Under the pieces are notes generated by a model. That model saw nothing but the letters and a program-made list of their open reading frames with translations. It ran no database searches and had not been told where the DNA came from. Below, piece by piece: positions 1 through 64,000 of a DNA stretch of 64,000 nucleotides (position 1 is the first letter of the stretch; every line of letters starts with the position of its first letter). The translations under genes were made by a program, and so were the position numbers. This stretch comes from Streptomyces sp. CA-210063 (GTDB lineage Bacteria > Actinomycetota > Actinomycetes > Streptomycetales > Streptomycetaceae): contig NZ_CP102512.1 of assembly GCF_024612015.1 (NCBI RefSeq), positions 4,092,001 to 4,156,000 of the forward strand. The letters run 5' to 3'.

Positions 1-1206
1 TCCTCGACCGGCTCCAGACGGCCGTACGGTCGTCCGCTGCCCTCCAGCCACACGCCCTCCGAGCCGCTGCCGCCCGCGCGGTTCGCGTTCGGGGGGCAGA
101 CGTGGCGGGAGATCGCGCATCTGCTGGCGAATCTGCCGTTCGCGCTGTTCGGTTTCGTGTACGTGACGACGGTGCTGTTCACCAGTGCCTTTCTGACGCT
201 GACGGTGATCGGTTTTCCGCTGCTCGCCGCCGCGCTGATGGGTGCGCGGCAGCTGGGGCGGCTGGAGCGGATACGGGCGCGGGCGCTGCTGCGGGTGCGG
301 GTGGACGAGCCGAGTCCCCTGCCGTTCCGTGGGGGGCGCCGGGCGGACGAGGGGTTCTTCACGCAGGTGTGGATGAGCGTGAAGGACCCGGTCGGCTGGC
401 GTTCGATGCTGTACGAGCTGATCCGGATGCCGTGGGGCATCGCGACGTTCGTCATCACCCTCACGGGGCTGTTCGTGGCGTGGCCGGTGCTGCCGTACAT
501 CGTGCGGGGGCTGACGAATGTGGACCGGGTGATGGTGCGGTCCCTGTTGTCGCCGTCCGACGAACTGGAGCGGCGTATCGCGGAGCTGGAGTCCGACCGG
601 GGGGTGGTCGTCGATACGGCCGCCGCCGATATGCGGCGGATCGAGCGGGATCTGCATGACGGGGCGCAGGCGCGGCTGGTGAATCTGGCGATGGGGCTCG
701 GGCTGGCGAAGGAGAAACTGCTGGAGGATCCGGATGCGGCCGCCTCGATGGTGGAGGAGGCGCACGGTGAGGTGAAGCTGGCGTTGCAGGAGCTGCGGGA
801 TCTGGCGCGGGGGATCCATCCGGCGGTGCTGACGGATCGGGGACTCGACGCGGCGCTGTCGTCGGTGGCCTCGCGGTGTACCGCGCCGGTGAAGGTGACC
901 GTCGATCTGGTCGCGCGGCCTGCCGCCGCGATCGAGGGCATCGCCTATTTCACCGTCTCCGAGCTGCTGCAGAACATCAGCAAGCACAGTGGGGCCAAGT
1001 CCGCCGCGGTGGATGTCTGGCGGTCCGAGGACCGGCTCCTCATCCAGGTCTGGGACGACGGGCAGGGGGGCGCCCAGCTCGACGGCGGTACGGGGATCGC
1101 CGGGCTCGCGGAGCGTCTCGACGCGGTCGACGGGCTCTTTGTGATCGAGTCGCCGGTGGGTGGGCCTACGACGATCACGGCGGAGTTGCCCTGGCGGGAA
1201 CGGTAG
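1..1206 (+). CDS. Sensor histidine kinase, HisKA_3 type (5' end outside window)
   Basis: Membrane-bound kinase expected to autophosphorylate on histidine and signal to a NarL-type regulator. The frame is open from base 1 without a convincing start, so the gene begins upstream; 401 residues are visible. In order: two hydrophobic segments (about bases 120-240) and another pair (about 420-520) form the sensor region, then the phosphoacceptor helix ERDLHDGAQARL with its His codon at 655-657, then an ATPase domain with N box ELLQNISKH, DDGQGG and GTGIAGLAERL. The kinase half is nearly the same as that of the next gene, pointing to duplication. An internal GTG at 157 would cut into the first membrane segment and is unlikely as start. 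The signal sensed is unknown. Confidence 0.9.
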   Translation, partial: SSTGSRRPYGRPLPSSHTPSEPLPPARFAFGGQTWREIAHLLANLPFALFGFVYVTTVLFTSAFLTLTVIGFPLLAAALMGARQLGRLERIRARALLRVRVDEPSPLPFRGGRRADEGFFTQVWMSVKDPVGWRSMLYELIRMPWGIATFVITLTGLFVAWPVLPYIVRGLTNVDRVMVRSLLSPSDELERRIAELESDRGVVVDTAAADMRRIERDLHDGAQARLVNLAMGLGLAKEKLLEDPDAAASMVEEAHGEVKLALQELRDLARGIHPAVLTDRGLDAALSSVASRCTAPVKVTVDLVARPAAAIEGIAYFTVSELLQNISKHSGAKSAAVDVWRSEDRLLIQVWDDGQGGAQLDGGTGIAGLAERLDAVDGLFVIESPVGGPTTITAELPWRER

Positions 1207-1508
1207 CCCCCGGCGGTTGAGCCGGTTCTCGTGCGCGGCCGAGGGCTTCAAGGGCGGGGGCTTCTTCGCCGTGGGCGCCTGTTCGCCTCTTCGCCGTGGG
1301 GTGTCGCGTCGTGGGCGGGGACGGGTTTGTTGTGGTTGCTCGCGCCGTTCCCCGCGCTCCTGGAAGGGGCCTACGGCCCTTCCAGGAGCGCGGGGTGGGG
1401 AAAACCCCCGTATCGAGACGCCGACTTGCTCCATGGTCCGGGGGGTTGGGGGCGAGCACTGTGGGAGTACGACATCCGGAGTGCGGGACGAGTGAAGGCG
1501 GGGCGACC
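1207..1508. other. Intergenic region between paralogous kinases
   Basis: About 300 bases with no convincing gene. It holds a perfect 19-bp inverted repeat (separate entry) that should terminate or attenuate transcription from the first kinase. The last part (about 1440-1508) must carry the ribosome binding site for the second kinase; only a weak purine stretch (AAGGCGGGG) is seen. Confidence 0.6.
1350..1395. repeat. Dispersed palindromic element, copy 1 (19-bp perfect inverted repeat)
   Basis: Left arm CCCCGCGCTCCTGGAAGGG at 1350-1368 and its exact reverse complement at 1377-1395 flank an 8-base loop. It is preceded by GCTCGCGCCGTT, the flank typical of the dispersed element also seen near 2956, 20897, 24077 and 38752. 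In RNA it would form a very stable hairpin, so it probably acts as a terminator in addition to being a repeat. Confidence 0.8.
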
Positions 1509-1511
1509 GTG

Positions 1512-2849
1512 ATGGCCACGGAGTACGGGCAGGGGTACGCGAGTTGGGGCGAGGAACAGCGGCATCGGGTGCCGGCGGGGCTGCGGGCGCCGTTCGAGGC
1601 GCGCAGCTGGCGGGAGTTCGGGTATGTGCTGCTGGGGCTGCCGATCGGGATCCTGCTGTTCACGTACGCCGTGACGATGCTGTCGCTCGGCGCGGGGCTG
1701 CTGATCACCTTCCTCGGGGTGCCGGTGCTGGCGGCGGGGCTGGCCGGATGCCGGGGGTTCGGCTCGTTGGAGCGGGCACGGGCACGGGCGCTGCTCGGGG
1801 TGGACGTGGACCGGCCGGAGCCCTTGCGGATGAAGGGGCACGGGGCGATGGCGTGGATGGGCGCCATGCTGCGGAGCGGGGCGTCGTGGCGGCACCTGCT
1901 GTACGCCGTCGTGCAGTTCCCCTGGTCCGTGTTCTCGTTCGTGGTGGCGGTGAACTTCTGGGCGTACGGCTGGGCGCTGCTGACGTATCCCCTGTGGTTC
2001 TGGGTCTTTCCCGTGTGGGCCGGGCAGGACGGGTTGCAGCTGTACGGCGACGAGACGCACGCCGTGTACCTCAACAACCCGTTCGAGGTGACCGTGGCCG
2101 CGTTGGTGGGGCTGCTCTTCACGATGGCCACGCCGTGGATCGTGCGGGCGCTGACGATGGTCGACCGGGTGATGGTGACCGGGCTGCTCGGGCCGTCACG
2201 GTTGGGGGCGCGGGTGGTCGAGCTGGAGTCGGACCGGGGGGTTGTCGTCGACACCGCCGCCGCCGATCTTCGGCGTATCGAGCGGGATCTGCATGACGGA
2301 GCGCAGGCACGGCTGGTCGCGCTGGCCATGGATCTGGGGCTGGCGAAGGAGAAGCTGACGGAGGACCCGCGGGCGGCGGCGGTGATGGTGGACTCCGCGC
2401 ACGGGGAAGTGAAGACGGCGCTCCAGGAGTTGCGGGATCTGGCGCGGGGGATCCATCCGGCGGTGCTGACGGACCGGGGGCTCGACGCGGCCTTGTCGGC
2501 CGTCGCCTCGCGGTGCGCGGTGCCCGTGGTGGTGGTGGAGGTGGATCTGCCGGCGCGGCCGGTGCCGGCGATCGAGGGCATCGCGTACTTCACGGTGTCC
2601 GAGCTGCTGCAGAACGTGAGCAAGCATGCGGGGGCCTCGCGGGCGACCGTGGATGTGTGGAAGGTGGAGGACCGGCTGATGCTCCAGGTCATCGACGACG
2701 GGGTCGGCGGCGCCGATACGGGGCGTGGCTCCGGGCTCACTGGGCTCGCCGAGCGGATCGGCGCGGTCGACGGCATCCTGGTCGTCGACTCGCCGACCGG
2801 GGGGCCGACGCGGGTGACAGCGGAGCTGCCCTGGCGGGCGGCGACGTGA
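1512..2849 (+). CDS. Sensor histidine kinase, HisKA_3 type, paralogue of the preceding gene
   Basis: 445-residue membrane kinase. The N-terminal 220 residues contain about five hydrophobic segments (roughly residues 36-80, 125-165 and 190-215); a segment around 130-175, rich in Trp and Tyr, has no counterpart in the preceding kinase. Then come ERDLHDGAQARL with the phosphoacceptor His at residue 261 and an ATPase domain with ELLQNVSKH, DDGVGG and GSGLTGLAERI. The ATG at 1512 is chosen; a GTG directly before it (1509) is an equally possible start. The differing sensor region with a conserved kinase core suggests a duplicated sensor feeding the same response regulator (3467-4138). Confidence 0.9.
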   Translation: MATEYGQGYASWGEEQRHRVPAGLRAPFEARSWREFGYVLLGLPIGILLFTYAVTMLSLGAGLLITFLGVPVLAAGLAGCRGFGSLERARARALLGVDVDRPEPLRMKGHGAMAWMGAMLRSGASWRHLLYAVVQFPWSVFSFVVAVNFWAYGWALLTYPLWFWVFPVWAGQDGLQLYGDETHAVYLNNPFEVTVAALVGLLFTMATPWIVRALTMVDRVMVTGLLGPSRLGARVVELESDRGVVVDTAAADLRRIERDLHDGAQARLVALAMDLGLAKEKLTEDPRAAAVMVDSAHGEVKTALQELRDLARGIHPAVLTDRGLDAALSAVASRCAVPVVVVEVDLPARPVPAIEGIAYFTVSELLQNVSKHAGASRATVDVWKVEDRLMLQVIDDGVGGADTGRGSGLTGLAERIGAVDGILVVDSPTGGPTRVTAELPWRAAT

Positions 2850-3466
2850 GGGCGGTGCCTGCGACGGCGCCTGCGACGGTGCCTGGGGGGTGGGGGATGC
2901 CTAGGAGCTCGGGGGGTTCGGTGGAGTGGCGGGTGCGGGATGCGTTGTGGCTGATCGCGCAGTTCCCCGCGCCCCTTCAGGGCGCGCATGTCGAGGTTTC
3001 GAGGAAGGTGAGCCAAACGCCGTCCGCGACAGTGGCAGCGCCTGCGACGGCGAGGGCGACGGCTGCGGCGGGTCGGGGCGGGGGCGGAGCCTGACCGCAG
3101 CGGGCTGAGGACGGCTCCTGCGGCGGTCCCTGACGGCAGCGGCCTGAGGGTGGCGACCGGATCCGGCCCTGACCCAGCAACCCCCACCCCAAGACACCCC
3201 CGGCGCCCACCGCCCCCGCCCTTCTCCGCCCCCACCCCTGACAACCCCCGCCCTCCCCCTTTCGACCGGCCCACCCCCCGCCGCGCGCCCCCTGCTCATC
3301 ACGCAGACGGCGACAACCAGCCACTCCCCAGGGCGTTTCCGCCCCTGTTTTCTCGTCGGTCCAGCGCCTTGGGGTTCTGATGCTGGGATGCTGGTGCCTG
3401 TTGTACGGGTCGGACCGAAAACGGTGGACGGCCGGGGCGGGCGCGGGTGTCGTGGGGGGACGAGGC
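2850..3466. other. 617-bp intergenic region with short repeats, no supported gene
   Basis: No frame on either strand shows the codon bias or start signals of a gene. At 2857-2885 the unit GCCTGCGACGGY is tandemly repeated. A half-copy of the dispersed palindrome (GCGCAGTTCCCCGCGCCCCTT) starts at about 2957. A 21-bp direct repeat with three mismatches lies at 3090-3110 and 3129-3149. The stretch 3160-3300 is extremely C-rich on the plus strand. The regulator's promoter should be near the right end, but I cannot point to it. Confidence 0.6.
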
Positions 3467-4138
3467 GTGGAGGACAGGGTGCGTGTGGTCATCGCCGAGG
3501 ACTCGGTGCTGTTGAGGGAGGGGCTGACGCGGCTGTTGACCGACCGGGGGCACGACGTCGTGGCGGGGGTCGGGGACGGGAACGCTCTGATCAAGACGAT
3601 CGCGGAGTGCGCGGCGCAGGGGGATCTGCCGGACGTGGTCGTGGCGGACGTACGGATGCCGCCGACGCATACCGACGAGGGCGTGCGGGCGGCCGTACAG
3701 CTGCGGAAACAGCATCCGGAGCTGGGGGTGCTCGTGTTGTCGCAGTACGTGGAGGAGCGGTACGCCACCGAGCTGCTCGCGGGATCCAGTCGCGGCGTCG
3801 GGTATCTGCTGAAGGACCGGGTGGCCGAAGTCCGTGAGTTCGTGGACGCGGTCGTGCGGGTGGCGCGGGGAGGTACGGCGCTGGACCCGGAGGTGGTCGC
3901 GCAGCTGCTGGGGCGGAGCCGCAAGCAGGACGTGCTCGCGGGACTCACCCCGCGCGAGCGCGAGGTGCTGGGGCTGATGGCGGAGGGGCGGACGAACTCG
4001 GCGGTCGCGCGGCAGTTGGTCGTGAGCGACGGGGCCGTCGAGAAGCACGTCAGCAATATCTTTCTGAAGCTCGGGCTGTCCCAGAGCGACGGGGACCACC
4101 GGCGGGTTCTGGCGGTGCTCACCTATCTGAATTCATGA
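3467..4138 (+). CDS. Response regulator, NarL/FixJ family
   Basis: 223-residue DNA-binding regulator, the likely partner of the two kinases upstream. Residues 5-125 form a receiver domain with acidic pocket E11/D12, phosphoacceptor D61 in VVVADVRMP and the conserved Lys in YLLKDRV. Residues about 155-215 form a LuxR-type helix-turn-helix beginning [15 protein letters not shown] and ending [14 protein letters not shown]. The GTG at 3467 is preferred over the ATG at 3380 because the receiver fold begins immediately after it and GGGGGGACGAGG lies just upstream; the extra 29 residues of the longer frame look non-coding. One regulator for two kinases is unusual for this family, where kinase and regulator normally come in pairs. 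Confidence 0.92.
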
Positions 4139-4375
4139 TCATCCAGCATCCGACACCGTGTCAGTCGCCGAGAACCGTCGTTCGGCGGCGCGCGTCCCCA
4201 AAGGAAGCGGCAGGGGTGGGTAAATCATGACAAGTCAGGTCATCCGGCCGTCTCAAAACAGCGTCCATCAGGCGAAAGGTCGAGGGAAGGCCACCCTCGC
4301 CGACGTAGGGTTGGTCTTGGGAAGGCCGGCGGGACGGCCGTTCCCGGACAGCCGCCTCAAGGGAGGTCAAGTTCA

Positions 4376-6313
4376 GTGACCAGCCAGGTCAGCAGCCCAG
4401 AGGAGCAGGCCGACAAGGCCGTCTTGGGAGAACTGAGGGAACAGCGCAAACCGGCGGTGACGAAGGACGTCCGCCGGCTCGACCGGGTGATCATTCGGTT
4501 CGCGGGCGACTCCGGTGACGGTATGCAGCTCACCGGTGACCGCTTCACCTCCGAAACCGCGTCCTTCGGCAACGACCTCTCCACGTTGCCGAACTTCCCC
4601 GCCGAGATCCGCGCCCCCGCCGGCACCCTGCCGGGCGTGTCCAGCTTCCAGTTGCACTTCGCCGACCACGACATCCTCACTCCGGGTGACGCACCGAACG
4701 TGCTGGTCGCCATGAATCCGGCCGCGCTGAAGGCGAACATCGGCGACGTACCGCGCGGCGCGGAGATCATCGTCAACACGGACGAGTTCACCAAACGGGC
4801 GATGCAGAAGGTCGGGTACGCGACCAGTCCGCTGGAGGACGGCTCACTGGACGGATACAGCGTCCATCCGGTGCCGCTGACCACCCTCACCGTCGAGGCC
4901 CTCAAGGAATTCGACCTCACCCGTAAGGAGGCCGAGCGCAGCAAGAACATGTTCGCGCTCGGCCTCTTGTCATGGATGTACCACCGGCCGACCGAGGGCA
5001 CCGAGAAGTTCCTGGCCGGCAAGTTCGCCAAGAAGCCCGACATCGCGGCGGCCAATATCGCCGCCTTCCGCGCCGGGTGGAACTTCGGTGAGACGACCGA
5101 GGACTTCGCCGTCAGTTACGAGGTCGCGCCGGCCACGACCGCCTTCCCCGTCGGCACGTACCGGAACATCTCCGGGAACCTGGCGCTGTCGTACGGGCTG
5201 ATCGCGGCCTCGCGGCAGGCGGATCTGCCGCTCTACCTGGGGTCCTATCCGATCACCCCGGCCTCGGACATCCTGCATGAGCTGAGCCGGCACAAGAACT
5301 TCGGCGTGCGCACCTTCCAGGCCGAGGACGAGATCGCGGGCATCGGCGCGGCGCTGGGGGCCGCCTTCGGGGGTTCCCTGGCGGTCACGACGACCTCCGG
5401 TCCCGGTGTGGCGCTGAAGTCGGAGACCATCGGGCTCGCCGTCTCCCTCGAACTGCCGCTCCTCGTCATCGACATCCAGCGCGGCGGACCGTCCACCGGG
5501 CTGCCGACCAAGACGGAGCAGGCGGATCTGCTCCAGGCGATGTACGGCAGAAACGGCGAGGCCCCGGTGCCGGTGCTCGCGCCGCGCACACCGGCCGACT
5601 GTTTCGACGCGGCCGTCGAGGCGGCCCGGATCGCGCTGACGTACCGCACGCCGGTGTTCCTGCTGTCCGACGGCTACCTGGCCAACGGCAGCGAGCCGTG
5701 GCGCATCCCCGAGCCCGACGAACTCCCCGACCTCACCGTGCAGTTCGCCCAGGGACCCAACCACACCCTCGACGACGGCACCGAGGCCTTCTGGCCGTAC
5801 AAGCGCGACCCGCAGACCCTGGCCCGCCCATGGGCCATCCCGGGCACGCCGGGGCTGGAACACCGGATCGGCGGCATCGAGAAGCAGGACGGCACGGGCA
5901 ACATCTCGTACGACCCCGCCAACCACGACTTCATGGTGCGCACCCGGCAGGCGAAGATCGACGGGATCGATGTGCCCGATGTCGAGGTCGACGATCCGCA
6001 CGAGGCGCGCACGCTCGTGCTGGGCTGGGGCTCGACGTACGGGCCGATCACGGCGGCGGTACGGCGGCTGCGTACGGCCGGGGAGTCCATCGCGCAGGCC
6101 CATCTGCGGCATCTCAACCCCTTCCCGCGGAATCTCGGGGCGGTGCTGAGGCGTTACGACAAGGTGGTGGTCCCCGAGATGAACCTCGGGCAGCTCGCCA
6201 CGCTGATCCGGGCGAAGTACCTGGTCGACGCCCACTCGTACAACCAGGTGAACGGCATGCCGTTCAAGGCGGAGCAGCTCGCCACGGCTCTCAAGGAGGC
6301 CATCGATGGCTGA
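4376..6313 (+). CDS. korA: 2-oxoglutarate:ferredoxin oxidoreductase, alpha (gamma-alpha fused) subunit
   Basis: Large subunit of KorAB, which oxidatively decarboxylates 2-oxoglutarate to succinyl-CoA and reduces ferredoxin. The 645 residues contain a gamma domain first (RFAGDSGDGMQLTGDRF at about 41-57) followed from about 230 by the pyrimidine-binding alpha domain (YPITPASDILHELSRH at about 288; TTTSGPG). The fused gamma-alpha layout and length are typical of actinobacterial KorA. GTG start at 4376 follows a good GGGAGGT. It overlaps korB by 8 bases, so the two are co-translated. The 237-base region before it must hold the promoter. The enzyme gives an oxygen-tolerant bypass of the lipoate-dependent 2-oxoglutarate dehydrogenase and supplies reduced ferredoxin. 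Confidence 0.95.
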   Translation: MTSQVSSPEEQADKAVLGELREQRKPAVTKDVRRLDRVIIRFAGDSGDGMQLTGDRFTSETASFGNDLSTLPNFPAEIRAPAGTLPGVSSFQLHFADHDILTPGDAPNVLVAMNPAALKANIGDVPRGAEIIVNTDEFTKRAMQKVGYATSPLEDGSLDGYSVHPVPLTTLTVEALKEFDLTRKEAERSKNMFALGLLSWMYHRPTEGTEKFLAGKFAKKPDIAAANIAAFRAGWNFGETTEDFAVSYEVAPATTAFPVGTYRNISGNLALSYGLIAASRQADLPLYLGSYPITPASDILHELSRHKNFGVRTFQAEDEIAGIGAALGAAFGGSLAVTTTSGPGVALKSETIGLAVSLELPLLVIDIQRGGPSTGLPTKTEQADLLQAMYGRNGEAPVPVLAPRTPADCFDAAVEAARIALTYRTPVFLLSDGYLANGSEPWRIPEPDELPDLTVQFAQGPNHTLDDGTEAFWPYKRDPQTLARPWAIPGTPGLEHRIGGIEKQDGTGNISYDPANHDFMVRTRQAKIDGIDVPDVEVDDPHEARTLVLGWGSTYGPITAAVRRLRTAGESIAQAHLRHLNPFPRNLGAVLRRYDKVVVPEMNLGQLATLIRAKYLVDAHSYNQVNGMPFKAEQLATALKEAIDG

Positions 6314-7394
6314 GAGGTCCACGGAAGGCACGGGTACGGGCGGCACGATCGAGGCGCTCTCCCTGGTGCCGAAGGCCGAGGCCAGGCAGTCGATGAAGGA
6401 CTTCAAGTCCGACCAGGAAGTGCGCTGGTGCCCCGGCTGTGGTGACTACGCGATCCTCGCCGCCGTGCAGGGCTTCATGCCCGGGCTCGGTCTGGCCAAG
6501 GAGAACATCGTCTTCGTCTCGGGCATCGGCTGCTCGTCCCGGTTCCCGTACTACATGGACACGTACGGGATGCACTCCATCCACGGGCGGGCGCCGGCGA
6601 TCGCGACCGGGCTCGCCACCTCGCGGCGCGATCTGTCCGTGTGGGTCGTCACCGGTGACGGCGACGCGCTGTCCATCGGCGGCAACCATCTGATCCACGC
6701 CCTGCGCCGCAATGTGAACCTCAAGATCCTGCTCTTCAACAACCGGATCTACGGTCTGACGAAGGGGCAGTACAGCCCGACGTCGGAGGTCGGGAAGATC
6801 ACCAAGTCGACGCCGATGGGCTCGCTGGACGCGCCCTTCAATCCGGTGTCGCTGGCGATCGGGGCGGAGGCGTCGTTCGTGGCGCGGACCGTCGACTCCG
6901 ACCGCAAGCATCTGACCGAGGTGCTGCGGCAGGCCGCCGCCCATCCGGGCACGGCACTCGTCGAGATCTACCAGAACTGCAACATCTTCAACGACGGCGC
7001 CTTCGAGGTCCTCAAGGACCGGCAGCAGGCCGAGGAGGCCGTGATCCGGCTGGAGCACGGGCAGCAGATCCGGTTCGGGGCGGACGGCGCACGGGGTGTC
7101 GTACGGGACGAGGCGACCGGTGATCTGAAGGTGGTCACCGTCACGCCGGAGAACGCGTCCCGGATCCTGGTCCACGACGCGCACTCCGCGTCCCCGACCA
7201 CGGCCTTCGCGCTCTCCCGCCTCGCCGACCCGGACACCCTCCACCACACGCCCATCGGTGTCCTCCGGTCCGTCGAACGGCCCGTCTACGACACCCAGAT
7301 GGCCGACCAACTCGACACCGCCATCGAGCAGAACGGCAAGGGCGACCTGTCGGCGCTGCTGGCGGGCGGGGACACGTGGACGGTGGTCGGCTAG
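6306..7394 (+). CDS. korB: 2-oxoglutarate:ferredoxin oxidoreductase, beta subunit
   Basis: 362-residue thiamine-diphosphate and [4Fe-4S]-binding partner of KorA. Seen: WCPGCGDYAIL with Cys42 and Cys45, GIGCSS with Cys76, a late Cys in IYQNCNIFND (the four expected cluster ligands), and the TPP/Mg signature GDGDALSIGGNH followed by LLFNNRIYGLTKGQ. These match the KorB family rather than pyruvate oxidoreductases, in which the beta part is usually fused. Start overlaps korA by 8 bases. A hairpin right after the stop (7415-7447) probably ends the operon. Confidence 0.95.
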   Translation: MAERSTEGTGTGGTIEALSLVPKAEARQSMKDFKSDQEVRWCPGCGDYAILAAVQGFMPGLGLAKENIVFVSGIGCSSRFPYYMDTYGMHSIHGRAPAIATGLATSRRDLSVWVVTGDGDALSIGGNHLIHALRRNVNLKILLFNNRIYGLTKGQYSPTSEVGKITKSTPMGSLDAPFNPVSLAIGAEASFVARTVDSDRKHLTEVLRQAAAHPGTALVEIYQNCNIFNDGAFEVLKDRQQAEEAVIRLEHGQQIRFGADGARGVVRDEATGDLKVVTVTPENASRILVHDAHSASPTTAFALSRLADPDTLHHTPIGVLRSVERPVYDTQMADQLDTAIEQNGKGDLSALLAGGDTWTVVG

Positions 7395-7414
7395 CCGCCG
7401 CTACGGCCGTCTCT

Positions 7415-7447
7415 CGGGGCCCGGGTCTGGTTCAGGCCCGGGCCTCG
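7415..7447. terminator. Bidirectional hairpin between korB and the HxlR gene
   Basis: GGCCCGGG at 7418-7425 pairs with CCCGGGCC at 7437-7444, extended by G-T, G-C and C-G pairs at the base. It lies between convergent genes and includes the last codons of the HxlR gene, so it can serve both strands. No U-run follows, as is usual in Streptomyces. Confidence 0.65.
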
Positions 7448-7827
7448 TCGTATCTCCGCCGTGCCTTCTGCACGTCGTCCATGCGGTCCTCGGTCCAGTT
7501 CGCCAGGGCGCGTACCTGTTCGGCGGCCTCGCGGCCGAGGTCGGTGAGGGAGTAGTCGACGCGGGGCGGGATCACGGGCTTGGCGTCGCGGTGGACGAGG
7601 CCGTCGCGCTCCAGGGTCTGGAGGGTCTGCGTGAGCATCTTCTCGCTGACGCGGCCGATGGCCCGGCGCAGCTCACTGAAGCGGTACGGCCGGTCGAGCA
7701 GTTCGATGAGGACGAGGACGCCCCAGCGGCTGGTGACGTGCTCCAGGACGAGGCGGTAGGGGCACATGCCCTCACCGTCCATGGCGTACTTGCTCGCGGG
7801 CTGCATCGCTTTCTCACTTACGGCCAT
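7432..7827 (-). CDS. HxlR/DUF24-family transcriptional regulator
   Basis: 131-residue winged-helix regulator. The N-terminal CPYRLVLEHVTSRWGVLVLIELL (Cys22, then the HxlR core helices) and MLTQTLQTLERDGLVHRD are family hallmarks. Cys22 sits where redox-sensing HxlR members such as QorR and YodB carry their reactive cysteine. It is transcribed divergently from a quinone-oxidoreductase-like gene and a 25-bp inverted repeat lies 4 bases upstream of its start, so autorepression and control of the neighbour by thiol or quinone stress are likely. An alternative start is the Met eight codons in. Confidence 0.9.
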   Translation of the reverse strand: MAVSEKAMQPASKYAMDGEGMCPYRLVLEHVTSRWGVLVLIELLDRPYRFSELRRAIGRVSEKMLTQTLQTLERDGLVHRDAKPVIPPRVDYSLTDLGREAAEQVRALANWTEDRMDDVQKARRRYDEARA

Positions 7828-7830
7828 GCC

Positions 7831-7855
7831 AGTACCTTACTTCAAAGTGGGTACT
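7831..7855. promoter_or_regulatory. Probable HxlR operator
   Basis: A 25-base inverted repeat: AGTACC at 7831-7836 mirrors GGTACT at 7850-7855, and an inner ACTT/AAGT pair lies between. Symmetric GTAC half-sites with inner ACTT/AAGT are characteristic of HxlR/DUF24 regulators. It lies directly before the HxlR start and about 65 bases before the divergent oxidoreductase, so one bound dimer could block both genes; it also overlaps the only AAGG ribosome-binding-like sequence of the HxlR gene. Confidence 0.7.
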
Positions 7856-7918
7856 TTCGCAGAGTTAGCGCACCCCCTAGGGTTAGTGATGCACCCGCCC
7901 CCCTGGAGGAGTTTCATC

Positions 7919-8773
7919 ATGAGCATCGTCGTCACCGGAGCGACCGGAAACCTCGGCAAGTTCGTCGTCGAGGGGCTGCTGGAGAAGGTTCCGGCCGAGC
8001 AGATCACGGCCGTCGTCCGCAGCGAGGAGAAGGGCGCCGGGTTCGCGGCGCGCGGCGTGAAGATCGCCGTCGCCGACTACAACAGCCCCGAGACCTTCGA
8101 CAGTCTGTTCGCCGCCGGTGACAAGGTGCTGCTGATCTCCGGCAGCGAGATCGGCAGCGACCGCGTCGGCCAGCACCGAGTCGTCATCGACGCCGCCAAG
8201 GCGGCCGGGGTCGCGCTCCTCGCCTACACCAGCGCGCCGGGCAGCCTGACGGCCGCGCTCGCGAACGACCACCGCGGCACCGAGGAGGCGCTGCTCGCCT
8301 CCGGTCTGCCGTACACCCTGCTGCGCAACGGCTGGTACAACGAGAACTACACCGAGCAGCTCGCCCCGGTGCTGGAGTACAGCGCCGTCACCCACGCCGC
8401 CGGTGAGGGCCGGGTCTCCTCCGCGGCCCGCGCGGACTACGCGGCCGCCGCGGTCGCCGTGCTGGCCGGCGAGGGCCACGAGAACAAGACGTACGAGCTC
8501 GGCGGCGACGTCGCCTGGAGCTTCGCCGAGTACGCCGCCGAGCTGAGCGAGCAGACCGGCAAGGAGATAGCGAACAACGCCGTCTCCGTCGAGGCCTTCA
8601 CCGGCATCCTGGCCGGCGCCGGGCTCCCCGGGCCGGTCGCCGAGATCATCGCGGGCGTGGACGCGTCCGCCGAGAAGGGTGAGCTGGTCGTCTCCTCCGG
8701 CGATCTGTCCCGCCTCATCGGCCGCCCGACGACGCCGATCGCGGACTCGATCGCGGCGGCGCTGAAGGCGTGA
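7919..8773 (+). CDS. NAD(P)-binding quinone oxidoreductase-like protein (QorB/NmrA type SDR)
   Basis: 284-residue atypical short-chain dehydrogenase. The glycine-rich GATGNLG at residues 7-13 binds the dinucleotide. The sequence follows the NmrA/QOR2 (YtfG) pattern, including LLRNGWYNENY and ADYAAAAVAVLAG, and lacks the YxxxK catalytic pair of classical SDRs. Proposed role: NADPH-dependent two-electron reduction of quinones, avoiding semiquinone radicals. The ATG at 7919 has GGAGGAG 8 bases upstream; longer frames would run through the operator. Divergent to an HxlR regulator, the same arrangement as qorR-qor2 in Corynebacterium. Confidence 0.88.
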   Translation: MSIVVTGATGNLGKFVVEGLLEKVPAEQITAVVRSEEKGAGFAARGVKIAVADYNSPETFDSLFAAGDKVLLISGSEIGSDRVGQHRVVIDAAKAAGVALLAYTSAPGSLTAALANDHRGTEEALLASGLPYTLLRNGWYNENYTEQLAPVLEYSAVTHAAGEGRVSSAARADYAAAAVAVLAGEGHENKTYELGGDVAWSFAEYAAELSEQTGKEIANNAVSVEAFTGILAGAGLPGPVAEIIAGVDASAEKGELVVSSGDLSRLIGRPTTPIADSIAAALKA

Positions 8774-8882
8774 CCGTCCTGGACTGAACATGTCCGCCCT
8801 GGACATGTCCGCTCTGGACTGGACACCTGAGCCCCGGGGCAGCACGCCCCAGGCATCGGCCCCGAACTCCCCCTCGGGGCGC

Positions 8883-8934
8883 CACCCCCGGCTGTCATGA
8901 CCGTATCTCGATACGGGTATGACAGCCGGGGGTG
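8883..8934. terminator. Very stable 16-bp hairpin
   Basis: CACCCCCGGCTGTCAT at 8883-8898 is exactly mirrored by 8919-8934. The 20-base loop contains a further near-palindrome (CCGTATC/GATACGG). It is the natural terminator for the oxidoreductase gene and separates it from the minisatellite. Confidence 0.75.
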
Positions 8935-8952
8935 CTCGGCGTTACCTTCGTC

Positions 8953-9072
8953 AGGGCGTTCGCAAGGGCATTCGTGAGGGCGCTCGTGAGGGCGCTCGTG
9001 AGGGCGCTCGTGAGGGCGCTCGTGAGGGCGCTCGTGAGGGCGCTCGTGAGGGCGCTCGTGAGGACGTTCGTG
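8953..9072. repeat. 12-bp minisatellite, seven perfect and three degenerate copies
   Basis: The unit AGGGCGCTCGTG occurs seven times identically from 8977 to 9060. It is preceded by two variant units (8953-8976) and followed by one (9061-9072). The array ends about 45 bases before the rarD start, so it lies in the presumed rarD leader or promoter. Perfect identity of the central copies suggests recent expansion by slippage or unequal exchange. Confidence 0.95.
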
Positions 9073-9118
9073 AGGGCCTGGGGGTCGCGACCGTGCGGCC
9101 GGATGAGAAGGAGGGGCC

Positions 9119-10168
9119 GTGGCGGGGCAGTCGAGGGGCGAACACCGGATAGGGCTGCTGAACGGCTTCGCGGCGTACGGGATGTGGGGACTCGTCCCGC
9201 TCTTCTGGCCCCTGCTGAAGCCCTCCGGCGCGGTGGAGATACTCGCCCACCGCATGGTCTGGTCCCTCGCGGTCGTCGGTCTCGCGCTTCTGGTGCTGCG
9301 ACGCTGGTCCTGGGCCGGTGAACTGCTGCGGCAGCCGCGCAGGCTCGGCCTGATCGCGGTCGCGGCGACGGTGATCACGGTCAACTGGGGCGTGTACATC
9401 TGGGCCGTGAACAACGAGCAGGTCGTCGAGGCCTCCCTCGGGTACTTCATCAACCCGCTCGTCACCATCGCCATCGGCGTCCTGCTGCTGAAGGAACGGC
9501 TGCGGCCCGTCCAGTGGACGGCGGTCGGCGTCGGCTTCGCGGCCGTCCTCGTCCTCGCGATCGGCTACGGGCGACCGCCGTGGATCTCTCTCTGCCTCGC
9601 CTTCTCCTTCGCCACGTACGGGCTGGTGAAGAAGAAGGTCAACCTGGGCGGCGTCGAGTCGCTCGCCGCGGAGACCGCGATCCAGTTCCTGCCCGCACTG
9701 GGCTATCTGCTGTGGCTGGGCTCGCACGGGAGCGCCACCTTCGGCCCGGAGGGGACGGGGCACGCCCTGCTCCTCGCCGCGACCGGGCTGGTGACCGCGC
9801 TGCCGCTGGTCTGCTTCGGGGCGGCCGCGATCCGGGTGCCGCTGTCCACGCTGGGGCTGCTGCAGTATCTGGCGCCGGTGTTCCAGTTCCTGCTGGGCGT
9901 CCTGTACTTCGGTGAGGCCATGCCTCCCGAGCGGTGGGCGGGCTTCGCGCTGGTGTGGCTGGCGCTGTCGCTGCTGACGTGGGACGCGCTGCGGACGGCA
10001 CGGGTGGCGCGGGCGCGGCTGGGCGAGCGGAGAGAGCGGGGAGAGCGAGGAGAGCGGGGAGATGCGGCGGCGGGGAAGGCGGTTGGCTCCGTAAAGGCGG
10101 TGGGCTCCGTAGAGGCGGTGGGCTCCGTAGAGGCGGTGGGCGAGCCCTCCCGTGCGCGAACCCCCTGA
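9119..10168 (+). CDS. rarD: RarD-like EamA-family transporter
   Basis: 349-residue inner-membrane protein of the drug/metabolite transporter superfamily. About ten hydrophobic helices fill residues 15-295, and the N-terminal GLLNGFAAYGMWGLVPLFW, INWGVYIWAVN-like and ASLGYFINPL motifs are typical of RarD (chloramphenicol-sensitive protein). Substrate unknown. The GTG at 9119 follows GAGAAGGAGGGGCC. The C-terminal about 50 residues are odd: an RERGERGERG stretch and then a sixfold-residue repeat (AVGSVK/E) encoded by an 18-bp tandem repeat at 10076-10140, absent from RarD proteins I know; probably a disordered, neutral tail. Confidence 0.88.
   Translation: MAGQSRGEHRIGLLNGFAAYGMWGLVPLFWPLLKPSGAVEILAHRMVWSLAVVGLALLVLRRWSWAGELLRQPRRLGLIAVAATVITVNWGVYIWAVNNEQVVEASLGYFINPLVTIAIGVLLLKERLRPVQWTAVGVGFAAVLVLAIGYGRPPWISLCLAFSFATYGLVKKKVNLGGVESLAAETAIQFLPALGYLLWLGSHGSATFGPEGTGHALLLAATGLVTALPLVCFGAAAIRVPLSTLGLLQYLAPVFQFLLGVLYFGEAMPPERWAGFALVWLALSLLTWDALRTARVARARLGERRERGERGERGDAAAGKAVGSVKAVGSVEAVGSVEAVGEPSRARTP
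10076..10140. repeat. 18-bp tandem repeat in the 3' end of rarD
   Basis: Three full copies and most of a fourth of an 18-bp unit (consensus RAGGCGGTGGGCTCCGTA) start at 10076, 10094, 10112 and 10130. In frame they encode the repeated hexapeptide (K/E)AVGSV. Copies 2 and 3 differ at one position only. Confidence 0.95.
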
Positions 10169-10266
10169 CCGAATAGCGCTCTTGACGGAGAGTCAGTCCC
10201 ACCAGCACCATCACGGCACCTCATTCACTGTGGACTCACCATGGGCCGGCCAACAGCCGCCCATGA

Positions 10267-11289
<1,023 letters not shown>

Positions 11290-11339
11290 GGCTGCGCGCG
11301 TTGTAGGTGCCTGTGCGCGTTGGAGGTGCCTGTGCGTTT

Positions 11340-11378
11340 CCGGGGTCGGCCGGCGGAGTGGTGCGCGGCCGACCCCGG
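11340..11378. terminator. Hairpin after the aminopeptidase gene
   Basis: CCGGGGTCGGCC at 11340-11351 pairs perfectly with 11367-11378 around a 15-base loop. It lies about 50 bases past the aminopeptidase stop and about 40 bases past the stop of the convergent minus-strand gene, so it can end both transcripts. Just before it a 19-bp unit is tandemly duplicated at about 11294-11331. Confidence 0.75.
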
Positions 11379-11415
11379 GCGTGTGGTGGGGGTGGGGACG
11401 GGGGCAGGGGCCGGG

Positions 11416-12222
11416 TTAACGCGAAGGCCGGTGAGCGGGTGTGCCGGGGGTGGGCGGCCGGGTTGCCGCGGAGGAGTGCTGCTTCGCGAGGGCGTGGGCG
11501 TGCGCCGGGGTCGCGCTCGTCGAGCGGAGGCGGGACGCGACCGGTGTGGGCATGCGGGTGCCGTGGGCGAGATCGGCGGTCACTCCGGAGCGGAGGGCAC
11601 CGAGCCGGGCCAGGTGGCGCCGCTGTTGCTCCGGGGTGAGCGACGCGACGTCGACGCTCGCGGCGGCCCGTACGGCCGCCGGGTGCGTCGGGATGGGGGA
11701 CGCGCCCTTCGTGGGGGCGCGGGAGGGGTCCAGTCCGGCGGAACGGAGCGCTGCGGCGCGTGCGCTCCAGGGGGTTTCTTCGGGGGTACGGCGGTGGGGG
11801 GTCTGGGGGCTGCCGGTGCCGCCTTGTTGAGCGGTTGCGCTCGGCGTATGGCTGAGGGGGCGCCAACTCATCGTGCCGGTGAGCTCGTTGAAGGTGACTT
11901 CGACTCGGGGGCGGGGGGTGGTGGGTTCGGGGGGCGGGTGTGGGGAGCGGCGGCGGGCTGCGTCGGGGAGGGGGGCGCGGGTGGGGGCGGGGGTACGGCG
12001 GGGTTCGGTGGTGTTCACGCCGGCGGCCGCCCCGGGGCGGCTGCCGAGTCGATCGTCCCCACCGGCCCTGGTGCTCCCGTCGGCCCGGCTGTCGCCGCCG
12101 ATCGGGTCGTGGCCGCTCAACCGCGGGTCCCGACCGGCCAGGCCGGTGAGGCCAGCCCGGATCCGTTCGTTGTCCGGGGCCGCGCCGCTGTCCCCGGGGG
12201 TTCGGTTCGGGTTACTGGCCAT
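11416..12222 (-). CDS. Uncharacterised Pro/Ala/Arg-rich protein, last gene of the T4SS-like left arm
   Basis: 268 residues, no signal peptide or membrane segment, mostly low complexity. Two short stretches look folded: VEVTFNELTGTMSWRPL in the middle and LTPEQQRRHLARLGALRSG near residue 190. Its start overlaps the end of the TPR gene by 11 bases, so it is translationally coupled and likely works with it. GC bias at third codon positions fits a real gene. I do not recognise a family; an accessory or substrate-handling role in the adjacent secretion-like system is only inference from position. Confidence 0.7.
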   Translation of the reverse strand: MASNPNRTPGDSGAAPDNERIRAGLTGLAGRDPRLSGHDPIGGDSRADGSTRAGGDDRLGSRPGAAAGVNTTEPRRTPAPTRAPLPDAARRRSPHPPPEPTTPRPRVEVTFNELTGTMSWRPLSHTPSATAQQGGTGSPQTPHRRTPEETPWSARAAALRSAGLDPSRAPTKGASPIPTHPAAVRAAASVDVASLTPEQQRRHLARLGALRSGVTADLAHGTRMPTPVASRLRSTSATPAHAHALAKQHSSAATRPPTPGTPAHRPSR

Positions 12223-15118
12223 GGGCGTAGGGGGCGCCGTCGAGGGCGCGGGCTCGTTCGGTGAGGCGGATCATGCGGGTGCGGGCCTTTTCGAGTTGTT
12301 CCACGTCGTCGGCGGCCGGGCCGGCGTCGGCGGCGAGTTCGGTCCAGACGGCGATCAGGTCGCGGCCCAGGTGCAGGCCCTGGAGCGGGTCGCGGACCGC
12401 GCGCCACGCCGCCGCCGCGCTCTGGATGTTGCCGTACGCCGCACGCTGGTCGCGCAGGCTGTGACGGAGGCCGGCCAGGTCGAGGGACAGGTGGAACGAC
12501 CTCAGCGCGTCACCGGCCAAGTAGGCGATGTACGCGGTCAGTTCGCGGAGCTTCAGCACCTCGGGGTGCTGCGGGCCGAGCGTCGCCGTCGCCTGGGAGA
12601 CGGTCTGCTCGGCCATCTCCGCGGCCTCCTGGATCCGGCCCAGTTTCACCGCCTCGTTGATCCGCGACACGGGCTCCGCGAACGGGGACGCCGTACCGCC
12701 GTCCTCCTCCGCCGTGTCCAGCACCGCCTCCGCCACCGCGTCGAACTCCCGCACGGGCGCGGGTTTCGGAGCGCTGTCCTCCGCCAGCACCTTCCACTCG
12801 GGAGCGGAGTAGGCGTCGGTGGCGGACTCCTCCGGAGGGGCGAGGGCAGGGGGTGCGGGTTCAGGGCTGGGGGTGGAGGCGGGCGGGTGGATCGGCGCCG
12901 GGGCCGGTGTCGGGGGCCAGGGCTGGGGCTCCAGCGTGGCGGGCCCCGACACCGGCACCGAGTCCGACGGGTGCGCCGGTGCGGGGGAAGGGGGCGCCTC
13001 GGGCATCGGCTCCGGGGTGGGGTCGTTGGCCGGGGCCGGGGGCCACGTCTGCGGGTTCAGGAAGACGTGCTTCGACTCCGACTCGCGGGAGGCCACGGCG
13101 TCCGACGGGTGGGCGGACGCGTGCCCCGGGGCCGCGTCCTGACTCGGAGGCCAGGGCTCGGGCTCCAGGGGCCCGGGCCTCGACTCCGGAACCGGTCCGG
13201 CGTCCGGCGGCGCGTGGGCTGAGTCCCGTGCCGGGGCCGCATTCTGGCCCGGGGGCCACGGTTGCGGCTCCAGTGACGTGGGGGCCGAGCGTGGTGGGTT
13301 CGCGGGGGTCTGGTTCGGGTGCCAGGTGTGGGGGGTCGTCGGGGGCGGAGGGAGGTCGGGGTCCATGGCCGGGCCGAACTCGCCCGTCGGGGGTGAGACC
13401 GTGCCGGCGGTCGGGCCCGCCTCCCGGGTGGGCTCGGGTGTGGGGGGCTTGCCCTCCGGGTCCACCTGGATGCCCGGCAGGGTCAGCGGGAGGCCCGGTG
13501 TGCGGGGCGGCTGCGCGAGCGGCCCGTCCTTCGGTTCCGGCACCGCGCGCAGCACGAACGTCGACGGCGCGACACCACCGGCCGCCGGCTCCGACGTCTG
13601 CCCCTGCTTCTCCTTCGCCGCCGTGAGCGGCATCGTCCGCGGCTCCCGCTTCGCCGGCGGGGCCGCCTGGGCCTGCTCCGGCTTCGCCTCGTGGGCGGTC
13701 GGCTCCGGCTCCGCCTCGGGAGCGGTCGGCTCCGGCGTGTGCGCGGGTACGGCCGTGGGCACGGACTTCGCCGCCGACAGCGGAAGCGTGCTGGGCTCCC
13801 GCCTCGGCCGCTCGGGCGCCGACGCAGAACCACCCGGCTCCGCCGAGAGCGACGCCGCCTCCCCCGCCGCCAACCGCATCGTGCTGGGCTCCCGGCCCGG
13901 CTGCGCCGGGACCTGCATGTCCCGCATGGATTGCGACTGCGGCTGCCGTTCGGGCTCTACCGACGGCTCCGGCTGAGGCTGCCACTGCGGCTGGGCCTGG
14001 GCCTGCGGCTGCACGTTCCGCTGAGCTTGCGGCTGCGGCTCGGGCTGCGCCGACGGCTCCGACTGCGCCTGAGCATGCCAGTGCGCCTGCGCGTCCGGGT
14101 GGGGCTCCGGCCGTGCCTGAGGCTGCGCCTGCGATTGCGCGTCCGGGTGGGGCTCCGGCCGTGCCTGAGGCTGCGCCTGCGATTGCGCGTCCGGGTGGGC
14201 TTGCGGCTGCCGCTCCGGCTGCGCCGACGGCTCCGGCCGTGCCTGCGCCTGCCACTGCGGCTGAGCCTGGGCCTGCGGCTGCACGTCCCGCTGCGGCTGC
14301 CGCTCGGGCTTCACCGGCAGCTCCGGCCGGGCCTGGGCTTGGGCCTGGGCCTGGGCCTGGGCCTGGGCCTGGGCCTGGGCCTGGGCCTGCCACTGAGGAT
14401 CCGGCTGCGGCCGCGCATGGGGCGCCGTTTCAGCCGGTGCACCCAACTGCCCCTGGGCAGCCGGAAGTTCAGCCCCTGACGCCGCCGACTCCGGTACCGC
14501 GCGCAACACATGCGTCGACCTGTCACGGCGTGGCGCGGTCGCCGGGCGCTCGGGCGGCTCCGGTGTCGACGACTGGGCCGCCCCTTCGCCGAGGTGTGCC
14601 GCCTCCGCCGTACCCGACCGCTCAGCCACAGGCGCAGCCGCAGCCGCAGCCCCGTGCTCACCCGCACCCGCAGCGGCATGTCCGGCGGCCGCACCCGCGT
14701 GCCTGCCCGCCGCCGCGCCCGAGCCCGGAACCGCAGCCACTCCCTCACTCACCGGCGCAGCACCAGAACCAGCCCCAAGGCCCCCCGGCACCCCCACGTA
14801 CCCCCTCGGCTCCCCCACCCGCACCGGCTCCCCGGTGTAGTGGCTGGAGCCGTCGACGTGGACCTGGAGGGGGACGACGTAGCCGATGCGTTCGTCGTGG
14901 ATGGTGGCGAGGACGGGGTGGCCGGTGGCGAGGGCGAGGCGGTGGAGATAGTCGAGGGCGGCGGTCTGGAGGGACGCCCCGGCGGCCGGGGGCACCGGCA
15001 TGCCGCCGACCGTCGCGTCGCCCTCGGCGGAGACGCGTACGTCGATCGGGGTCGGTCCGGCCGGCGCACGCCCCGCGCGCTTGAGTTCCCGCTTCTGTTC
15101 GCGGCTGAGTCGAGTCAT
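12212..15118 (-). CDS. Large TPR-like scaffold protein with disordered repeat-rich linker
   Basis: 968 residues in three parts. Residues 1-115 form a compact conserved-looking domain (MTRLSREQKRELKRAGR..., then HPVLATIHDERIGYVVPLQV). Residues about 115-795 are a disordered Pro/Gln/Ala/Glu-rich linker. Residues about 795-968 are helical and TPR-like (INEAVKLGRIQEAAEMAEQT, GPQHPEVLKLRELTAYIAYLAG). The linker carries recurrent short motifs: an (S/R)T-x-x-L-(R/S/T)A element at least five times, a P(Q/E)(P/T)WPP element four times, a 16-residue duplication and a (QA)n tract. No enzyme signature is visible. It ends the cluster with the 268-residue gene and begins 7 bases after the lipoprotein gene, so it belongs to that operon. 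A docking or adaptor role is inference. Confidence 0.85.
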   Translation of the reverse strand: MTRLSREQKRELKRAGRAPAGPTPIDVRVSAEGDATVGGMPVPPAAGASLQTAALDYLHRLALATGHPVLATIHDERIGYVVPLQVHVDGSSHYTGEPVRVGEPRGYVGVPGGLGAGSGAAPVSEGVAAVPGSGAAAGRHAGAAAGHAAAGAGEHGAAAAAAPVAERSGTAEAAHLGEGAAQSSTPEPPERPATAPRRDRSTHVLRAVPESAASGAELPAAQGQLGAPAETAPHARPQPDPQWQAQAQAQAQAQAQAQAQAQARPELPVKPERQPQRDVQPQAQAQPQWQAQARPEPSAQPERQPQAHPDAQSQAQPQARPEPHPDAQSQAQPQARPEPHPDAQAHWHAQAQSEPSAQPEPQPQAQRNVQPQAQAQPQWQPQPEPSVEPERQPQSQSMRDMQVPAQPGREPSTMRLAAGEAASLSAEPGGSASAPERPRREPSTLPLSAAKSVPTAVPAHTPEPTAPEAEPEPTAHEAKPEQAQAAPPAKREPRTMPLTAAKEKQGQTSEPAAGGVAPSTFVLRAVPEPKDGPLAQPPRTPGLPLTLPGIQVDPEGKPPTPEPTREAGPTAGTVSPPTGEFGPAMDPDLPPPPTTPHTWHPNQTPANPPRSAPTSLEPQPWPPGQNAAPARDSAHAPPDAGPVPESRPGPLEPEPWPPSQDAAPGHASAHPSDAVASRESESKHVFLNPQTWPPAPANDPTPEPMPEAPPSPAPAHPSDSVPVSGPATLEPQPWPPTPAPAPIHPPASTPSPEPAPPALAPPEESATDAYSAPEWKVLAEDSAPKPAPVREFDAVAEAVLDTAEEDGGTASPFAEPVSRINEAVKLGRIQEAAEMAEQTVSQATATLGPQHPEVLKLRELTAYIAYLAGDALRSFHLSLDLAGLRHSLRDQRAAYGNIQSAAAAWRAVRDPLQGLHLGRDLIAVWTELAADAGPAADDVEQLEKARTRMIRLTERARALDGAPYAHGQ
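14091..14198. repeat. 48-bp tandem repeat inside the TPR gene
   Basis: Two identical 48-bp units at 14091-14138 and 14139-14186, followed by the first 12 bases of a third. On the minus strand each encodes the 16 residues HPDAQSQAQPQARPEP. Perfect identity at DNA level indicates recent duplication. Confidence 0.95.
14331..14390. repeat. GCCTGG hexanucleotide array inside the TPR gene
   Basis: Ten consecutive hexamers, eight of them exactly GCCTGG, from 14331 to 14390. They encode an alternating Gln-Ala tract on the minus strand. In-frame length change by slippage would only alter linker length. Confidence 0.95.
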
Positions 15119-15125
15119 CGTTCCC

Positions 15126-15917
15126 TCACTCGGGTCGGGCAGAAGGAGAAGGAGATGGAGGTGTGGCGGAGGAAGCGGCGGGGTCGGACGTGGACTCCGG
15201 TGCCGACACCGCTGCCTCCACCGTACGCACCTCGTCCACCCGCCACGGCTCGCCCTTGCCCGGGCGAACCAGCTTCACGTACACCGTGGCCTGGGGACCG
15301 GTCCCCGTCCAGCCGTCGCGGCCGTACGCCTTGCCGTCGACGAAGAGGGCGCGGTAGGCGTCCCGCGCCGAGTCGGAGGGGGCGTCGCCGTCGTCGTCGA
15401 GTTCCACGTCGACGGTGGTCCAAGCCCGGTGCGCGGCCCAGGAGTTCCACTGCTCGCCGGCGCCGCTCGCGGGGCGGTACGAGCGCTCGGCCTTCGCCTT
15501 GGCGGCGGTGAACCAGCGCGCGGAGCGCAGTACGGCGTCGTGCGGGCTCGAGTCGTACTTCGTGTCGTAGCCGTACGCCACCTCGACCCAGGCCTGGGCG
15601 ACGGCGGTCGCGTCGGTCTCGTCGACGCCGGTGGGGCTCGGGACATGCGCGTCCGAGCCGAGCGGTTTGCCGGACGGCAGCGGCGCCTTGGGGGCGATGG
15701 ACGGCTCGGCCGAGGACGTGCCGCCGCCCGCCGTCTCGCGGTGGTCCTCCAGGCCGCACGCGGCGAGGACCGCGACACCGGTCACCGTCGCGAGCACGAC
15801 CGCGCCCGCCCTGCCGACCCTGGAGAGCCTGCCGACGCCACCGGCCCCGTATGGTCCGCCGCGCTCGTCACGCCCCCCGCGCCCTCCGCGTGCGCTGTGC
15901 ATCGCGTTCACTCTCAT
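15126..15917 (-). CDS. Putative lipoprotein with NTF2/VirB8-like outer domain
   Basis: 263 residues from the ATG at 15917, which directly follows GAGGAGGGGG; a longer frame to 16025 has no such signal. A hydrophobic stretch (VGRAGAVVLATVTGVAV) ends in a lipobox LAAC with Cys54, so the protein should be lipid-anchored outside the membrane. After a Ser/Pro-rich linker, residues about 85-230 show alternating helix/strand pattern and a length typical of NTF2-like domains (AVAQAWVEVAYGY... to EPWRVDEVRTVEAA), as in VirB8/TcpC-type conjugation proteins. It lies between the muralytic enzyme and the TPR gene of the cluster. Alternatively it is simply an uncharacterised lipoprotein. Confidence 0.78.
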   Translation of the reverse strand: MRVNAMHSARGGRGGRDERGGPYGAGGVGRLSRVGRAGAVVLATVTGVAVLAACGLEDHRETAGGGTSSAEPSIAPKAPLPSGKPLGSDAHVPSPTGVDETDATAVAQAWVEVAYGYDTKYDSSPHDAVLRSARWFTAAKAKAERSYRPASGAGEQWNSWAAHRAWTTVDVELDDDGDAPSDSARDAYRALFVDGKAYGRDGWTGTGPQATVYVKLVRPGKGEPWRVDEVRTVEAAVSAPESTSDPAASSATPPSPSPSARPE

Positions 15918-16032
15918 CCCCCTCCTCACCTCAGTGTCCTTCCTCGCCGATCGCGTCCTCCACACCGATCGTCCCGTCCACGCTGCCCGTGTCGTCCACG
16001 CCGGCCGCCGCGTCCCGTCACCCACGTCGTCA

Positions 16033-17067
16033 CTACAGCCCCAACCACGGCGCCGGATCGACGTACTTGTCGTTCTGCATCACCTCGAAGTGGAGATGCG
16101 CGCCCGTCGAGTAGCCCGTCGAGCCGACCGGGCCGATGCGTTGACCGACCTTCACCTTGTCGCCGGCCTTGACGTTGAGTCCGGACAGCATGTGGTTGTA
16201 CGTCGTGGAGACGCGGTCGCCGTTGACGGTGCCGTGGGAGATGACGACGCGGTTGCCGTAACCGTTGGTCCAGCCGGCGAACGTGACCTCGCCGTCGCGG
16301 GCCGCGAGGACCGGCGTGCCGGCGGCCGCGCCGAAGTCGATGCCGGTGTGGAGCTTGCGGACGCCGAGCGTGGGGTGCATGCGCCAGCCGTACGGGGAGG
16401 TCACGGGCGGATTGCCGGAGAGCGGCATCGCCATCTGCCTGCCCTCGGGAAGCTTGCCCGGCGGGTCGTCCACCGACTCGTACTTGGCGATGAGGGACTT
16501 GATGCGGGCTACGTAGTTCTGGGTCTCGGTGTAGGGCGGGATGCCGCCGTACTTCTGCACGGCGCCCGGGCCCGCGTTGTACGCCGCGAGCGCCAGGTCG
16601 AGGGTCTCGCCGGTGGCCTGGCCGCTGTCCTTGTAGCCCTGGACCTGTTTGGCGAGGGCGCAGTCGTAGCGGCCCTGGGCCATGATCGCGTCGCCCGGGT
16701 CGTACGGGGACACCCGGCCGTTGCCGTCGTCGTCCCTGCCCCAGCTCGGCCAGGTGCCGGGCATGAACTGGCTCAACCCCTCGGCCCCCACCGGGGACTT
16801 GGCGTTCGGGTTCCAGCCCGACTCGGCCTCGATCTGCGCGGCGATCACGGCCGGCTTGATGACGTCGCACATGCTGCCCGCCTTGAGGACCCACGGCACG
16901 TACTCCGCCGGTACCTGGCCCGTCTTGAGGCCGCCGCCGACGCCCTGTTCCTCCGCGTCGGCCTCGCCGCCGCCGCTCACCGCGACCATCATGACCACCG
17001 GCATCATCACGGCCGCCACGCAGCCGCCGACGACCCAGGTCGTGACGGACCCTCCCCCGTTGGACAT
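16033..17067 (-). CDS. Bifunctional peptidoglycan hydrolase: lytic transglycosylase (SLT) plus M23 endopeptidase
   Basis: 344 residues. One membrane segment at about 10-31 anchors it. Residues about 60-195 form an SLT domain with catalytic Glu82 (AESGWNP), GLSQFMPGTW and AYNAGPG. Residues about 212-344 form a LytM/M23 metallopeptidase with zinc ligands His240, Asp244 (HTGIDFG) and His326 (HLHFE), and catalytic His292/His324. The combination cuts both glycan strands and peptide crosslinks, and is the usual VirB1-type enzyme that opens the wall for T4SS assembly in Gram-positives. First gene of the minus-strand arm, divergent from the secretion genes at 17385 onwards. Confidence 0.95.
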   Translation of the reverse strand: MSNGGGSVTTWVVGGCVAAVMMPVVMMVAVSGGGEADAEEQGVGGGLKTGQVPAEYVPWVLKAGSMCDVIKPAVIAAQIEAESGWNPNAKSPVGAEGLSQFMPGTWPSWGRDDDGNGRVSPYDPGDAIMAQGRYDCALAKQVQGYKDSGQATGETLDLALAAYNAGPGAVQKYGGIPPYTETQNYVARIKSLIAKYESVDDPPGKLPEGRQMAMPLSGNPPVTSPYGWRMHPTLGVRKLHTGIDFGAAAGTPVLAARDGEVTFAGWTNGYGNRVVISHGTVNGDRVSTTYNHMLSGLNVKAGDKVKVGQRIGPVGSTGYSTGAHLHFEVMQNDKYVDPAPWLGL

Positions 17068-17384
17068 CTGCTCCCCTCAGCGTCGAAGTCCAGTCATGCT
17101 CCTGCCACTTGTGGCCAGGCAGTCGAGTCTCTCCGCTCACCCCCGCTCCGTGCGTCACCAGCGCGTCACAGGCTCGTCGCAGGAACTCACGCCCCGATTC
17201 CCAAGCCGCCCGTACACCGTGAAGATCGGAGGACGACACAGAACACAACAGCGCGTACGACGCCGGATGCGACGGGCCTGACGGGCCCGACGGGCTCAGG
17301 AAGACTGCTTGGCACGCGGGCTCAGGAAGACTGCTTGGCACGCGGGCTCAGGAAGACTGCTGTGATCAGCGGCGGAAACGGGGA
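17068..17384. other. Divergent promoter region of the T4SS-like cluster
   Basis: 317 bases separating the two arms, so both promoters should lie here. Visible elements: GCCACTTGTGGC (imperfectly extended) at 17104-17115, two closely spaced GCGTCAC motifs at about 17154-17171, and a 26-bp tandem repeat at 17292-17361. I cannot assign -35/-10 boxes with confidence. Confidence 0.6.
17292..17361. repeat. 26-bp tandem repeat, 2.7 copies
   Basis: Identical 26-bp units at 17292-17317 and 17318-17343, then 18 matching bases at 17344-17361. The unit starts GGGCTCAGGAAGACTGC. The last copy ends 24 bases before the first start of the plus arm, so the array sits in its promoter or leader. It may be an operator array or an unstable spacer. 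Confidence 0.95.
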
Positions 17385-17933
17385 GTGGTGGAGAGCGGTG
17401 ATGCGGTGATGCAGCCAGGCGCAGGACAGGCGGCGGCCGGGCCGGAGATCTGGCTGCGTGGGCCGGTCATGGAACCTCAGGCGCGGCCCCAGGACCCGCC
17501 ACCCCAGGCGGCCGCGAGCCCGCGGCGGTTCTCCTGGGTCGCCACGCACGGCGGCGCCGGGTCCACCACCCTCGCCACGGTCTTCGGCGGCCATGACGCG
17601 GGCCGCAACTGGCCGCGCCCCGAACACGGCGAACCGTCGTCGGTGCTGCTGGTGGGGCGTACGCACGCCGCCGGGCTCGACGCGGTCTCGCACACGCTGG
17701 ACATCTTCCGGCGGGGCGACGCGCCGCCGGGGCTGGACCTCGACGCGATCGTGCTGGTCGCGGACGCGCCCGGCCGGCTGCCCCGGCAGCTCGTGCAGCG
17801 CGTGAAAGTGATCAGTTCCGTGATCGACGTCTATCGCGTGCCGTGGGTGCCCGCCTGGCGCACCGGCGACCTCACCGGCCCGCCGCCGCGGGAGAGCGCG
17901 GCGCTGGCCCGTCTCACCGGGAGGACCCCATGA
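17385..17933 (+). CDS. Protein with degenerate P-loop (ParA/MinD-like remnant), first gene of the plus arm
   Basis: 182 residues if started at the GTG at 17385; GTG 17406 or ATG 17409 are possible shorter starts and no ribosome binding site is decisive. Residues 50-64 read WVATHGGAGSTTLAT, which has the shape of a deviant Walker A (KGGxGKTT) with both lysines missing. LDAIVLVADAPGRLPRQLVQRV resembles the later strand-helix of such ATPases. So the fold may be ParA-like but nucleotide hydrolysis is doubtful. Its stop overlaps the next start (ATGA), so it is co-translated with the first pilin-like gene. Confidence 0.8.
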   Translation: MVESGDAVMQPGAGQAAAGPEIWLRGPVMEPQARPQDPPPQAAASPRRFSWVATHGGAGSTTLATVFGGHDAGRNWPRPEHGEPSSVLLVGRTHAAGLDAVSHTLDIFRRGDAPPGLDLDAIVLVADAPGRLPRQLVQRVKVISSVIDVYRVPWVPAWRTGDLTGPPPRESAALARLTGRTP

Positions 17934-18190
17934 GCGACACCCTCTTCGCCGCCGCGACAACCCTGGCCGGGCCTCCGGCGGTGGTCACCAACGAGCTCAA
18001 CTACGTCCTGAACATCCTCGCCTGGCTGGTCACCGCGGCCGGTGTGTGCGGTCTGCTGATCGTCGGCTCGCGGATGGCGATCTCCCTGAGGTCCGGGGAG
18101 GGCGACGAGCATCTCAGCCAGTTCGCGATGGTCATGGGCGCCTGCGTCATCGGCGCGACGGCGGGGCCGATCGTGGGGTTCGTGCTGTAG
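17930..18190 (+). CDS. Small two-helix membrane protein, VirB2/TrbC pilin-like (paralogue 1)
   Basis: 86 residues. Two hydrophobic helices (about 26-52 and 65-86) flank a short polar loop LRSGEGDEHLSQ. This is the size and layout of mature VirB2/TrbC pilins. It shares RxGEGxEH, M-V-x-G-x-CV and ATAGPxVxFV with the protein at 18590. ATG at 17930 overlaps the previous stop by 4 bases, with GGGAGGA upstream. In a T4SS the pilin or inner-membrane subunit would polymerise or line the channel; here that is inferred from size, topology and neighbours. Confidence 0.85.
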   Translation: MSDTLFAAATTLAGPPAVVTNELNYVLNILAWLVTAAGVCGLLIVGSRMAISLRSGEGDEHLSQFAMVMGACVIGATAGPIVGFVL

Positions 18191-18589
18191 GGACTGCAGG
18201 GACGCCAGGGACGCCGTCAGGGGTCCTTGGGCAGGAAGGGCGACGGCCCGCCGGTCACGCGTGAACCGGCGGGCCGTTGTCGTACGCGAACCACCTCAGG
18301 GCCGTACACCGGTGCGAGCCCCTCCACTTCGCCGCAGGTCCCCGGAGTTTCTGACGGCACGTCACTGTCCCGGACATGACGAGGAGTTCCCGTCTGTCAC
18401 GAGCACGTCACCGACAGGTGCTGGATCACTACATCGCTTGGCCTGGACTCACAGGAGTCGCCAAGCTCACAGAGCGACCGGGAACCCGGGCACGTCACAC
18501 CGGCCCCGAATGCACCCAATGACCCATCCGCTCAAGCGAGTCGCGGTCGGCCGCTCGACGGGCGGCCGACCGACACGGGGAGAAACCAC
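18191..18589. other. 399-bp intergenic region between the pilin-like genes
   Basis: Begins with a strong hairpin (18243-18277). Then comes a stretch in which GCACGTCAC occurs three times on the same strand (18357-18365, 18403-18411, 18490-18498), plus a related TGTCAC at 18395. No gene is supported. The arrangement of terminator, repeated motif and new gene suggests a second, separately regulated promoter for 18590 onwards. Confidence 0.6.
18243..18277. terminator. Hairpin after the first pilin-like gene
   Basis: ACGGCCCGCCGGT at 18243-18255 pairs exactly with 18265-18277 around a 9-base loop. It lies about 50 bases past the stop and should terminate or attenuate the first transcript of the plus arm. 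Confidence 0.8.
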
Positions 18590-18886
18590 ATGCTGAACGC
18601 GATAGCCGCCAAGGCACACCAGTCCATCTACCTGGCCGACGGCACGGTCCCCAACCCGAACCGGGACGCCCCGGCCGAACTCACCGGCAAGGTCGACACC
18701 GTGCTCGGCATCGTCGCCTGGGCCGGCACCGCCGCGGGCGTCGCGGGTGTGCTGATCACCGGCGCGATGATGGCGATCTCCATGCGCCGCGGCGAGGGCT
18801 CGGAGCACATGGGCCGCCTCGGCATGGTCCTCGGCGGCTGTGTCCTGGTCGCCACCGCCGGCCCGCTCGTGAACTTCGTCTTCTAG
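18590..18886 (+). CDS. Small two-helix membrane protein, VirB2/TrbC pilin-like (paralogue 2)
   Basis: 98 residues: an N-terminal extension (residues 1-35), helix about 36-62, polar loop MRRGEGSEHMGR, helix about 77-98. Nearly every loop and second-helix position matches the 86-residue protein at 17930. GGGGAGAAA precedes the ATG. Two such paralogues suggest either a hetero-oligomeric pilus/channel or alternative pilins. It is followed after 31 bases by the VirB8-like gene, so it probably leads the operon for the core channel genes. Confidence 0.85.
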   Translation: MLNAIAAKAHQSIYLADGTVPNPNRDAPAELTGKVDTVLGIVAWAGTAAGVAGVLITGAMMAISMRRGEGSEHMGRLGMVLGGCVLVATAGPLVNFVF

Positions 18887-18917
18887 CCGTCCGAGCACGT
18901 CGAAAGGGGGAGCGACG

Positions 18918-19709
18918 ATGCTGAACTCCGGCCGGGCCCAAGGGGGCAGCGGGGAGTGGGAGCAGCCGTTCTGGCAGCAGCGGGGCTGGATCCTGTCGGC
19001 CGGGTTCCTGGTGGTGCTGCTCGTCCTCGCGGTCCTCTTCGCGGTGACGGGCAACGGCTCCGGGCAGCCGACCGGTTCGTCCGGCTACCCGGAGCCGACC
19101 TCGACGTCCAAGGCGTCGGACTCGGCCTCGGACTCCGGTGACGGCAAGGGGACTTCGGACACCCGGCCCGCCGGCTGCCGCACCGACGACCGCGACCAGG
19201 CCAAGCCGACCGAGGCGCCGCGCGACTTCCACTGGAAGGCCAACGGCACCGGCCTGGTCCCGGTCTCGAAGGCGGCGGGCCCGCTCACGTACGACGGTCC
19301 GGTCTGGTCCTGCTTCGCCCACACCCCGATGGGGGCCGTCATGGCGGTCCACTCCATCACCGACCACCTCAGCTACGACGGCTGGCGCAAGGTCGTCGAC
19401 CAGCAGGTCGTGCCGGGCGCGGGCCGTGACGCGCTGATCGCGAGCCGCGCCCAGGAGGCCGACAAGTCCACCACGGGCTCGCCGGACGCCGGTGGCTACG
19501 CCGGTTTCACGGTCCTGTCGTACGACGAGACACAGGCGACCGTGATGGTCCTGGTGCGCGGCATGGGCGACGGCGGCTTCGGCTCCGCCTCGGTCACCGT
19601 GCGCTGGCAGGACGGCGACTGGAAGCTCTCCCCCGACCCGGACGGCACGGTCTACAGCGGTGTGTCGCAGGTCAGCGGCACCGACGGCTTCGTCACCTGG
19701 GAGGCGTGA
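18918..19709 (+). CDS. Single-pass membrane protein, candidate VirB8-like component
   Basis: 263 residues: a cytoplasmic N-terminus, one membrane helix at about 24-46, a Ser/Thr/Asp-rich linker (about 48-85), then an extracytoplasmic domain of about 170 residues ending with strands SASVTVRWQDGDWKLSPDPDG. Topology and size match VirB8/TcpC assembly factors, and the order pilin - VirB8-like - VirB6-like - VirB4-like fits T4SS operons. No sequence signature proves it. Two Cys (about 87 and 135) may form a disulfide. GAAAGGGGGAG precedes the ATG; the next gene starts 1 base after the stop. Confidence 0.8.
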   Translation: MLNSGRAQGGSGEWEQPFWQQRGWILSAGFLVVLLVLAVLFAVTGNGSGQPTGSSGYPEPTSTSKASDSASDSGDGKGTSDTRPAGCRTDDRDQAKPTEAPRDFHWKANGTGLVPVSKAAGPLTYDGPVWSCFAHTPMGAVMAVHSITDHLSYDGWRKVVDQQVVPGAGRDALIASRAQEADKSTTGSPDAGGYAGFTVLSYDETQATVMVLVRGMGDGGFGSASVTVRWQDGDWKLSPDPDGTVYSGVSQVSGTDGFVTWEA

Positions 19710-19710
19710 G

Positions 19711-20892
19711 ATGGCCTGCTCATGGAAGATCTACGACTGCCTGATCGAAGAGGGCGGCAAGCAGTTCACCGAGGGTGCCGTGGTCGTCTTCGCCAAGGCG
19801 ATCGGCGACGGCGCGGCGGAGGTGCTCAAGGCGCTCAACGGCGTCTGGCTGAACATCGACGTGGAGAACCCGGCGGGAAACGGCGGCGGCCACGGTCAGG
19901 CGGCTGCGGACAGTCCCATCGGACTGATCACGGCGGAGGTCAACTGGATCGTCGGCTATGTGGCGGTGGCCTCGTTGCTGCTGGCCGCGATACGGATGGC
20001 CGTGGACCGAAAAGGCCAGTCGATGAGACAGGCGTTCATGGGGATGTGGAAGGTCATCCTCGTCGGCGCGGCATCCGTGCCCGTGGTCACGGCACTCATG
20101 ACGGCGTCGGACGCGTACGCCAGGGACGTGTACGAGAGATCCGACCTCGGGGACAAGGCCTCCGAGATGCTGGGCGTGCTGACGCTCAACCAGCCCGGTC
20201 TGGTGCTGATCTTCGGTCTGCTGGTGATGCTGTCGAGCTTCGTGCAGATCGTGCTGATGTACATCCGCATCGGCGTCCTCATCATGCTGGTCGGCACGTT
20301 GCCGCTGGCCGCCGCCTCCTCGATGACCGGGTGGGGCGACGGCTGGTGGAAGAAGCACATCGGCTGGCTCGCGGCCTGGCTGCTGTACAAGCCGGCGGCG
20401 GCCCTGATCATCTACTCGGCCACCTCGATGACCAAGGACACCAAGGATCTGGACTCGGTCATCGCCGGCATGGGCATGCTGATCATGGCCGTGTTCGCCC
20501 TCCCCGCCCTGCTCAAGCTGATCGTCCCCGCCACGGCCGCCCTCGGCGGCACCTCCGGCGGCACGGTCGCGCTCAACGCCGCCAACAACATGGCGTCCGG
20601 CGCGGTCAGCATCGCGGGCGGAGCGGTCGGCGCCGCGGGCCAGGCCGGCGGCGGGGGCGGCGGCGGTTCCTCGGCCCCCCAGGGCTCTCCCTCCTCGGGC
20701 GCGGGTTCCTCCGCGGGCGGAGCCGGTGGCGCCGGCGCGGCGGCCGGCACCGCCGCCGCGGGCGCGGCCACGGCGGGCGCGGCCGTCGCGGTCCAGGCCG
20801 CCGCGGTCGTCGTACAGACCGGCATGCAGGCGGCGTCGGAGGTCGCGGGCTCCCTCGACGACAACGACGGGATGAAGGGCCACAACCAGTAG
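19711..20892 (+). CDS. Polytopic membrane protein, VirB6/TrbL-like
   Basis: 393 residues. Five to six hydrophobic helices lie between residues 72 and 280 (for example GLVLIFGLLVMLSSFVQIVL and IGVLIMLVGTLPLAAA), with a conserved-looking GWGDGWWKKHIGWLAAWLLYKP turn that is typical of TrbL/VirB6 channel proteins. The C-terminal about 110 residues are Gly/Ser/Ala-rich and disordered. The ATG at 19711 follows GGGAGGCGTGAG. Expected role: central inner-membrane part of the translocation channel. A palindrome starts 4 bases past the stop (20897). Confidence 0.87.
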   Translation: MACSWKIYDCLIEEGGKQFTEGAVVVFAKAIGDGAAEVLKALNGVWLNIDVENPAGNGGGHGQAAADSPIGLITAEVNWIVGYVAVASLLLAAIRMAVDRKGQSMRQAFMGMWKVILVGAASVPVVTALMTASDAYARDVYERSDLGDKASEMLGVLTLNQPGLVLIFGLLVMLSSFVQIVLMYIRIGVLIMLVGTLPLAAASSMTGWGDGWWKKHIGWLAAWLLYKPAAALIIYSATSMTKDTKDLDSVIAGMGMLIMAVFALPALLKLIVPATAALGGTSGGTVALNAANNMASGAVSIAGGAVGAAGQAGGGGGGGSSAPQGSPSSGAGSSAGGAGGAGAAAGTAAAGAATAGAAVAVQAAAVVVQTGMQAASEVAGSLDDNDGMKGHNQ

Positions 20893-20896
20893 GGGC

Positions 20897-20970
20897 CCCG
20901 CGCCCCGTCAGGGGCGCGGGACTGTATCGATGTGCGGCTCCGCCGCGTGGGCGCGAGCAACCACGACCGA
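20897..20970. repeat. Dispersed palindromic element, copy 3
   Basis: CCCGCGCCCC at 20897-20906 and its reverse complement at 20911-20920 flank GTCA. A flank reading TATCGATGTGCGGCTCCG and GCGCGAGCAACCAC follows to about 20970, as seen with many Streptomyces copies of this element. Placed right after a stop codon, it likely acts as a terminator or attenuator inside the cluster. Confidence 0.75.
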
Positions 20971-21052
20971 CCCGCAGTCGCCATCGCTCAGCACCACCCG
21001 AGCTCGTAGGCACTCAGAACTCAGCGAACTACAGCCGGAAGAAGGAACCCCC

Positions 21053-22546
21053 ATGTCCACCGACGCCCTCACGCGTCCCACCTACGGAAACTGGCGCAGA
21101 CCCCGCCGCCCCGGCCTGGGCCCGCTGGGCCTCCTCGGCACGGTCGTCGCCTTCGGCGGACTCCTGGTCGCACTGCTCGCCTCGCTGGTCTCGCTGATGG
21201 CCGCGATCCTCGTCCTCATCCCCCTCGGCCTCTTCCTCGCCCCGCTCGCGCTGCGCACGGTGGACGGCCGCAACATCTACCAGGTGGTCGCGGTGCGTAT
21301 CGGTTGGCTCAGGCGCAAGGCGAACGGCTCCACCACGTACGTCTCCGGCCCCCTCTCCAAGCGCCCGGGTGGCCGCTACCACCCGCCGGGCCTGCTCGCC
21401 CGCACCAAGATGTACGAGGGCCGTGACGCCTACAACCGCGCCTTCGGGGTGCTGCACCACCCCGGCCGCAACCTCTGCACGGTGGTCCTGGCCTGCGAGC
21501 CGGACGGCGGTTCGCTGGTCGACCCCGAGCAGGTCGACATCTGGGTGGCGTCCTGGGGCGACTGGCTCGCCCGGCTCTCGCACGAGCCGGGACTGCGCGG
21601 CGCCCAGGTCGTCGTCGAGACCGCGCCGGACACCGGGACGCGGCTGGCGGCCGAGGTCCTGCCGCGCATCTCGCCGGACGCCCCGGCCGCCGCCCGCGCG
21701 GTGATGGAGGAGGTCGTCGCGCGCTACCCGTCCGCCTCCTCGGAGATGCACACGTACATCGCTCTGACCTACGGCCCCACCGGCGGCCCCAAGCGGGACA
21801 TCGAGGACGTCATCACCGACCTGTCCATGCGGCTGCCCGGCCTGCTGTCGGGCCTCGTCGCGGCCGGCGGCGGCTCCGCGTACCCGCTGTCCGCCGATCG
21901 GCTCGCGGAGATCGTCCGCGTGGCGTACGACCCCGCCGTCGCCCCCGATGTGCTGAGCGCGCGGGCCGAGCACTCGACCACCGGCCTCGACTGGGCGGAC
22001 GCGGGCCCGGCGGCCGCGGTCGAGTCGGTGCAGGCGTACAAGCACGACTCGGGTGTCTCGCGGACGTGGATGCTGACGCTGGCGCCGCGCGGCACGGTCC
22101 GGTCGAGCGTGCTGCGGGGCCTGCTGGAGCCCGCGACGGGCACCCGCCGCAAGCGGGTCTCGCTGATCTACCGCCCGATCGACCCGGCGACCTCCGCTCG
22201 CATCGTCGAGGCCGACCGTCGTACCGCGCACTTCATGGCGGGCTCGAAGCGTGGGCTGGTCCAGGCGCGGGCCAGTTCCGAGATGCAGGCGGCGGAGCAG
22301 ACGGCGGCCGAGGAGGCGGCGGGTGCCGGGCTGGTGGAGTTCTCGCTGATGGTGACGGTCACCGTGGACAGCGAGGAGCAGCTGCCGGACGCGGCGATCA
22401 CCGTACGCAACCTCCAGGCGTCCTCCCGCATCCTGATGCGCCCCGCCGACCGTATGCAGGCCTCCGCGTTCACCTGCACGCTCCCCGTGGGCCTGCTGCC
22501 GTGGGAGCACACCCTCGTTCCGTACCAGATCCGGGAGGCGCTGTGA
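21053..22546 (+). CDS. SCO6880-family protein: VirB3/PrgI-like membrane part plus VirB4 N-terminal-like domain
   Basis: 497 residues. Residues about 20-66 are two hydrophobic helices separated by a short turn, as in VirB3/PrgI. The remaining 430 residues are soluble and end with the pattern that precedes the ATPase domain in VirB4 proteins: an E/A-rich helix (QTAAEEAAGAGLVEFSLMVT), strands, and a final F-T-C-T-LPVGLLPWEHT segment. It has no P-loop; the matching ATPase domain is in the next gene, whose GTG overlaps this stop (GTGA). I infer a fused VirB3-VirB4N protein split from VirB4C. GAAGGAA precedes the ATG at 21053. Confidence 0.85.
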   Translation: MSTDALTRPTYGNWRRPRRPGLGPLGLLGTVVAFGGLLVALLASLVSLMAAILVLIPLGLFLAPLALRTVDGRNIYQVVAVRIGWLRRKANGSTTYVSGPLSKRPGGRYHPPGLLARTKMYEGRDAYNRAFGVLHHPGRNLCTVVLACEPDGGSLVDPEQVDIWVASWGDWLARLSHEPGLRGAQVVVETAPDTGTRLAAEVLPRISPDAPAAARAVMEEVVARYPSASSEMHTYIALTYGPTGGPKRDIEDVITDLSMRLPGLLSGLVAAGGGSAYPLSADRLAEIVRVAYDPAVAPDVLSARAEHSTTGLDWADAGPAAAVESVQAYKHDSGVSRTWMLTLAPRGTVRSSVLRGLLEPATGTRRKRVSLIYRPIDPATSARIVEADRRTAHFMAGSKRGLVQARASSEMQAAEQTAAEEAAGAGLVEFSLMVTVTVDSEEQLPDAAITVRNLQASSRILMRPADRMQASAFTCTLPVGLLPWEHTLVPYQIREAL

Positions 22547-24027
22547 GCAAGTCCACCACCCCACGACCCCGTACGGCGCCCCCGCGTGGCTGGTTCGGCC
22601 CCGGCGGCGGCCAGGTCGGGCATGTCGACCCGCCCGCGCTGTGGCGTGCGACGACGGTCCAGGCCTGCGGCCTGTGGCCCTTCGCGGCGGGCTCCGGCGC
22701 CCCCATGACCGGGGTGCCGCTGGGCCAGCACCTCCACACGGGCGCCACGGTCTGCGGCGACCCCATCTCCTGGTTCACCCGCGCCCGTTACATCTCCAAC
22801 CCGTCGCTCTTCATGCTCGGCATGCCGGGCCTGGGCAAGTCCACGCTGGTCAACCGGATGCTGATCGGCATGGCGGCGACCGGTATCACCCCGCTGGTGC
22901 TGGGCGACCTGAAGCCCGACTACGCCGACACCGTACGGGCGCTGGGCGGCCAGGTGATCTCCATCGGGCGCGGCGTGGGCGGCATCAACGTCCTGGACCC
23001 CGGCGCGATGGGCGAGGCGGCGGCACGGATCGGCGGCGAGCGGGGCCGGATCCTGGCGGCGGAGGCGCACGGCCGCGTCCTGAACATGGTCGCGGCGCTG
23101 ATCACGATCGTCCGGGGCCGCCCGATGGACGACCACGAACAGTCCGTCCTCTCGGCCTGCCTCCACCACCTCGCGGCACGTACGAAGCCGGGCCGGCCGC
23201 CGCTCCTGCCCGACCTGCTGAAGGTGCTCGACGAGGGCCCGGACCGGGTCCGCGCGGTCACGCTGGACCGGGGCGACGTGGCGCGCTACCAGGAGGCGGT
23301 GGACCCGCTCCACCGCTCACTGCTGGGCGTGCTGGACGGCCCGCTCGGCGACACCTTCGCCTCCGAGACCTCCACCCGCATCAACCCGGCCTCGCCCGCC
23401 GTCTGCGTCGACATCTCCCGCATCGGCGAGGCGGACACCCAGCTCACGGCGGCGGCGATGCTGGCGGCGTGGTCGGACGGCCTGGGCACGGTGGCGGCGG
23501 CCCACGCGCTCGCGGACGCGGGCCTCGCCCCGCAGCGCTGGTTCTTCACGGTGCTGGACGAGTTGTGGCGCCCCCTCCGCGCCGCCTCCGGCATCGTCGA
23601 ACGCATCGACGCCCTCACCCGTCTCAACCGGTCCCTGGGCCTCGGCGACGCGAAGATCACGCATACGTTGAAGGACGCGGAGGCGCTGGGCAGCGAGGCC
23701 GACCGGGCGAAGGCGCGCGGCTTCGTCGAGCGCGCCGGGATGGTGGTGTGCGCCGGCCTCCCCCGTACGGAGATGAGGGAACTCGGCGAGATCGTGGGGC
23801 TGTCGGAGCGCGAGATCGACCTCGTGTCGTCGTGGTCGTCCCCGCCGGGCTGGGCCAGCACGGGGGGTAATGAGGAGCCGCCGGGTCGTGGGCGCTTCCT
23901 GATCAAGGTGGGCGGCCGTCCTGGGATCCCGATCAAGGTGTCGATCACGGACACGGAGAGGGATCTGCACAACACGAACACGAGGTGGACCCCGAAGCCG
24001 ACGCTGTCGAAGGCGGGGCGCCTATGA
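22543..24027 (+). CDS. VirB4/TraC-like ATPase (C-terminal ATPase half)
   Basis: 494-residue RecA-fold ATPase. Walker A is GMPGLGKST at 93-101, Walker B is FFTVLDELW with Asp339/Glu340. The segment around DALTRLNRSLGLGDAKITHT and VVCAGLPRTEMRELGEIVGL corresponds to the late VirB4 core. It lacks the usual 350-residue VirB4 N-terminal region, which is present in the overlapping upstream gene. VirB4 energises pilin extraction and substrate transfer at the cytoplasmic face. GTG start within the upstream stop. A gap of 268 bases with a large palindrome separates it from the TraG-like gene. Confidence 0.9.
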   Translation: MSKSTTPRPRTAPPRGWFGPGGGQVGHVDPPALWRATTVQACGLWPFAAGSGAPMTGVPLGQHLHTGATVCGDPISWFTRARYISNPSLFMLGMPGLGKSTLVNRMLIGMAATGITPLVLGDLKPDYADTVRALGGQVISIGRGVGGINVLDPGAMGEAAARIGGERGRILAAEAHGRVLNMVAALITIVRGRPMDDHEQSVLSACLHHLAARTKPGRPPLLPDLLKVLDEGPDRVRAVTLDRGDVARYQEAVDPLHRSLLGVLDGPLGDTFASETSTRINPASPAVCVDISRIGEADTQLTAAAMLAAWSDGLGTVAAAHALADAGLAPQRWFFTVLDELWRPLRAASGIVERIDALTRLNRSLGLGDAKITHTLKDAEALGSEADRAKARGFVERAGMVVCAGLPRTEMRELGEIVGLSEREIDLVSSWSSPPGWASTGGNEEPPGRGRFLIKVGGRPGIPIKVSITDTERDLHNTNTRWTPKPTLSKAGRL

Positions 24028-24076
24028 GCTCGGGGGGTGCGGTTGTCGGGCGACTGCGGGTGTGCGGGGGCCGGCC

Positions 24077-24146
24077 GCGCAGTTCCCCGCGCCCCTTAAA
24101 AGCATGGGCCGCGCCCGGAGTCTTTCAGGGGCGCGGGGAACTGCGC
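24077..24146. repeat. Dispersed palindromic element, copy 4 (20-bp perfect arms)
   Basis: GCGCAGTTCCCCGCGCCCCT at 24077-24096 is exactly mirrored at 24127-24146, with a 30-base loop and a GAGCAACCAC flank. It lies between the VirB4-like and TraG-like genes. It may end transcription or stabilise the upstream mRNA; the TraG-like gene would then need its own promoter in 24150-24290, where nothing obvious is seen. Confidence 0.85.
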
Positions 24147-24295
24147 GAGCAACCACACACCCACCCGCACCCGCCCGACAACCCACACCCCCCGACCTCT
24201 CGCGCGTGCGGGGTCGAGGGGCGGCAGCCCCTGGGGACGGGACGGGTAGGGGCGGCGGGGGCGAGAGAAATCAACCACCTGACGGGGGATACGAA

Positions 24296-26047
24296 ATGCC
24301 CACACGCAAACAACAACACACCACCGGCGACGACCTCCTGCCCTGGATCATCCCCACCGCCGCCCTACTCATCGGCACCCTCTTCCTCGGCGCCTGGCTC
24401 GGCGGCACCCTGGCCGCAGCCCTCACCGGAACCGGCTGGGACCCACCCCCCTTCACCCTGGAGACACTGAAGACCCTCGTGACGGACGGCCCGGCAGCCG
24501 TATGGCCGACGGCGTCACCCGGCGCGATCACCACGGGCATGGGCACGGTCTTCGGCACCACCCTCACCCTCCTGGTCACCCTCGCCGTACTGATCCGCCG
24601 CCGAGGCCGGAGGCCCAGCGGCCTCGCCGGCCGCCGCGAACTCTCCGCCCTCCTCCCGAAGGGCGCCACCACCAGGGCCCGCCAACTCCGCCCGTCCCTG
24701 CCGAAGTCGGGCAAGCTCCCCCCGGACGACACGGGCAACCTCCTCGGCGACCTGGAACCCGGCGGCCCGGAACTCCGCAGCAGCTACGAGGACGTGGAGC
24801 TGGACCTGATGGCCCCGAGGGCCGGCAAGTCCACCGGCATCGCGGTCCCCCGCGTCCTGCGCGCCCGCGGCAGCGTGCTGCTGACCTCGAACAAGGCGGA
24901 CGTGTACAGCGTGACGCGCGCGGAGCGCGAACGCGCGGGCACCGTATGGACGTTCGACCCACAGGGCATCGCGCACACCCCGCGCGGCCTGTGGTGGGAC
25001 ATGCTCGCCGACGCGGCCACCATCGAGGGCGCCCGCCGCCTGGCCGGCCACTTCGTCGGCGCGGTCAACGACGACGCCTCCAAGCGCGACTTCTGGATCT
25101 CGGCGGCCCAGAACACCCTCACGGCCCTGTTCCACGCGGCCAACCGGGGCAAGCGGCAGGTCGACGAGGTACTGGCGTGGCTGGCGGACCCGGCCGACCG
25201 TACGCCGGTCGACCTGCTCCGCGACGCGGGCATGTCGGCCCTCGCCGACCAGCTCCAGGGCACCGTCCAGGGCGCGGTGGAGACCCGGGACGGCATCTAC
25301 GAGACGGCCCGCCAGTGCGTGGCGTGCCTGCTCGACCCGGCGATCGCGGCCTGGGTGAGCCCGGACCCCGAGCTGCCGCAGTTCCTGCCCGAGCGGCACG
25401 CGCTCTCGTCCGACACGCTCTATCTGCTCTCCAAGGACGGCGGCGGCTCGGCGGCCGGTGTCATCGCCGCGTGCGCGGACTCCGTCCTGCGCGCGGGAGT
25501 CGTGGCGGCCGAGCGGATGGGCGGCCGCCTGGACCCGCCGATGACGGCCGTGCTCGACGAGGCCGCCAACGTCTGCCGTATCTCCGACCTCCCGGACCTC
25601 TACTCCCACTTCGGCTCGCGCGGCATCAACGTCGTGACCCTGCTGCAGAGTTACCGCCAGGGCACACGGGTGTGGGGCGAGGCCGGGATGGACGCGCTGT
25701 GGGGCGCCGCCACCATCAAACTGCTCGGCGCGGGCCTGGACGACGCGGACTTCGTGGAGAAGGTCTCGCGGCTGGTCGGCGAGCACGACGTGTCCACGGT
25801 GAGCTACTCGCGCGGCAAGGACGGCCGTTCCCGCTCCACCTCGTACCGCCTCGAACGCATCCTGCCCGCCGACCGTATCCGCGCCCTCCCCAAGGGCACC
25901 GCCCTCCTCCTCGCCACCGGCGTCAAGCCCGCCCTCGTCCGCCTGCGCCCCTGGTACGCCGAACCCGGCGCCGACCGCATCGCACGCGCGGCCCAGGCCG
26001 AGGTCAAGGCCATCACGGCCCGGGCGGCGGAAGGGATCGTCCGATGA
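24296..26047 (+). CDS. VirD4/TraG-like coupling ATPase
   Basis: 583 residues. Two N-terminal membrane helices (about 15-42 and 80-100) anchor a RecA-like ATPase. Walker A is MAPRAGKST at 172-180 and Walker B is TAVLDEAANVC with Asp421/Glu422. Also typical of TraG/VirD4: LVTSNK-like strand (VLLTSNKADVY), TFDPQG and VVTLLQSYRQG. These hexameric ATPases select and pass substrates to the channel. The ATG at 24296 is supported by GACGGGGGA upstream and because it starts just before the first helix. It overlaps the DUF4913 gene by 4 bases. Confidence 0.93.
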   Translation: MPTRKQQHTTGDDLLPWIIPTAALLIGTLFLGAWLGGTLAAALTGTGWDPPPFTLETLKTLVTDGPAAVWPTASPGAITTGMGTVFGTTLTLLVTLAVLIRRRGRRPSGLAGRRELSALLPKGATTRARQLRPSLPKSGKLPPDDTGNLLGDLEPGGPELRSSYEDVELDLMAPRAGKSTGIAVPRVLRARGSVLLTSNKADVYSVTRAERERAGTVWTFDPQGIAHTPRGLWWDMLADAATIEGARRLAGHFVGAVNDDASKRDFWISAAQNTLTALFHAANRGKRQVDEVLAWLADPADRTPVDLLRDAGMSALADQLQGTVQGAVETRDGIYETARQCVACLLDPAIAAWVSPDPELPQFLPERHALSSDTLYLLSKDGGGSAAGVIAACADSVLRAGVVAAERMGGRLDPPMTAVLDEAANVCRISDLPDLYSHFGSRGINVVTLLQSYRQGTRVWGEAGMDALWGAATIKLLGAGLDDADFVEKVSRLVGEHDVSTVSYSRGKDGRSRSTSYRLERILPADRIRALPKGTALLLATGVKPALVRLRPWYAEPGADRIARAAQAEVKAITARAAEGIVR

Positions 26048-26442
26048 CCGCCATGGCCCCCGAACAGGCCCCCGCCGCCCCGCCGTTCATCCTCTACCTC
26101 GACGGCGCCGAGTACACCGACGAGATGCACGCTCTGGCCGTCTGGGTCGGCGATCTGCTTCTCCCGGTCTACGGCCGCGAGGTCACCTCCCAGCAGCCCT
26201 GGTGCCCGCGCTGGTGGGAGCACCTGGAGGCGGTGGCCCGGCTGCACGCCCTCTGGCTGGCCTGGCAGGAACTCACCGACCCCACGGCGGGAGCGTCCGG
26301 CCCGGCGGTGTGGCACCGTGACCACCTCGGCCCCGTCATGGCCGAACTACGCTCCCCCAGCGGCCCGTTCGCGGGCTGCAAGGCGGGCGCCCACCGGGCG
26401 AAGCAGCCGCCGACGGTCGAGCCGTACGGGACGGGATCTTGA
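26044..26442 (+). CDS. DUF4913 protein
   Basis: 132 residues, cytosolic. The Trp-rich core ([55 protein letters not shown]) is the DUF4913 pattern. This family is common next to TraG-like genes on actinobacterial plasmids and integrative elements. Its ATG overlaps the TraG-like stop, so it is made together with the coupling ATPase and may be an adaptor or chaperone for substrates. Function unknown. Confidence 0.88.
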
Positions 26443-26456
26443 ACCTCGAGAGAGCC

Positions 26457-27797
26457 ATGCGGCCGCACACCTCCCCGCCATCCGATTCCCCGCCATCCGC
26501 TTCCCCTCCGCCCGACTGTCTCACTCCCGACCACCTCCCCCTCAACCCGCTTCCACCAGGCGGCTTTCCGATCCTCTCGGCCGAGCGGATCGCCGCCGGG
26601 GTCCGCGCTCGCGAGGTCCTCGCCGTCGACGTGGTCGTCGCCGCACTCGCCCGGATCGAACGGGCGGAGCCCACGCTGTGCGCGTTCGGCGAGGTGTGGG
26701 CGGAGGAGGCGTTGCGGCGGGCGGCGGAGGTGGACGAGCAGGTCGCCGCAGGGACACGGCTGCCGTTGGCCGGCGTGCCGATCGGGGTGAAGGGCCGGTC
26801 CGGGATGCGTACGGCACCGGCGCGGGCCCTGGTCGCGGCCGGCTGCGTACCCGTGGGCGCGACCTCCGTGCCCGGCCCCGGCACCCCCTGGCAGACCTGG
26901 GGCCTCGGGGCCGGCGGCCGGACCGTCAACCCCTGGCGGGCCGACCGGACCCCGGGCGGCTCCTCCGCCGGGTCCGCGGCGGCGGTGGCCGCGGGCCTGG
27001 TACCGATGGCGACCGGCACCGACGGCGCCGGTTCGGTACGGATCCCGGCCGCGTGGTGCGGCGTCGTCGGCCTCAAGACCACGAACGGGCGCCTGCCCTC
27101 GGCCGACCGTACGGGCCTCGCGGCGGCCGGCGTCCTCACCCGCCACGCGTCGGACGCGGCGGCGTACTGGCGCTGTGTCCGGGGCGCGGCGGAGCAGGAC
27201 GGCCACGAGGAGGCGGACTCGGCGGCCGGGTCGGCCGAGGACGCGCCGCCTCCGGCCACCGCCGTCTGGTCGGCGGACCTCGGCTTCGCCGACACCGACC
27301 CCGAGCCCGCCGCGATCGCCCACAGCGCCGCGCTCCGCCTCGCGGACACCGGACTTGTGCGGTTCGCGGGGCCGGCCCGGACCGCGCCCCTGATGGACCC
27401 CGGACCGGCCTGGCTGGCCCTCCGCTCCGCGCCCGACACCGACCCGGCAGCCGTACGGGCGGCCCAGGAACTCCGCGCCGAGAACGACCGGCGGCTGGCC
27501 GCCCTCTTCGCCGGAGCCGACCTGCTCCTGACCCCCACCACCCCCAACGCCCCGCACGTCCACGAGGGCCCCGGCGAGCGCTACTCGACCGCCCTCACCT
27601 GGGCGTTCAACCTCAGCGGGCACCCGGCCACGAGCATCCCGGCCGGCTTCGACTCCGACGGCTGCCCGGTGGGACTCCAGCTGGTGGCCCGGCACGGCGG
27701 GGAGGACCTGTTGCTGCGCGTGACGCGTGCCGCCGAAGCCGCCCGGGCGTATCCCACCTACTCGGCCGACCCGACCGACTCAGCCGGAACCGCCTGA
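26457..27797 (+). CDS. Amidase-signature family hydrolase
   Basis: 446 residues. Serine hydrolase of the amidase signature family, hydrolysing an amide (substrate unknown). The Ser-cisSer-Lys triad is present: Lys112 (VPIGVKG), Ser169 (TPGGSSAGS) and nucleophile Ser193 ([12 protein letters not shown]). Lys is followed by Gly rather than the usual Asp. The N-terminal about 35 residues are Pro/Ser-rich. The ATG at 26457 is chosen over a TTG at 26439 that would overlap the DUF4913 stop. Although adjacent to the secretion-like cluster, nothing in it suggests a shared function. Confidence 0.88.
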
Positions 27798-27815
27798 CCA
27801 GGCCCCCTGGCACTC

Positions 27816-27831
27816 ATATGCGTACGCATAT
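27816..27831. promoter_or_regulatory. 16-bp perfect palindrome in the FMN-reductase promoter
   Basis: ATATGCGTACGCATAT is its own reverse complement. A further half-site TACGCAT lies at 27839-27845, and the region to 27852 is unusually A+T-rich for this genome, so a promoter and dimeric-repressor operator are likely. It lies 64 bases upstream of the reductase start. The regulator is not encoded next door. Confidence 0.6.
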
Positions 27832-27894
27832 ATTGTCTACGCATGTAATCTCCGTGCACGGTACCTGGACGCCGCCTACCCCCAGGGGGACCCC

Positions 27895-28494
27895 ATGACC
27901 CGCCGCTTCCTCTTCGTTCTCGGCAGCAGCCGGCCGGACGGCAACACCGAGCTGCTGGCCCGCGCGGCCGCCGAGCAGCTGCCGGACGACGTGGAGCAGC
28001 ACTGGCTGAACCTCGCGGAGCATCCGCTGCCGGACTTCGAGGACCTGCGCCACGACAGCGACCATGTACGGCCGGAGGGCGACAACAGGGCGCTGCTGCT
28101 GGACGCCACGCTCGCGGCCACGGACCTCGTGATCGCGTCGCCGCTGTACTGGTATTCCGTGTCCGCCCACGTCAAGCGCTATCTCGACCACTGGTCAGGC
28201 TGGCTGCGCACCCCCGGCCTCGACTTCAAGAAGACGATGGCGGGCCGCACCCTCTGGGGCGTCACCGCGCTCGCCCACCACGAGGAGGAGGTCGCCGAGC
28301 CCCTCATCGGCACGCTCAACAACTCCGCCGCGTACCTGGGCATGCGCTTCGGCGGAGTACTGCTGGGCAACGGCAGCAAGCCCGGCGACGTACTCCGCGA
28401 CACGGCGGCCCTGACCCGGGCGAAGTCGTTCTTCACCGGGGAGCCGCCGTACGCGCGGTTCCCGTACGACACGGAGGAGGAGGCCGCCGCCTGA
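27895..28494 (+). CDS. NAD(P)H-dependent FMN reductase / flavodoxin-like oxidoreductase
   Basis: 199 residues with a flavodoxin-like fold. GSSRPDGNTELLA at residues 10-22 is the FMN phosphate loop and SPLYWYSVSAHVKRYLDHW at about 82-100 the second flavin-contact region. It likely reduces FMN or quinone-like compounds with NAD(P)H. The ATG at 27895 is preceded by CAGGGGGA. Single-gene unit with its own operator-like palindrome; the TnpB-like gene follows. Confidence 0.88.
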   Translation: MTRRFLFVLGSSRPDGNTELLARAAAEQLPDDVEQHWLNLAEHPLPDFEDLRHDSDHVRPEGDNRALLLDATLAATDLVIASPLYWYSVSAHVKRYLDHWSGWLRTPGLDFKKTMAGRTLWGVTALAHHEEEVAEPLIGTLNNSAAYLGMRFGGVLLGNGSKPGDVLRDTAALTRAKSFFTGEPPYARFPYDTEEEAAA

Positions 28495-28557
28495 GCCCTC
28501 AGCCGTGCCAGGGGTTTGGAGCTGTTGCCGCTGGAGTGAACTCAAGTGTGTTCTGGT

Positions 28558-30332
28558 GAGCGGGAGTGAGTGCCCGTGGTGTTTGCCTGTCTCGGTCGTT
28601 GCGTCGACCTTTCGGAAGAGAACTGGCGTTCTCGTGTCGAATGCGTGACCTCTGCGGACGGTGGTCGTTGGGGACGGTGACAGGGTTCTTCGGGGTTGGG
28701 GGTGACAGGGTGGGCGGGCTGCGGGCCATCGCGGAGCCGTTCGTCGCGTCCGGCCCGAGTGGTGTGGCGATCCGTGCCCGGCTCAAGCAGCTGACGGCGG
28801 GGGATGAGGATGTGCTGCGCCTGGTCGGCGCGCGTCTGGGAGGGCTCGCCTCGAAGGACCTCAAGGCGCGTTGCCGGGACGGCCTGGAGCATTCCGCCGA
28901 TGCGTGGGCGGTGCGTAAGCGTGAGTTGACGCCGCTGTCGTCGTCACGCTGGGCGGGCAGTATCACCAAGGCGTCGCACGACCAGTGGGCGCTGGCCCGC
29001 CGTGGCCAGCTGGCGCACATCCAGAGCCTGGAAGCGGGCATCACCACCCTCACACAGCGGCTGTCCCAGCCCGTCGGGCAGAAAGGCTCCAAACACGCGC
29101 CGGGTGGTTACCGGTCCCGGCGGGAATGGCATGCCAAGGCGCGTCGCCTGCACGTGCTGCAAGACCGCCTGGATGCCGAGCGGGCCGACCGTGAAGCGGG
29201 CGTCGTGCATGTGGTGCGTGGCGGCAAACAGCTGGCCCGCACCCGCCACCATCTGGACGCCGCCCAACTCACCGAGGACCAGTGGCGTCGGCGGTGGGAG
29301 GCCGAACGGTGGTTCTGCCAGGCCGACGGCGAGTCCGGCAAGCGCTACGGCAACGAGACGATCCGCGTCAGCCCCGACGGCGAGGTGAGCATCAAGCTGC
29401 CCGCCCCGCTCGCGTATCTGGCGAACGCCCCGCACGGGCGGTACGTCCTCGCCTGCCGTGTCGCGTTCGCGCACCGGGGCACCGAGTGGGCCGACCGCGT
29501 CGCAGCCAACCGGGCGGTCGCCTACCGCATCCACCTGGACGTCGACCGGGACCGCTGGTACTTGACCGCCTCCTGGCAGATCCCGCCCACCCCCACCATC
29601 CCGCTAAGCGCCGCGCTCGCCCAGGGGGTGATCGGTGTCGACATGAACGCCGACCACCTCGCCGCCTGGCGCCTGGATGTCCACGGCAACCCGGCCAGCG
29701 ACCCGCGCCGCTTCTCCTACGACCTGTCCGGCACCGCCCAGCACCGTGACGCCCAGGTCCGGCACGCCCTGACCCGCCTGCTCAACTGGGCGCAGGCCTG
29801 TGGTGTGAAGGCGATCGCGGTGGAGGACCTGGACTTCGCCGCCGAGAAGACCCGGGAGAAACACGGCCGCCGCAAGCGGTTCCGGCAGCTCATCTCCGGC
29901 ATGCCCACCGCCCGCCTGCGCGCCCGGCTCACCTCCATGGCCGACCACACCGGCATCGCGGTCATCGCCGTGGACCCGGCCTACACCTCCAAGTGGGGCG
30001 CCCAGCACTGGCAGAAACCCCTCACCAGCAACAACCGCACCACCACTCGCCACGACGCGGCCGCCGTGGCGATCGGCAGGCGCGCCCAGGGACACCCGAT
30101 CCGGCGACGGACGGCACCGCCCCCACACGACCAGAGCGATCGTGCGGGGCATCGGACCGTCCAGGCCCGACCAGGCACTCCCGGGCGTGAGGAAACCCGC
30201 CCCCGCATCCCCGGACCACGGACACGATCCGTGCGCGCCGGACGCGGAGCGAAAGCGGGCAACCAGAACACCCAACACCGTTCGGGGCGTTCGGCTGAGC
30301 ACGAATCCTGGCAACAGGACTCACTCCCACTC
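28558..30332 (+). mobile_element. Probable IS605-type (tnpB-only) insertion
   Basis: The TnpB-like gene is flanked by a 14-bp inverted repeat with one mismatch: GAGCGGGAGTGAGT at 28558-28571 and ACTCACTCCCACTC at 30319-30332. IS605 elements normally end in subterminal hairpins rather than inverted repeats, so these limits are tentative. There is no TnpA (Y1 transposase), so it would be non-autonomous. It sits between an FMN-reductase gene and the 3' end of an ABC permease gene on the opposite strand, with the TnpB stop inside the permease frame. Confidence 0.4.
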
Positions 30333-30359
30333 AGTCATAAGGAACGGTTCAGGCCGTGA
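28710..30359 (+). CDS. tnpB: TnpB-like RuvC nuclease lacking the zinc finger
   Basis: 549 residues from the GTG at 28710; the frame is open further to GTG 28677 and 28566. RuvC motifs are complete: Asp in GVIGVDMNADH, Glu in IAVEDLDFAAEKT and Asp in TTTRHDAAAVAIG. The bridge-like basic KTREKHGRRKRFRQL is present. After VDPAYTSKWG, where TnpB normally has a CxxC...CxxC zinc ribbon, this protein reads AQHWQKPLTSNN with no cysteine. The C-terminal about 100 residues are basic and low complexity and probably overlap a guide-RNA (omega RNA) region. RNA-guided DNA cleavage is known for TnpB; activity of this zinc-less lineage is not established. No CRISPR repeats lie nearby. Confidence 0.85.
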   Translation: MGGLRAIAEPFVASGPSGVAIRARLKQLTAGDEDVLRLVGARLGGLASKDLKARCRDGLEHSADAWAVRKRELTPLSSSRWAGSITKASHDQWALARRGQLAHIQSLEAGITTLTQRLSQPVGQKGSKHAPGGYRSRREWHAKARRLHVLQDRLDAERADREAGVVHVVRGGKQLARTRHHLDAAQLTEDQWRRRWEAERWFCQADGESGKRYGNETIRVSPDGEVSIKLPAPLAYLANAPHGRYVLACRVAFAHRGTEWADRVAANRAVAYRIHLDVDRDRWYLTASWQIPPTPTIPLSAALAQGVIGVDMNADHLAAWRLDVHGNPASDPRRFSYDLSGTAQHRDAQVRHALTRLLNWAQACGVKAIAVEDLDFAAEKTREKHGRRKRFRQLISGMPTARLRARLTSMADHTGIAVIAVDPAYTSKWGAQHWQKPLTSNNRTTTRHDAAAVAIGRRAQGHPIRRRTAPPPHDQSDRAGHRTVQARPGTPGREETRPRIPGPRTRSVRAGRGAKAGNQNTQHRSGRSAEHESWQQDSLPLSHKERFRP

Positions 30360-31287
30360 TGTCCTTCGCCGTGAACCTCGCCCACGCCGCCGACCCGAAC
30401 ACCGCCGCGTACAGGGCCTGGAGGCCGAAGTTGCGTTGCAGGTCCTCCCAGTAGATCGGCTCGCGCATGAGGTCGGCGAAGGAGAGCCAGTAGTGGGAGA
30501 AGAAGTACGGGTGGAGGGCGTCGAGCTGGGGGATCTGGTCGAGGATCTGGACGGTGATGAGGAGCCCGACCGTCGTCGCCATCGCGGCGATGCCGCTGTT
30601 GGTGAGGGTCGAGATGAAGAGCCCGAGGGCCGCGATACCCATCAGTGACGCGGCCACCGCCAGCGCGATCAGCAGCGCCCGCAGCAGCCCCTCGGCGAAG
30701 CTGATGCGTGTGCCGGAGATCGTCGTCAGGTCGCCGAGAGGGAACAGCAAGGCCCCTACGGCCAGTGCCGAGGCCGCCACGACGAGGGTGGCGGCCAGGC
30801 AGAAGGTCATGGTGGTCGCGTACTTGGTGAGCAGCAGCCGGGTCCGGCCGGCGGGCGAGACCAGCAGATAGCGGAGGGTGCCCGCGTTCGCCTCGCCCGC
30901 GATCGCGTCCCCGGCGATCACCCCGACCGCCATCGGCAGGAAGAAGGGGAGCGTCGCGGCCAGCGCCGTGAACACCAGGAACAGCCCGTTGTTGCTGATC
31001 TGCGCGATGAACGCGGGCCCGCCGCCACCGCCCCCACCGCCGCCCGGTCCGCCGCCCGTCGACGACCCGTCACCGGTCTCGATCTTCACCGCGATCCCGA
31101 CGAGGATCGGCACCGCCGCGAGCACGGCCAGCAGCGCGATCGTCCGCCACCGCCGGAACGTGGTCACCAACTCGCTGCGGAACAGCCCGAAGGTCCACAG
31201 GAGGTTGGGCGTACGGGCGGCGGACGGAGTGACCTCGGTCGTCGCCTCTCCCTCGGCCCCACCACGGGACGTCTCAACCCGCGACAT
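30349..31287 (-). CDS. ABC transporter permease (ABC-2 type)
   Basis: 312 residues with six hydrophobic helices (one at about 45-66, five between 100 and 300). Between helix 1 and 2 lies a Gly-rich loop (nine consecutive Gly near residue 82). AGEANAGTLRYLLVSPAGRTRLLLTKY is the coupling region typical of ABC-2 exporters. It overlaps the ATPase gene by 14 bases and should form an exporter with it. Its last 11 bases overlap the TnpB frame on the other strand, so the element inserted at or beside its stop codon and may have replaced the last residues. Confidence 0.9.
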   Translation of the reverse strand: MSRVETSRGGAEGEATTEVTPSAARTPNLLWTFGLFRSELVTTFRRWRTIALLAVLAAVPILVGIAVKIETGDGSSTGGGPGGGGGGGGGPAFIAQISNNGLFLVFTALAATLPFFLPMAVGVIAGDAIAGEANAGTLRYLLVSPAGRTRLLLTKYATTMTFCLAATLVVAASALAVGALLFPLGDLTTISGTRISFAEGLLRALLIALAVAASLMGIAALGLFISTLTNSGIAAMATTVGLLITVQILDQIPQLDALHPYFFSHYWLSFADLMREPIYWEDLQRNFGLQALYAAVFGSAAWARFTAKDITA

Positions 31288-32245
31288 CGAAGCCCTCCCC
31301 CGTCAGCGCCACGAACGCGTCCTCCAGGGAGGCGCGTTCGAGGCCGAAGCCGCGGACGCGGACGCCCGCGGTGACCAGTGCGGCGTTCAGCTCGGCGAGA
31401 TCGCGGTCCGGTGGCGGCGGTTCGGCCGTCACCCGGCCCCCCTCGCCGGCGCCGGCGCCGTCCCCGTCGGCCACGACCACATCCGCGATGCCCTGTTCCT
31501 TGAGCACCCGGGCCGCGTCCGCCGTGTCGGGTGTGGTGACGACGAGGCGGCCGCGCGCCCCGGCGGCCAGTTCGCTCACCGGGCCCTGCGTGATGAGCCG
31601 GCCCCGGGCCATGACGGCGGCATGGGTGCACACCTGCTCGATCTCGTCGAGCAGATGGGAGGAGAGGAAGACGGTGGTGCCGTCGGACGCCAACTCCCTT
31701 ACCAGGGCCCGGATTTCCCGCATGCCCTGCGGGTCGAGGCCGTTGGTCGGCTCGTCGAGGACGAGGAGGCGGCGCGGCTGGAGCAGCGCCGCCGCGAGGC
31801 CCAGCCGCTGTTTCATGCCCAGCGAGTACGCCTTCGCCTTCTTCCCGGCGGCGGCCGTGAGCCCGACCCGGTCGAGCGCGGCCGCGACGCGCGTACGCCG
31901 GGTGCGCGGGTCGGCGGTCGGGTCGGCGGAGTCGTAGCGGATCAGGTTGTCGCGGCCGGAGAGGAACCCGTACAGCGCGGGTCCCTCGATGAGCGCGCCC
32001 ACGTGCGGGAGCACGGTCCGCACGGAGCGCGGCATGGGCCGGCCGAGGACCTGTGCCGTGCCCGAGGTCGGCTCGATCAGGCCCATCAGCATGCGGATGG
32101 TGGTGGTCTTGCCCGAGCCGTTCGGGCCGAGGAAGCCGAAGACGCTGCCGCTGGGAACCGTCAGTTCCAGGTGGTCCACGGCCAGCTGGCCGCCGCGGAA
32201 CGTCTTGGTCAGCCCCTGGGTGTGGATGGCTGCTGCTTCGCTCAT
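31274..32245 (-). CDS. ABC transporter ATP-binding protein
   Basis: 323 residues. Walker A GPNGSGKT at 40-47, signature SLGMKQR at 141-147, Walker B LLVLDEP ending at 166, switch His in LSSHLLDEIEQ. The C-terminal about 100 residues form the accessory domain found in exporters of the DrrA/CcmA type. It partners the overlapping permease; substrate unknown. A strong hairpin lies between it and the LolA-like gene upstream, so the pair probably has its own short promoter or depends on read-through. Confidence 0.93.
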   Translation of the reverse strand: MSEAAAIHTQGLTKTFRGGQLAVDHLELTVPSGSVFGFLGPNGSGKTTTIRMLMGLIEPTSGTAQVLGRPMPRSVRTVLPHVGALIEGPALYGFLSGRDNLIRYDSADPTADPRTRRTRVAAALDRVGLTAAAGKKAKAYSLGMKQRLGLAAALLQPRRLLVLDEPTNGLDPQGMREIRALVRELASDGTTVFLSSHLLDEIEQVCTHAAVMARGRLITQGPVSELAAGARGRLVVTTPDTADAARVLKEQGIADVVVADGDGAGAGEGGRVTAEPPPPDRDLAELNAALVTAGVRVRGFGLERASLEDAFVALTGEGFDVAG

Positions 32246-32262
32246 GGCTCCCCTCGGACTGC

Positions 32263-32308
32263 GGCCGGTGGGCCGGGACGGCGGCCTCGCCGTCCCGGCC
32301 CACCGGCC
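32263..32308. terminator. 20-bp perfect hairpin after the LolA-like gene
   Basis: GGCCGGTGGGCCGGGACGGC at 32263-32282 pairs exactly with 32289-32308 around a 6-base loop. It begins 9 bases beyond the LolA-like stop and ends about 18 bases before the ABC ATPase start. It should be a very efficient terminator or attenuator between the two genes. Confidence 0.85.
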
Positions 32309-32316
32309 AGGCGTCG

Positions 32317-33660
32317 CTACTTCGCCGCGTTGGCCGCCTTCACCAGCGCGTCCTTGGTGACGGCACCCGCGTACACCTTGCCGTCCTCGGTGAAGAGGAC
32401 GTTGATCAGCCGGGTCTTGAAGACCGTACCGGAGCCGAACTCACCCTTGACCTGATCGCCGAGGGAGTTCAGGAAGCCGTCTACCCGGGCGTCACCGGTC
32501 GCGTCCGAACCGCCGCCGGTGGGCATGCCGCCCTCGGCGCCGCTGTCGAACTCGGCGATGGTGCTCCAGCCCTTGCCTATGGTCTTCAGCCCGTCGAGCC
32601 CGCTCGCGAACTCCTCCTCGGAGCCCTCGGAGCCCTGGAGTCCCTTGCCGTCCTTGGAGGGCGAGTTCTTGCCGGACTCGTCGAACGGGGAGTCGCCGAA
32701 CCCGGACTCGTGGTCACCCGACTTCTCGACCTCGTCGGCCTCGGTGACCTTCGCGCCCTTCGGCGGGGTGAAGTCGAACGTCGACGCGCTCGGCTTGCCG
32801 AAGTCGACCTTCGTGAAGCCCGCGTCCACGACGGCCGCGCCGCCGCTCGTCGGGGTGAGCGTGAACTTCAGCGGCAGCCCCGTCTTCGCGTCGACGGCGA
32901 TCGAGATCGCCCCGACCGTCGAACCGGACTGCTTGGGCTTGATCACCAGCTTGTACGCGTCCCGCCCGGCGACCTGCGCGGTCCCGTCGACGGTCACGGA
33001 CGTGGTGTCGTCGACGGCCTTCAGGGCCTCCTCGGCCAGCTCCTGAGGCGTGGCGGGCACGTCCTCGGCGGAGTCGGGAGCGTCCTTCTCGGCTCGCTGG
33101 TCCTTGCCCTCGTCGCCACCGGTCGCGTGGTACACCTCGTTCGAGGCGCTGTCGTACGCCCACAGGTCGTCGCCGTTGTGGATGACGCTGTACTCGGCGG
33201 CGTCGTCCAGCAGCGACAGCTTCTGCTTGTCGGGGCCGTCGGTGGCGACCCGCAACGTATGGGTGCCGGAGGCCAGTTCGAGGAGCTTGGCGGAGGGGTC
33301 GGCGGCCGAACCGCCGTCGCCCCCGGAGGGCGCCTGCGAGGCGAGGCCGCCCGCGAGACCGCCCAGGTCGGGCAGGCCCAGATCCGTGGTGATCTTCACC
33401 GTGCCGGACACCTGCTGGACGTCCGAGGCGGCGATCTTCTCGATGAGTTCCTGCGCGCTGATCTTCGGCAGATCGGGGTCACCGGAGCCGGCGAAGGCCG
33501 GGACGAGCCCGATGGTCGCCGCAGCCACGCCCAGCACGGTGACCGGGACGACGTACCGCGCTGCCTTGCGTCGCCGTGCCGCGCGCGTCTCCTCGGCCTC
33601 TGCCGCGAGCGCGGCCGCGTCACCGGCCCGGGCGCTGTCGTCGGTTTCGTACGGTGCCAT
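32317..33660 (-). CDS. LolA/RseB-like membrane-anchored protein
   Basis: 447 residues. One membrane helix at about 38-57 follows an Arg-rich cytoplasmic stretch. The outer part has the LolA/LppX-type pattern: an early helix KISAQELIEKIAASDVQQVSGTV and long strands with DDLWAYDSASNEVYHAT, then DAYKLVIKPKQSGSTVGAISIAVDAKTGLPLKFTL in short. It probably binds a lipid or peptide signal outside the membrane. In Streptomyces such genes commonly precede an ABC pair, as here, so a sensor or carrier role for the exporter is plausible. The C-terminal segment ends TVFKTRLINVLFTEDGKVYAGAV. Confidence 0.85.
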   Translation of the reverse strand: MAPYETDDSARAGDAAALAAEAEETRAARRRKAARYVVPVTVLGVAAATIGLVPAFAGSGDPDLPKISAQELIEKIAASDVQQVSGTVKITTDLGLPDLGGLAGGLASQAPSGGDGGSAADPSAKLLELASGTHTLRVATDGPDKQKLSLLDDAAEYSVIHNGDDLWAYDSASNEVYHATGGDEGKDQRAEKDAPDSAEDVPATPQELAEEALKAVDDTTSVTVDGTAQVAGRDAYKLVIKPKQSGSTVGAISIAVDAKTGLPLKFTLTPTSGGAAVVDAGFTKVDFGKPSASTFDFTPPKGAKVTEADEVEKSGDHESGFGDSPFDESGKNSPSKDGKGLQGSEGSEEEFASGLDGLKTIGKGWSTIAEFDSGAEGGMPTGGGSDATGDARVDGFLNSLGDQVKGEFGSGTVFKTRLINVLFTEDGKVYAGAVTKDALVKAANAAK

Positions 33661-33841
33661 GTGTGCCTTACCTCCGTCGTCGGCGGCGGCGTCTACTCGG
33701 AGCCGCCATTCTCACCCGAATCGGTGAGGAGTGGTGATACCCATCTGACCAAATCGGCCGCCGGGAATCGTCAGACTGGGGACTCAACTCGACGTACTGC
33801 TACGGGATGACATCGCCGACCGCAGGGGATGACATGGCAAG

Positions 33842-33887
33842 GCGGCGCCTCCCCGAACCCGTAGGGGTCGTCAGGGAAGGCGCCGCG
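33842..33887. terminator. Hairpin downstream of the CHRD gene
   Basis: GGCGGCGCCTCCC at 33842-33854 pairs with GGGAAGGCGCCGC at 33875-33887, with one bulge. It lies 35 bases past the stop of the minus-strand CHRD gene. The direct repeat GTCGCCGCAA follows at 33890-33910. Confidence 0.65.
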
Positions 33888-33922
33888 AGTCGCCGCAAGT
33901 CGCCGCAAGTCGAACTGACGCC

Positions 33923-34942
33923 CTAGCGGTTGATGAACACGTAGTCGGCCTTGTACGGGACACCGACCACGGCACCCGGCGAGCAGGAGCCGGCCGGGGC
34001 GACGCCGCCGACGGTGTTGAGCCGGAGGATCTCCACCGTGTTCGCCAGCAGCCCGCGGTGCTTGCCGGACTGCGTGGCCCTGAGGTCCAGCTCGGGGATG
34101 TTGCGGTCACCGTTCGGGGACTTGGAGACGAGCGCCCCCGTGACCGCGCTGCGGTCGGGCGCGATCCACTGCGGCGTACCGGAGTCGGGCTTCACGAAGG
34201 AGTGCGCGATGCCGCCGCCGAGCACGGCGGAGACGTCCCGCTGGGCGAAGGCGTAGCCGCCCCCGTCCGCCTTCCGGCACTCGTAGATCTGCTTGCCCTT
34301 GAGGACCGACGCCTGGAAGTTGCGCAGGGCGTACCGGAAGTCGAAGTCGGTCGTCACCTTGTGGAACTGCCCGCGGACGGCTCCGCCCGGGAACTGGGCG
34401 GTGTGCAGGTTGGCGTAGAACGAGGTCGGGTCGCTCCTGAGCTTCTTGAGCAGCGCGGCGTCCTTGACCTCGACGGTGCCGGTGAGACTGTGCCCCTTGC
34501 CGTACTTCTTGATCAGCTCGGTGAAGTCGACCTTGATGCCCCCGTTGACGCCCTTGCCGCCCTGGTGGATGTGGAGGGCGCTCGGCTTGTCGGTGCCGCG
34601 CCAGGTCACGGCGACGGAGACCTTGTCGCCCTTGATCCGCACGAACTCCAGTGCCGCGCCGTCCTTGTCCCCCACGGCGGGCCCGCCCTGCACAGGCACC
34701 TCGGCGGCGCCGTTCAGACTGGCGGCGAGGATGGTCCCGCCCCGTCCGGTACCGCCGCCGAAGAGGCCACCGCCGGCGGCGTGCCCGCCGTGCCGCGCCA
34801 CGATCGCCTGCCCGTCGCCGCCGTTCCCGCTGTCCGCGACCGCCGGGATCACGGCGGCGGCGACACCGGTCGCGGTGGCCACCGCGACCCCGGACACGAT
34901 CAGACCCTGACGACGCGCCGCGTATGCAACGAAAGATCCCAT
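33923..34942 (-). CDS. Secreted CHRD-DUF3455 fusion protein
   Basis: 339 residues from the ATG at 34942, preceded by GGGGAGAAAA. Residues 1-36 are a signal peptide (VAYAARRQGLIVSGVAVATATGVAAA, ending AVA). Residues about 72-194 form a CHRD domain (LNGAAEVPV, ALHIHQGGKG, FYANLHTAQFPGGAVRGQF). Residues about 202-337 match DUF3455 (GKQIYECR, QWIAPDRSAVTG, NIPELDLRA, GGVAPAGSCSPG, VPYKADYVF). Both domains usually occur alone in extracytoplasmic proteins of unknown function. A perfect Crp consensus site lies 97 bases upstream, so cAMP control is likely. The Cys in ECRK and SCSP may pair. Confidence 0.88.
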   Translation of the reverse strand: MGSFVAYAARRQGLIVSGVAVATATGVAAAVIPAVADSGNGGDGQAIVARHGGHAAGGGLFGGGTGRGGTILAASLNGAAEVPVQGGPAVGDKDGAALEFVRIKGDKVSVAVTWRGTDKPSALHIHQGGKGVNGGIKVDFTELIKKYGKGHSLTGTVEVKDAALLKKLRSDPTSFYANLHTAQFPGGAVRGQFHKVTTDFDFRYALRNFQASVLKGKQIYECRKADGGGYAFAQRDVSAVLGGGIAHSFVKPDSGTPQWIAPDRSAVTGALVSKSPNGDRNIPELDLRATQSGKHRGLLANTVEILRLNTVGGVAPAGSCSPGAVVGVPYKADYVFINR

Positions 34943-35038
34943 GATTCTGTTTTCTCCCCGTAATGCAGCCAACGCCCCCTGCGTCAGCTTCTGGGCGTTG
35001 ATACGGAGTTGATCTGAACTTGGACTCAGTCCAGAAAT

Positions 35039-35052
35039 GTGATCCAGGTCAC
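35039..35052. promoter_or_regulatory. Crp-type site upstream of the CHRD gene
   Basis: GTGATCCAGGTCAC fits the Streptomyces Crp consensus GTG-N6-GNCAC exactly and is extended to the palindrome TGTGA-N6-TCACA. It is 97 bases upstream of the CHRD start codon, a usual distance for an activator site. Confidence 0.65.
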
Positions 35053-35063
35053 AAAAAATTCGA

Positions 35064-35127
35064 GCCCGTCCGGCGATCGAGGACGAGCCCGAAGGGCGAC
35101 AGCGGGGTCTGGGGGCGCAGCCCCCAG
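35064..35127. repeat. Dispersed element ending in a hairpin (terminator of the prenyl synthase gene)
   Basis: CCCGTCCGGCGATCGAGGAC followed by GAGCCCGAAGGGCGA is a sequence I recognise as widely dispersed in Streptomyces genomes. It ends in a perfect hairpin, CTGGGGGC at 35109-35116 with GCCCCCAG at 35120-35127, 25 bases past the stop of the minus-strand prenyl synthase gene. Confidence 0.65.
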
Positions 35128-35151
35128 GAGGGCCACGGCAACCCCGGGCGC

Positions 35152-36162
35152 CTAACCGGCCCGGTGCACCACCGCGTCGCACAGCTCCACGAGCGCCGCC
35201 TTCGCGTCGCACTCCGGCAGCGGCGCCAGGACGGCCCGCGCCTCCTCCGCGTAGCGGATCGTGTCGCGGCGGGCCTGCTCCAGCGCGGGGTGGACGCGCA
35301 GCCGGGCCAGGGCCTCGGCGTGGCGGGCGTCGTCGGTGAGGTCGGATGCGAGGAGCTCACAGAGGGCGATGTCGTCCGGCAGCCCCAGCCGCCCCGCCCG
35401 CTCACGCAGCCGCAGCACCGGCATGGTCGGCACACCCTCGCGCAGATCCGTACCCGGCGTCTTGCCGGACTCGTGCGAGTCGGAGGCGATGTCGAGGACG
35501 TCGTCGGCGAGCTGGAAGGCGACGCCGAGCCGCTCCCCGTACTGGGTCAGCACGTCGACCACGGTCTCGTCGGCGCCCGCCATCAGCGCGCCGAGCCGCC
35601 CGGCGACCGCGACCAGCGAGCCGGTCTTGCCGCCGAGGACGTCGAGGTAGTGCTCGATCGGGTCGCGTCCGTCGCGTGGCCCGGCGGTCTCCAGGATCTG
35701 CCCGGTGACCAGCCGCTCGAAGGCCTCGGCCTGGATACGGACGGCGTCGGGGCCGAGGTCGGCGAGGACGTGCGAGGCGCGGGCGAAGAGGAAGTCACCG
35801 GTGAGGACGGCGAGGGAGTTGTCCCAGCGGGCGTTCGCGCTGGGCACACCCCGGCGCACCTCGGCCTCGTCCATCACGTCGTCGTGGTACAGCGTGGCGA
35901 GATGCGTCAGCTCGACCACCACGGCCGAGGGCACGACACCCGGCGCGTACGGGTCGCCGAACTGCGCCGCGAGCATCACCAGCAGCGGCCGGAACCGCTT
36001 GCCGCCCGCCCGCAGCAGATGCTGGGCGGCCTCCTGGATGAAGGGGACCTCGCTCTTGGTCGCCTCGAGCAGACCCTCCTCGACGGCCGTCATTCCGGCC
36101 TGGACATCGGCTTCGAGAGCCTGGTCCCGCGCGCTCAGCCCAAACGGCTCGACGACGGTCAC
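35152..36162 (-). CDS. Polyprenyl diphosphate synthase (probable menaquinone side chain)
   Basis: 336 residues, the usual length of long-chain trans-prenyl transferases. GGKRFRP at 53-59, the first aspartate-rich motif DDVMD at 94-98, GGKTGSL, and the second motif DDVLD at 220-224 are all present. Small residues just before the first DDxxD (THLATLYH) favour long products, so heptaprenyl to nonaprenyl diphosphate for menaquinone is likely, fitting the complex I operon nearby. Start ATG at 36162 with AGGAGAACC upstream. A palindrome (36239-36253) lies about 77 bases upstream. Confidence 0.93.
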   Translation of the reverse strand: MTVVEPFGLSARDQALEADVQAGMTAVEEGLLEATKSEVPFIQEAAQHLLRAGGKRFRPLLVMLAAQFGDPYAPGVVPSAVVVELTHLATLYHDDVMDEAEVRRGVPSANARWDNSLAVLTGDFLFARASHVLADLGPDAVRIQAEAFERLVTGQILETAGPRDGRDPIEHYLDVLGGKTGSLVAVAGRLGALMAGADETVVDVLTQYGERLGVAFQLADDVLDIASDSHESGKTPGTDLREGVPTMPVLRLRERAGRLGLPDDIALCELLASDLTDDARHAEALARLRVHPALEQARRDTIRYAEEARAVLAPLPECDAKAALVELCDAVVHRAG

Positions 36163-36238
36163 GAGGGTTCTCCTGTCTGCTGACGTCTGCTGACGGTCAC
36201 GCGGTCACACGGTCGGTCTAGGTCGGTCTCACGGTCGA

Positions 36239-36253
36239 TGACAAAGTTTGTCG
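36239..36253. promoter_or_regulatory. Operator-like palindrome upstream of the prenyl synthase gene
   Basis: TGACAAAGTTTGTCG contains perfect 6-base arms GACAAA/TTTGTC around a single G. It lies 77 bases before the prenyl synthase start, where a repressor would act. The regulator is unknown. Confidence 0.45.
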
Positions 36254-36552
36254 ATCTGTCGCTGCCATCACCCGAGTCAGCGTATCCGGTCACCTTTCGA
36301 TCGCCACGAGCGCCCACGGCTTCGCCCCGAGTGGTATGGGACCGCATGCTCCATATTCTTGATCAACTGATACGCGCCGATATCCACCGACGCGCGTACG
36401 GCTCGGGCGCGCGACGGCCGGCCCCGAGTACCCGCCCCGCCCGCGGAGACGCCCGCCCGCTCCACGGTCGGCCGAATCGCTCCCCCGCACCCCTCCCTCC
36501 GACCCGACTTGACCGATTTGCCGCTTACTCATGATTTCGCCTGACTCCTCCC

Positions 36553-36566
36553 GTGAGTTGAGTCAC
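36553..36566. promoter_or_regulatory. Crp-type site upstream of the LysM/SLT gene
   Basis: GTGAGTTGAGTCAC matches GTG-N6-GNCAC exactly and extends to CCGTGA-N6-TCACGG. It lies about 250 bases before the riboswitch, so it could activate the transcript that carries it. The same pairing of Crp and a ydaO riboswitch is known for rpfA in S. coelicolor. Confidence 0.65.
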
Positions 36567-36799
36567 GGGCACTTCACACCTCACCCCCACACCACCCCAT
36601 CGACTTTCCCTTTGCGGTAGGCAAGTTGAGCCACTGCACGTACCCGCAGCAGACGGGCGGATCATGCCAAACTCAAGGTCAACTGGACCAACCCGCCAAA
36701 CCGGGACTTGTTCCGGTCGTGTGCTCTCGCATACGTTCACACCCCGTCCGGACGGACCGCCAAATCCTGCCGCCGCCCCGGACGCCCCACCCATTCACC

Positions 36800-36985
36800 A
36801 CTCATCCACGCACGGCAGGAGCGGGGGACCCAGGCAAGCCGCCGGTCCGACTTTCCCCAGCGGACCGGCTAGGGGTGAAGCCGAGCGCAGTACGCCCAGC
36901 GGACGCGACACGCACAGCGACCGCCGGGACGACGCGCACGGCCGGGCATCTCCAGCCCGAACCCGACAGCTCACCTCGCAGGCGA
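36800..36985 (+). promoter_or_regulatory. ydaO-type c-di-AMP riboswitch
   Basis: The leader shows the conserved ydaO blocks in order: GGCAGGAGCGGGGGACCC (about 36814-36831), TAGGGGTGAAGCCG (36870-36883), GGGCATCTCCAGCCCGAACC (from about 36944) and GACAGCTCACCTCGCAGGCG (36965-36984). It ends just before the ribosome binding site GGAGAGGAA of the LysM/SLT gene. In this class c-di-AMP binding turns expression off. Together with a muralytic gene this links turgor or osmotic state to wall remodelling. Exact ends are approximate. Confidence 0.9.
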
Positions 36986-37001
36986 CGGAGAGGAATCCGC
37001 C

Positions 37002-37730
37002 ATGCCCGCACGAGGCAAACACCGCCGTCCCAGAAGCAACGCGTTGACCCGTGGCGTCGTCGCCGCCGGAACGGGCGGGGCCGCACTCGCCCTCCCGCTC
37101 ACGGTCGCCACGACCGCGAACGCCGCCACCCCGGCCCAGGCCGCCACCTCCGCACAGTCGGCCCCGCAGTCCGCGCCGGCCGCGGCCAACCCGCTGACGT
37201 ACACCGTGGTCTCCGGCGACACGCTCTCCTCCATCGCCCGGAAGCACGGCACGAGCGGCGGCTGGCAGCGGCTCTACCAGGCCAACCGCGCGGCCATCGG
37301 CGACAACCCGGCGCTGATCCGCCCGGGCCTGAAGCTGACCCTCAAGGCGACGAAGTCGACCACCGCCTCGAAGGCCTCCACGGCCACGCAGGCGTCCGTC
37401 AAGACGTACGGGAACAACCTCGACGGCTGGATCCGCGAGTCGCTGGACATCATGGCGCAGAAGGGAATTCCCGGGTCGTACGACGGGATCCACCGCAACA
37501 TCATGCGCGAGTCGTCGGGCAACCCGCAGGCCATCAACAACTGGGACTCCAACGCCGCCGCGGGCATCCCCTCGAAGGGCCTCCTCCAGGTCATCGACCC
37601 GACGTTCGCCGCGTACCACGTGTCCGGCACCCCGTACGACCCCTACGACCCGGTCGCGAACATCACGGCGGCGTGCAACTACGCCGCCGCGCGGTACGGC
37701 TCGATCGACAACGTGTTCGGTCCGTACTGA
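37002..37730 (+). CDS. Secreted LysM - lytic transglycosylase
   Basis: 242 residues. Signal peptide at 1-42 (basic MPARGKHRRPRSN, hydrophobic GTGGAALALPLTVATTANA). LysM domain at about 66-115 (YTVVSGDTLSSIARKH, IRPGLKLTL) binds peptidoglycan. SLT-type domain at about 145-240 has catalytic Glu170 (IMRESSGNP), SKGLLQVIDPTFAAYH and ITAACNYAAARYGS. It cleaves glycan strands during growth or germination. RBS GGAGAGGAA lies 7 bases before the ATG, just behind the riboswitch, so translation or transcription is c-di-AMP controlled. A perfect hairpin follows the stop. Confidence 0.94.
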   Translation: MPARGKHRRPRSNALTRGVVAAGTGGAALALPLTVATTANAATPAQAATSAQSAPQSAPAAANPLTYTVVSGDTLSSIARKHGTSGGWQRLYQANRAAIGDNPALIRPGLKLTLKATKSTTASKASTATQASVKTYGNNLDGWIRESLDIMAQKGIPGSYDGIHRNIMRESSGNPQAINNWDSNAAAGIPSKGLLQVIDPTFAAYHVSGTPYDPYDPVANITAACNYAAARYGSIDNVFGPY

Positions 37731-37756
37731 GCCGTCGGCTCCTCCTTCTTCACCCT

Positions 37757-37788
37757 GTTCCCCTGGGCCGGCGGGCCCAGGGGAACAG
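37757..37788. terminator. Bidirectional 14-bp hairpin
   Basis: TGTTCCCCTGGGCC at 37757-37770 pairs perfectly with 37775-37788 around GGCG, followed by GTCGTT on the plus strand. It lies between convergent genes (LysM/SLT stop 37730, HAD stop 37815) and should terminate both. Confidence 0.88.
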
Positions 37789-37814
37789 TCGTTCAACAGC
37801 CGTTCAGTAGTCGC

Positions 37815-38621
37815 TCACGGGAAGAGCTTCTCCAGGACCACCGCGATCCCGTCGTCCTCGTTCGACAGGGTCACCTCGTCGGCGACGGCCTTGAGTTCGG
37901 GGTGGGCGTTGGCCATGGCGACCCCGTGCGCGGCCCAGTCGAACATCGGGATGTCGTTGGGCATGTCGCCGAACGCGATGGTCTCGTCCGGGGTCAGTCC
38001 GAGATGTTCGGCGGCCAGGGCGAGGCCCGTCGCCTTGGTGATGCCGCATGGCTGGAGTTCGACGGTGCCGGGCCCCGACATGGTGACCGTCGCCAGCGAA
38101 CCGACCGCCATGCGCGCCGCCGAGGCCAACTCGTCGTCGGACAGATAGGGATGGCGCAGCAGCACCTTGCTGATCGGCTCGCACCACAGGTCGTCCCGGC
38201 GCGGCACGCGTACGGCGGGCAGCGTGGGGTGCGGCATGAGGTAGCCGGGCTCGATCAGGGTGAGGCCGTCGACCCCGTCCTGGTCGACGGCCGCGTACAC
38301 CTGTCCGACCTCGGCCTCGATCTTGCCGAGCGCGGTCTCGGCGAGCTCCCGGTTCAGGGTGACGGACCAGAGCAGCCGGTCCGCGCCGGTGTCGTACAAC
38401 TGCGCGCCCTGTCCGCACACCGCGAGCCCCCTGCTGCCGAGGTCCTCCAGCAGTGGGCGGACTCTCGGCGCCGGCCGTCCCGTCACCACGAGGTGCTGAG
38501 CACCGGCCCCCGTGGCCCGCGCCAGCGCGGCGAGGGACCGGTCGGAGAGCGTGTCGTCACTGCGCAGGAGCGTTCCGTCCAGGTCAGTGGCGATGAGTGA
38601 ATATGCGGTGGGAGCGGCCAT
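37815..38621 (-). CDS. HAD-superfamily phosphatase, Cof type (HAD-IIB)
   Basis: 268 residues. Motif I DLDGTLL with catalytic Asp13/Asp15, motif II VVTGR, motif III Lys in CGITKATGL and motif IV FGDMPNDIPMF are all present, with the C2B cap of Cof-type enzymes in the middle. It dephosphorylates a small sugar phosphate or similar metabolite; substrate not predictable. The ATG at 38621 is chosen because the fold starts there; the longer frame lacks coding bias. Confidence 0.92.
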   Translation of the reverse strand: MAAPTAYSLIATDLDGTLLRSDDTLSDRSLAALARATGAGAQHLVVTGRPAPRVRPLLEDLGSRGLAVCGQGAQLYDTGADRLLWSVTLNRELAETALGKIEAEVGQVYAAVDQDGVDGLTLIEPGYLMPHPTLPAVRVPRRDDLWCEPISKVLLRHPYLSDDELASAARMAVGSLATVTMSGPGTVELQPCGITKATGLALAAEHLGLTPDETIAFGDMPNDIPMFDWAAHGVAMANAHPELKAVADEVTLSNEDDGIAVVLEKLFP

Positions 38622-38751
38622 GATCAGAGAATACGGATGCCGCGCCCCATCGGTTCGACACGAACCGGACGACGTACGGCACCTCGACGGCCACACCGGC
38701 CCCGTACGTCAACCCCCTTTTCCCGAACGCGGGTTCACCGGTGCGACCTGG

Positions 38752-38806
38752 TCCGCGCCCCCTGGAAACGGCCGCAGGCCTTGAAAGGGGCGCGGGGAAC
38801 TGCGCG
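38752..38806. repeat. Dispersed palindromic element, copy 5
   Basis: CCGCGCCCC around 38753-38761 pairs with GGGGCGCGG at 38787-38795; the right side continues GGAACTGCGCGAACAACC, the standard flank of this family. It lies between the stop of the FAD-oxidoreductase gene and the start of the HAD gene (both minus strand), so it may terminate the transcript coming from upstream of the HAD gene's promoter or simply fill the gap. Confidence 0.7.
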
Positions 38807-38869
38807 AACAACCCCCACGCACCCGCACCCCGCGACGCACCGCCTCACCGAGCTCGTCCCGGAACCGGC

Positions 38870-40072
38870 TCACCCATGCGCCGTCGCAAGATGCCGAGCC
38901 AACCGAGGCGAAGCGAACTCCGTCCCACACACGAACCGCATCACCGGCCCGTACGACGCCGCCGCCGGCAACCCCGTGAAGTACAGCCCCGGTATCGACG
39001 ACCGGAACCCGGCCCCGAGCACCGGCGTCCCCCGGCTCACCGCCAGCTCCGTACGCAGCTCGTGCCCGAGAAAGCCCATGGCCCCCAGGTCGACGCGATA
39101 CCCCGTGGCGGCGATGACATGGTCCGCGCCCCACTCCTCCGTACGGCCGTCATGCCCGCGCAGCACCAGCCGCGGGCTCCCGTCGATGACCCCGGCCCGC
39201 ACCACCCGCGCGACCTCCCGCGCCTCCACCCGCCCCTCGAACCGCTCGCGCAACCACCACGCGCCCAGCGGCCCGAGCACCCGGCGGACCAGGTGGTGCC
39301 GGGTGGCGGCGGGCAAGTACCGGTAGGGGTGCGGGTAATAGCTGAGCGCCCACAACGACCAGGCGCGTCCGAACGGCGACTCGGGGCGCAGCCTCGGCTG
39401 CTTCCACGGGGGTGCGCCGAAGGCCACGGACCCTCGCCCGCGCGCGGCGACCCGCACCCGTGCGCCCGCCTCGGCCGCCAGGACCGCCGTCTCCAGGGCG
39501 GACTGCCCGGCGCCCACGACGATCAGCTCCTTGCCCTGGAACCGGCTCAGATCGGGGTGCTGGGAGCTGTGCGAGACGGGCCCCGTGGGGGTGGGTCCGT
39601 CGACGGCCGCGGCCGCCAGCTCGGGCGGCAGATGCGCCAGCCCGAACAGACCGCTCGCCACCACGACGGCCCGCGCCGCGAACAACTCCCCCGAGTCCAG
39701 TTTCAGTTCGAAGCCGCCGCCCTTGCTCCGGTCGACGGACACCACCCGCACCCGCTCCAGCTCGGGCACGAGCCGCTGCTGGAACCACTCCCCGTACGAG
39801 ACGAAGGTCTCGACCGGGATGATGTCCTCGTCCGTGACGAGCCGCCTGATGCCGGCGGCGTCGCAGTAGTCGGCCAGGGTGTGGCCGCGCTGCGGGGCGT
39901 CGATGGTGGACGCCGCCGGGGTCGATTTCAGCAGCATCCCGGCGGGCATGTTGTCCCGCCAGCTGACCATGGGTTCACCGAAGACACGGACCGGAATGCC
40001 GTGCGCCCGCAGATGCGCGGCGGTGGACAGGCCGAACGGCCCGGCACCGATGACTGCTACCGGTTGAATCAC
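38870..40072 (-). CDS. FAD/NAD(P)-dependent oxidoreductase (flavin monooxygenase-like)
   Basis: 400 residues with two dinucleotide folds: GAGPFG at 9-14 for FAD and GAGQSALE at about 186-193 for NAD(P)H, plus ATGYR near the C-terminus. MVSWRDNMPAGMLLKSTP and LADYCDAAG resemble bacterial flavin-dependent N- or S-oxygenating enzymes and lysine/ornithine monooxygenase relatives. The product is unknown. It lies 71 bases downstream of the ATP-grasp gene in the same direction and probably modifies the same small molecule. Confidence 0.85.
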   Translation of the reverse strand: MIQPVAVIGAGPFGLSTAAHLRAHGIPVRVFGEPMVSWRDNMPAGMLLKSTPAASTIDAPQRGHTLADYCDAAGIRRLVTDEDIIPVETFVSYGEWFQQRLVPELERVRVVSVDRSKGGGFELKLDSGELFAARAVVVASGLFGLAHLPPELAAAAVDGPTPTGPVSHSSQHPDLSRFQGKELIVVGAGQSALETAVLAAEAGARVRVAARGRGSVAFGAPPWKQPRLRPESPFGRAWSLWALSYYPHPYRYLPAATRHHLVRRVLGPLGAWWLRERFEGRVEAREVARVVRAGVIDGSPRLVLRGHDGRTEEWGADHVIAATGYRVDLGAMGFLGHELRTELAVSRGTPVLGAGFRSSIPGLYFTGLPAAASYGPVMRFVCGTEFASPRLARHLATAHG

Positions 40073-40143
40073 GAAGTCCCTCCCCAGGACGCGATATGCC
40101 TACTTCGTGGGTTTCACGCGATCACCGCATGGGCGTCGCCCGT

Positions 40144-41466
40144 CTAGGGACGCACATGGGTGGTGCCGGGACGACCGATCCGGCTGGTCCGACCCGTCCG
40201 GCCGATCCGACTGGTCCGACTGGTCCGCCACAGCTGATAGAGATGCCTCGCACCCGGCCGTACGAAGCGCGCCAGCATCGTGAGGAACGGCAGCGGGTCG
40301 TCACCCGCGAACCACGCCAGCTCCGTACCGCTCGCGCGAGCCGGCGCGTGCGGCGTGGTGTACCCGCTGCGCCGGTAGGCGAGCAGGGCCGGCAGATCGA
40401 TGTTCTCCACGATGTACCGACGTCCGGCGAGCTGCTCCCCCTCCGGCACCGAACGCCCGGTCAGATCGAGATGCATGGCGCGCACGACGTCGATCCCGGC
40501 CTCGTTCTCGAAGAGCCGGAACTGCGCGCCCATCCGCGGATTGAAATCGAGCAGCTTGTACTGCCCGTCCCGCCGGTCGAACCGCAGATCGAGGTCGATG
40601 ACGCCACTGAATCCGATCTGTTTGATGAACCGCGCGGCGATGTCCGCGAGTTCCGGATTGTCGACGACATACGCGTTGGCCGTCATCCCCGCATGCGGCG
40701 GCCACGACCGCACCTTCACCCCGGTGAACATCGCCAGCGGTGTCGAGTCCGCGTCGAAGTACGCGTGCACGATCCAGTCCTCGGCGTCCTCCCGGGGCAG
40801 ATACTCCTGGAGAATCACCCCGGGCCGCTCGCCCCATCCCCGGGCGAGCCGCAACAGCCCTTCCCGGTCGGCGATCCTCGTCGTGCCGTTCACCGCGGGC
40901 TGCCGGCGCCGCTCGAACGCCTCCCGGTTCTTGGCCACCACGGGAAAGCGAGCCCGTTCCGCGAACCGCTCGACATCGTCGTACGACTGCGGAAAGGAAC
41001 TCACGGGACTGGAAATCCCGTGCTCCCCACACAGTTCATGGAGCCCCTTTTTGCTGGCGAGCCGCCGGGGCAACGTCCCGTCGACGCGAGGAAAGAGAAA
41101 TCGCTCCCCCAGCTCCTCCTGATGCTCGGCGATGAGAACCGCCGCCTCCTCATCCGTCGGAATGAGAACAGTCGGCCGCCCGATCTCCCGCCCGATGCCC
41201 AGCAGTCTGTCCACCAACCACTCGGGCTCCTCCGTCCCGGTCGTCGGCCACACGAAGGCCCGCCGCAGATAGCGCGAGACGGCGGCCGGTGTGCAACGGT
41301 CCTCCGTGATCGCATACATCGGCACCCCGAGCCGCCCCAGGCTGCGGATGGCTCCGACCCCACCATGGTGCAGCGGATAGTCACCGAACTTCACGACGAG
41401 CCCAGGAACGCCCCGGTCCACCGGTACCGGCGCAGCCCAAGAACCCCTGGCCACGGGTCCCCCCAC
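40144..41466 (-). CDS. ATP-grasp ligase-like protein
   Basis: 440 residues. N-terminal Rossmann part (VVKFGDYPLHHGGVGAIRSLGRLG) followed by an ATP-grasp core: RFPVVAKNREAF (ATP lysine), GVILQEYLP, then acidic metal ligands in VIDLDLRFDRRDG and LLDFNPRMGAQFRLFE. Such enzymes join a carboxylate to an amine or thiol through an acyl phosphate; substrate not predictable. The C-terminus ends in a repeat-like RTSRTSRIGRTGRTSRIGR tail encoded by a short degenerate tandem repeat at about 40165-40235. Paired with the downstream FAD enzyme. An ATP-grasp plus flavoenzyme pair could make a small modified peptide or amide. Confidence 0.85.
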   Translation of the reverse strand: MGGPVARGSWAAPVPVDRGVPGLVVKFGDYPLHHGGVGAIRSLGRLGVPMYAITEDRCTPAAVSRYLRRAFVWPTTGTEEPEWLVDRLLGIGREIGRPTVLIPTDEEAAVLIAEHQEELGERFLFPRVDGTLPRRLASKKGLHELCGEHGISSPVSSFPQSYDDVERFAERARFPVVAKNREAFERRRQPAVNGTTRIADREGLLRLARGWGERPGVILQEYLPREDAEDWIVHAYFDADSTPLAMFTGVKVRSWPPHAGMTANAYVVDNPELADIAARFIKQIGFSGVIDLDLRFDRRDGQYKLLDFNPRMGAQFRLFENEAGIDVVRAMHLDLTGRSVPEGEQLAGRRYIVENIDLPALLAYRRSGYTTPHAPARASGTELAWFAGDDPLPFLTMLARFVRPGARHLYQLWRTSRTSRIGRTGRTSRIGRPGTTHVRP

Positions 41467-41658
41467 GTGTCCCCCCTACCGGACCCGGACCCACCCCGTC
41501 CGCGTCCCCCACAGGACGCTAAGCCGGAACCTTCCACTCCGACCCTCCCCTATCAGGACATTACGAACTCTTTAGACACTCCCCGATCTCGTCACCGCCC
41601 CGTAACGTGTGCCGCGACCAGAGGTACGACGGAACGCACGAGAGCGAGGCAGCGCCCG
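41467..41658. other. Divergent promoter region, ATP-grasp gene / fahA
   Basis: 192 bases. An A+T-richer stretch, TCAGGACATTACGAACTCTT, at about 41552-41571 is the best promoter candidate. GAGCGAGG 10 bases before the fahA ATG is its ribosome binding site. No clear operator is seen. Confidence 0.5.
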
Positions 41659-42903
41659 ATGCCCCCCTTCGATGTCCCCGAAGGCGATCCCTTCGACGTC
41701 CCCGAGGGCCACCCCTTCGGTCCGCACAACCTCCCCTACGGCGTCTTCTCGCCCCCCGGCTCCGACGCACGCACGGTGGGCGTCCGCCTCGGCGACCATG
41801 TCCTGGACGCCGCCGCGGCCGCGTCCGCGCTCGGCTCCCCGTACGCCGCGCTTCTGGCCCACCCCACCCTCAACCCCCTGCTGGCGGCGGGGCGCACGGC
41901 CTGGTCGGACATCCGCCGGGCGTTGACGGCCTGGCTGACGGTCCCCTCGCACCGGGAGACGATCGCGCCGCACTTCCGCCCCCTCTCCTCGGTGACCCTC
42001 CATCTCCCCTTCGAGGTCTCGGACTACGTCGACTTCTACGCCTCGGAGAACCACGCCCGGAACGTGGGCAAGATCTTCCGCCCCGACTCTCCCGACCCGC
42101 TGACCCCCAACTGGAAGCATCTGCCGATCGGTTACCACGGCCGATCCGGCACGGTTGTCGTCTCCGGCACCGAGGTGGTGCGGCCGGCCGGCCAGCGCAA
42201 GGCCCCGTCCGACCCGGCGCCCGTGTTCGGCCCGTCCGTCCGCCTGGACATCGAGGCCGAGGTCGGTTTCGTGGTGGGCGTGCCGTCCCCGATGGGTCAC
42301 CCGGTAGCGTTGGGCGACTTCCGGGACCATGTCTTCGGGCTCTGCCTCCTCAACGACTGGTCCGCCCGCGATCTCCAGGCCTGGGAGTACGTCCCTCTGG
42401 GCCCCTTCCTCGGCAAGTCCTTCGCCACCTCGATCTCGGCCTGGATCACGCCCCTGGACGCCCTGGACGAGGCCCGCGTGTCCCCGCCGGACCGTACCCA
42501 CGCCCTCCTCCCCTACCTGGACGACTCAGCCCCCGACGTCGACCCCGGCGGCTACGACCTCCACCTCACCGTCGCCATCAACGGCCACGTCGTCTCCGAG
42601 CCGCCCTTCTCCACGATGTACTGGACCGCCGCCCAGCAACTGGCCCACATGACCGTCAACGGCGCCTCCCTCCGCACCGGCGACCTCTACGGCTCCGGCA
42701 CGGTCAGCGGCCCCTCCCCCACCCAACGCGGCTCCCTCCTGGAACTCACCTGGAACGCCCGCGACCCCCTCGACCTCCCCACCGGCACACGCACGTTCCT
42801 GGAGGACGGCGACGAGGTGACGATCACCGCATGGGCCCCGGGACCGACCGGAACGAAGGTGGGCCTGGGCGAGGTCACGGGCAGGGTTGTGCCCCGGGGC
42901 TAG
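41659..42903 (+). CDS. fahA: Fumarylacetoacetase
   Basis: 414 residues; last step of tyrosine/homogentisate degradation, hydrolysing fumarylacetoacetate to fumarate and acetoacetate. Key positions known from mouse FAH are present: DFYASENHARNVGKIFRP (metal Asp and catalytic His), DIEAEVGF (two Glu ligands), LLNDWSARDLQAWEYVPLGP (Asp ligand) and GKSFATSISAWITP. The N-terminus is odd: DVPEGDPF is followed at once by DVPEGHPF, an internal duplication of 8 codons compared with the single copy expected before GPHNLPYG. Monocistronic; converges with the VOC gene after 38 bases. Confidence 0.95.
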   Translation: MPPFDVPEGDPFDVPEGHPFGPHNLPYGVFSPPGSDARTVGVRLGDHVLDAAAAASALGSPYAALLAHPTLNPLLAAGRTAWSDIRRALTAWLTVPSHRETIAPHFRPLSSVTLHLPFEVSDYVDFYASENHARNVGKIFRPDSPDPLTPNWKHLPIGYHGRSGTVVVSGTEVVRPAGQRKAPSDPAPVFGPSVRLDIEAEVGFVVGVPSPMGHPVALGDFRDHVFGLCLLNDWSARDLQAWEYVPLGPFLGKSFATSISAWITPLDALDEARVSPPDRTHALLPYLDDSAPDVDPGGYDLHLTVAINGHVVSEPPFSTMYWTAAQQLAHMTVNGASLRTGDLYGSGTVSGPSPTQRGSLLELTWNARDPLDLPTGTRTFLEDGDEVTITAWAPGPTGTKVGLGEVTGRVVPRG

Positions 42904-42941
42904 CCCGCCGAGGGACGCGACACCTCGAGCGTGCGATCAAC

Positions 42942-43328
42942 TCACTCGCTGTGCACGATCTGGATCAGGTTGCCGCAGGTGTCGTCCAGGACCGCGGTGG
43001 TGACCGGGCCCATCTCCAGCGGCTCCTGGGTGAAGCGCACGCCGAGTCCGCGCAGCCGGTCGAACTCCGCCTGTACGTCGTCCACGGCGAAGGAGGTGGC
43101 CGGGATGCCGTCCTCGACGAGCGCGGTCTTGTACGGCTGCACCGCGCGATGGCCGGAGGGCTCCAGCAGCAGCTCGGTTCCGTCGGGATCCTCCGGCGAG
43201 ACCACGGTCAGCCACCGGTCCTCGCCGATCGGGACGTCGTGCTTCTTCACGAAGCCCAGCACATCGGTATAGAAACGCAGCGCCTTCTCCTGGTCGTCGA
43301 CGAAGACACTGGACAGGTGGATCTTCAT
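42942..43328 (-). CDS. VOC (glyoxalase/dioxygenase fold) protein
   Basis: 128 residues with two beta-alpha-beta-beta-beta modules. HLSSVFVDDQEKALRFYTDVLGF opens the first; metal-ligand candidates are His4, Glu at GTELLLEP and the later Gln/His near the C-terminus (LIQIVHSE). Single-domain VOC proteins of this type act as glyoxalase-like isomerases or bind antibiotics; the exact role is open. It starts 24 bases after the recQ stop and may be co-transcribed with it. Confidence 0.85.
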   Translation of the reverse strand: MKIHLSSVFVDDQEKALRFYTDVLGFVKKHDVPIGEDRWLTVVSPEDPDGTELLLEPSGHRAVQPYKTALVEDGIPATSFAVDDVQAEFDRLRGLGVRFTQEPLEMGPVTTAVLDDTCGNLIQIVHSE

Positions 43329-43352
43329 GGGGTGCGCCTTTCGTTCGGAGTT

Positions 43353-45488
<2,136 letters not shown>

Positions 45489-45635
45489 CGCCCGTCCCCC
45501 GCGCCGTACGTCCTGTGCCGCCCGTGCTTCCTCCAGCCCTTGCCACCATAGGCGCCCGCACCGACAGCCTCAGAGTTATCCACAGGCTCCACCCGTGCGG
45601 GTTCCGCCGCGCCCACACTCAGCGACCGGCGCATA

Positions 45636-45676
45636 CGGCGGGACCCGGCCCCCAAGGAGGAGACCGGGTCCCGTCG
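45636..45676. terminator. Terminator of the nuo operon
   Basis: CGGCGGGACCCGG at 45636-45648 pairs with CCGGGTCCCGTCG at 45664-45676 (one mismatch) around 15 bases. It lies 22 bases past the nuoN stop on the minus strand, the right place to end the 16-kb operon transcript. Confidence 0.8.
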
Positions 45677-45698
45677 AATCCGCGGGCGGGGTGGAGCG

Positions 45699-47348
45699 TC
45701 AGCGGACGAACACTCCCGCCTGCCCCGCCAGATCCAGGAAGTACTGCGGCGCGACACCGAGCACCAGCGTGACGGCCACGCCGACCCCGATCGCGGTCAT
45801 GGTCAGCGGCGACGGCACGGCGACGGTCGGCCCCTCGGGCCGCGGCTCGCTGAAGAACATGAGCACGATGACGCGGATGTAGAAGAACGCGGCGATGGCC
45901 GACGAGATCACACCGACCACGACGATCGCGCCCGCGCCGCCCTCCGCCGCCGCCTTGAACACGGCGAACTTCCCGGCGAACCCGGAGGTCAGCGGAATGC
46001 CCGCGAAGGCCAGCAGGAAGACCGCGAACACGGCCGCCACCAGCGGTGACCTGCGCCCGAGCCCGGCCCACTTGGACAGATGCGTCGCCTCGCCGCCCGC
46101 GTCCCGCACGAGGGTCACCACGGCGAACGCGCCGATCGTCACGAACGAGTAGGCACCCAGGTAGAACAGCACGGACGAGACGCCGTCGGGCGAGGCCGCG
46201 ATGACACCGGCGAGGATGAAGCCGGCGTGGGCGATCGACGAGTAGGCGAGCAGCCGCTTGATGTCGGTCTGGGTGATGGCGACGATCGCGCCGCCCAGCA
46301 TGGTGACGATGGCGACGGCCCACATGACCGGCCGCCAGTCCCAGCGCAGACCGGGCAGGACGACGTAGAGCAGGCGCAGCAGCGCGCCGAACGCCGCCAC
46401 CTTCGTGGCCGCCGCCATGAACCCGGTGACCGGCGTGGGCGCGCCCTGGTACACATCCGGTGTCCACATGTGGAACGGCACCGCGCCGACCTTGAACAGC
46501 AGGCCCATGACGACCATGGCGGCGCCGATGAGGAGCAGCACGTCGTTGCCCATGGTGCCGGCGAGGGCGGGGTTGATCTCTGCGATGGTGCCGTCGACGA
46601 CCTGGGCGATCGTCGCGTACTTCACCGAGCCCGCGTAGCCGTACAGCAGGGCGATGCCGAAGAGGGTGAAGGCGGAGGCGAAGGCGCCGAGCAGGAAGTA
46701 CTTGACCGCGGCCTCCTGCGACATGAGCCGCTTGCGGCGGGCCACGGCACACAGCAGGTAGAGCGGGAGCGAGAAGACTTCCAGGGCGATGAACAGAGTC
46801 AGCAGGTCGTTGGCCGCCGGGAAGATCAGCATGCCGCCGATCGCGAAGAGCAGCAGCGGGAACACCTCGGTGGTGGTGAACCCGGCCTTCACCGCGGCCT
46901 TCTCGCTGTCGCTGCCGGGCACCGACGCGGCCTGCGCGGCGAAGGAGTCGACCCGGTTGCCGTGCGCGGCCGGGTCGAGGCGTCGCTCGGCGAAGGTGAA
47001 GACGCCGAGGATGCCGGCCAGGAGGATCGTGCCCTGGAGGAACAGGGCCGGTCCGTCCACGGCGATGGCGCCCATCGCGGCGATTCCGGCCTTCGTGGTG
47101 CCGTATCCGCCCGCCGCGAGGGCGACGACCGCGGCGAAGGCGGCCGCCAGGGCGACGACGGAGACGAACACCTGGGCGTAGTAGCGGGACCTGCGCGGCA
47201 CGAAGGCCTCGACAAGCACCCCGATGATCGCCGCCCCGATGACGATCAGAGTGGGCGACAATTGACCGTATTCGATCTTCGGCGCGTCGATCTTCGTGAT
47301 CGGGTCGGCCGCGGTTGTCCACAGGCTGTGGACGGCTGATGCGCTCAC
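45699..47348 (-). CDS. nuoN: NADH:quinone oxidoreductase subunit N
   Basis: 549-residue antiporter-like proton-pumping membrane subunit of complex I, about 14 helices. The pump Lys/Glu residues lie in ALEVFSLPLYLL and FKVGAVPFHMWTPDVYQGAPT, followed by TQTDIKRLLAYSSIAHAGF. An insertion of about 40 hydrophilic residues (DSFAAQAASVPGSDSEKAA) after the fourth helix is longer than in E. coli. GTG start overlaps nuoM stop by 4 bases. Last gene of the operon. Confidence 0.96.
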   Translation of the reverse strand: MSASAVHSLWTTAADPITKIDAPKIEYGQLSPTLIVIGAAIIGVLVEAFVPRRSRYYAQVFVSVVALAAAFAAVVALAAGGYGTTKAGIAAMGAIAVDGPALFLQGTILLAGILGVFTFAERRLDPAAHGNRVDSFAAQAASVPGSDSEKAAVKAGFTTTEVFPLLLFAIGGMLIFPAANDLLTLFIALEVFSLPLYLLCAVARRKRLMSQEAAVKYFLLGAFASAFTLFGIALLYGYAGSVKYATIAQVVDGTIAEINPALAGTMGNDVLLLIGAAMVVMGLLFKVGAVPFHMWTPDVYQGAPTPVTGFMAAATKVAAFGALLRLLYVVLPGLRWDWRPVMWAVAIVTMLGGAIVAITQTDIKRLLAYSSIAHAGFILAGVIAASPDGVSSVLFYLGAYSFVTIGAFAVVTLVRDAGGEATHLSKWAGLGRRSPLVAAVFAVFLLAFAGIPLTSGFAGKFAVFKAAAEGGAGAIVVVGVISSAIAAFFYIRVIVLMFFSEPRPEGPTVAVPSPLTMTAIGVGVAVTLVLGVAPQYFLDLAGQAGVFVR

Positions 47349-48916
47349 TTGGCGGCCTCCACCTCGGGCTGGGGGTCCTTCTGCTTCACGTCGGACATGG
47401 TGTGCTCGACCGCCGGGTTGACGATGTCGGTGACCGGCTTCGGATAGACGCCCAGGAAGATCAGCAGCACGACCAGCGGGGCGACCACCACGAGTTCCCG
47501 CACCCTCAGGTCGGGCATCCCCTCGACCTCGGCCTTCACCGGGCCCGTCATCGTCCGCTGGTAGAGGACGAGGACGTAGAGCGCGGCGAGGACGATGCCG
47601 ACGGTGGCGATGATCCCGATCACCGGGTAGCGCGCGAACGTGCCGACCAGGACCAGGAACTCACTGACGAACGGGGCGAGGCCCGGCAGCGACAGCGTCG
47701 CGAGGCCGCCGATCAGGAACGTGCCGGCGAGCACCGGCGCGACCTTCTGCACGCCTCCGTAGTCGGCGATGAGCCGGGATCCGCGCCGCGAGATCAGGAA
47801 TCCCGCCACCAGCATCAGGGCGGCCGTCGAGATCCCGTGGTTGACCATGTAGAGCGTCGCGCCGGACTGGCCCTGGCTGGTCATCGCGAAGATGCCCAGG
47901 ATGATGAACCCGAAGTGCGAGATCGACGCGTACGCCACCAGCCGCTTGATGTCCCGCTGGCCGACCGCGAGCAGTGCCCCGTAGATGATGCTGATGAGGG
48001 CCAGGACGAGGATCGCGGGCGTCGCCCACTTGCTGGCCTCCGGGAACAGCCCGAGGCAGAAGCGGAGCATCGCGAAGGTGCCGACCTTGTCGACGACCGC
48101 CGTGATGAGGACGGCGACCGGGGCGGTGGACTCCTGCATGGCGTTGGGCAACCAGGTGTGCAGCGGCCACAGGGGCGCCTTCACCGCGAAGGCGAAGAAG
48201 AAGCCGAGGAACAGCCACCGCTCGGTGCTGGTCGCCATCTCCAACGAGCCGTTGGCGCGGGCTTCGGTGATCTCCTGGAGCGAGAAGTTCCCGGCGACGA
48301 CGTACAGGCCGATCACCGCGGCCAGCATGATCAGGCCGCCGACCAGGTTGTAGAGGAGGAACTTCACGGCGGCGTACGAGCGTTGCGTGGACGCCGTCTC
48401 CTCGCCGTGTTCGTGGGCCCGGTCCCCGAAGCCGCCGATGAGGAAGTACATCGGGATGAGCATGGCTTCGAAGAAGATGTAGAAGAGGAAGACGTCGGTG
48501 GCCTCGAAGGAGATGATCACCATCGCCTCGACGGCCAGGATCAGGGCGAAGAAGCCCTGAGTGGGCCGCCACCTCTTGTTGCCGGTCTCCAGCGGGTCGG
48601 CGTCGTGCCAGCCCGCGAGGATGATGAACGGGATCAGCAGGGCGGTGAGCGCGACGAGCGCCACCCCGATGCCGTCCACGCCCAGCTCGTACCGCACCCC
48701 GAAGTCCGCGATCCAGGCGTGGGACTCGGTCAGTTGGTAGCGGTCGCCGTCCGGGTCGAAGCGGACCAGGACGATCACGGCCAGCACGAGGGTGGCCAGC
48801 GAGACGATCAGCGCCAGCCATTTCGCGGCCTCGCGCCGCGCGGCCGGTACGGCGGCCGTGGCGATCGCCCCGAGGGCCGGGAGCACCGCCGTCGCTGTCA
48901 GCAGAGGAAAGGACAT
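47345..48916 (-). CDS. nuoM: NADH:quinone oxidoreductase subunit M
   Basis: 523-residue antiporter-like membrane subunit. FFEAMLIPMYFLIG carries the conserved Glu, and FAVKAPLWPLHTWLPNAMQESTAP the pump Lys; VGQRDIKRLVAYASISHFGF follows. ATG at 48916 is 5 bases after the nuoL stop. Overlaps nuoN by 4 bases. Confidence 0.97.
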   Translation of the reverse strand: MSFPLLTATAVLPALGAIATAAVPAARREAAKWLALIVSLATLVLAVIVLVRFDPDGDRYQLTESHAWIADFGVRYELGVDGIGVALVALTALLIPFIILAGWHDADPLETGNKRWRPTQGFFALILAVEAMVIISFEATDVFLFYIFFEAMLIPMYFLIGGFGDRAHEHGEETASTQRSYAAVKFLLYNLVGGLIMLAAVIGLYVVAGNFSLQEITEARANGSLEMATSTERWLFLGFFFAFAVKAPLWPLHTWLPNAMQESTAPVAVLITAVVDKVGTFAMLRFCLGLFPEASKWATPAILVLALISIIYGALLAVGQRDIKRLVAYASISHFGFIILGIFAMTSQGQSGATLYMVNHGISTAALMLVAGFLISRRGSRLIADYGGVQKVAPVLAGTFLIGGLATLSLPGLAPFVSEFLVLVGTFARYPVIGIIATVGIVLAALYVLVLYQRTMTGPVKAEVEGMPDLRVRELVVVAPLVVLLIFLGVYPKPVTDIVNPAVEHTMSDVKQKDPQPEVEAAK

Positions 48917-48921
48917 CGGTA

Positions 48922-50862
48922 TCAGACCGCCCTCATCAGCAGGGTCGCGGCGATGAGGATCGCAGCGCCGCCGAACATCGAGACCGCGTACGACCGTGCA
49001 TAGCCGTTCTGGATGCGGCGCAGCCGGCCGGAGAGGCCGCCCATGGTGGCCGCCGTGCCGTTGACGACGCCGTCGACCAGGGTGTGGTCGACGTACACGA
49101 GGGAGCGCGTGAGGTGCTCTCCGCCGCGTACGAGCACGACGTGGTTGAAGTCGTCCTGGAGGAGGTCCCGCCGGGCGGCCCGGGTGAGCAGCGACCCGCG
49201 CGGGGCGACGACGGGGACGGGCCGGCGCCCGTACTGGAGCCAGGCGAGGCCGACGCCGATGACCATCACGGCGACGGTGGAGATCGTGACCGTCAGCGCG
49301 CTGATCGGCGGGTGCCCGTGCGCGTGGTCGGTGACGGGCTCCAGCCAGTGGATGAACCGGTCGCCGATGCTGAAGTAGGCGCCGCCGAAGACCGATCCGA
49401 CGGCCAGCACGATCATGGGGATCGTCATGACCTTGGGCGACTCGTGCGGGTGCGGCATCTCGCCGGGGTGCACCTCGATGCCGGGCTCGACACTCGGCGC
49501 CTTGTCCGGATCGGGAGCCGGCCGCCACCGCTCCTCACCGAAGAACGTCATCAGCATCACGCGCGTCATGTAGTACGCGGTGATGGCCGCGCCCAGCAGG
49601 GCCACACTGCCGAGGATCCAGCCCTCGGTGCCGCCCTTGGCGAAGGCCGCCTCGATGATCTTGTCCTTGGAGAAGAAGCCGGACAGACCGGGGAAGCCGA
49701 TGATGGCGAGGTAGCCGAGGCCGAAGGTGACGAAGGTGACCGGCATGTACTTGCGGAGGCCGCCGTACTTGCGCATGTCGACCTCGTCGTTCATACCGTG
49801 CATGACCGAGCCGGCGCCGAGGAACAGGCCGGCCTTGAAGAAGCCGTGCGTCACCAGGTGCATGATCGCGAAGACATAGCCGATGGGGCCGAGGCCCGCG
49901 GCCAGCACCATGTAGCCGATCTGGGACATCGTCGATCCGGCGAGGGCCTTCTTGATGTCGTCCTTCGCGCAACCGACGATCGCACCGAAGAGGAGCGTGA
50001 CCGCGCCAACCACGGTGGTGACGAGCTGGGCGTCCGGCGAGGCGTTGAAGATGTCGGCGGAGCGGACGATCAGATAGACGCCCGCGGTGACCATGGTCGC
50101 GGCGTGGATGAGGGCCGAGACCGGGGTCGGGCCCTCCATCGCGTCCCCGAGCCAGGACTGCAGCGGCACCTGGGCGGACTTGCCGCAGGCGGCGAGCAGC
50201 AGCATCAGCGCGATGGCGGTGAGCGTGCCCTCGCCGGTCTCACCCGTGGCCTCCAGGACCGGCCCGAAGGCGAAGGTCCCGAAGGTGGTGAACATCAGCA
50301 TGATGGCGATGGACAGGCCCACGTCGCCGACGCGGTTGACCAGGAAGGCCTTCTTCGCGGCGGTGGCGGCGCTGGGCTTGTGCTGCCAGAAGCCGATCAG
50401 CAGGTAGGAGGCGAGGCCGACGCCCTCCCAGCCGACGTACAGCAGCAGGTAGTTGTCGGCGAGGACGAGCAGCAGCATCGCCGCGAGGAACAGGTTCAGA
50501 TAGCCGAAGAAGCGGCGTCGGCGCTCGTCGTGCTCCATGTACCCGATCGAGTACACATGGATGAGCGAGCCGACTCCGGTGATCAGCAGGACGAACGCCA
50601 TCGACAGCTGGTCGAGCTGGAAGGCGACGTCCGCCTGGAAGCCCTCGACGGGCACCCAGCTGAACAGGTGCTGGCCGATCTCGCGGTGTTCGGCGTCCTT
50701 GCCGGCCATGTCGGCGAAGAGGACGACGCCGATGACGAAGGAGGCGGCGGCGAGGGCCGTGCCGATGTGGTGGCCGACGGCGTCGAGGCGCCGGCCGCCG
50801 CACAGCAGGACGGCCGCTCCGAGCAGGGGCGCCGCCACCAGCAGCGCAATCAGGTTCTCCAC
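48922..50862 (-). CDS. nuoL: NADH:quinone oxidoreductase subunit L
   Basis: 646-residue distal antiporter-like subunit with the long lateral helix at its C-terminus. [18 protein letters not shown] and [31 protein letters not shown] (shown in part) contain the proton-channel Glu/Lys/His. A hydrophilic, His/Pro-rich loop ([20 protein letters not shown]) before the final helices is an actinobacterial feature. GTG start, 15 bases after nuoK. Confidence 0.97.
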
Positions 50863-50877
50863 GATTCTTCCGACCCC

Positions 50878-51177
50878 TTACAGCTTCATCAGGCTGGCGT
50901 CGTCGACCGAGGCCGAGTGGCGGGACCGGAACAGCGACACGATGATCGCGAGTCCGACCACGACCTCCGCGGCGGCGACGACCATCGTGAAGAAGGCGAT
51001 GATCTGGCCGTCGAGATTGCCGTGCATCCGGGAGAAGGCGACCAGGGCGAGGTTGCAGGCGTTGAGCATCAGCTCGACGCACATGAACACCACGATCGCG
51101 TTCCGCCTGATCAGGACGCCGGTGGCGCCGATCGTGAACAACAGTGCGGCGAGATACAGGTAGTTGACGGGATTCAC
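50878..51177 (-). CDS. nuoK: NADH:quinone oxidoreductase subunit K
   Basis: 99-residue membrane subunit with three helices. The two conserved channel glutamates are seen in [16 protein letters not shown] and [16 protein letters not shown] start overlaps the nuoJ stop (GTGA). Confidence 0.96.
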
Positions 51178-52025
51178 TTCGATGCCTCCCCGCTCTTCCC
51201 GCTGCGTCCGCTGTTCGAGCGCTCCAGGCGGTCCTCGGCGCGCTGTTCCAGTGCCTTGAGGTCGTTGAGCGCCTCGGTCGACACGTCGCGGATCTGGCCC
51301 CGGTCGCGCAGTGTCTTGCTGACGGTCAGGTCGGACGGGGTGCCGTCGGGCAGCAGGCCCGCGATGTCGACCGCGTTGTGCCGGGCGTACACGCCGGGGG
51401 CCGGCAGCGGCGGGAGGTGCTTGCCCTCGCGTACGCGCTCTTCGGCCAGCTCCCGCTGGGTCTTGGCGCGCTCGGTGCGCTCGCGGTGGGTGAGGACCAT
51501 GGCGCCGACGGCGGCCGTGATCAGCAGGGCGCCGGTGAGCTCGAAGGCGAACACGTAGTCGGTGAAGATCAGGGCCGCGAGGCCCTCCACATTGCCGCCC
51601 GCGTTGGCCTGGCCGAGGCCGTTGAACTCCGTCAGGGCCGCGTTGCCGATGCCGGCGGTCAGCAGGATGCCGAAGCCGAGGCCACACAGCAGGGCCAGCC
51701 AGCGCTGGCCCTTGATGGTCTCCTTCAGGGAGTCCGCCGCGGTGACGCCGACGAGCATCACCACGAACAGGAACAGCATCATGATCGCGCCGGTGTAGAC
51801 GACGATCTGCACGACGCCCAGGAAGTAGGCACCGTTGGCCAGGTAGAACACGGCCAGGATGATCATGGTGCCGGCGAGGCAGAGCGCGCTGTGCACGGCC
51901 CTCTTCATGAAGACGGTGCACAGGGCGCCGATCACGGCGATCGTGCCGAGCACCCAGAACTGGAAGGCCTCACCGGTGGAGGTGCCGGCGGAAAGAGTGG
52001 CTGCGGCGGCGAGTTGCTGCGTCAT
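51174..52025 (-). CDS. nuoJ: NADH:quinone oxidoreductase subunit J
   Basis: 283-residue membrane subunit. Five helices in residues 20-175 include [22 protein letters not shown], the pi-bulge helix of complex I. The C-terminal 100 residues are hydrophilic ([20 protein letters not shown]), an extension absent from the E. coli protein and typical of actinobacteria. ATG overlaps nuoI stop by 4 bases. Confidence 0.95.
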
Positions 52026-52663
52026 CGGCGGATCACCTTCTCCGACGCCGGCTCGTCCTCACCGAAGGTGGAGGCGGCCTCCTGGGGCACCTCGCCCTTG
52101 GAGAGGGCCACCTGGCGCTCCGTACCGGGCGCGGCCTCGGTGACCAGCCCCCGGTAGTAGTCCTGCTCGTCCGTGCCCGGGAAGATCGAGTGGGGTGTGT
52201 CGACCATGCCCTCCTCGAGACCGGCGAGCAGCTGCTCCTTGGTGTAGATGAGGTTGGCGCGGCTGGAGTCGGCCAGCTCGAACTCGTTGGTCATCGTCAA
52301 CGCGCGCGTGGGGCATGCCTCGATGCACAGGCCGCACAGGATGCAGCGGGCGTAGTTGATCTGGTAGACGCGGCCGTACCGCTCGCCCGGGGAGTAGCGC
52401 TCCTCGTCCGTGTTGTCGGCGCCCTCCACATAGATGGCGTCGGCGGGACAGGCCCAGGCGCACAGCTCGCAGCCGACGCACTTCTCCAGGCCGTCCGGAT
52501 GGCGGTTGAGCTGGTGCCGACCGTGGAACCGCGGGGCCGTGGTCTTCTGCTGCTCCGGATACTGCTCGGTCAGCCGCTTCTTGAACATGGCCTTGAAGGT
52601 CACGCCAAAGCCGGCGACGGGGTTCTGGAAACCCGGCTTGGTCTCCTTCGGCTCCTCAGCCAT
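52022..52663 (-). CDS. nuoI: NADH:quinone oxidoreductase subunit I
   Basis: 213-residue ferredoxin-like subunit. Two [4Fe-4S] motifs, [12 protein letters not shown] and [12 protein letters not shown], carry clusters N6a and N6b that pass electrons towards NuoB. ATG at 52663 overlaps the nuoH stop by 8 bases. The C-terminal extension after the second motif is longer than in E. coli. Confidence 0.97.
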
Positions 52664-54017
52664 CGGACGCCTCCTTCCCATTCGAAGATCCGTCACTGTC
52701 AGTATCGGACCCACCACTGACAATCAGCTCCCGCTCCCGTCGCGGACGCCTGCGCGGCACCGGCGGGAGGGTCTGTCCGGGCAGGGGCGGTACCGGGAAT
52801 CCGCCGGCCATCGGGTCGAAGGCGGCCGGTTCGGCGGGCTGGTCCTGTGCCTCGCGCCGGTCGCGGAACATGTCCGCGACGACCGACAGGAGGAACAGCA
52901 CGATGACGGCGCCGGCCACGTACAGCGCGATCTCGGCGAAGTCGTAGTTCTCGTTCCGGAGGGTCCGTACCGTCGCGACGAGCATCAGCCAGACCACGGA
53001 GACCGGGAGGAGGACCTTCCAGCCGAGCTTCATCAGCTGGTCGTAGCGGACGCGCGGGAGTGTGCCGCGCAGCCAGATGAAGAAGAACAGCAGCAGCTGC
53101 ACCTTCACCACGAACCAGAGCATCGGCCACCAGCCGTGGTTGGCGCCCTCCCAGAAGGTGCTGACGGGCCAGGGAGCCCGCCAGCCTCCGAGGAACAGCG
53201 TCACCGACACGGCCGAGACGGTCACCATGTTGACGTACTCGGCGAGCATGAACATCGCGAACTTGATCGACGAGTACTCGGTGTTGAAGCCGCCGACCAG
53301 GTCGCCCTCGGACTCCGGCATGTCGAAGGGGGCGCGGTTGGTCTCGCCGACCATGGTCACGATGTAGATCACGAACGAGACCGGCAGCAGCACGATGTAC
53401 CAGCGGTCCTGCTGCGCCTCCACGATCGCCGAGGTCGACATCGACCCCGAGTAGAGGAAGACCGAGGCGAACGCGGCGCCCATCGCGATCTCGTAGGAGA
53501 TCATCTGCGCTGCGGAGCGGAGGCCGCCGAGCAGCGGGTAGGTGGATCCGGAACTCCAACCCGCCAGCACGATGCCGTAGATGCCGACGGAGGCGACCGC
53601 GAGGATGTAGAGCATCGCGATCGGCAGGTCGGTGAGCTGCATCGTGGTGCGCTGGCCGAAGATCGAGATCTCGTTGCCGGCCGGGCCGAAGGGGATCACC
53701 GCGATCGCCATGAAGGCCGGGACGGCCGCGACGATCGGCGCGAGGACGTAGACGACCTTGTCCGCGCGTTTGACGATGACGTCTTCCTTGAGCATCAGCT
53801 TGATGCCGTCGGCGAGCGACTGGAGCATGCCCCAGGGGCCGTGCCGGTTGGGGCCGATGCGCAGCTGCATCCAGGCCACGACCTTGCGTTCCCACACGAT
53901 GGAGAACAGCACGGTGATCATCAGGAAGGCGAAGCAGAACACCGCCTTGACGACGACCAGCCACCAGGGGTCGCGGCCGAACATCGAGAGGTCTTCAGCG
54001 GCGAGGTACAAGCTCAT
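52656..54017 (-). CDS. nuoH: NADH:quinone oxidoreductase subunit H
   Basis: 453-residue membrane subunit lining the quinone entrance. Eight to nine helices with [34 protein letters not shown] (acidic loop) and [22 protein letters not shown] are diagnostic, given here in part. The C-terminal about 70 residues form a Pro/Arg-rich tail ([13 protein letters not shown]) not found in E. coli NuoH. ATG overlaps the nuoG stop by 4 bases. Confidence 0.97.
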
Positions 54018-56518
54018 GCCTCCACCTCCTCGGGGGCCTCGGCGGCGAGCGTCGCGGGGCCGATACGGACGAGTGCGCCGGGCAGTGCCCCGGTGTCGGA
54101 GGCGACGCCCGAGCCGGTGGAGTTCAGCGGCAGCCAGACGACGCGGTCGGGCATCTCGGTGATCCGCAGGGGCAGTTCCACGACCCCGGCGGGGCCGGTG
54201 ACCGCGAGGACGTCACCGTTCTTGACGCCGGCCTCGGCGGCCGTGGCGGCGGACACGCGCGCGTGGGCGGCGTGCCGCGTCCCGGCGAGCGCCTCGTCAC
54301 CGTCCTGGAGGCGGCCCTGGTCGAGCAGCAGCCGGTGCCCGGCCAGTACGGCCTCCCCGGCGGCCGGGCGCGGCAGTCCGGCCGCGACCTCCCCCGGCTC
54401 GGAGGCCTTCGGTCCGTCCCACGCCCCGAGCCGGTCCAGCTCCGCGCGCGTGGTGCGCAGATCGGGCAGCCCCAGGTGGACGTCCATGGCGTCGGCCAGC
54501 ATCTGGAGCACCCGCCCGTCGGTGGGTGCCACCCGGCGCGTCATCTGGTCGGGCTTCAGCGCGGCCTCGAACATCCGTACGCGACCTTCCCAGTTCACGA
54601 AGGTGCCCGCCTTCTCGGCGACGGCCGCGACCGGAAGCACCACGTCCGCGCGCTCGGTGACCTCGCTGGGCCGCAGCTCGAGCGACACCAGGAAGCCCAC
54701 CGCGGAGAGTGCCTCACGCGCGCGCGACGGAGCGGGCAGATCGGCGACTTCCACACCCGCCACCACCAGGGCCCCGAGCTCTCCGGTGGCGGCGGCCTCG
54801 ACGATCTGCCCGGTGTCCCGGCCGTACCGCGGCGGGAGTTGGGCGACCCCCCAGGCGGCGGCGACCTCCGCGCGTGCGCGCGGGTCGGTGGCCGGACGCC
54901 CGCCCGGCAGCGCCGACGGCAGCGCGCCCGCCTCGACGGCGCCGCGCTCCCCGGCCCGCCGCGGGATCCACACCAGCCGCGCGCCGGTCAGGGACGCGGC
55001 CCGCACGGCGGCGGTGAGTCCGCCCGGCACGGCCGCGATCCGCTCCCCGACGACGATCACCGCGCCCTCGGTGCGCAGCGCCTCGGAGGCCTTGATGCCG
55101 TCGTCCTCCAGGCCGAACCCGCTCGCGAGGGCGTCCAGCCACTCGGTCTCGGTGCCGGGCGCGGCGGGCAGCAGCGTGCCGCCGGCCTTCTCCAGACCCC
55201 GGGTGGCGTGGGTGGCCAGCGAGAACACCTGCTGCTTGTGCTTGCGCCAGGCCTTGCGGAGCCTGAGGAAGACTCCGGGCGCCTCTTCCTCCGCCTCGAA
55301 CCCGACCAGCAGGACCGCGGGTGCCTTCTCCAGGGAGGCGTACGTGACGCCCGTACCGTCGAGGTCACGGCCGCGTCCGGCGACCCGGGCGGCCAGGAAG
55401 TCGGCCTCCTCACCGCTGTGCACGCGCGCGCGGAAGTCGATGTCGTTCGTGTCGAGGGCCACCCGCGCGAACTTGCTGTACGCGTAGGCGTCCTCGACGG
55501 TGAGCCGGCCACCGGTCAGGACACCGGCCCGGCCGCGTGCGGCGAGAAGCCCCTGGGCGGCGGCCTCCAGGGCCTCCGGCCAGGACGCGGGCTCCAGAAC
55601 GCCCTCCGCGTTGCGGACGAGGGGGGTGGTCAGCCGGTCCGGTCGCTGCGCGTACCGGAACGCGAACCGCCCCTTGTCACAGATCCACTCCTCGTTGACC
55701 TCGGGGTCGTCGCCGGCGAGGCGCCGCATGACCTTGCCGCGCCGGTGGTCGGTACGGGTCGCGCAGCCGCCGGAGCAGTGCTCGCAGACGGACGGCGAGG
55801 AGACGAGGTCGAAGGGGCGGGAGCGGAATCGGTACGCCGCCGAGGTCAGCGCGCCGACCGGGCAGATCTGGATGGTGTTCCCGGAGAAGTACGACTCGAA
55901 GGGGTCGCCCTCACCGGTGCCGACCTGCTGGAGCGCGCCCCGCTCGACCAGCTCGATCATCGGGTCGCCGGCGACCTGGTTGGAGAACCGGGTGCAGCGG
56001 GCGCACAACACGCACCGCTCACGGTCGAGCAGCACCTGCGTGGAGATCGGCACGGGCTTCTCGTAGGTGCGCTTCCTGCCCTCGAAGCGGGACTCGCTGT
56101 GGCCGTGCGACATGGCCTGGTTCTGCAGCGGGCACTCGCCGCCCTTGTCGCAGACCGGGCAGTCCAGAGGGTGGTTGATGAGCAGGAGCTCCATCACACC
56201 CTTCTGGGCCTTCTCCGCGACCGGCGAGGTGAGGTGAGTCTTGACGACCATCCCGTCCGTACAGGTGATCGTGCAGGACGCCATGGGCTTGCGCTGGCCC
56301 TCGACCTCGACGATGCACTGGCGGCAGGCGCCGGCCGGGTCGAGGAGGGGGTGGTCGCAGAAGCGGGGGATCTCGATGCCGAGCTGTTCGGCGGCCCGGA
56401 TCACCAGGGTGCCCTTGGGCACGCTGATGTCGACGCCGTCGATCTTCAGCGAGACGAGATCCTCCGGCGGGACCGCCGCCTCCCCGCCTCCGGAGGGAGC
56501 GCTGGTGGTCACGGTCAT
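54014..56518 (-). CDS. nuoG: NADH:quinone oxidoreductase subunit G
   Basis: 834-residue peripheral-arm subunit. The [2Fe-2S] ligands lie in [15 protein letters not shown], the His/Cys cluster N5 region in [15 protein letters not shown]4 in CVLCARC and [12 protein letters not shown]. After them CEHCSGGC plus a Cys exactly 27 residues on completes the C-x2-C-x3-C-x27-C motif of the extra cluster N7, kept only in some bacteria. A molybdopterin-oxidoreductase-like domain fills the rest. ATG at 56518 overlaps the nuoF stop by 4 bases. Confidence 0.97.
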
Positions 56519-57870
56519 GCGTTCACCTCCGCGTGCTTGTCCTTGTCGGCCCAGGCCGTCGACCTGGCCGGGTCGAACGGGCAGCCACGGCCCGTGATGT
56601 GGTCCTCGTACTCCGCGCGGAAGTACTTGAGGGAGGAGAAGATCGGCGAGGCGGCGCCGTCGCCGAGGGCGCAGAAGGACTTGCCGTTGATGTTGTCGGC
56701 GATGTCGTTCAGCTTGTCGAGGTCGCTCATGACGCCCTTGCCGGCCTCGATGTCGCGCAGCAACTGCACCAGCCAGTACGTGCCTTCGCGGCAGGGGGTG
56801 CACTTGCCGCAGGACTCGTGGGCGTAGAACTCGGTCCAGCGGGTGACGGCCCGTACGACGCAGGTCGTCTCGTCGAAGCACTGGAGTGCTTTCGTGCCGA
56901 GCATGGAACCCGCGGCACCCACTCCCTCGTAGTCAAGAGGGACGTCGAGGTGCTCGTCGGTGAACATCGGGGTCGAGGAGCCGCCCGGCGTCCAGAACTT
57001 GAGGCGATGCCCGGGGCGCATCCCGCCGCTCATCTCCAGGAGCTGACGGAGTGTGATGCCGAGCGGGGCCTCGTACTGGCCGGGGCTGGCGACATGGCCG
57101 CTGAGCGAGTAGAGCGTGAAGCCGGGAGACTTCTCGCTGCCCATCGACCTGAACCATTCCTTGCCCTTGTGCAGGATGGCGGGAACCGACGCGATCGACT
57201 CGACGTTGTTCACGACAGTCGGGCACGCATAGAGGCCCTCGACAGCAGGGAAGGGGGGACGAAGCCGCGGTTGACCACGGCGGCCTTCGAGCGAGTCGAG
57301 CAGCGCGGTCTCCTCACCGCAGATGTACGCGCCCGCGCCCGCGTGCACGGTGAGCTGGAGGTCGAGTCCGCTGCCCAGGATGTTCTCGCCCAGGAAGCCG
57401 GCCTCGTAGGCCTCACGTACGGCCTCGTGCAACCGCCGCAGAACAGGGACGACTTCACCACGCAGATAGATGAAGGCATGCGAAGACCTGATGGCATGGC
57501 ACGCGATGACGATGCCCTCGATGAGGCTGTGCGGGTTCGCGAAGAGGAGCGGAATGTCCTTGCACGTTCCGGGCTCCGACTCGTCGGCGTTGACAACTAG
57601 ATAATGTGGTTTTCCATCACCCTGGGGAATGAACTGCCATTTCATTCCTGTCGGGAATCCCGCGCCGCCACGGCCGCGCAACCCGGACTCCTTGACGTAC
57701 GCGATGACGTCGTCCGGTGACATGGCCAGCGCCTTGCGCAGCCCCTCGTACCCCTCGTGCCTCCGGTAGACGTCCAGCGACCACGACCTGTCCTCGTCCC
57801 AGAAGGCCGACAGCACGGGTGCGAGCAGCTTCTCCGGGCTGGTGCCCTTCATCTCGGGTGCCAACGTCAT
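56515..57870 (-). CDS. nuoF: NADH:quinone oxidoreductase subunit F
   Basis: 451-residue NADH- and FMN-binding subunit. [16 protein letters not shown] is the NADH loop, [19 protein letters not shown] the FMN region, and [12 protein letters not shown] with a later Cys the N3 [4Fe-4S] cluster. The start ATG shares its first base with the last base of the nuoE stop (TGATG). Confidence 0.97.
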
Positions 57871-58733
57871 CACTCCCCCTCCTCGGCGGTAGGCCCTGCC
57901 GGGTGGGCCGGGTCCGAGGCCGACGTGTCGTGCGGCGCGTCGTGCGAGCTGAGGTGTTCGGCGGGCGACGGCTCGTGCACCTTGTCGTGCGGCTCGTCGT
58001 GCGGGCCGCCGTCCCGCGGATGGACCACGCGCGCGGGTGCGGCCTCTCCCCTTGCCAGACGGAGGCCGACCAGCGAGGCGGGTCCCGCACCGCCGCTCGC
58101 CTCGACGGCCCCTGGTCGCTCGTCGGGGAAGCCGGCGAGGATCCGCGCGGTGTCCTTGAAGGTGCACAGCGGCGCCCCGCGCGTCGGCTCGACCTCGGCC
58201 CCCGCGCGCAGATCGTCGACGAGGCGCTTGGCGCTGTCCACGGTCTGGTTGTCGAAGAACTCCCAGTTGACCATCACGACCGGCGCGAAGTCGCAGGCCG
58301 CGTTGCACTCGATGTGCTCCAGGGTGACCTTGCCGTCGCCGGTGGTCTCCCCGTTGCCGACGCCCAGGTGGTCCTGCAGCGCCTCGAAGATCGCGTCGCC
58401 GCCCATCACCGCGCAGAGGGTGTTGGTGCAGACGCCCACCTGGTAGTCACCGGATGGCTTGCGCCGGTACATGGTGTAGAAGGTGGCGACGGCGGTGACC
58501 TCGGCCGTGGTCAGGCCGAGCACCTCGGCACAGAACCGCATGCCGGTGCGGGTGACATGGCCCTCCTCCGACTGCACGAGATGCAGCAACGGCAGGAGGG
58601 CGGAGCGGGAGTCCGGGTAGCGGGCGACGACCTGGGCGGCGTCCCGCTCCAGCCGGGCTCGAACGTCGTCCGGGTAGTCGGGCGCGGGCAGTTGCGGCAT
58701 GCCCAGGCTGACGCCCTCGGGGGTGGTGGTCAC
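57870..58733 (-). CDS. nuoE: NADH:quinone oxidoreductase subunit E
   Basis: 287 residues, much longer than E. coli NuoE (166). The thioredoxin-like part (to about residue 200) holds the N1a [2Fe-2S] ligands in CTNTLC and ECNAACD. The C-terminal about 85 residues are a disordered tail rich in His, Asp and Pro ([20 protein letters not shown]), with repeated HD dipeptides. GTG start overlaps nuoD stop (GTGA). Confidence 0.95.
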
Positions 58734-60061
58734 CGGTCGACGCCTCCCATCACGGGGTCGATGGACGCGACGGCGACGATGACGTCGGCGACCTGGCCGC
58801 CCTCGCACATCGCCGCCATGGCCTGCAGGTTGGTGAAGGACGGGTCGCGGTAGTGGACCCGGAAGGGGCGGGTGCCTCCGTCGGACACGACGTGCACCCC
58901 GAGCTCGCCCTTGGGCGACTCGACCGCCGCGTACGCCTGTCCCGGCGGGACGCGGAAGCCCTCGGTCACCAGCTTGAAGTGGTGGATCAGGGCCTCCATG
59001 GAGGTGCCCATGATCTTCTTGATGTGGTCCAGGGAGTTGCCGAGTCCGTCCGGTCCCAGGGCGAGCTGGGCGGGCCAGGCGATCTTCTTGTCGGCGACCA
59101 TGACCGGGCCGGGCTGCAGCCGGTCCAGGCACTGCTCGACGATCCGCAGGGACTGGCGCATCTCTTCGAGGCGGATCAGGAAGCGGCCGTAGGAGTCGCA
59201 GGTGTCGGCGGTCGGGACGTCGAAGTCGTACGTCTCGTAGCCGCAGTACGGCTGTGCCTTGCGCAGGTCGTGCGGGAGGCCGGCGGAGCGGAGGATCGGG
59301 CCGGTGGCGCCGAGGGCCATGCAGCCGGAGAGGTCCAGGTAGCCGACGTCCTGCATACGGGCCTTGAAGATGGGGTTCCCGGTGGCGAGCTTGTCGTACT
59401 CGGGAAGGTTCTTCTGCATCTTCTTCACGAACTCGCGGATCTGGTCCACCGCGCCGGGCGGCAGGTCCTGGGCGAGTCCGCCAGGCCGGATGTACGCGTG
59501 GTTCATGCGCAGGCCGGTGATCAGCTCGTAGATGTCGAGAATGAGTTCACGATCACGGAAGCCGTAGATCATGATCGTGGTGGCGCCCAGCTCCATGCCG
59601 CCGGTGGCGATGCACACCAGATGGGAGGAGAGCCGGTTCAGCTCCATGAGGAGCACGCGGATGATCGTGGCGCGGTCGGGGATCTGGTCCTCGATGCCGA
59701 GGAGCTTCTCCACGGCGAGGCAGTACGCCGTCTCGTTGAAGAACGGCGTCAGGTAGTCCATGCGCGTCACGAACGTGGTGCCCTGCGTCCACGTGCGGTA
59801 CTCGAGGTTCTTCTCGATGCCGGTGTGGAGGTAGCCGATGCCGCAGCGGGCCTCGGTGACGGTCTCGCCGTCGATCTCCAGGATGAGCCGGAGCACCCCG
59901 TGGGTGGACGGGTGCTGGGGGCCCATGTTGACGATGATGCGCTCGTCGTCGGACTTCGCCGCGGTCTCGGCGACCTCGTCCCAGTCGCCGCCGGTGACCG
60001 TATATACGGTGCCCTCGGTGGTCTCGCGCGCCGAAGCGGCTGATGCGTGCTGCGTGCTCAT
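58730..60061 (-). CDS. nuoD: NADH:quinone oxidoreductase subunit D
   Basis: 443-residue subunit related to NiFe hydrogenase large subunits. It forms the quinone-binding site with Nuo[27 protein letters not shown] and the C-terminal DPVMGGVDR are diagnostic. ATG at 60061 overlaps the nuoC stop by 4 bases. Confidence 0.97.
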
Positions 60062-60815
60062 GAGTACGACCTCCGCTGGTCCGGAGCCGGGATCTGGGCG
60101 CCCTTGTACTCGACGGGGATGCCGCCGAGGGGGTAGTCCTTGCGCTGCGGGAAGCCCTGCCAGTCGTCCGGCATCATGATCCGCGTCAGCGCGGGGTGGC
60201 CGTCGAAGACGATGCCGAAGAAGTCGTACGTCTCGCGCTCGTGCCAGTCGTTGGTCGGGTAGACGGGGACGAGCGACGGGATGTGCGGGTCGGCGTCGGG
60301 GGCGGAGACCTCCAGGCGGATCAGCCGGTTGTGGGTGATCGAGCGCAGGTGGTAGACGGCGTGCAGCTCGCGGCCCTTGTCCCCGGGGTAGTGGACGCCG
60401 GAGACGCCGGTGCACAGTTCGAAGCGGAGGGCCGGGTCGTCGCGGAGGGTCCGGGCGACGCGCGGCAGATACTCGCGTTCGATGTGGAAGGTGATCTCGC
60501 CGCGGTCGACGACCGTCTTGTCGATCACGTTCTCCGGGACGAGGCCCTGTTCCTCCAGGGCGCCCTCCAGCTCGTCGGCGACCTCGTCGAACCAGCCGCC
60601 GTAGGGGCGGCCGGCCGGGCCGGGGAGCCGGATGGAGCGGACCAGGCCTCCGTAGCCGGAGGTGTCGCCGCCGTTGTCGGCGCCGAACATGCCGCGCTGG
60701 ACGCGGATCTCCTCACCGCCCTCGCCGCGCTGGCCGGGGAGGTTGGAGGCGGCGAGGTCCTTCTCGGGGTTCACCCCGTTCGAACCGGTGGCGCCGTTCT
60801 TGCCGTTCGTGTCGC

Positions 60816-60819
<4 letters not shown>
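60058..60819 (-). CDS. nuoC: NADH:quinone oxidoreductase subunit C
   Basis: 253 residues. The conserved 30-kDa-subunit core is at the C-terminal half ([57 protein letters not shown]). The first about 75 residues are a hydrophilic, Gly/Asn-rich extension. Not fused to NuoD, unlike E. coli. ATG overlaps the nuoB stop. Confidence 0.96.
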
Positions 60820-61370
<551 letters not shown>

Positions 61371-61384
61371 GGCTTAAAGGCCCC

Positions 61385-61744
61385 TCAGTCCCATTCCAGG
61401 CCGCCGCGCCGCCAGACGTACGCGTAGGCGACGAAGACGGTGAGCACGAAGAGCAGCATCTCCACGAGCCCGAAAACACCCAGGGCGTCGAACGTGACGG
61501 CCCAGGGGTAGAGGAAGACGATCTCGATGTCGAAGACGATGAAGAGCATCGCCGTCAGGTAGTACTTGATGGGGAAGCGCCCGCCGCCGGCCGGCGTGGG
61601 GGTGGGCTCGATCCCGCACTCGTAGGCCTCGAGCTTGGCCCGGTTGTAGCGCTTCGGGCCGATCAGCGTGGCCATGATCACGGAGAAGATCGCAAAGCCT
61701 GCCCCGAGGGCTCCCAGTACGAGGATGGGCGCATAAGCGTTCAC
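61385..61744 (-). CDS. nuoA: NADH:quinone oxidoreductase subunit A, first gene of the nuo operon
   Basis: 119 residues, three helices. AYECGIEP with its Cys, [26 protein letters not shown] (in part) are invariant NuoA features. GTG start preceded by GAGGAGCGAGGAGCG. Operon promoter candidate: minus-strand -10-like TAGGAT at 61886-61891, with Crp-type sites just downstream (61855) and upstream (61905). Confidence 0.96.
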
Positions 61745-61854
61745 CGCTCCTCGCTCCTCTCAGTCGGCACTGACTGCTGGCGGATTGCGTGGGTCCTGCT
61801 CTCCACCCCACCTGTCCCACGAGCCCCGCTGGTCCCGGCGAAGATCGCGAACAT

Positions 61855-61868
61855 GTGAAGCAGGTCAC
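61855..61868. promoter_or_regulatory. Crp-type (or Rex-like) site, nuo promoter, proximal
   Basis: GTGAAGCAGGTCAC fits GTG-N6-GNCAC exactly, inside TGTGA-N6-TCACA. It also resembles the Rex operator (TGTGAA...TTCACA), matching 11 of 12 arm positions; Rex is known to control nuo in S. coelicolor. It is 110 bases before nuoA and just downstream of the -10 candidate, a repressor-like position. Confidence 0.6.
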
Positions 61869-61904
61869 AAGCCCAACTGCCGTGCATCCTATGCCTGCGG
61901 GTCT

Positions 61905-61918
61905 GTGATCTGCGACAC
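61905..61918. promoter_or_regulatory. Crp-type site, nuo promoter, distal
   Basis: GTGATCTGCGACAC fits GTG-N6-GNCAC exactly. It lies about 14 bases upstream of the TAGGAT -10 candidate for nuoA (minus strand), i.e. near the -35 position. Confidence 0.55.
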
Positions 61919-62235
61919 GGGGTGCGGCACCGAGTTTGTGATCTCCACCACCTGACGAAGGATCATGAAGTCGGACGAGCGTCGATCTTCATACATGAAG
62001 CGCCAGACTGATCACCTGAAGTGACATTTTCATTCGTCGCCGCTGGTCACGAGGGGCGTCTCTATATCAAGAGAGTTCCACTGCATGCAAATTGGTGCTG
62101 GACCCGGTCGCTTGATAGAGCGCCGCGTTCACGCCTCAGAGGGAGGTTCGGTGGCGGATGTGGACGCGTGCACACATTCACGAGCGCCGACGACGGCCGG
62201 TCCGCGCGAGACGCGGCCGGATCGGTGACCGTTCC

Positions 62236-62249
62236 GTGACCTGCGCCAC
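62236..62249. promoter_or_regulatory. Crp-type site upstream of the NlpC/P60 gene
   Basis: GTGACCTGCGCCAC fits GTG-N6-GNCAC exactly. It is about 240 bases upstream of the hydrolase start, facing an A+T-richer stretch that probably holds its promoter. Confidence 0.55.
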
Positions 62250-62488
62250 ACCGGAGTGAGATCAAATCAACGGGCCTTGGCCACTCGGCGCAATCGATGG
62301 TAAACGCAGGGCAATTCGGGCGTAATCACGAAAGCGCATGATCACGGGCTTGATCAGTCGCGCCCGCAATGTCCGTTTCGGCGTCAATAAAGAGTGACGC
62401 ACAGGGAATTTGGGGTCCCTGTTGAACAACTGTGGCGCAGCACACGTTTCTTGAAGGTATGGAGGAGTCGCTGGTATCGCTTGTTCCC

Positions 62489-63295
62489 ATGTCCCACACC
62501 GCTCACATACGCAGCCACCGAAAACCCCGCCGCAACGCGTCCTCGATCGCGATGCGCGCCGGAGTCGCCGGTGGTGTTCTCAGCACCGTGGCAGTGGCCG
62601 GCGCGTCGACTTCGGCGTTCGCCGCGGAGCCGGTGACGCAGACGCTCGAACTGTCCACACTCACGGCCGACCTGGCCACGCAGGCCGCGCAGTCCGCGGA
62701 CGCCACGCAGGCGATGGCGGCCGACTACCAGCTGCAGGCCGAGCGTGAAGCGGCCGCCGAAGAGGCGGCCAAGCAGGCCGAGAAGGACCTCGCCAAGGCG
62801 AAGAAGGAAGAGGCCCGGAAGAAGGCCGCCGAGGAGGCCGAGCGCAAGGCCGCCGCCGAGCGTGCCTCGCGGGACAGTGAGCGGACCACCCTCACATCGT
62901 CCGACTCGTCGACGACGACCACGACCACGGCGCCCGCCAGTGGCAGCGTCGGCACGGTCATCGACTTCCTCAAGGCGCAGCTCGGCGACGCGTACGTCCT
63001 GGGTGCCACGGGCCCCAACGCGTGGGACTGCTCCTCGCTGGTCCAGGCCGCGTTCAAGCAGGTCGGCGTGGACCTCCCCCGGGTCTCGCAGGACCAGTCG
63101 ATGCAGGGCACCGAGGTCTCCCTGTCGAACCTCCAGGTCGGCGACATCCTGTACTGGGGCTCGAAGGGCTCCGCGTACCACGTGGGTGTCTACGTCGGAA
63201 ACGGCCAGTACCTCGACGCGGCGAACCCCTCCAAGGGCGTCGTCATCCAGGATCTCTCCGGCTACCCGGCGACGGGTGCGGTGCGCGTGCTCTGA
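62489..63295 (+). CDS. Secreted NlpC/P60 peptidoglycan endopeptidase with coiled coil
   Basis: 268 residues from ATG 62489; the GGAGGAG lies farther upstream (62460) than normal, and GTG 62432 or ATG 62459 are alternatives. Signal peptide ends near AFA at 45. Residues about 75-132 are a charged coiled coil (EREAAAEEAAKQAEKDLAKA), then a Ser/Thr linker (133-150). The NlpC/P60 domain (about 152-268) has catalytic Cys181 (WDCSSLV), His231 (YHVGVYVG) and Asn246 as third residue. It cuts stem peptides between D-Glu and the diamino acid. Coiled-coil D,L-endopeptidases of this type resemble RipA and act in growth or germination. The Crp site upstream supports that. Confidence 0.93.
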   Translation: MSHTAHIRSHRKPRRNASSIAMRAGVAGGVLSTVAVAGASTSAFAAEPVTQTLELSTLTADLATQAAQSADATQAMAADYQLQAEREAAAEEAAKQAEKDLAKAKKEEARKKAAEEAERKAAAERASRDSERTTLTSSDSSTTTTTTAPASGSVGTVIDFLKAQLGDAYVLGATGPNAWDCSSLVQAAFKQVGVDLPRVSQDQSMQGTEVSLSNLQVGDILYWGSKGSAYHVGVYVGNGQYLDAANPSKGVVIQDLSGYPATGAVRVL

Positions 63296-63343
63296 GCCAC
63301 GCACAGGCGCGGTCACCGGACGCGGTGCCCAGGCGCTTTTCGA

Positions 63344-63377
63344 GAGGGCCGCTCTCCCGGTGGGGACAGCGGCCCTC
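63344..63377. terminator. Bidirectional hairpin after the NlpC/P60 gene
   Basis: GAGGGCCGCT at 63344-63353 pairs exactly with AGCGGCCCTC at 63368-63377, 14-base loop. It separates convergent genes (stops at 63295 and 63423). Confidence 0.8.
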
Positions 63378-63422
63378 CGGGCTGCCCTCGCAGCGGGCCT
63401 CAGGGGGCCCGCGGGGCGCCTC

Positions 63423-64000
63423 TCACCCCAGGTCGAAGGTGTTGGGCAGGCCGAGCCGGTAGCGGGTCTCGTCGACCCGTTTCAGGGGTTCCATCTCCGG
63501 GGGCCGGTACAGCTCCTGGATCTCACAGCGCTCGGCGTCCGATTCGTCCGCGTCGAGGAGCGCGTTGACGGCCAGGCGCGCGGACTCGTTGGCGCCCTCC
63601 ATCGTCGCCAGGTCGACGTCGGTGCGGACGTAGTCGCCCGCGAGGAAGAAGTTCGGGATCGCCGTGCGGGCCGAGGGCCGGTTGTAGAGCGTTCCCGTGG
63701 GGTGGACGAGGAGCTGTTCGCGGTTCCGCGGGTCGGGGCCGCCGAGGCCGGTCACCGCCGGGTCCATGAACCAGCCGAGCCGGTCCTCGTCCGTGAGCGT
63801 GGTCTTCCCGGAGTCGTTGAGGGCGTCCTTGAGCTGCGCCCAGCACTCGGCGACGACTTCCTCCCGTGTGCACTCCCGGGCCGTCTTGCCGTACAGGATC
63901 CCCGGTTTGTCCCACTCCGAGACGATGGCCGAGAGGCAGTCGCGGGCGCGCCCGTCGCCGTAGTCGGCCGGAAAGTCCCGTACGTCCCAGAACTGGGCCT
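63423..64000 (-). CDS. FAD-dependent desaturase/dehydroxylase-like protein (3' part; start outside window)
   Basis: The minus-strand frame stays open to the window edge, so only the last 192 residues are seen. FFLAGDYVRTDVDLATMEGANESARLAVNALL is the C-terminal FAD-binding motif of amine-oxidase/phytoene-desaturase-type flavoproteins such as hydroxysqualene dehydroxylase (shown in part: AGDYVRTDVDLATMEGA). LGWFMDPAVTGLGG and HPTGTLYNRPSA precede it. An apparent Met at 63767 is internal. Likely acts on a terpenoid, but the family cannot be fixed without the N-terminus. Confidence 0.82.
   Translation of the reverse strand, partial: AQFWDVRDFPADYGDGRARDCLSAIVSEWDKPGILYGKTARECTREEVVAECWAQLKDALNDSGKTTLTDEDRLGWFMDPAVTGLGGPDPRNREQLLVHPTGTLYNRPSARTAIPNFFLAGDYVRTDVDLATMEGANESARLAVNALLDADESDAERCEIQELYRPPEMEPLKRVDETRYRLGLPNTFDLG

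Follow-up and report, generated by a model that had tools for sequence, protein, structure and literature searches.

Introduction

Nearly all functions known for Gram-positive T4SS lie in DNA transfer, which is called surprising in the accessible part of a 2025 review, and effector translocation by these systems is treated there as a long-standing question for which a single strong case exists (PMC12857230). The T4SS of Streptococcus suis 89K, Gram-positive like the system described here, is credited with protein export in the same source (PMC12857230). Outside the Gram-positive bacteria, the X-T4SS of Xanthomonas and Stenotrophomonas, which is antibacterial there, resembles the loci considered below in being chromosomal; its effectors, which differ in activity, are linked by a common region at the C-terminus, as the putative cargo is here, and often have a neighbour gene (PMC8262851, accessible part).

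Within Streptomyces, the closest described systems are two gene groups of S. coelicolor. Normal sporulation and segregation depend on the operon cmdABCDEF, which encodes the VirB4-like protein CmdB, although a cmdA mutant looked normal (Xie, Zeng and Qin 2009, PMC2782261). In the same report, SCO6878, SCO6880 and SCO6881 are described as resembling cmdB, cmdC and cmdD, and mutants of two genes of the region SCO6871-6884 were without visible phenotype (PMC2782261, accessible part). The latter region contains the founder of the SCO6880 family, SCO6880_fam, to which one of the proteins analysed here belongs.

Here, a T4SS-like gene cluster of Streptomyces sp. CA-210063, previously described in an earlier note from the sequence, was analysed with respect to its components, relatives, distribution and adjoining genes. 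Already known were the annotation 'SCO6880 family' and, on plasmids, the gene order of the cluster. No description of its cargo slot or of the C-terminal tail reported below was found in the literature accessible to our search, most subscription journals lying outside it.

Materials and methods

The window, by which the whole analysed stretch of 64,000 nucleotides is meant, corresponds to positions 4,092,001-4,156,000 of the single 10.86-Mb contig of Streptomyces sp. CA-210063. Related loci were named for the best 80 of 133 loci, and those among these 80 with the full gene set including A3 were assigned to Group I. A tree of B6+B7 with 89 rows was calculated by a quick method. For the determination of dN/dS, the window was compared with the loci L003, L004, L007 and L013. 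Profiles of C-terminal tails, each leaving out one cargo family, were scored against 1,699 C-termini.

Results

Organization of the gene cluster

The cluster comprises 13 ORFs at 11416-26442, all of them intact in the window and essentially as described in the earlier note, which are arranged in two divergent arms (Table 1). The left arm, A1-A4, runs leftward (11416-17067) and the right arm, B1-B9, rightward (17409-26442). Both the recurrence of this gene order, at related loci as well as on plasmids, and the low dN/dS of B7 and B6 (given below) go beyond chance.

Table 1. Features of the gene cluster in the window of Streptomyces sp. CA-210063.
Feature	Position	Strand	Description
A1	11416..12222	-	268 aa; without Pfam or NCBIfam match
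A2	12212..15118	-	968 aa, P/Q-rich; C-terminal TPR_12 match (E 0.006, below cut-off)
A3	15126..15917	-	About 263 aa, predicted lipoprotein
A4	16033..17067	-	Wall hydrolase, VirB1-like; SLT and M23 domains plus an N-terminal membrane segment (hydropathy)
B1	17409..17933	+	DUF6668, PF20373 (E 1.1e-7); ORF from 17385
B2	17930..18190	+	86 aa, two membrane segments (hydropathy), pilin-like
B3	18590..18886	+	98 aa, TrbC/VirB2-like pilin; PF04956 (E 6.8e-4, below Pfam cut-off)
B4	18918..19709	+	263 aa; outer domain and a single membrane segment; VirB8 position, identity putative
B5	19711..20892	+	393 aa, polytopic; VirB6-like by topology and position only
B6	21053..22546	+	SCO6880 family: two helices (VirB3/PrgI-like) and VirB4 N-terminal domain, without ATPase core
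B7	22543..24027	+	VirB4 ATPase half, Walker A Lys99
B8	24296..26047	+	VirD4/TraG coupling ATPase, Walker A Lys178
B9	26044..26442	+	DUF4913, PF16259 (E 6.1e-29)
Empty cargo slot	26434..26573		About 0.14 kb (blastn against L004)

A2 had been called a TPR scaffold; a TPR match does exist, but it is sub-threshold, and a function as scaffold or adaptor is possible. The lipobox cysteine of A3, Cys54, is invariant across 18 aligned rows, and a homologue of A3 also adjoins the hydrolase gene on an S. canus plasmid (tblastn). A tRNA at 15588-15671 was considered as integration site and rejected, since the position lies inside A3 and Rfam gave no match.

T4SS identity of the components

The cluster is T4SS machinery: the family matches of B6, B7 and B8 and the structure of B6 bear out the T4SS-type machine proposed in the earlier note. 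B7, proposed as VirB4-like ATPase, was recognized by NCBIfam VirB4 models at E 2.4e-9 and 4.1e-8, with scores far below the whole-protein cut-offs of the models, and is a single copy in its own genome at E≤1e-3. The VirD4/TraG-like ATPase was likewise confirmed, B8 matching PF12696 (E 8.9e-32) and PF02534 (E 6.2e-19) over cut-off and, by sequence comparison with the PDB, TrwB (E 5.5e-5); both domains of the wall hydrolase A4 were recovered as well (SLT E 8.5e-15, M23 E 3.6e-32).

B6 matched the NCBIfam family SCO6880_fam (NF042935) with E 1.6e-162 and 542 bits. Its AlphaFold model (32 aligned rows, mean pLDDT 80.5, pTM 0.80) was compared with known structures by Foldseek, and 14 of 14 matches at E≤1e-3 were chains of R388 T4SS entries (7o41, 7o42, 7o43, 8rtb and 8rtd), four of them named TrwK/VirB4 alone (7o42, 7o43) and the remaining ones belonging to inner-membrane-complex entries that contain VirB4. 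The best match, to TrwK/VirB4, had an E-value of 2.5e-9; over the best 14 the query TM was 0.42-0.49 at 11-12% identity, and the first match past the cut-off was an oxidoreductase (E 3.3e-3). With helices at residues 23-46 and 48-66, the modelled B6 would combine VirB3-like helices and the N-terminal half of VirB4 in one polypeptide, split from the ATPase half B7. The VirB3/VirB4N-like assignment of the ORF at 21053 thereby held in the structure comparison named for it in advance (AlphaFold and Foldseek, to R388 VirB4).

For B5, six membrane segments were obtained by hydropathy prediction, and its sequence gave no match to a T4SS protein in the PDB. B4 and A3 had been regarded as candidate VirB8-like proteins, an assignment that stays putative: neither had a significant match among solved structures, and in the profile comparison of B4 with A3 no relationship was found. 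A phage origin was rejected, the search of B6 among phages giving no match.

Comparison with the cmd operon

The statement that no function had been assigned to such clusters overlooked the work on the paralogous cmdABCDEF (PMC2782261). The cluster was at first assumed to be the cmd orthologue, which was rejected, since this genome has cmd at a locus of its own: L116 (from 5,710,000) is matched by the published cmdB primers at 27/31 and 29/31 bases, and the ATPase encoded there is 21% identical to B7. The cmd phenotype is therefore not transferable to the cluster. Among 10 genomes, an SCO6880-family copy of ~180 bits was present in all nine Streptomycetaceae and not in the Micromonospora genome; on the basis of L116 and L118, we take it to be cmd. 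In summary, cmdABCDEF (SCO4126-4131) is like the cluster a chromosomal operon of related VirB4/VirB6/SCO6880 type, with no relaxase reported in the accessible part of its description, but differs in sequence (about 21-24% identity) and in its presence in 9/9 Streptomycetaceae examined.

Plasmid relatives and search for a relaxase

B7 matched 471 of 72,556 plasmid records, 10 of them at 80-90% identity and 461 at <60%. Together with the gene order of individual plasmids, this places the cluster in the family of actinobacterial plasmid transfer regions. Plasmids of S. canus (NZ_CP107988.1), Glutamicibacter (NZ_CP127169.1) and Micromonospora (NZ_CP108881.1) have the gene order of the cluster: a wall hydrolase on one strand, then DUF6668, a pilin-like protein, two unknowns, the SCO6880 family and the VirB4-type ATPase, followed by a TraM-recognition VirD4 and DUF4913. 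The plasmids of S. canus and Micromonospora carry a relaxase nearby, whereas the chromosomal clade is without one; unlike the plasmids, the latter has two pilin-like genes and cargo with the tail described below (tail I). On the 47.6-kb S. canus plasmid, relaxase and MobC lie ~2.4 kb past DUF4913, while a 708-kb linear plasmid with the same gene order has no relaxase in the 41 kb viewed. On a Micromonospora MOBP plasmid, a gene for a Rossmann-type protein is the next same-strand gene downstream of DUF4913, with an opposite-strand NUDIX gene in between, i.e. at the position of the chromosomal cargo slot, yet with another tail.

No PF03432 relaxase was found across the own genome, and a plasmid relaxase used as tblastn query gave no match in the window and, among the loci and the window, found only itself. 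For the PF03432 type in the whole genome, and for this one query in the window, the reported absence of a relaxase is thus correct. To conclude from it that the cluster is no mobile element is weak, since on plasmids this gene order occurs with a relaxase and also, in the stretches viewed, without one. Of the 66 Pfam families in 83 proteins encoded next to Group I loci, 25 were covered, with no integrase among them.

Distribution, insertion site and selection

In the Streptomyces set of 121 genomes (120 drawn and the own one; 12 candidates scored per genome), B7 had a match at E≤1e-20 in 51. The identity was ≥95% in 4 genomes, 85-86% in 7 (one genome has both) and 72% in 1, hence at least 72% in 11/121, and the distribution of the cluster is patchy. 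The flanking genes for an M28 peptidase and an ABC membrane protein matched 106/121 and 116/121 genomes, paralogues included. Forty-two genomes were picked in which the M28 and ABC-transporter genes lie in each other's vicinity on a single contig. In 40 of them, all with no cluster at that site, the two genes are separated by 57-4,831 bp; the spacing is 19,066 bp for the window, and in G114, which has the cluster between the two genes, it is 28,709 bp. Since the genes are close neighbours in those 40 genomes, the cluster is an insertion between them.

In the B6+B7 tree, Group I is one clade with 98-99% SH-aLRT. The M28/ABC site corresponds to one subclade, with 16 labelled rows in a 19-row clade of 99% support, and three further chromosomal sites, labelled from shared neighbours and Pfam tallies and represented by two rows each, form one subclade apiece. 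Of the 10 plasmid relatives, two, both of ≥84% identity, were placed in the tree, and both fall outside Group I. This topology fits site-bound inheritance with rare relocation and does not fit a currently mobile element. The loci of S. scabiei and S. lycii are without B8 and B9.

The core of the cluster is under purifying selection, with dN/dS of 0.05-0.06 for B7, 0.10-0.11 for B6 and 0.19-0.23 for B8; values for B5 and A4 were 0.15-0.35 and 0.14-0.28. The outer and accessory proteins evolve fast: 0.31-0.59 was obtained for B4, 0.32-0.52 for A3, 0.42-0.51 for A2 (three comparisons) and 0.55 for A1 (one comparison).

Tree and low dN/dS agree with the proposed chromosomal lineage kept at one site through many speciations. 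The description as 'resident' calls for amendment: the lineage is site-bound and its dN/dS low, but the cluster is patchy and was inserted between two neighbour genes. In the earlier note, a relaxase and oriT near the cluster in relatives together with patchiness were taken to speak for an integrative element; the distribution is patchy, and no relaxase was found beside the relatives' loci.

A slot for changing genes downstream of B8 and B9

Directly downstream of B8/B9 and on the same strand, relatives of the cluster have extra genes, which differ among species and whose products are referred to as putative cargo. They encode FolD-like proteins (PF02882, 3.1e-18), a ~900-aa Rossmann-type protein without Pfam match, GT4-conflict proteins (PF20706, 7e-106) and zeta-type kinases (PF06414, 7.7e-11), the last of which are in L023 and L044 also found between B5 and B6. 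A downstream protein of at least 15 bits on the tail profile was present in 15/23 Group I loci, most of these proteins being training rows, and none of ≥15 bits was found downstream in the window, L003, L005, L019, L020, L021, L024, L039 and L061.

In L004 the slot measures ~2.1 kb and contains two genes, one of 152 aa and one for a tailed FolD-like protein, versus about 0.14 kb in the window; in the blastn comparison the cassette is a clean 2.1-kb presence/absence. A decayed remnant of a cassette in the slot of the window was rejected, tblastn of seven cargo proteins giving none (best E 1.2). Ten changes of the cargo label are required across the tree of Group I, the minimum being 3, while shuffles average 12.3 and are as low in 8/200 cases; therefore, cargo turns over fast, yet is somewhat clustered on the tree.

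The FolD-like cargo is preceded by a gene of ~150 aa in L004, L006, L007, L013, L023 and L044, and by a 191-aa version of it in L012. A search for FolD cargo in 37 genomes yielded a gene adjoining the cluster in G048, a tailless one adjoining another T4SS type in G101 and a stop-broken 33% match in G015. A tailless FolD-like gene adjoins another T4SS type in S. aureus.

A C-terminal tail shared by unrelated cargo families

Several cargo proteins end alike, an alignment of 17 tails showing PVAxAARLRSG, a P/G-rich stretch and a terminal Arg. The consensus is [VIL]-A-x-A-A-[RK]-L-[RQ]-[SG], followed by ~30-45 P/G/A-rich residues and a final Arg, and in sequence the tail is common to at least three unrelated families (FolD-like, zeta-kinase and Rossmann). 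A first regex count (21/21 cargo, 0/139 background) was circular, the set having been chosen partly by eye. With the leave-one-family-out profiles, p-values against all controls were 3.3e-5 for Rossmann, 6.8e-4 for zeta, 0.049 for FolD and 0.55 for GT4, and against P-rich controls 4.9e-5 (AUC 0.97), 6.7e-5 (0.92), 1.5e-3 (0.79) and 0.094 (0.77), respectively; rows within a cargo family are related, so that these are non-independent tests, and low-complexity tails invite over-reading. Rossmann, zeta and FolD were thus recovered, FolD marginally against all controls, and GT4-type cargo was not recovered by this procedure.

The full tail profile ranked 18th of 1,699 a protein not previously considered, the 368-aa product of L017 1557-2663, whose left-arm gene is flanked by A2 and A3. 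In a genome-wide tail search (31 genomes, 150 candidates scored per genome), 18 matches were obtained at E≤0.01 and all 18 lie inside the loci; 15 are training rows and the other three are the second zeta of L023, the Rossmann protein beyond L007 and the left-arm protein of L017. Such matches occurred in 12/16 cluster-bearing genomes and in 0/15 others, and tail matches are restricted to these loci in the searched genomes; one training row, the zeta of L044, was missed, and just past E 0.01 an orphan ORF in G137 (0.0104) and matches of 0.015-0.034 in four control genomes followed. At loci outside the training, the FolD protein of G048 reached 40.1 bits, the Rossmann protein of G114 34.2 and that beyond L007 (G131) 33.9.

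A1, whose orthologues have P-rich ends by eye, was rejected as a tailed protein on its tail-profile rank of 1458/1699. The search for orphan tailed proteins in the window's genome gave six weak tail-profile matches (best E 0.04), and the four that were translated all proved to be shadow ORFs; with its slot empty, this strain thus yielded no tailed cargo in the search. The tail-I motif was absent from the two plasmid relaxases read, and a relaxase sharing the tail was rejected.

Among homologues, 24/71 Rossmann proteins and 53 of the 120 FolD proteins listed (229 found) have the tail at ≥15 bits. By profile and eye, the Rossmann tails were classed as tail I (27), tail II (7), tail III (34) and unassigned (3), tail II ending RARR-like and tail III mostly in G-x-G-D. 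On the tree of the Rossmann body the tail type changes twice, which is the minimum; tails are therefore not swapped freely within the family, and frequent swapping was rejected, since they track the body phylogeny. The tails thus mark clades and are seldom reshuffled. P0024, with tail II, is encoded on the NBC_01450 plasmid together with a Group II T4SS; the Rossmann gene is ~46 kb from the T4SS, and this distance weakens the idea of a T4SS-specific tail on that plasmid.

Discussion

We consider it on balance probable that the cluster is a T4SS without relaxase that was recruited to protein export and whose cargo is chosen by its tail through B8. A chromosomal lineage of actinobacterial conjugation T4SS would have lost its relaxase, or never had one, and would have been recruited for the export of proteins. 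The VirB4 motor would be split into the membrane half B6 and the ATPase half B7, which with the VirB6-like B5, the pilin-like B2 and B3, the wall hydrolase A4 and the lipoprotein A3 would form the channel. The VirD4-like B8 would admit the substrates, in sister species presumably the products of the slot genes downstream of B8/B9, and their shared disordered C-terminal tail would be the recognition signal. Cargo may leave the cell or pass into adjacent hyphae, and the zeta-type kinases may serve antagonism or the conditioning of a mating partner. We infer the tail as export signal, B8 as its reader, a toxic cargo and an outward direction. Protein export, which had been suggested with a 'perhaps', is now favoured by the cargo evidence from relatives, while the slot of the window itself is empty.

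Slow decay of a conjugative remnant that lost integrase, oriT and relaxase, i.e. a defective integrative element, seems unlikely to us. The family is that of the plasmid conjugation region, the cluster is patchily distributed, B8 and B9 are absent from the S. scabiei and S. lycii loci, and chromosomal T4SS of Streptomyces without integrase, coupling protein and/or relaxase are classed as 'defective ICEs' in the accessible parts of Bringel-type surveys (PMC9513070). However, 13/13 ORFs of the window are intact, dN/dS is 0.05-0.2 for the ATPase-related genes, the cluster is kept at one site in the 19-row clade with 99% support, and the cargo cassettes are positioned and changing. An improbable alternative, too, is a mover of DNA, engaged in end-first DNA transfer of the linear chromosome or of linear plasmids, or acting in trans for relaxase-bearing plasmids, with the tailed cargo as escort proteins. 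Giant linear plasmids, on which the stretch viewed has no relaxase, carry the closest non-chromosomal kin, and conjugative plasmids hold the Rossmann body in the same slot, adjoining a MOBP relaxase; moreover, polyvalent or escort proteins of conjugative elements, including zeta-type kinases, have been described (PMC5512222, accessible part), and plasmid transfer requires cmd-related genes of SLP2 (PMC2782261). Loss of cmd in S. coelicolor, on the other hand, left the transfer of an SLP2-derived plasmid unchanged according to the same report (PMC2782261), and the genome has no PF03432 relaxase.

It is very improbable that the cluster is a developmental machine like cmd, i.e. a membrane complex with a part in septation, aerial growth or the segregation of chromosomes. 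There is a relationship between the two ATPase families (E 4e-9), and cmd mutants have sporulation, segregation and pigment phenotypes (PMC2782261). Yet cmd orthologues occur in 9/9 Streptomycetaceae examined versus the cluster in 4/121 Streptomyces, B7 and CmdB are 21% identical, and in the accessible part of that report removal of SCO6878 or SCO6881 from the more similar region SCO6871-6884 gave no such phenotype (PMC2782261).

For recruitment to protein export, an analogy comes from Streptomyces albireticuli, in which an alarmone synthetase without signal peptide is encoded beside TrwB/TrwK/TrwI genes, a hint in the same direction (PMC12691689, accessible part). The comparison with the two exporting systems mentioned above has its bounds. 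The X-T4SS is Gram-negative and has a VirB7/9/10 core, whereas the cluster belongs to a monoderm, its tail is short and disordered, and the small gene ahead of its FolD-like cargo would be no more than a candidate immunity gene; the common C-terminal region of X-T4SS effectors is known as XVIPCD. The 89K T4SS of Streptococcus suis differs from the cluster in being on a pathogenicity island, and its cargo is a protease that is not known to have a shared tail.

More tentatively, the loci may represent a dedicated protein-exporting Gram-positive T4SS lineage that arose from a plasmid system driven by a relaxase and has a slot for interchangeable cargo and a C-terminal tail specific to the T4SS lineage; the ~800-aa Rossmann body, which occurs with at least three tails, one per body clade, looks as if matched to different machines. 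This family of loci occurs in genetically tractable, non-pathogenic antibiotic producers, in which the effector question would be directly addressable, and the tail would provide a means to find further substrates and to tell a recruited T4SS from a 'defective ICE'.

Additional features of the window and primer names

The product of the 597-aa ORF downstream of the cluster (see table) appears, judged by eye, to be a TnpB-like protein. Its C-terminus gave a weak Cas12f1/TnpB match in Pfam (PF07282, E 8e-4, below the cut-off), and no counterpart was detected in the other T4SS loci compared for gene content. The tRNA-Glu predicted by ARAGORN was rejected as spurious, since it lies antisense within A3, the predicted lipoprotein gene, and Rfam gave no match at gathering score. 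For the distant paralogue CmdB, published primer sequences (PMC2782261) were matched to the cmd locus of the same genome. The primer named K404A pairs with the Walker A site near residue 90 and that named K90A pairs near residue 410; the two names were apparently interchanged.

Coordinates of individual features
Location	Strand	Feature	Flanks or context
window 28566-30359	+	597-aa ORF	FMN reductase and ABC transporter genes
window 15588-15671	+	tRNA-Glu call	A3
L116 6444-7880		CmdB
G137:C6:404272-404421 (L164 3139-4449)		436-aa ORF	outside cluster

Accompanying genes and cargo

Frequent neighbours of Group II loci (e.g. L028, L031, L036) are NlpC/P60 (12/82 scanned), thaumatin-like (7/82) and glycosyl-hydrolase proteins, and certain downstream proteins carry basic disordered C-termini of other kinds. 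Variable predicted lipoproteins of ~440-570 aa, without Pfam match, occur together with cargo downstream of the coupling ATPase gene B8 and B9 (DUF4913) in L018, L037, L017, L019, L023 and L044; they might serve as surface partners or in immunity. The Group I loci of S. scabiei (L005) and S. lycii (L061) have neither a B8 nor a B9 match and no tailed cargo at >=15 bits with the tail profile; coupling protein and cargo are jointly absent, in these two cases only. The 436-aa ORF of genome G137, whose tail-like C-terminus scored 18.9 bits, is a possible orphan substrate.
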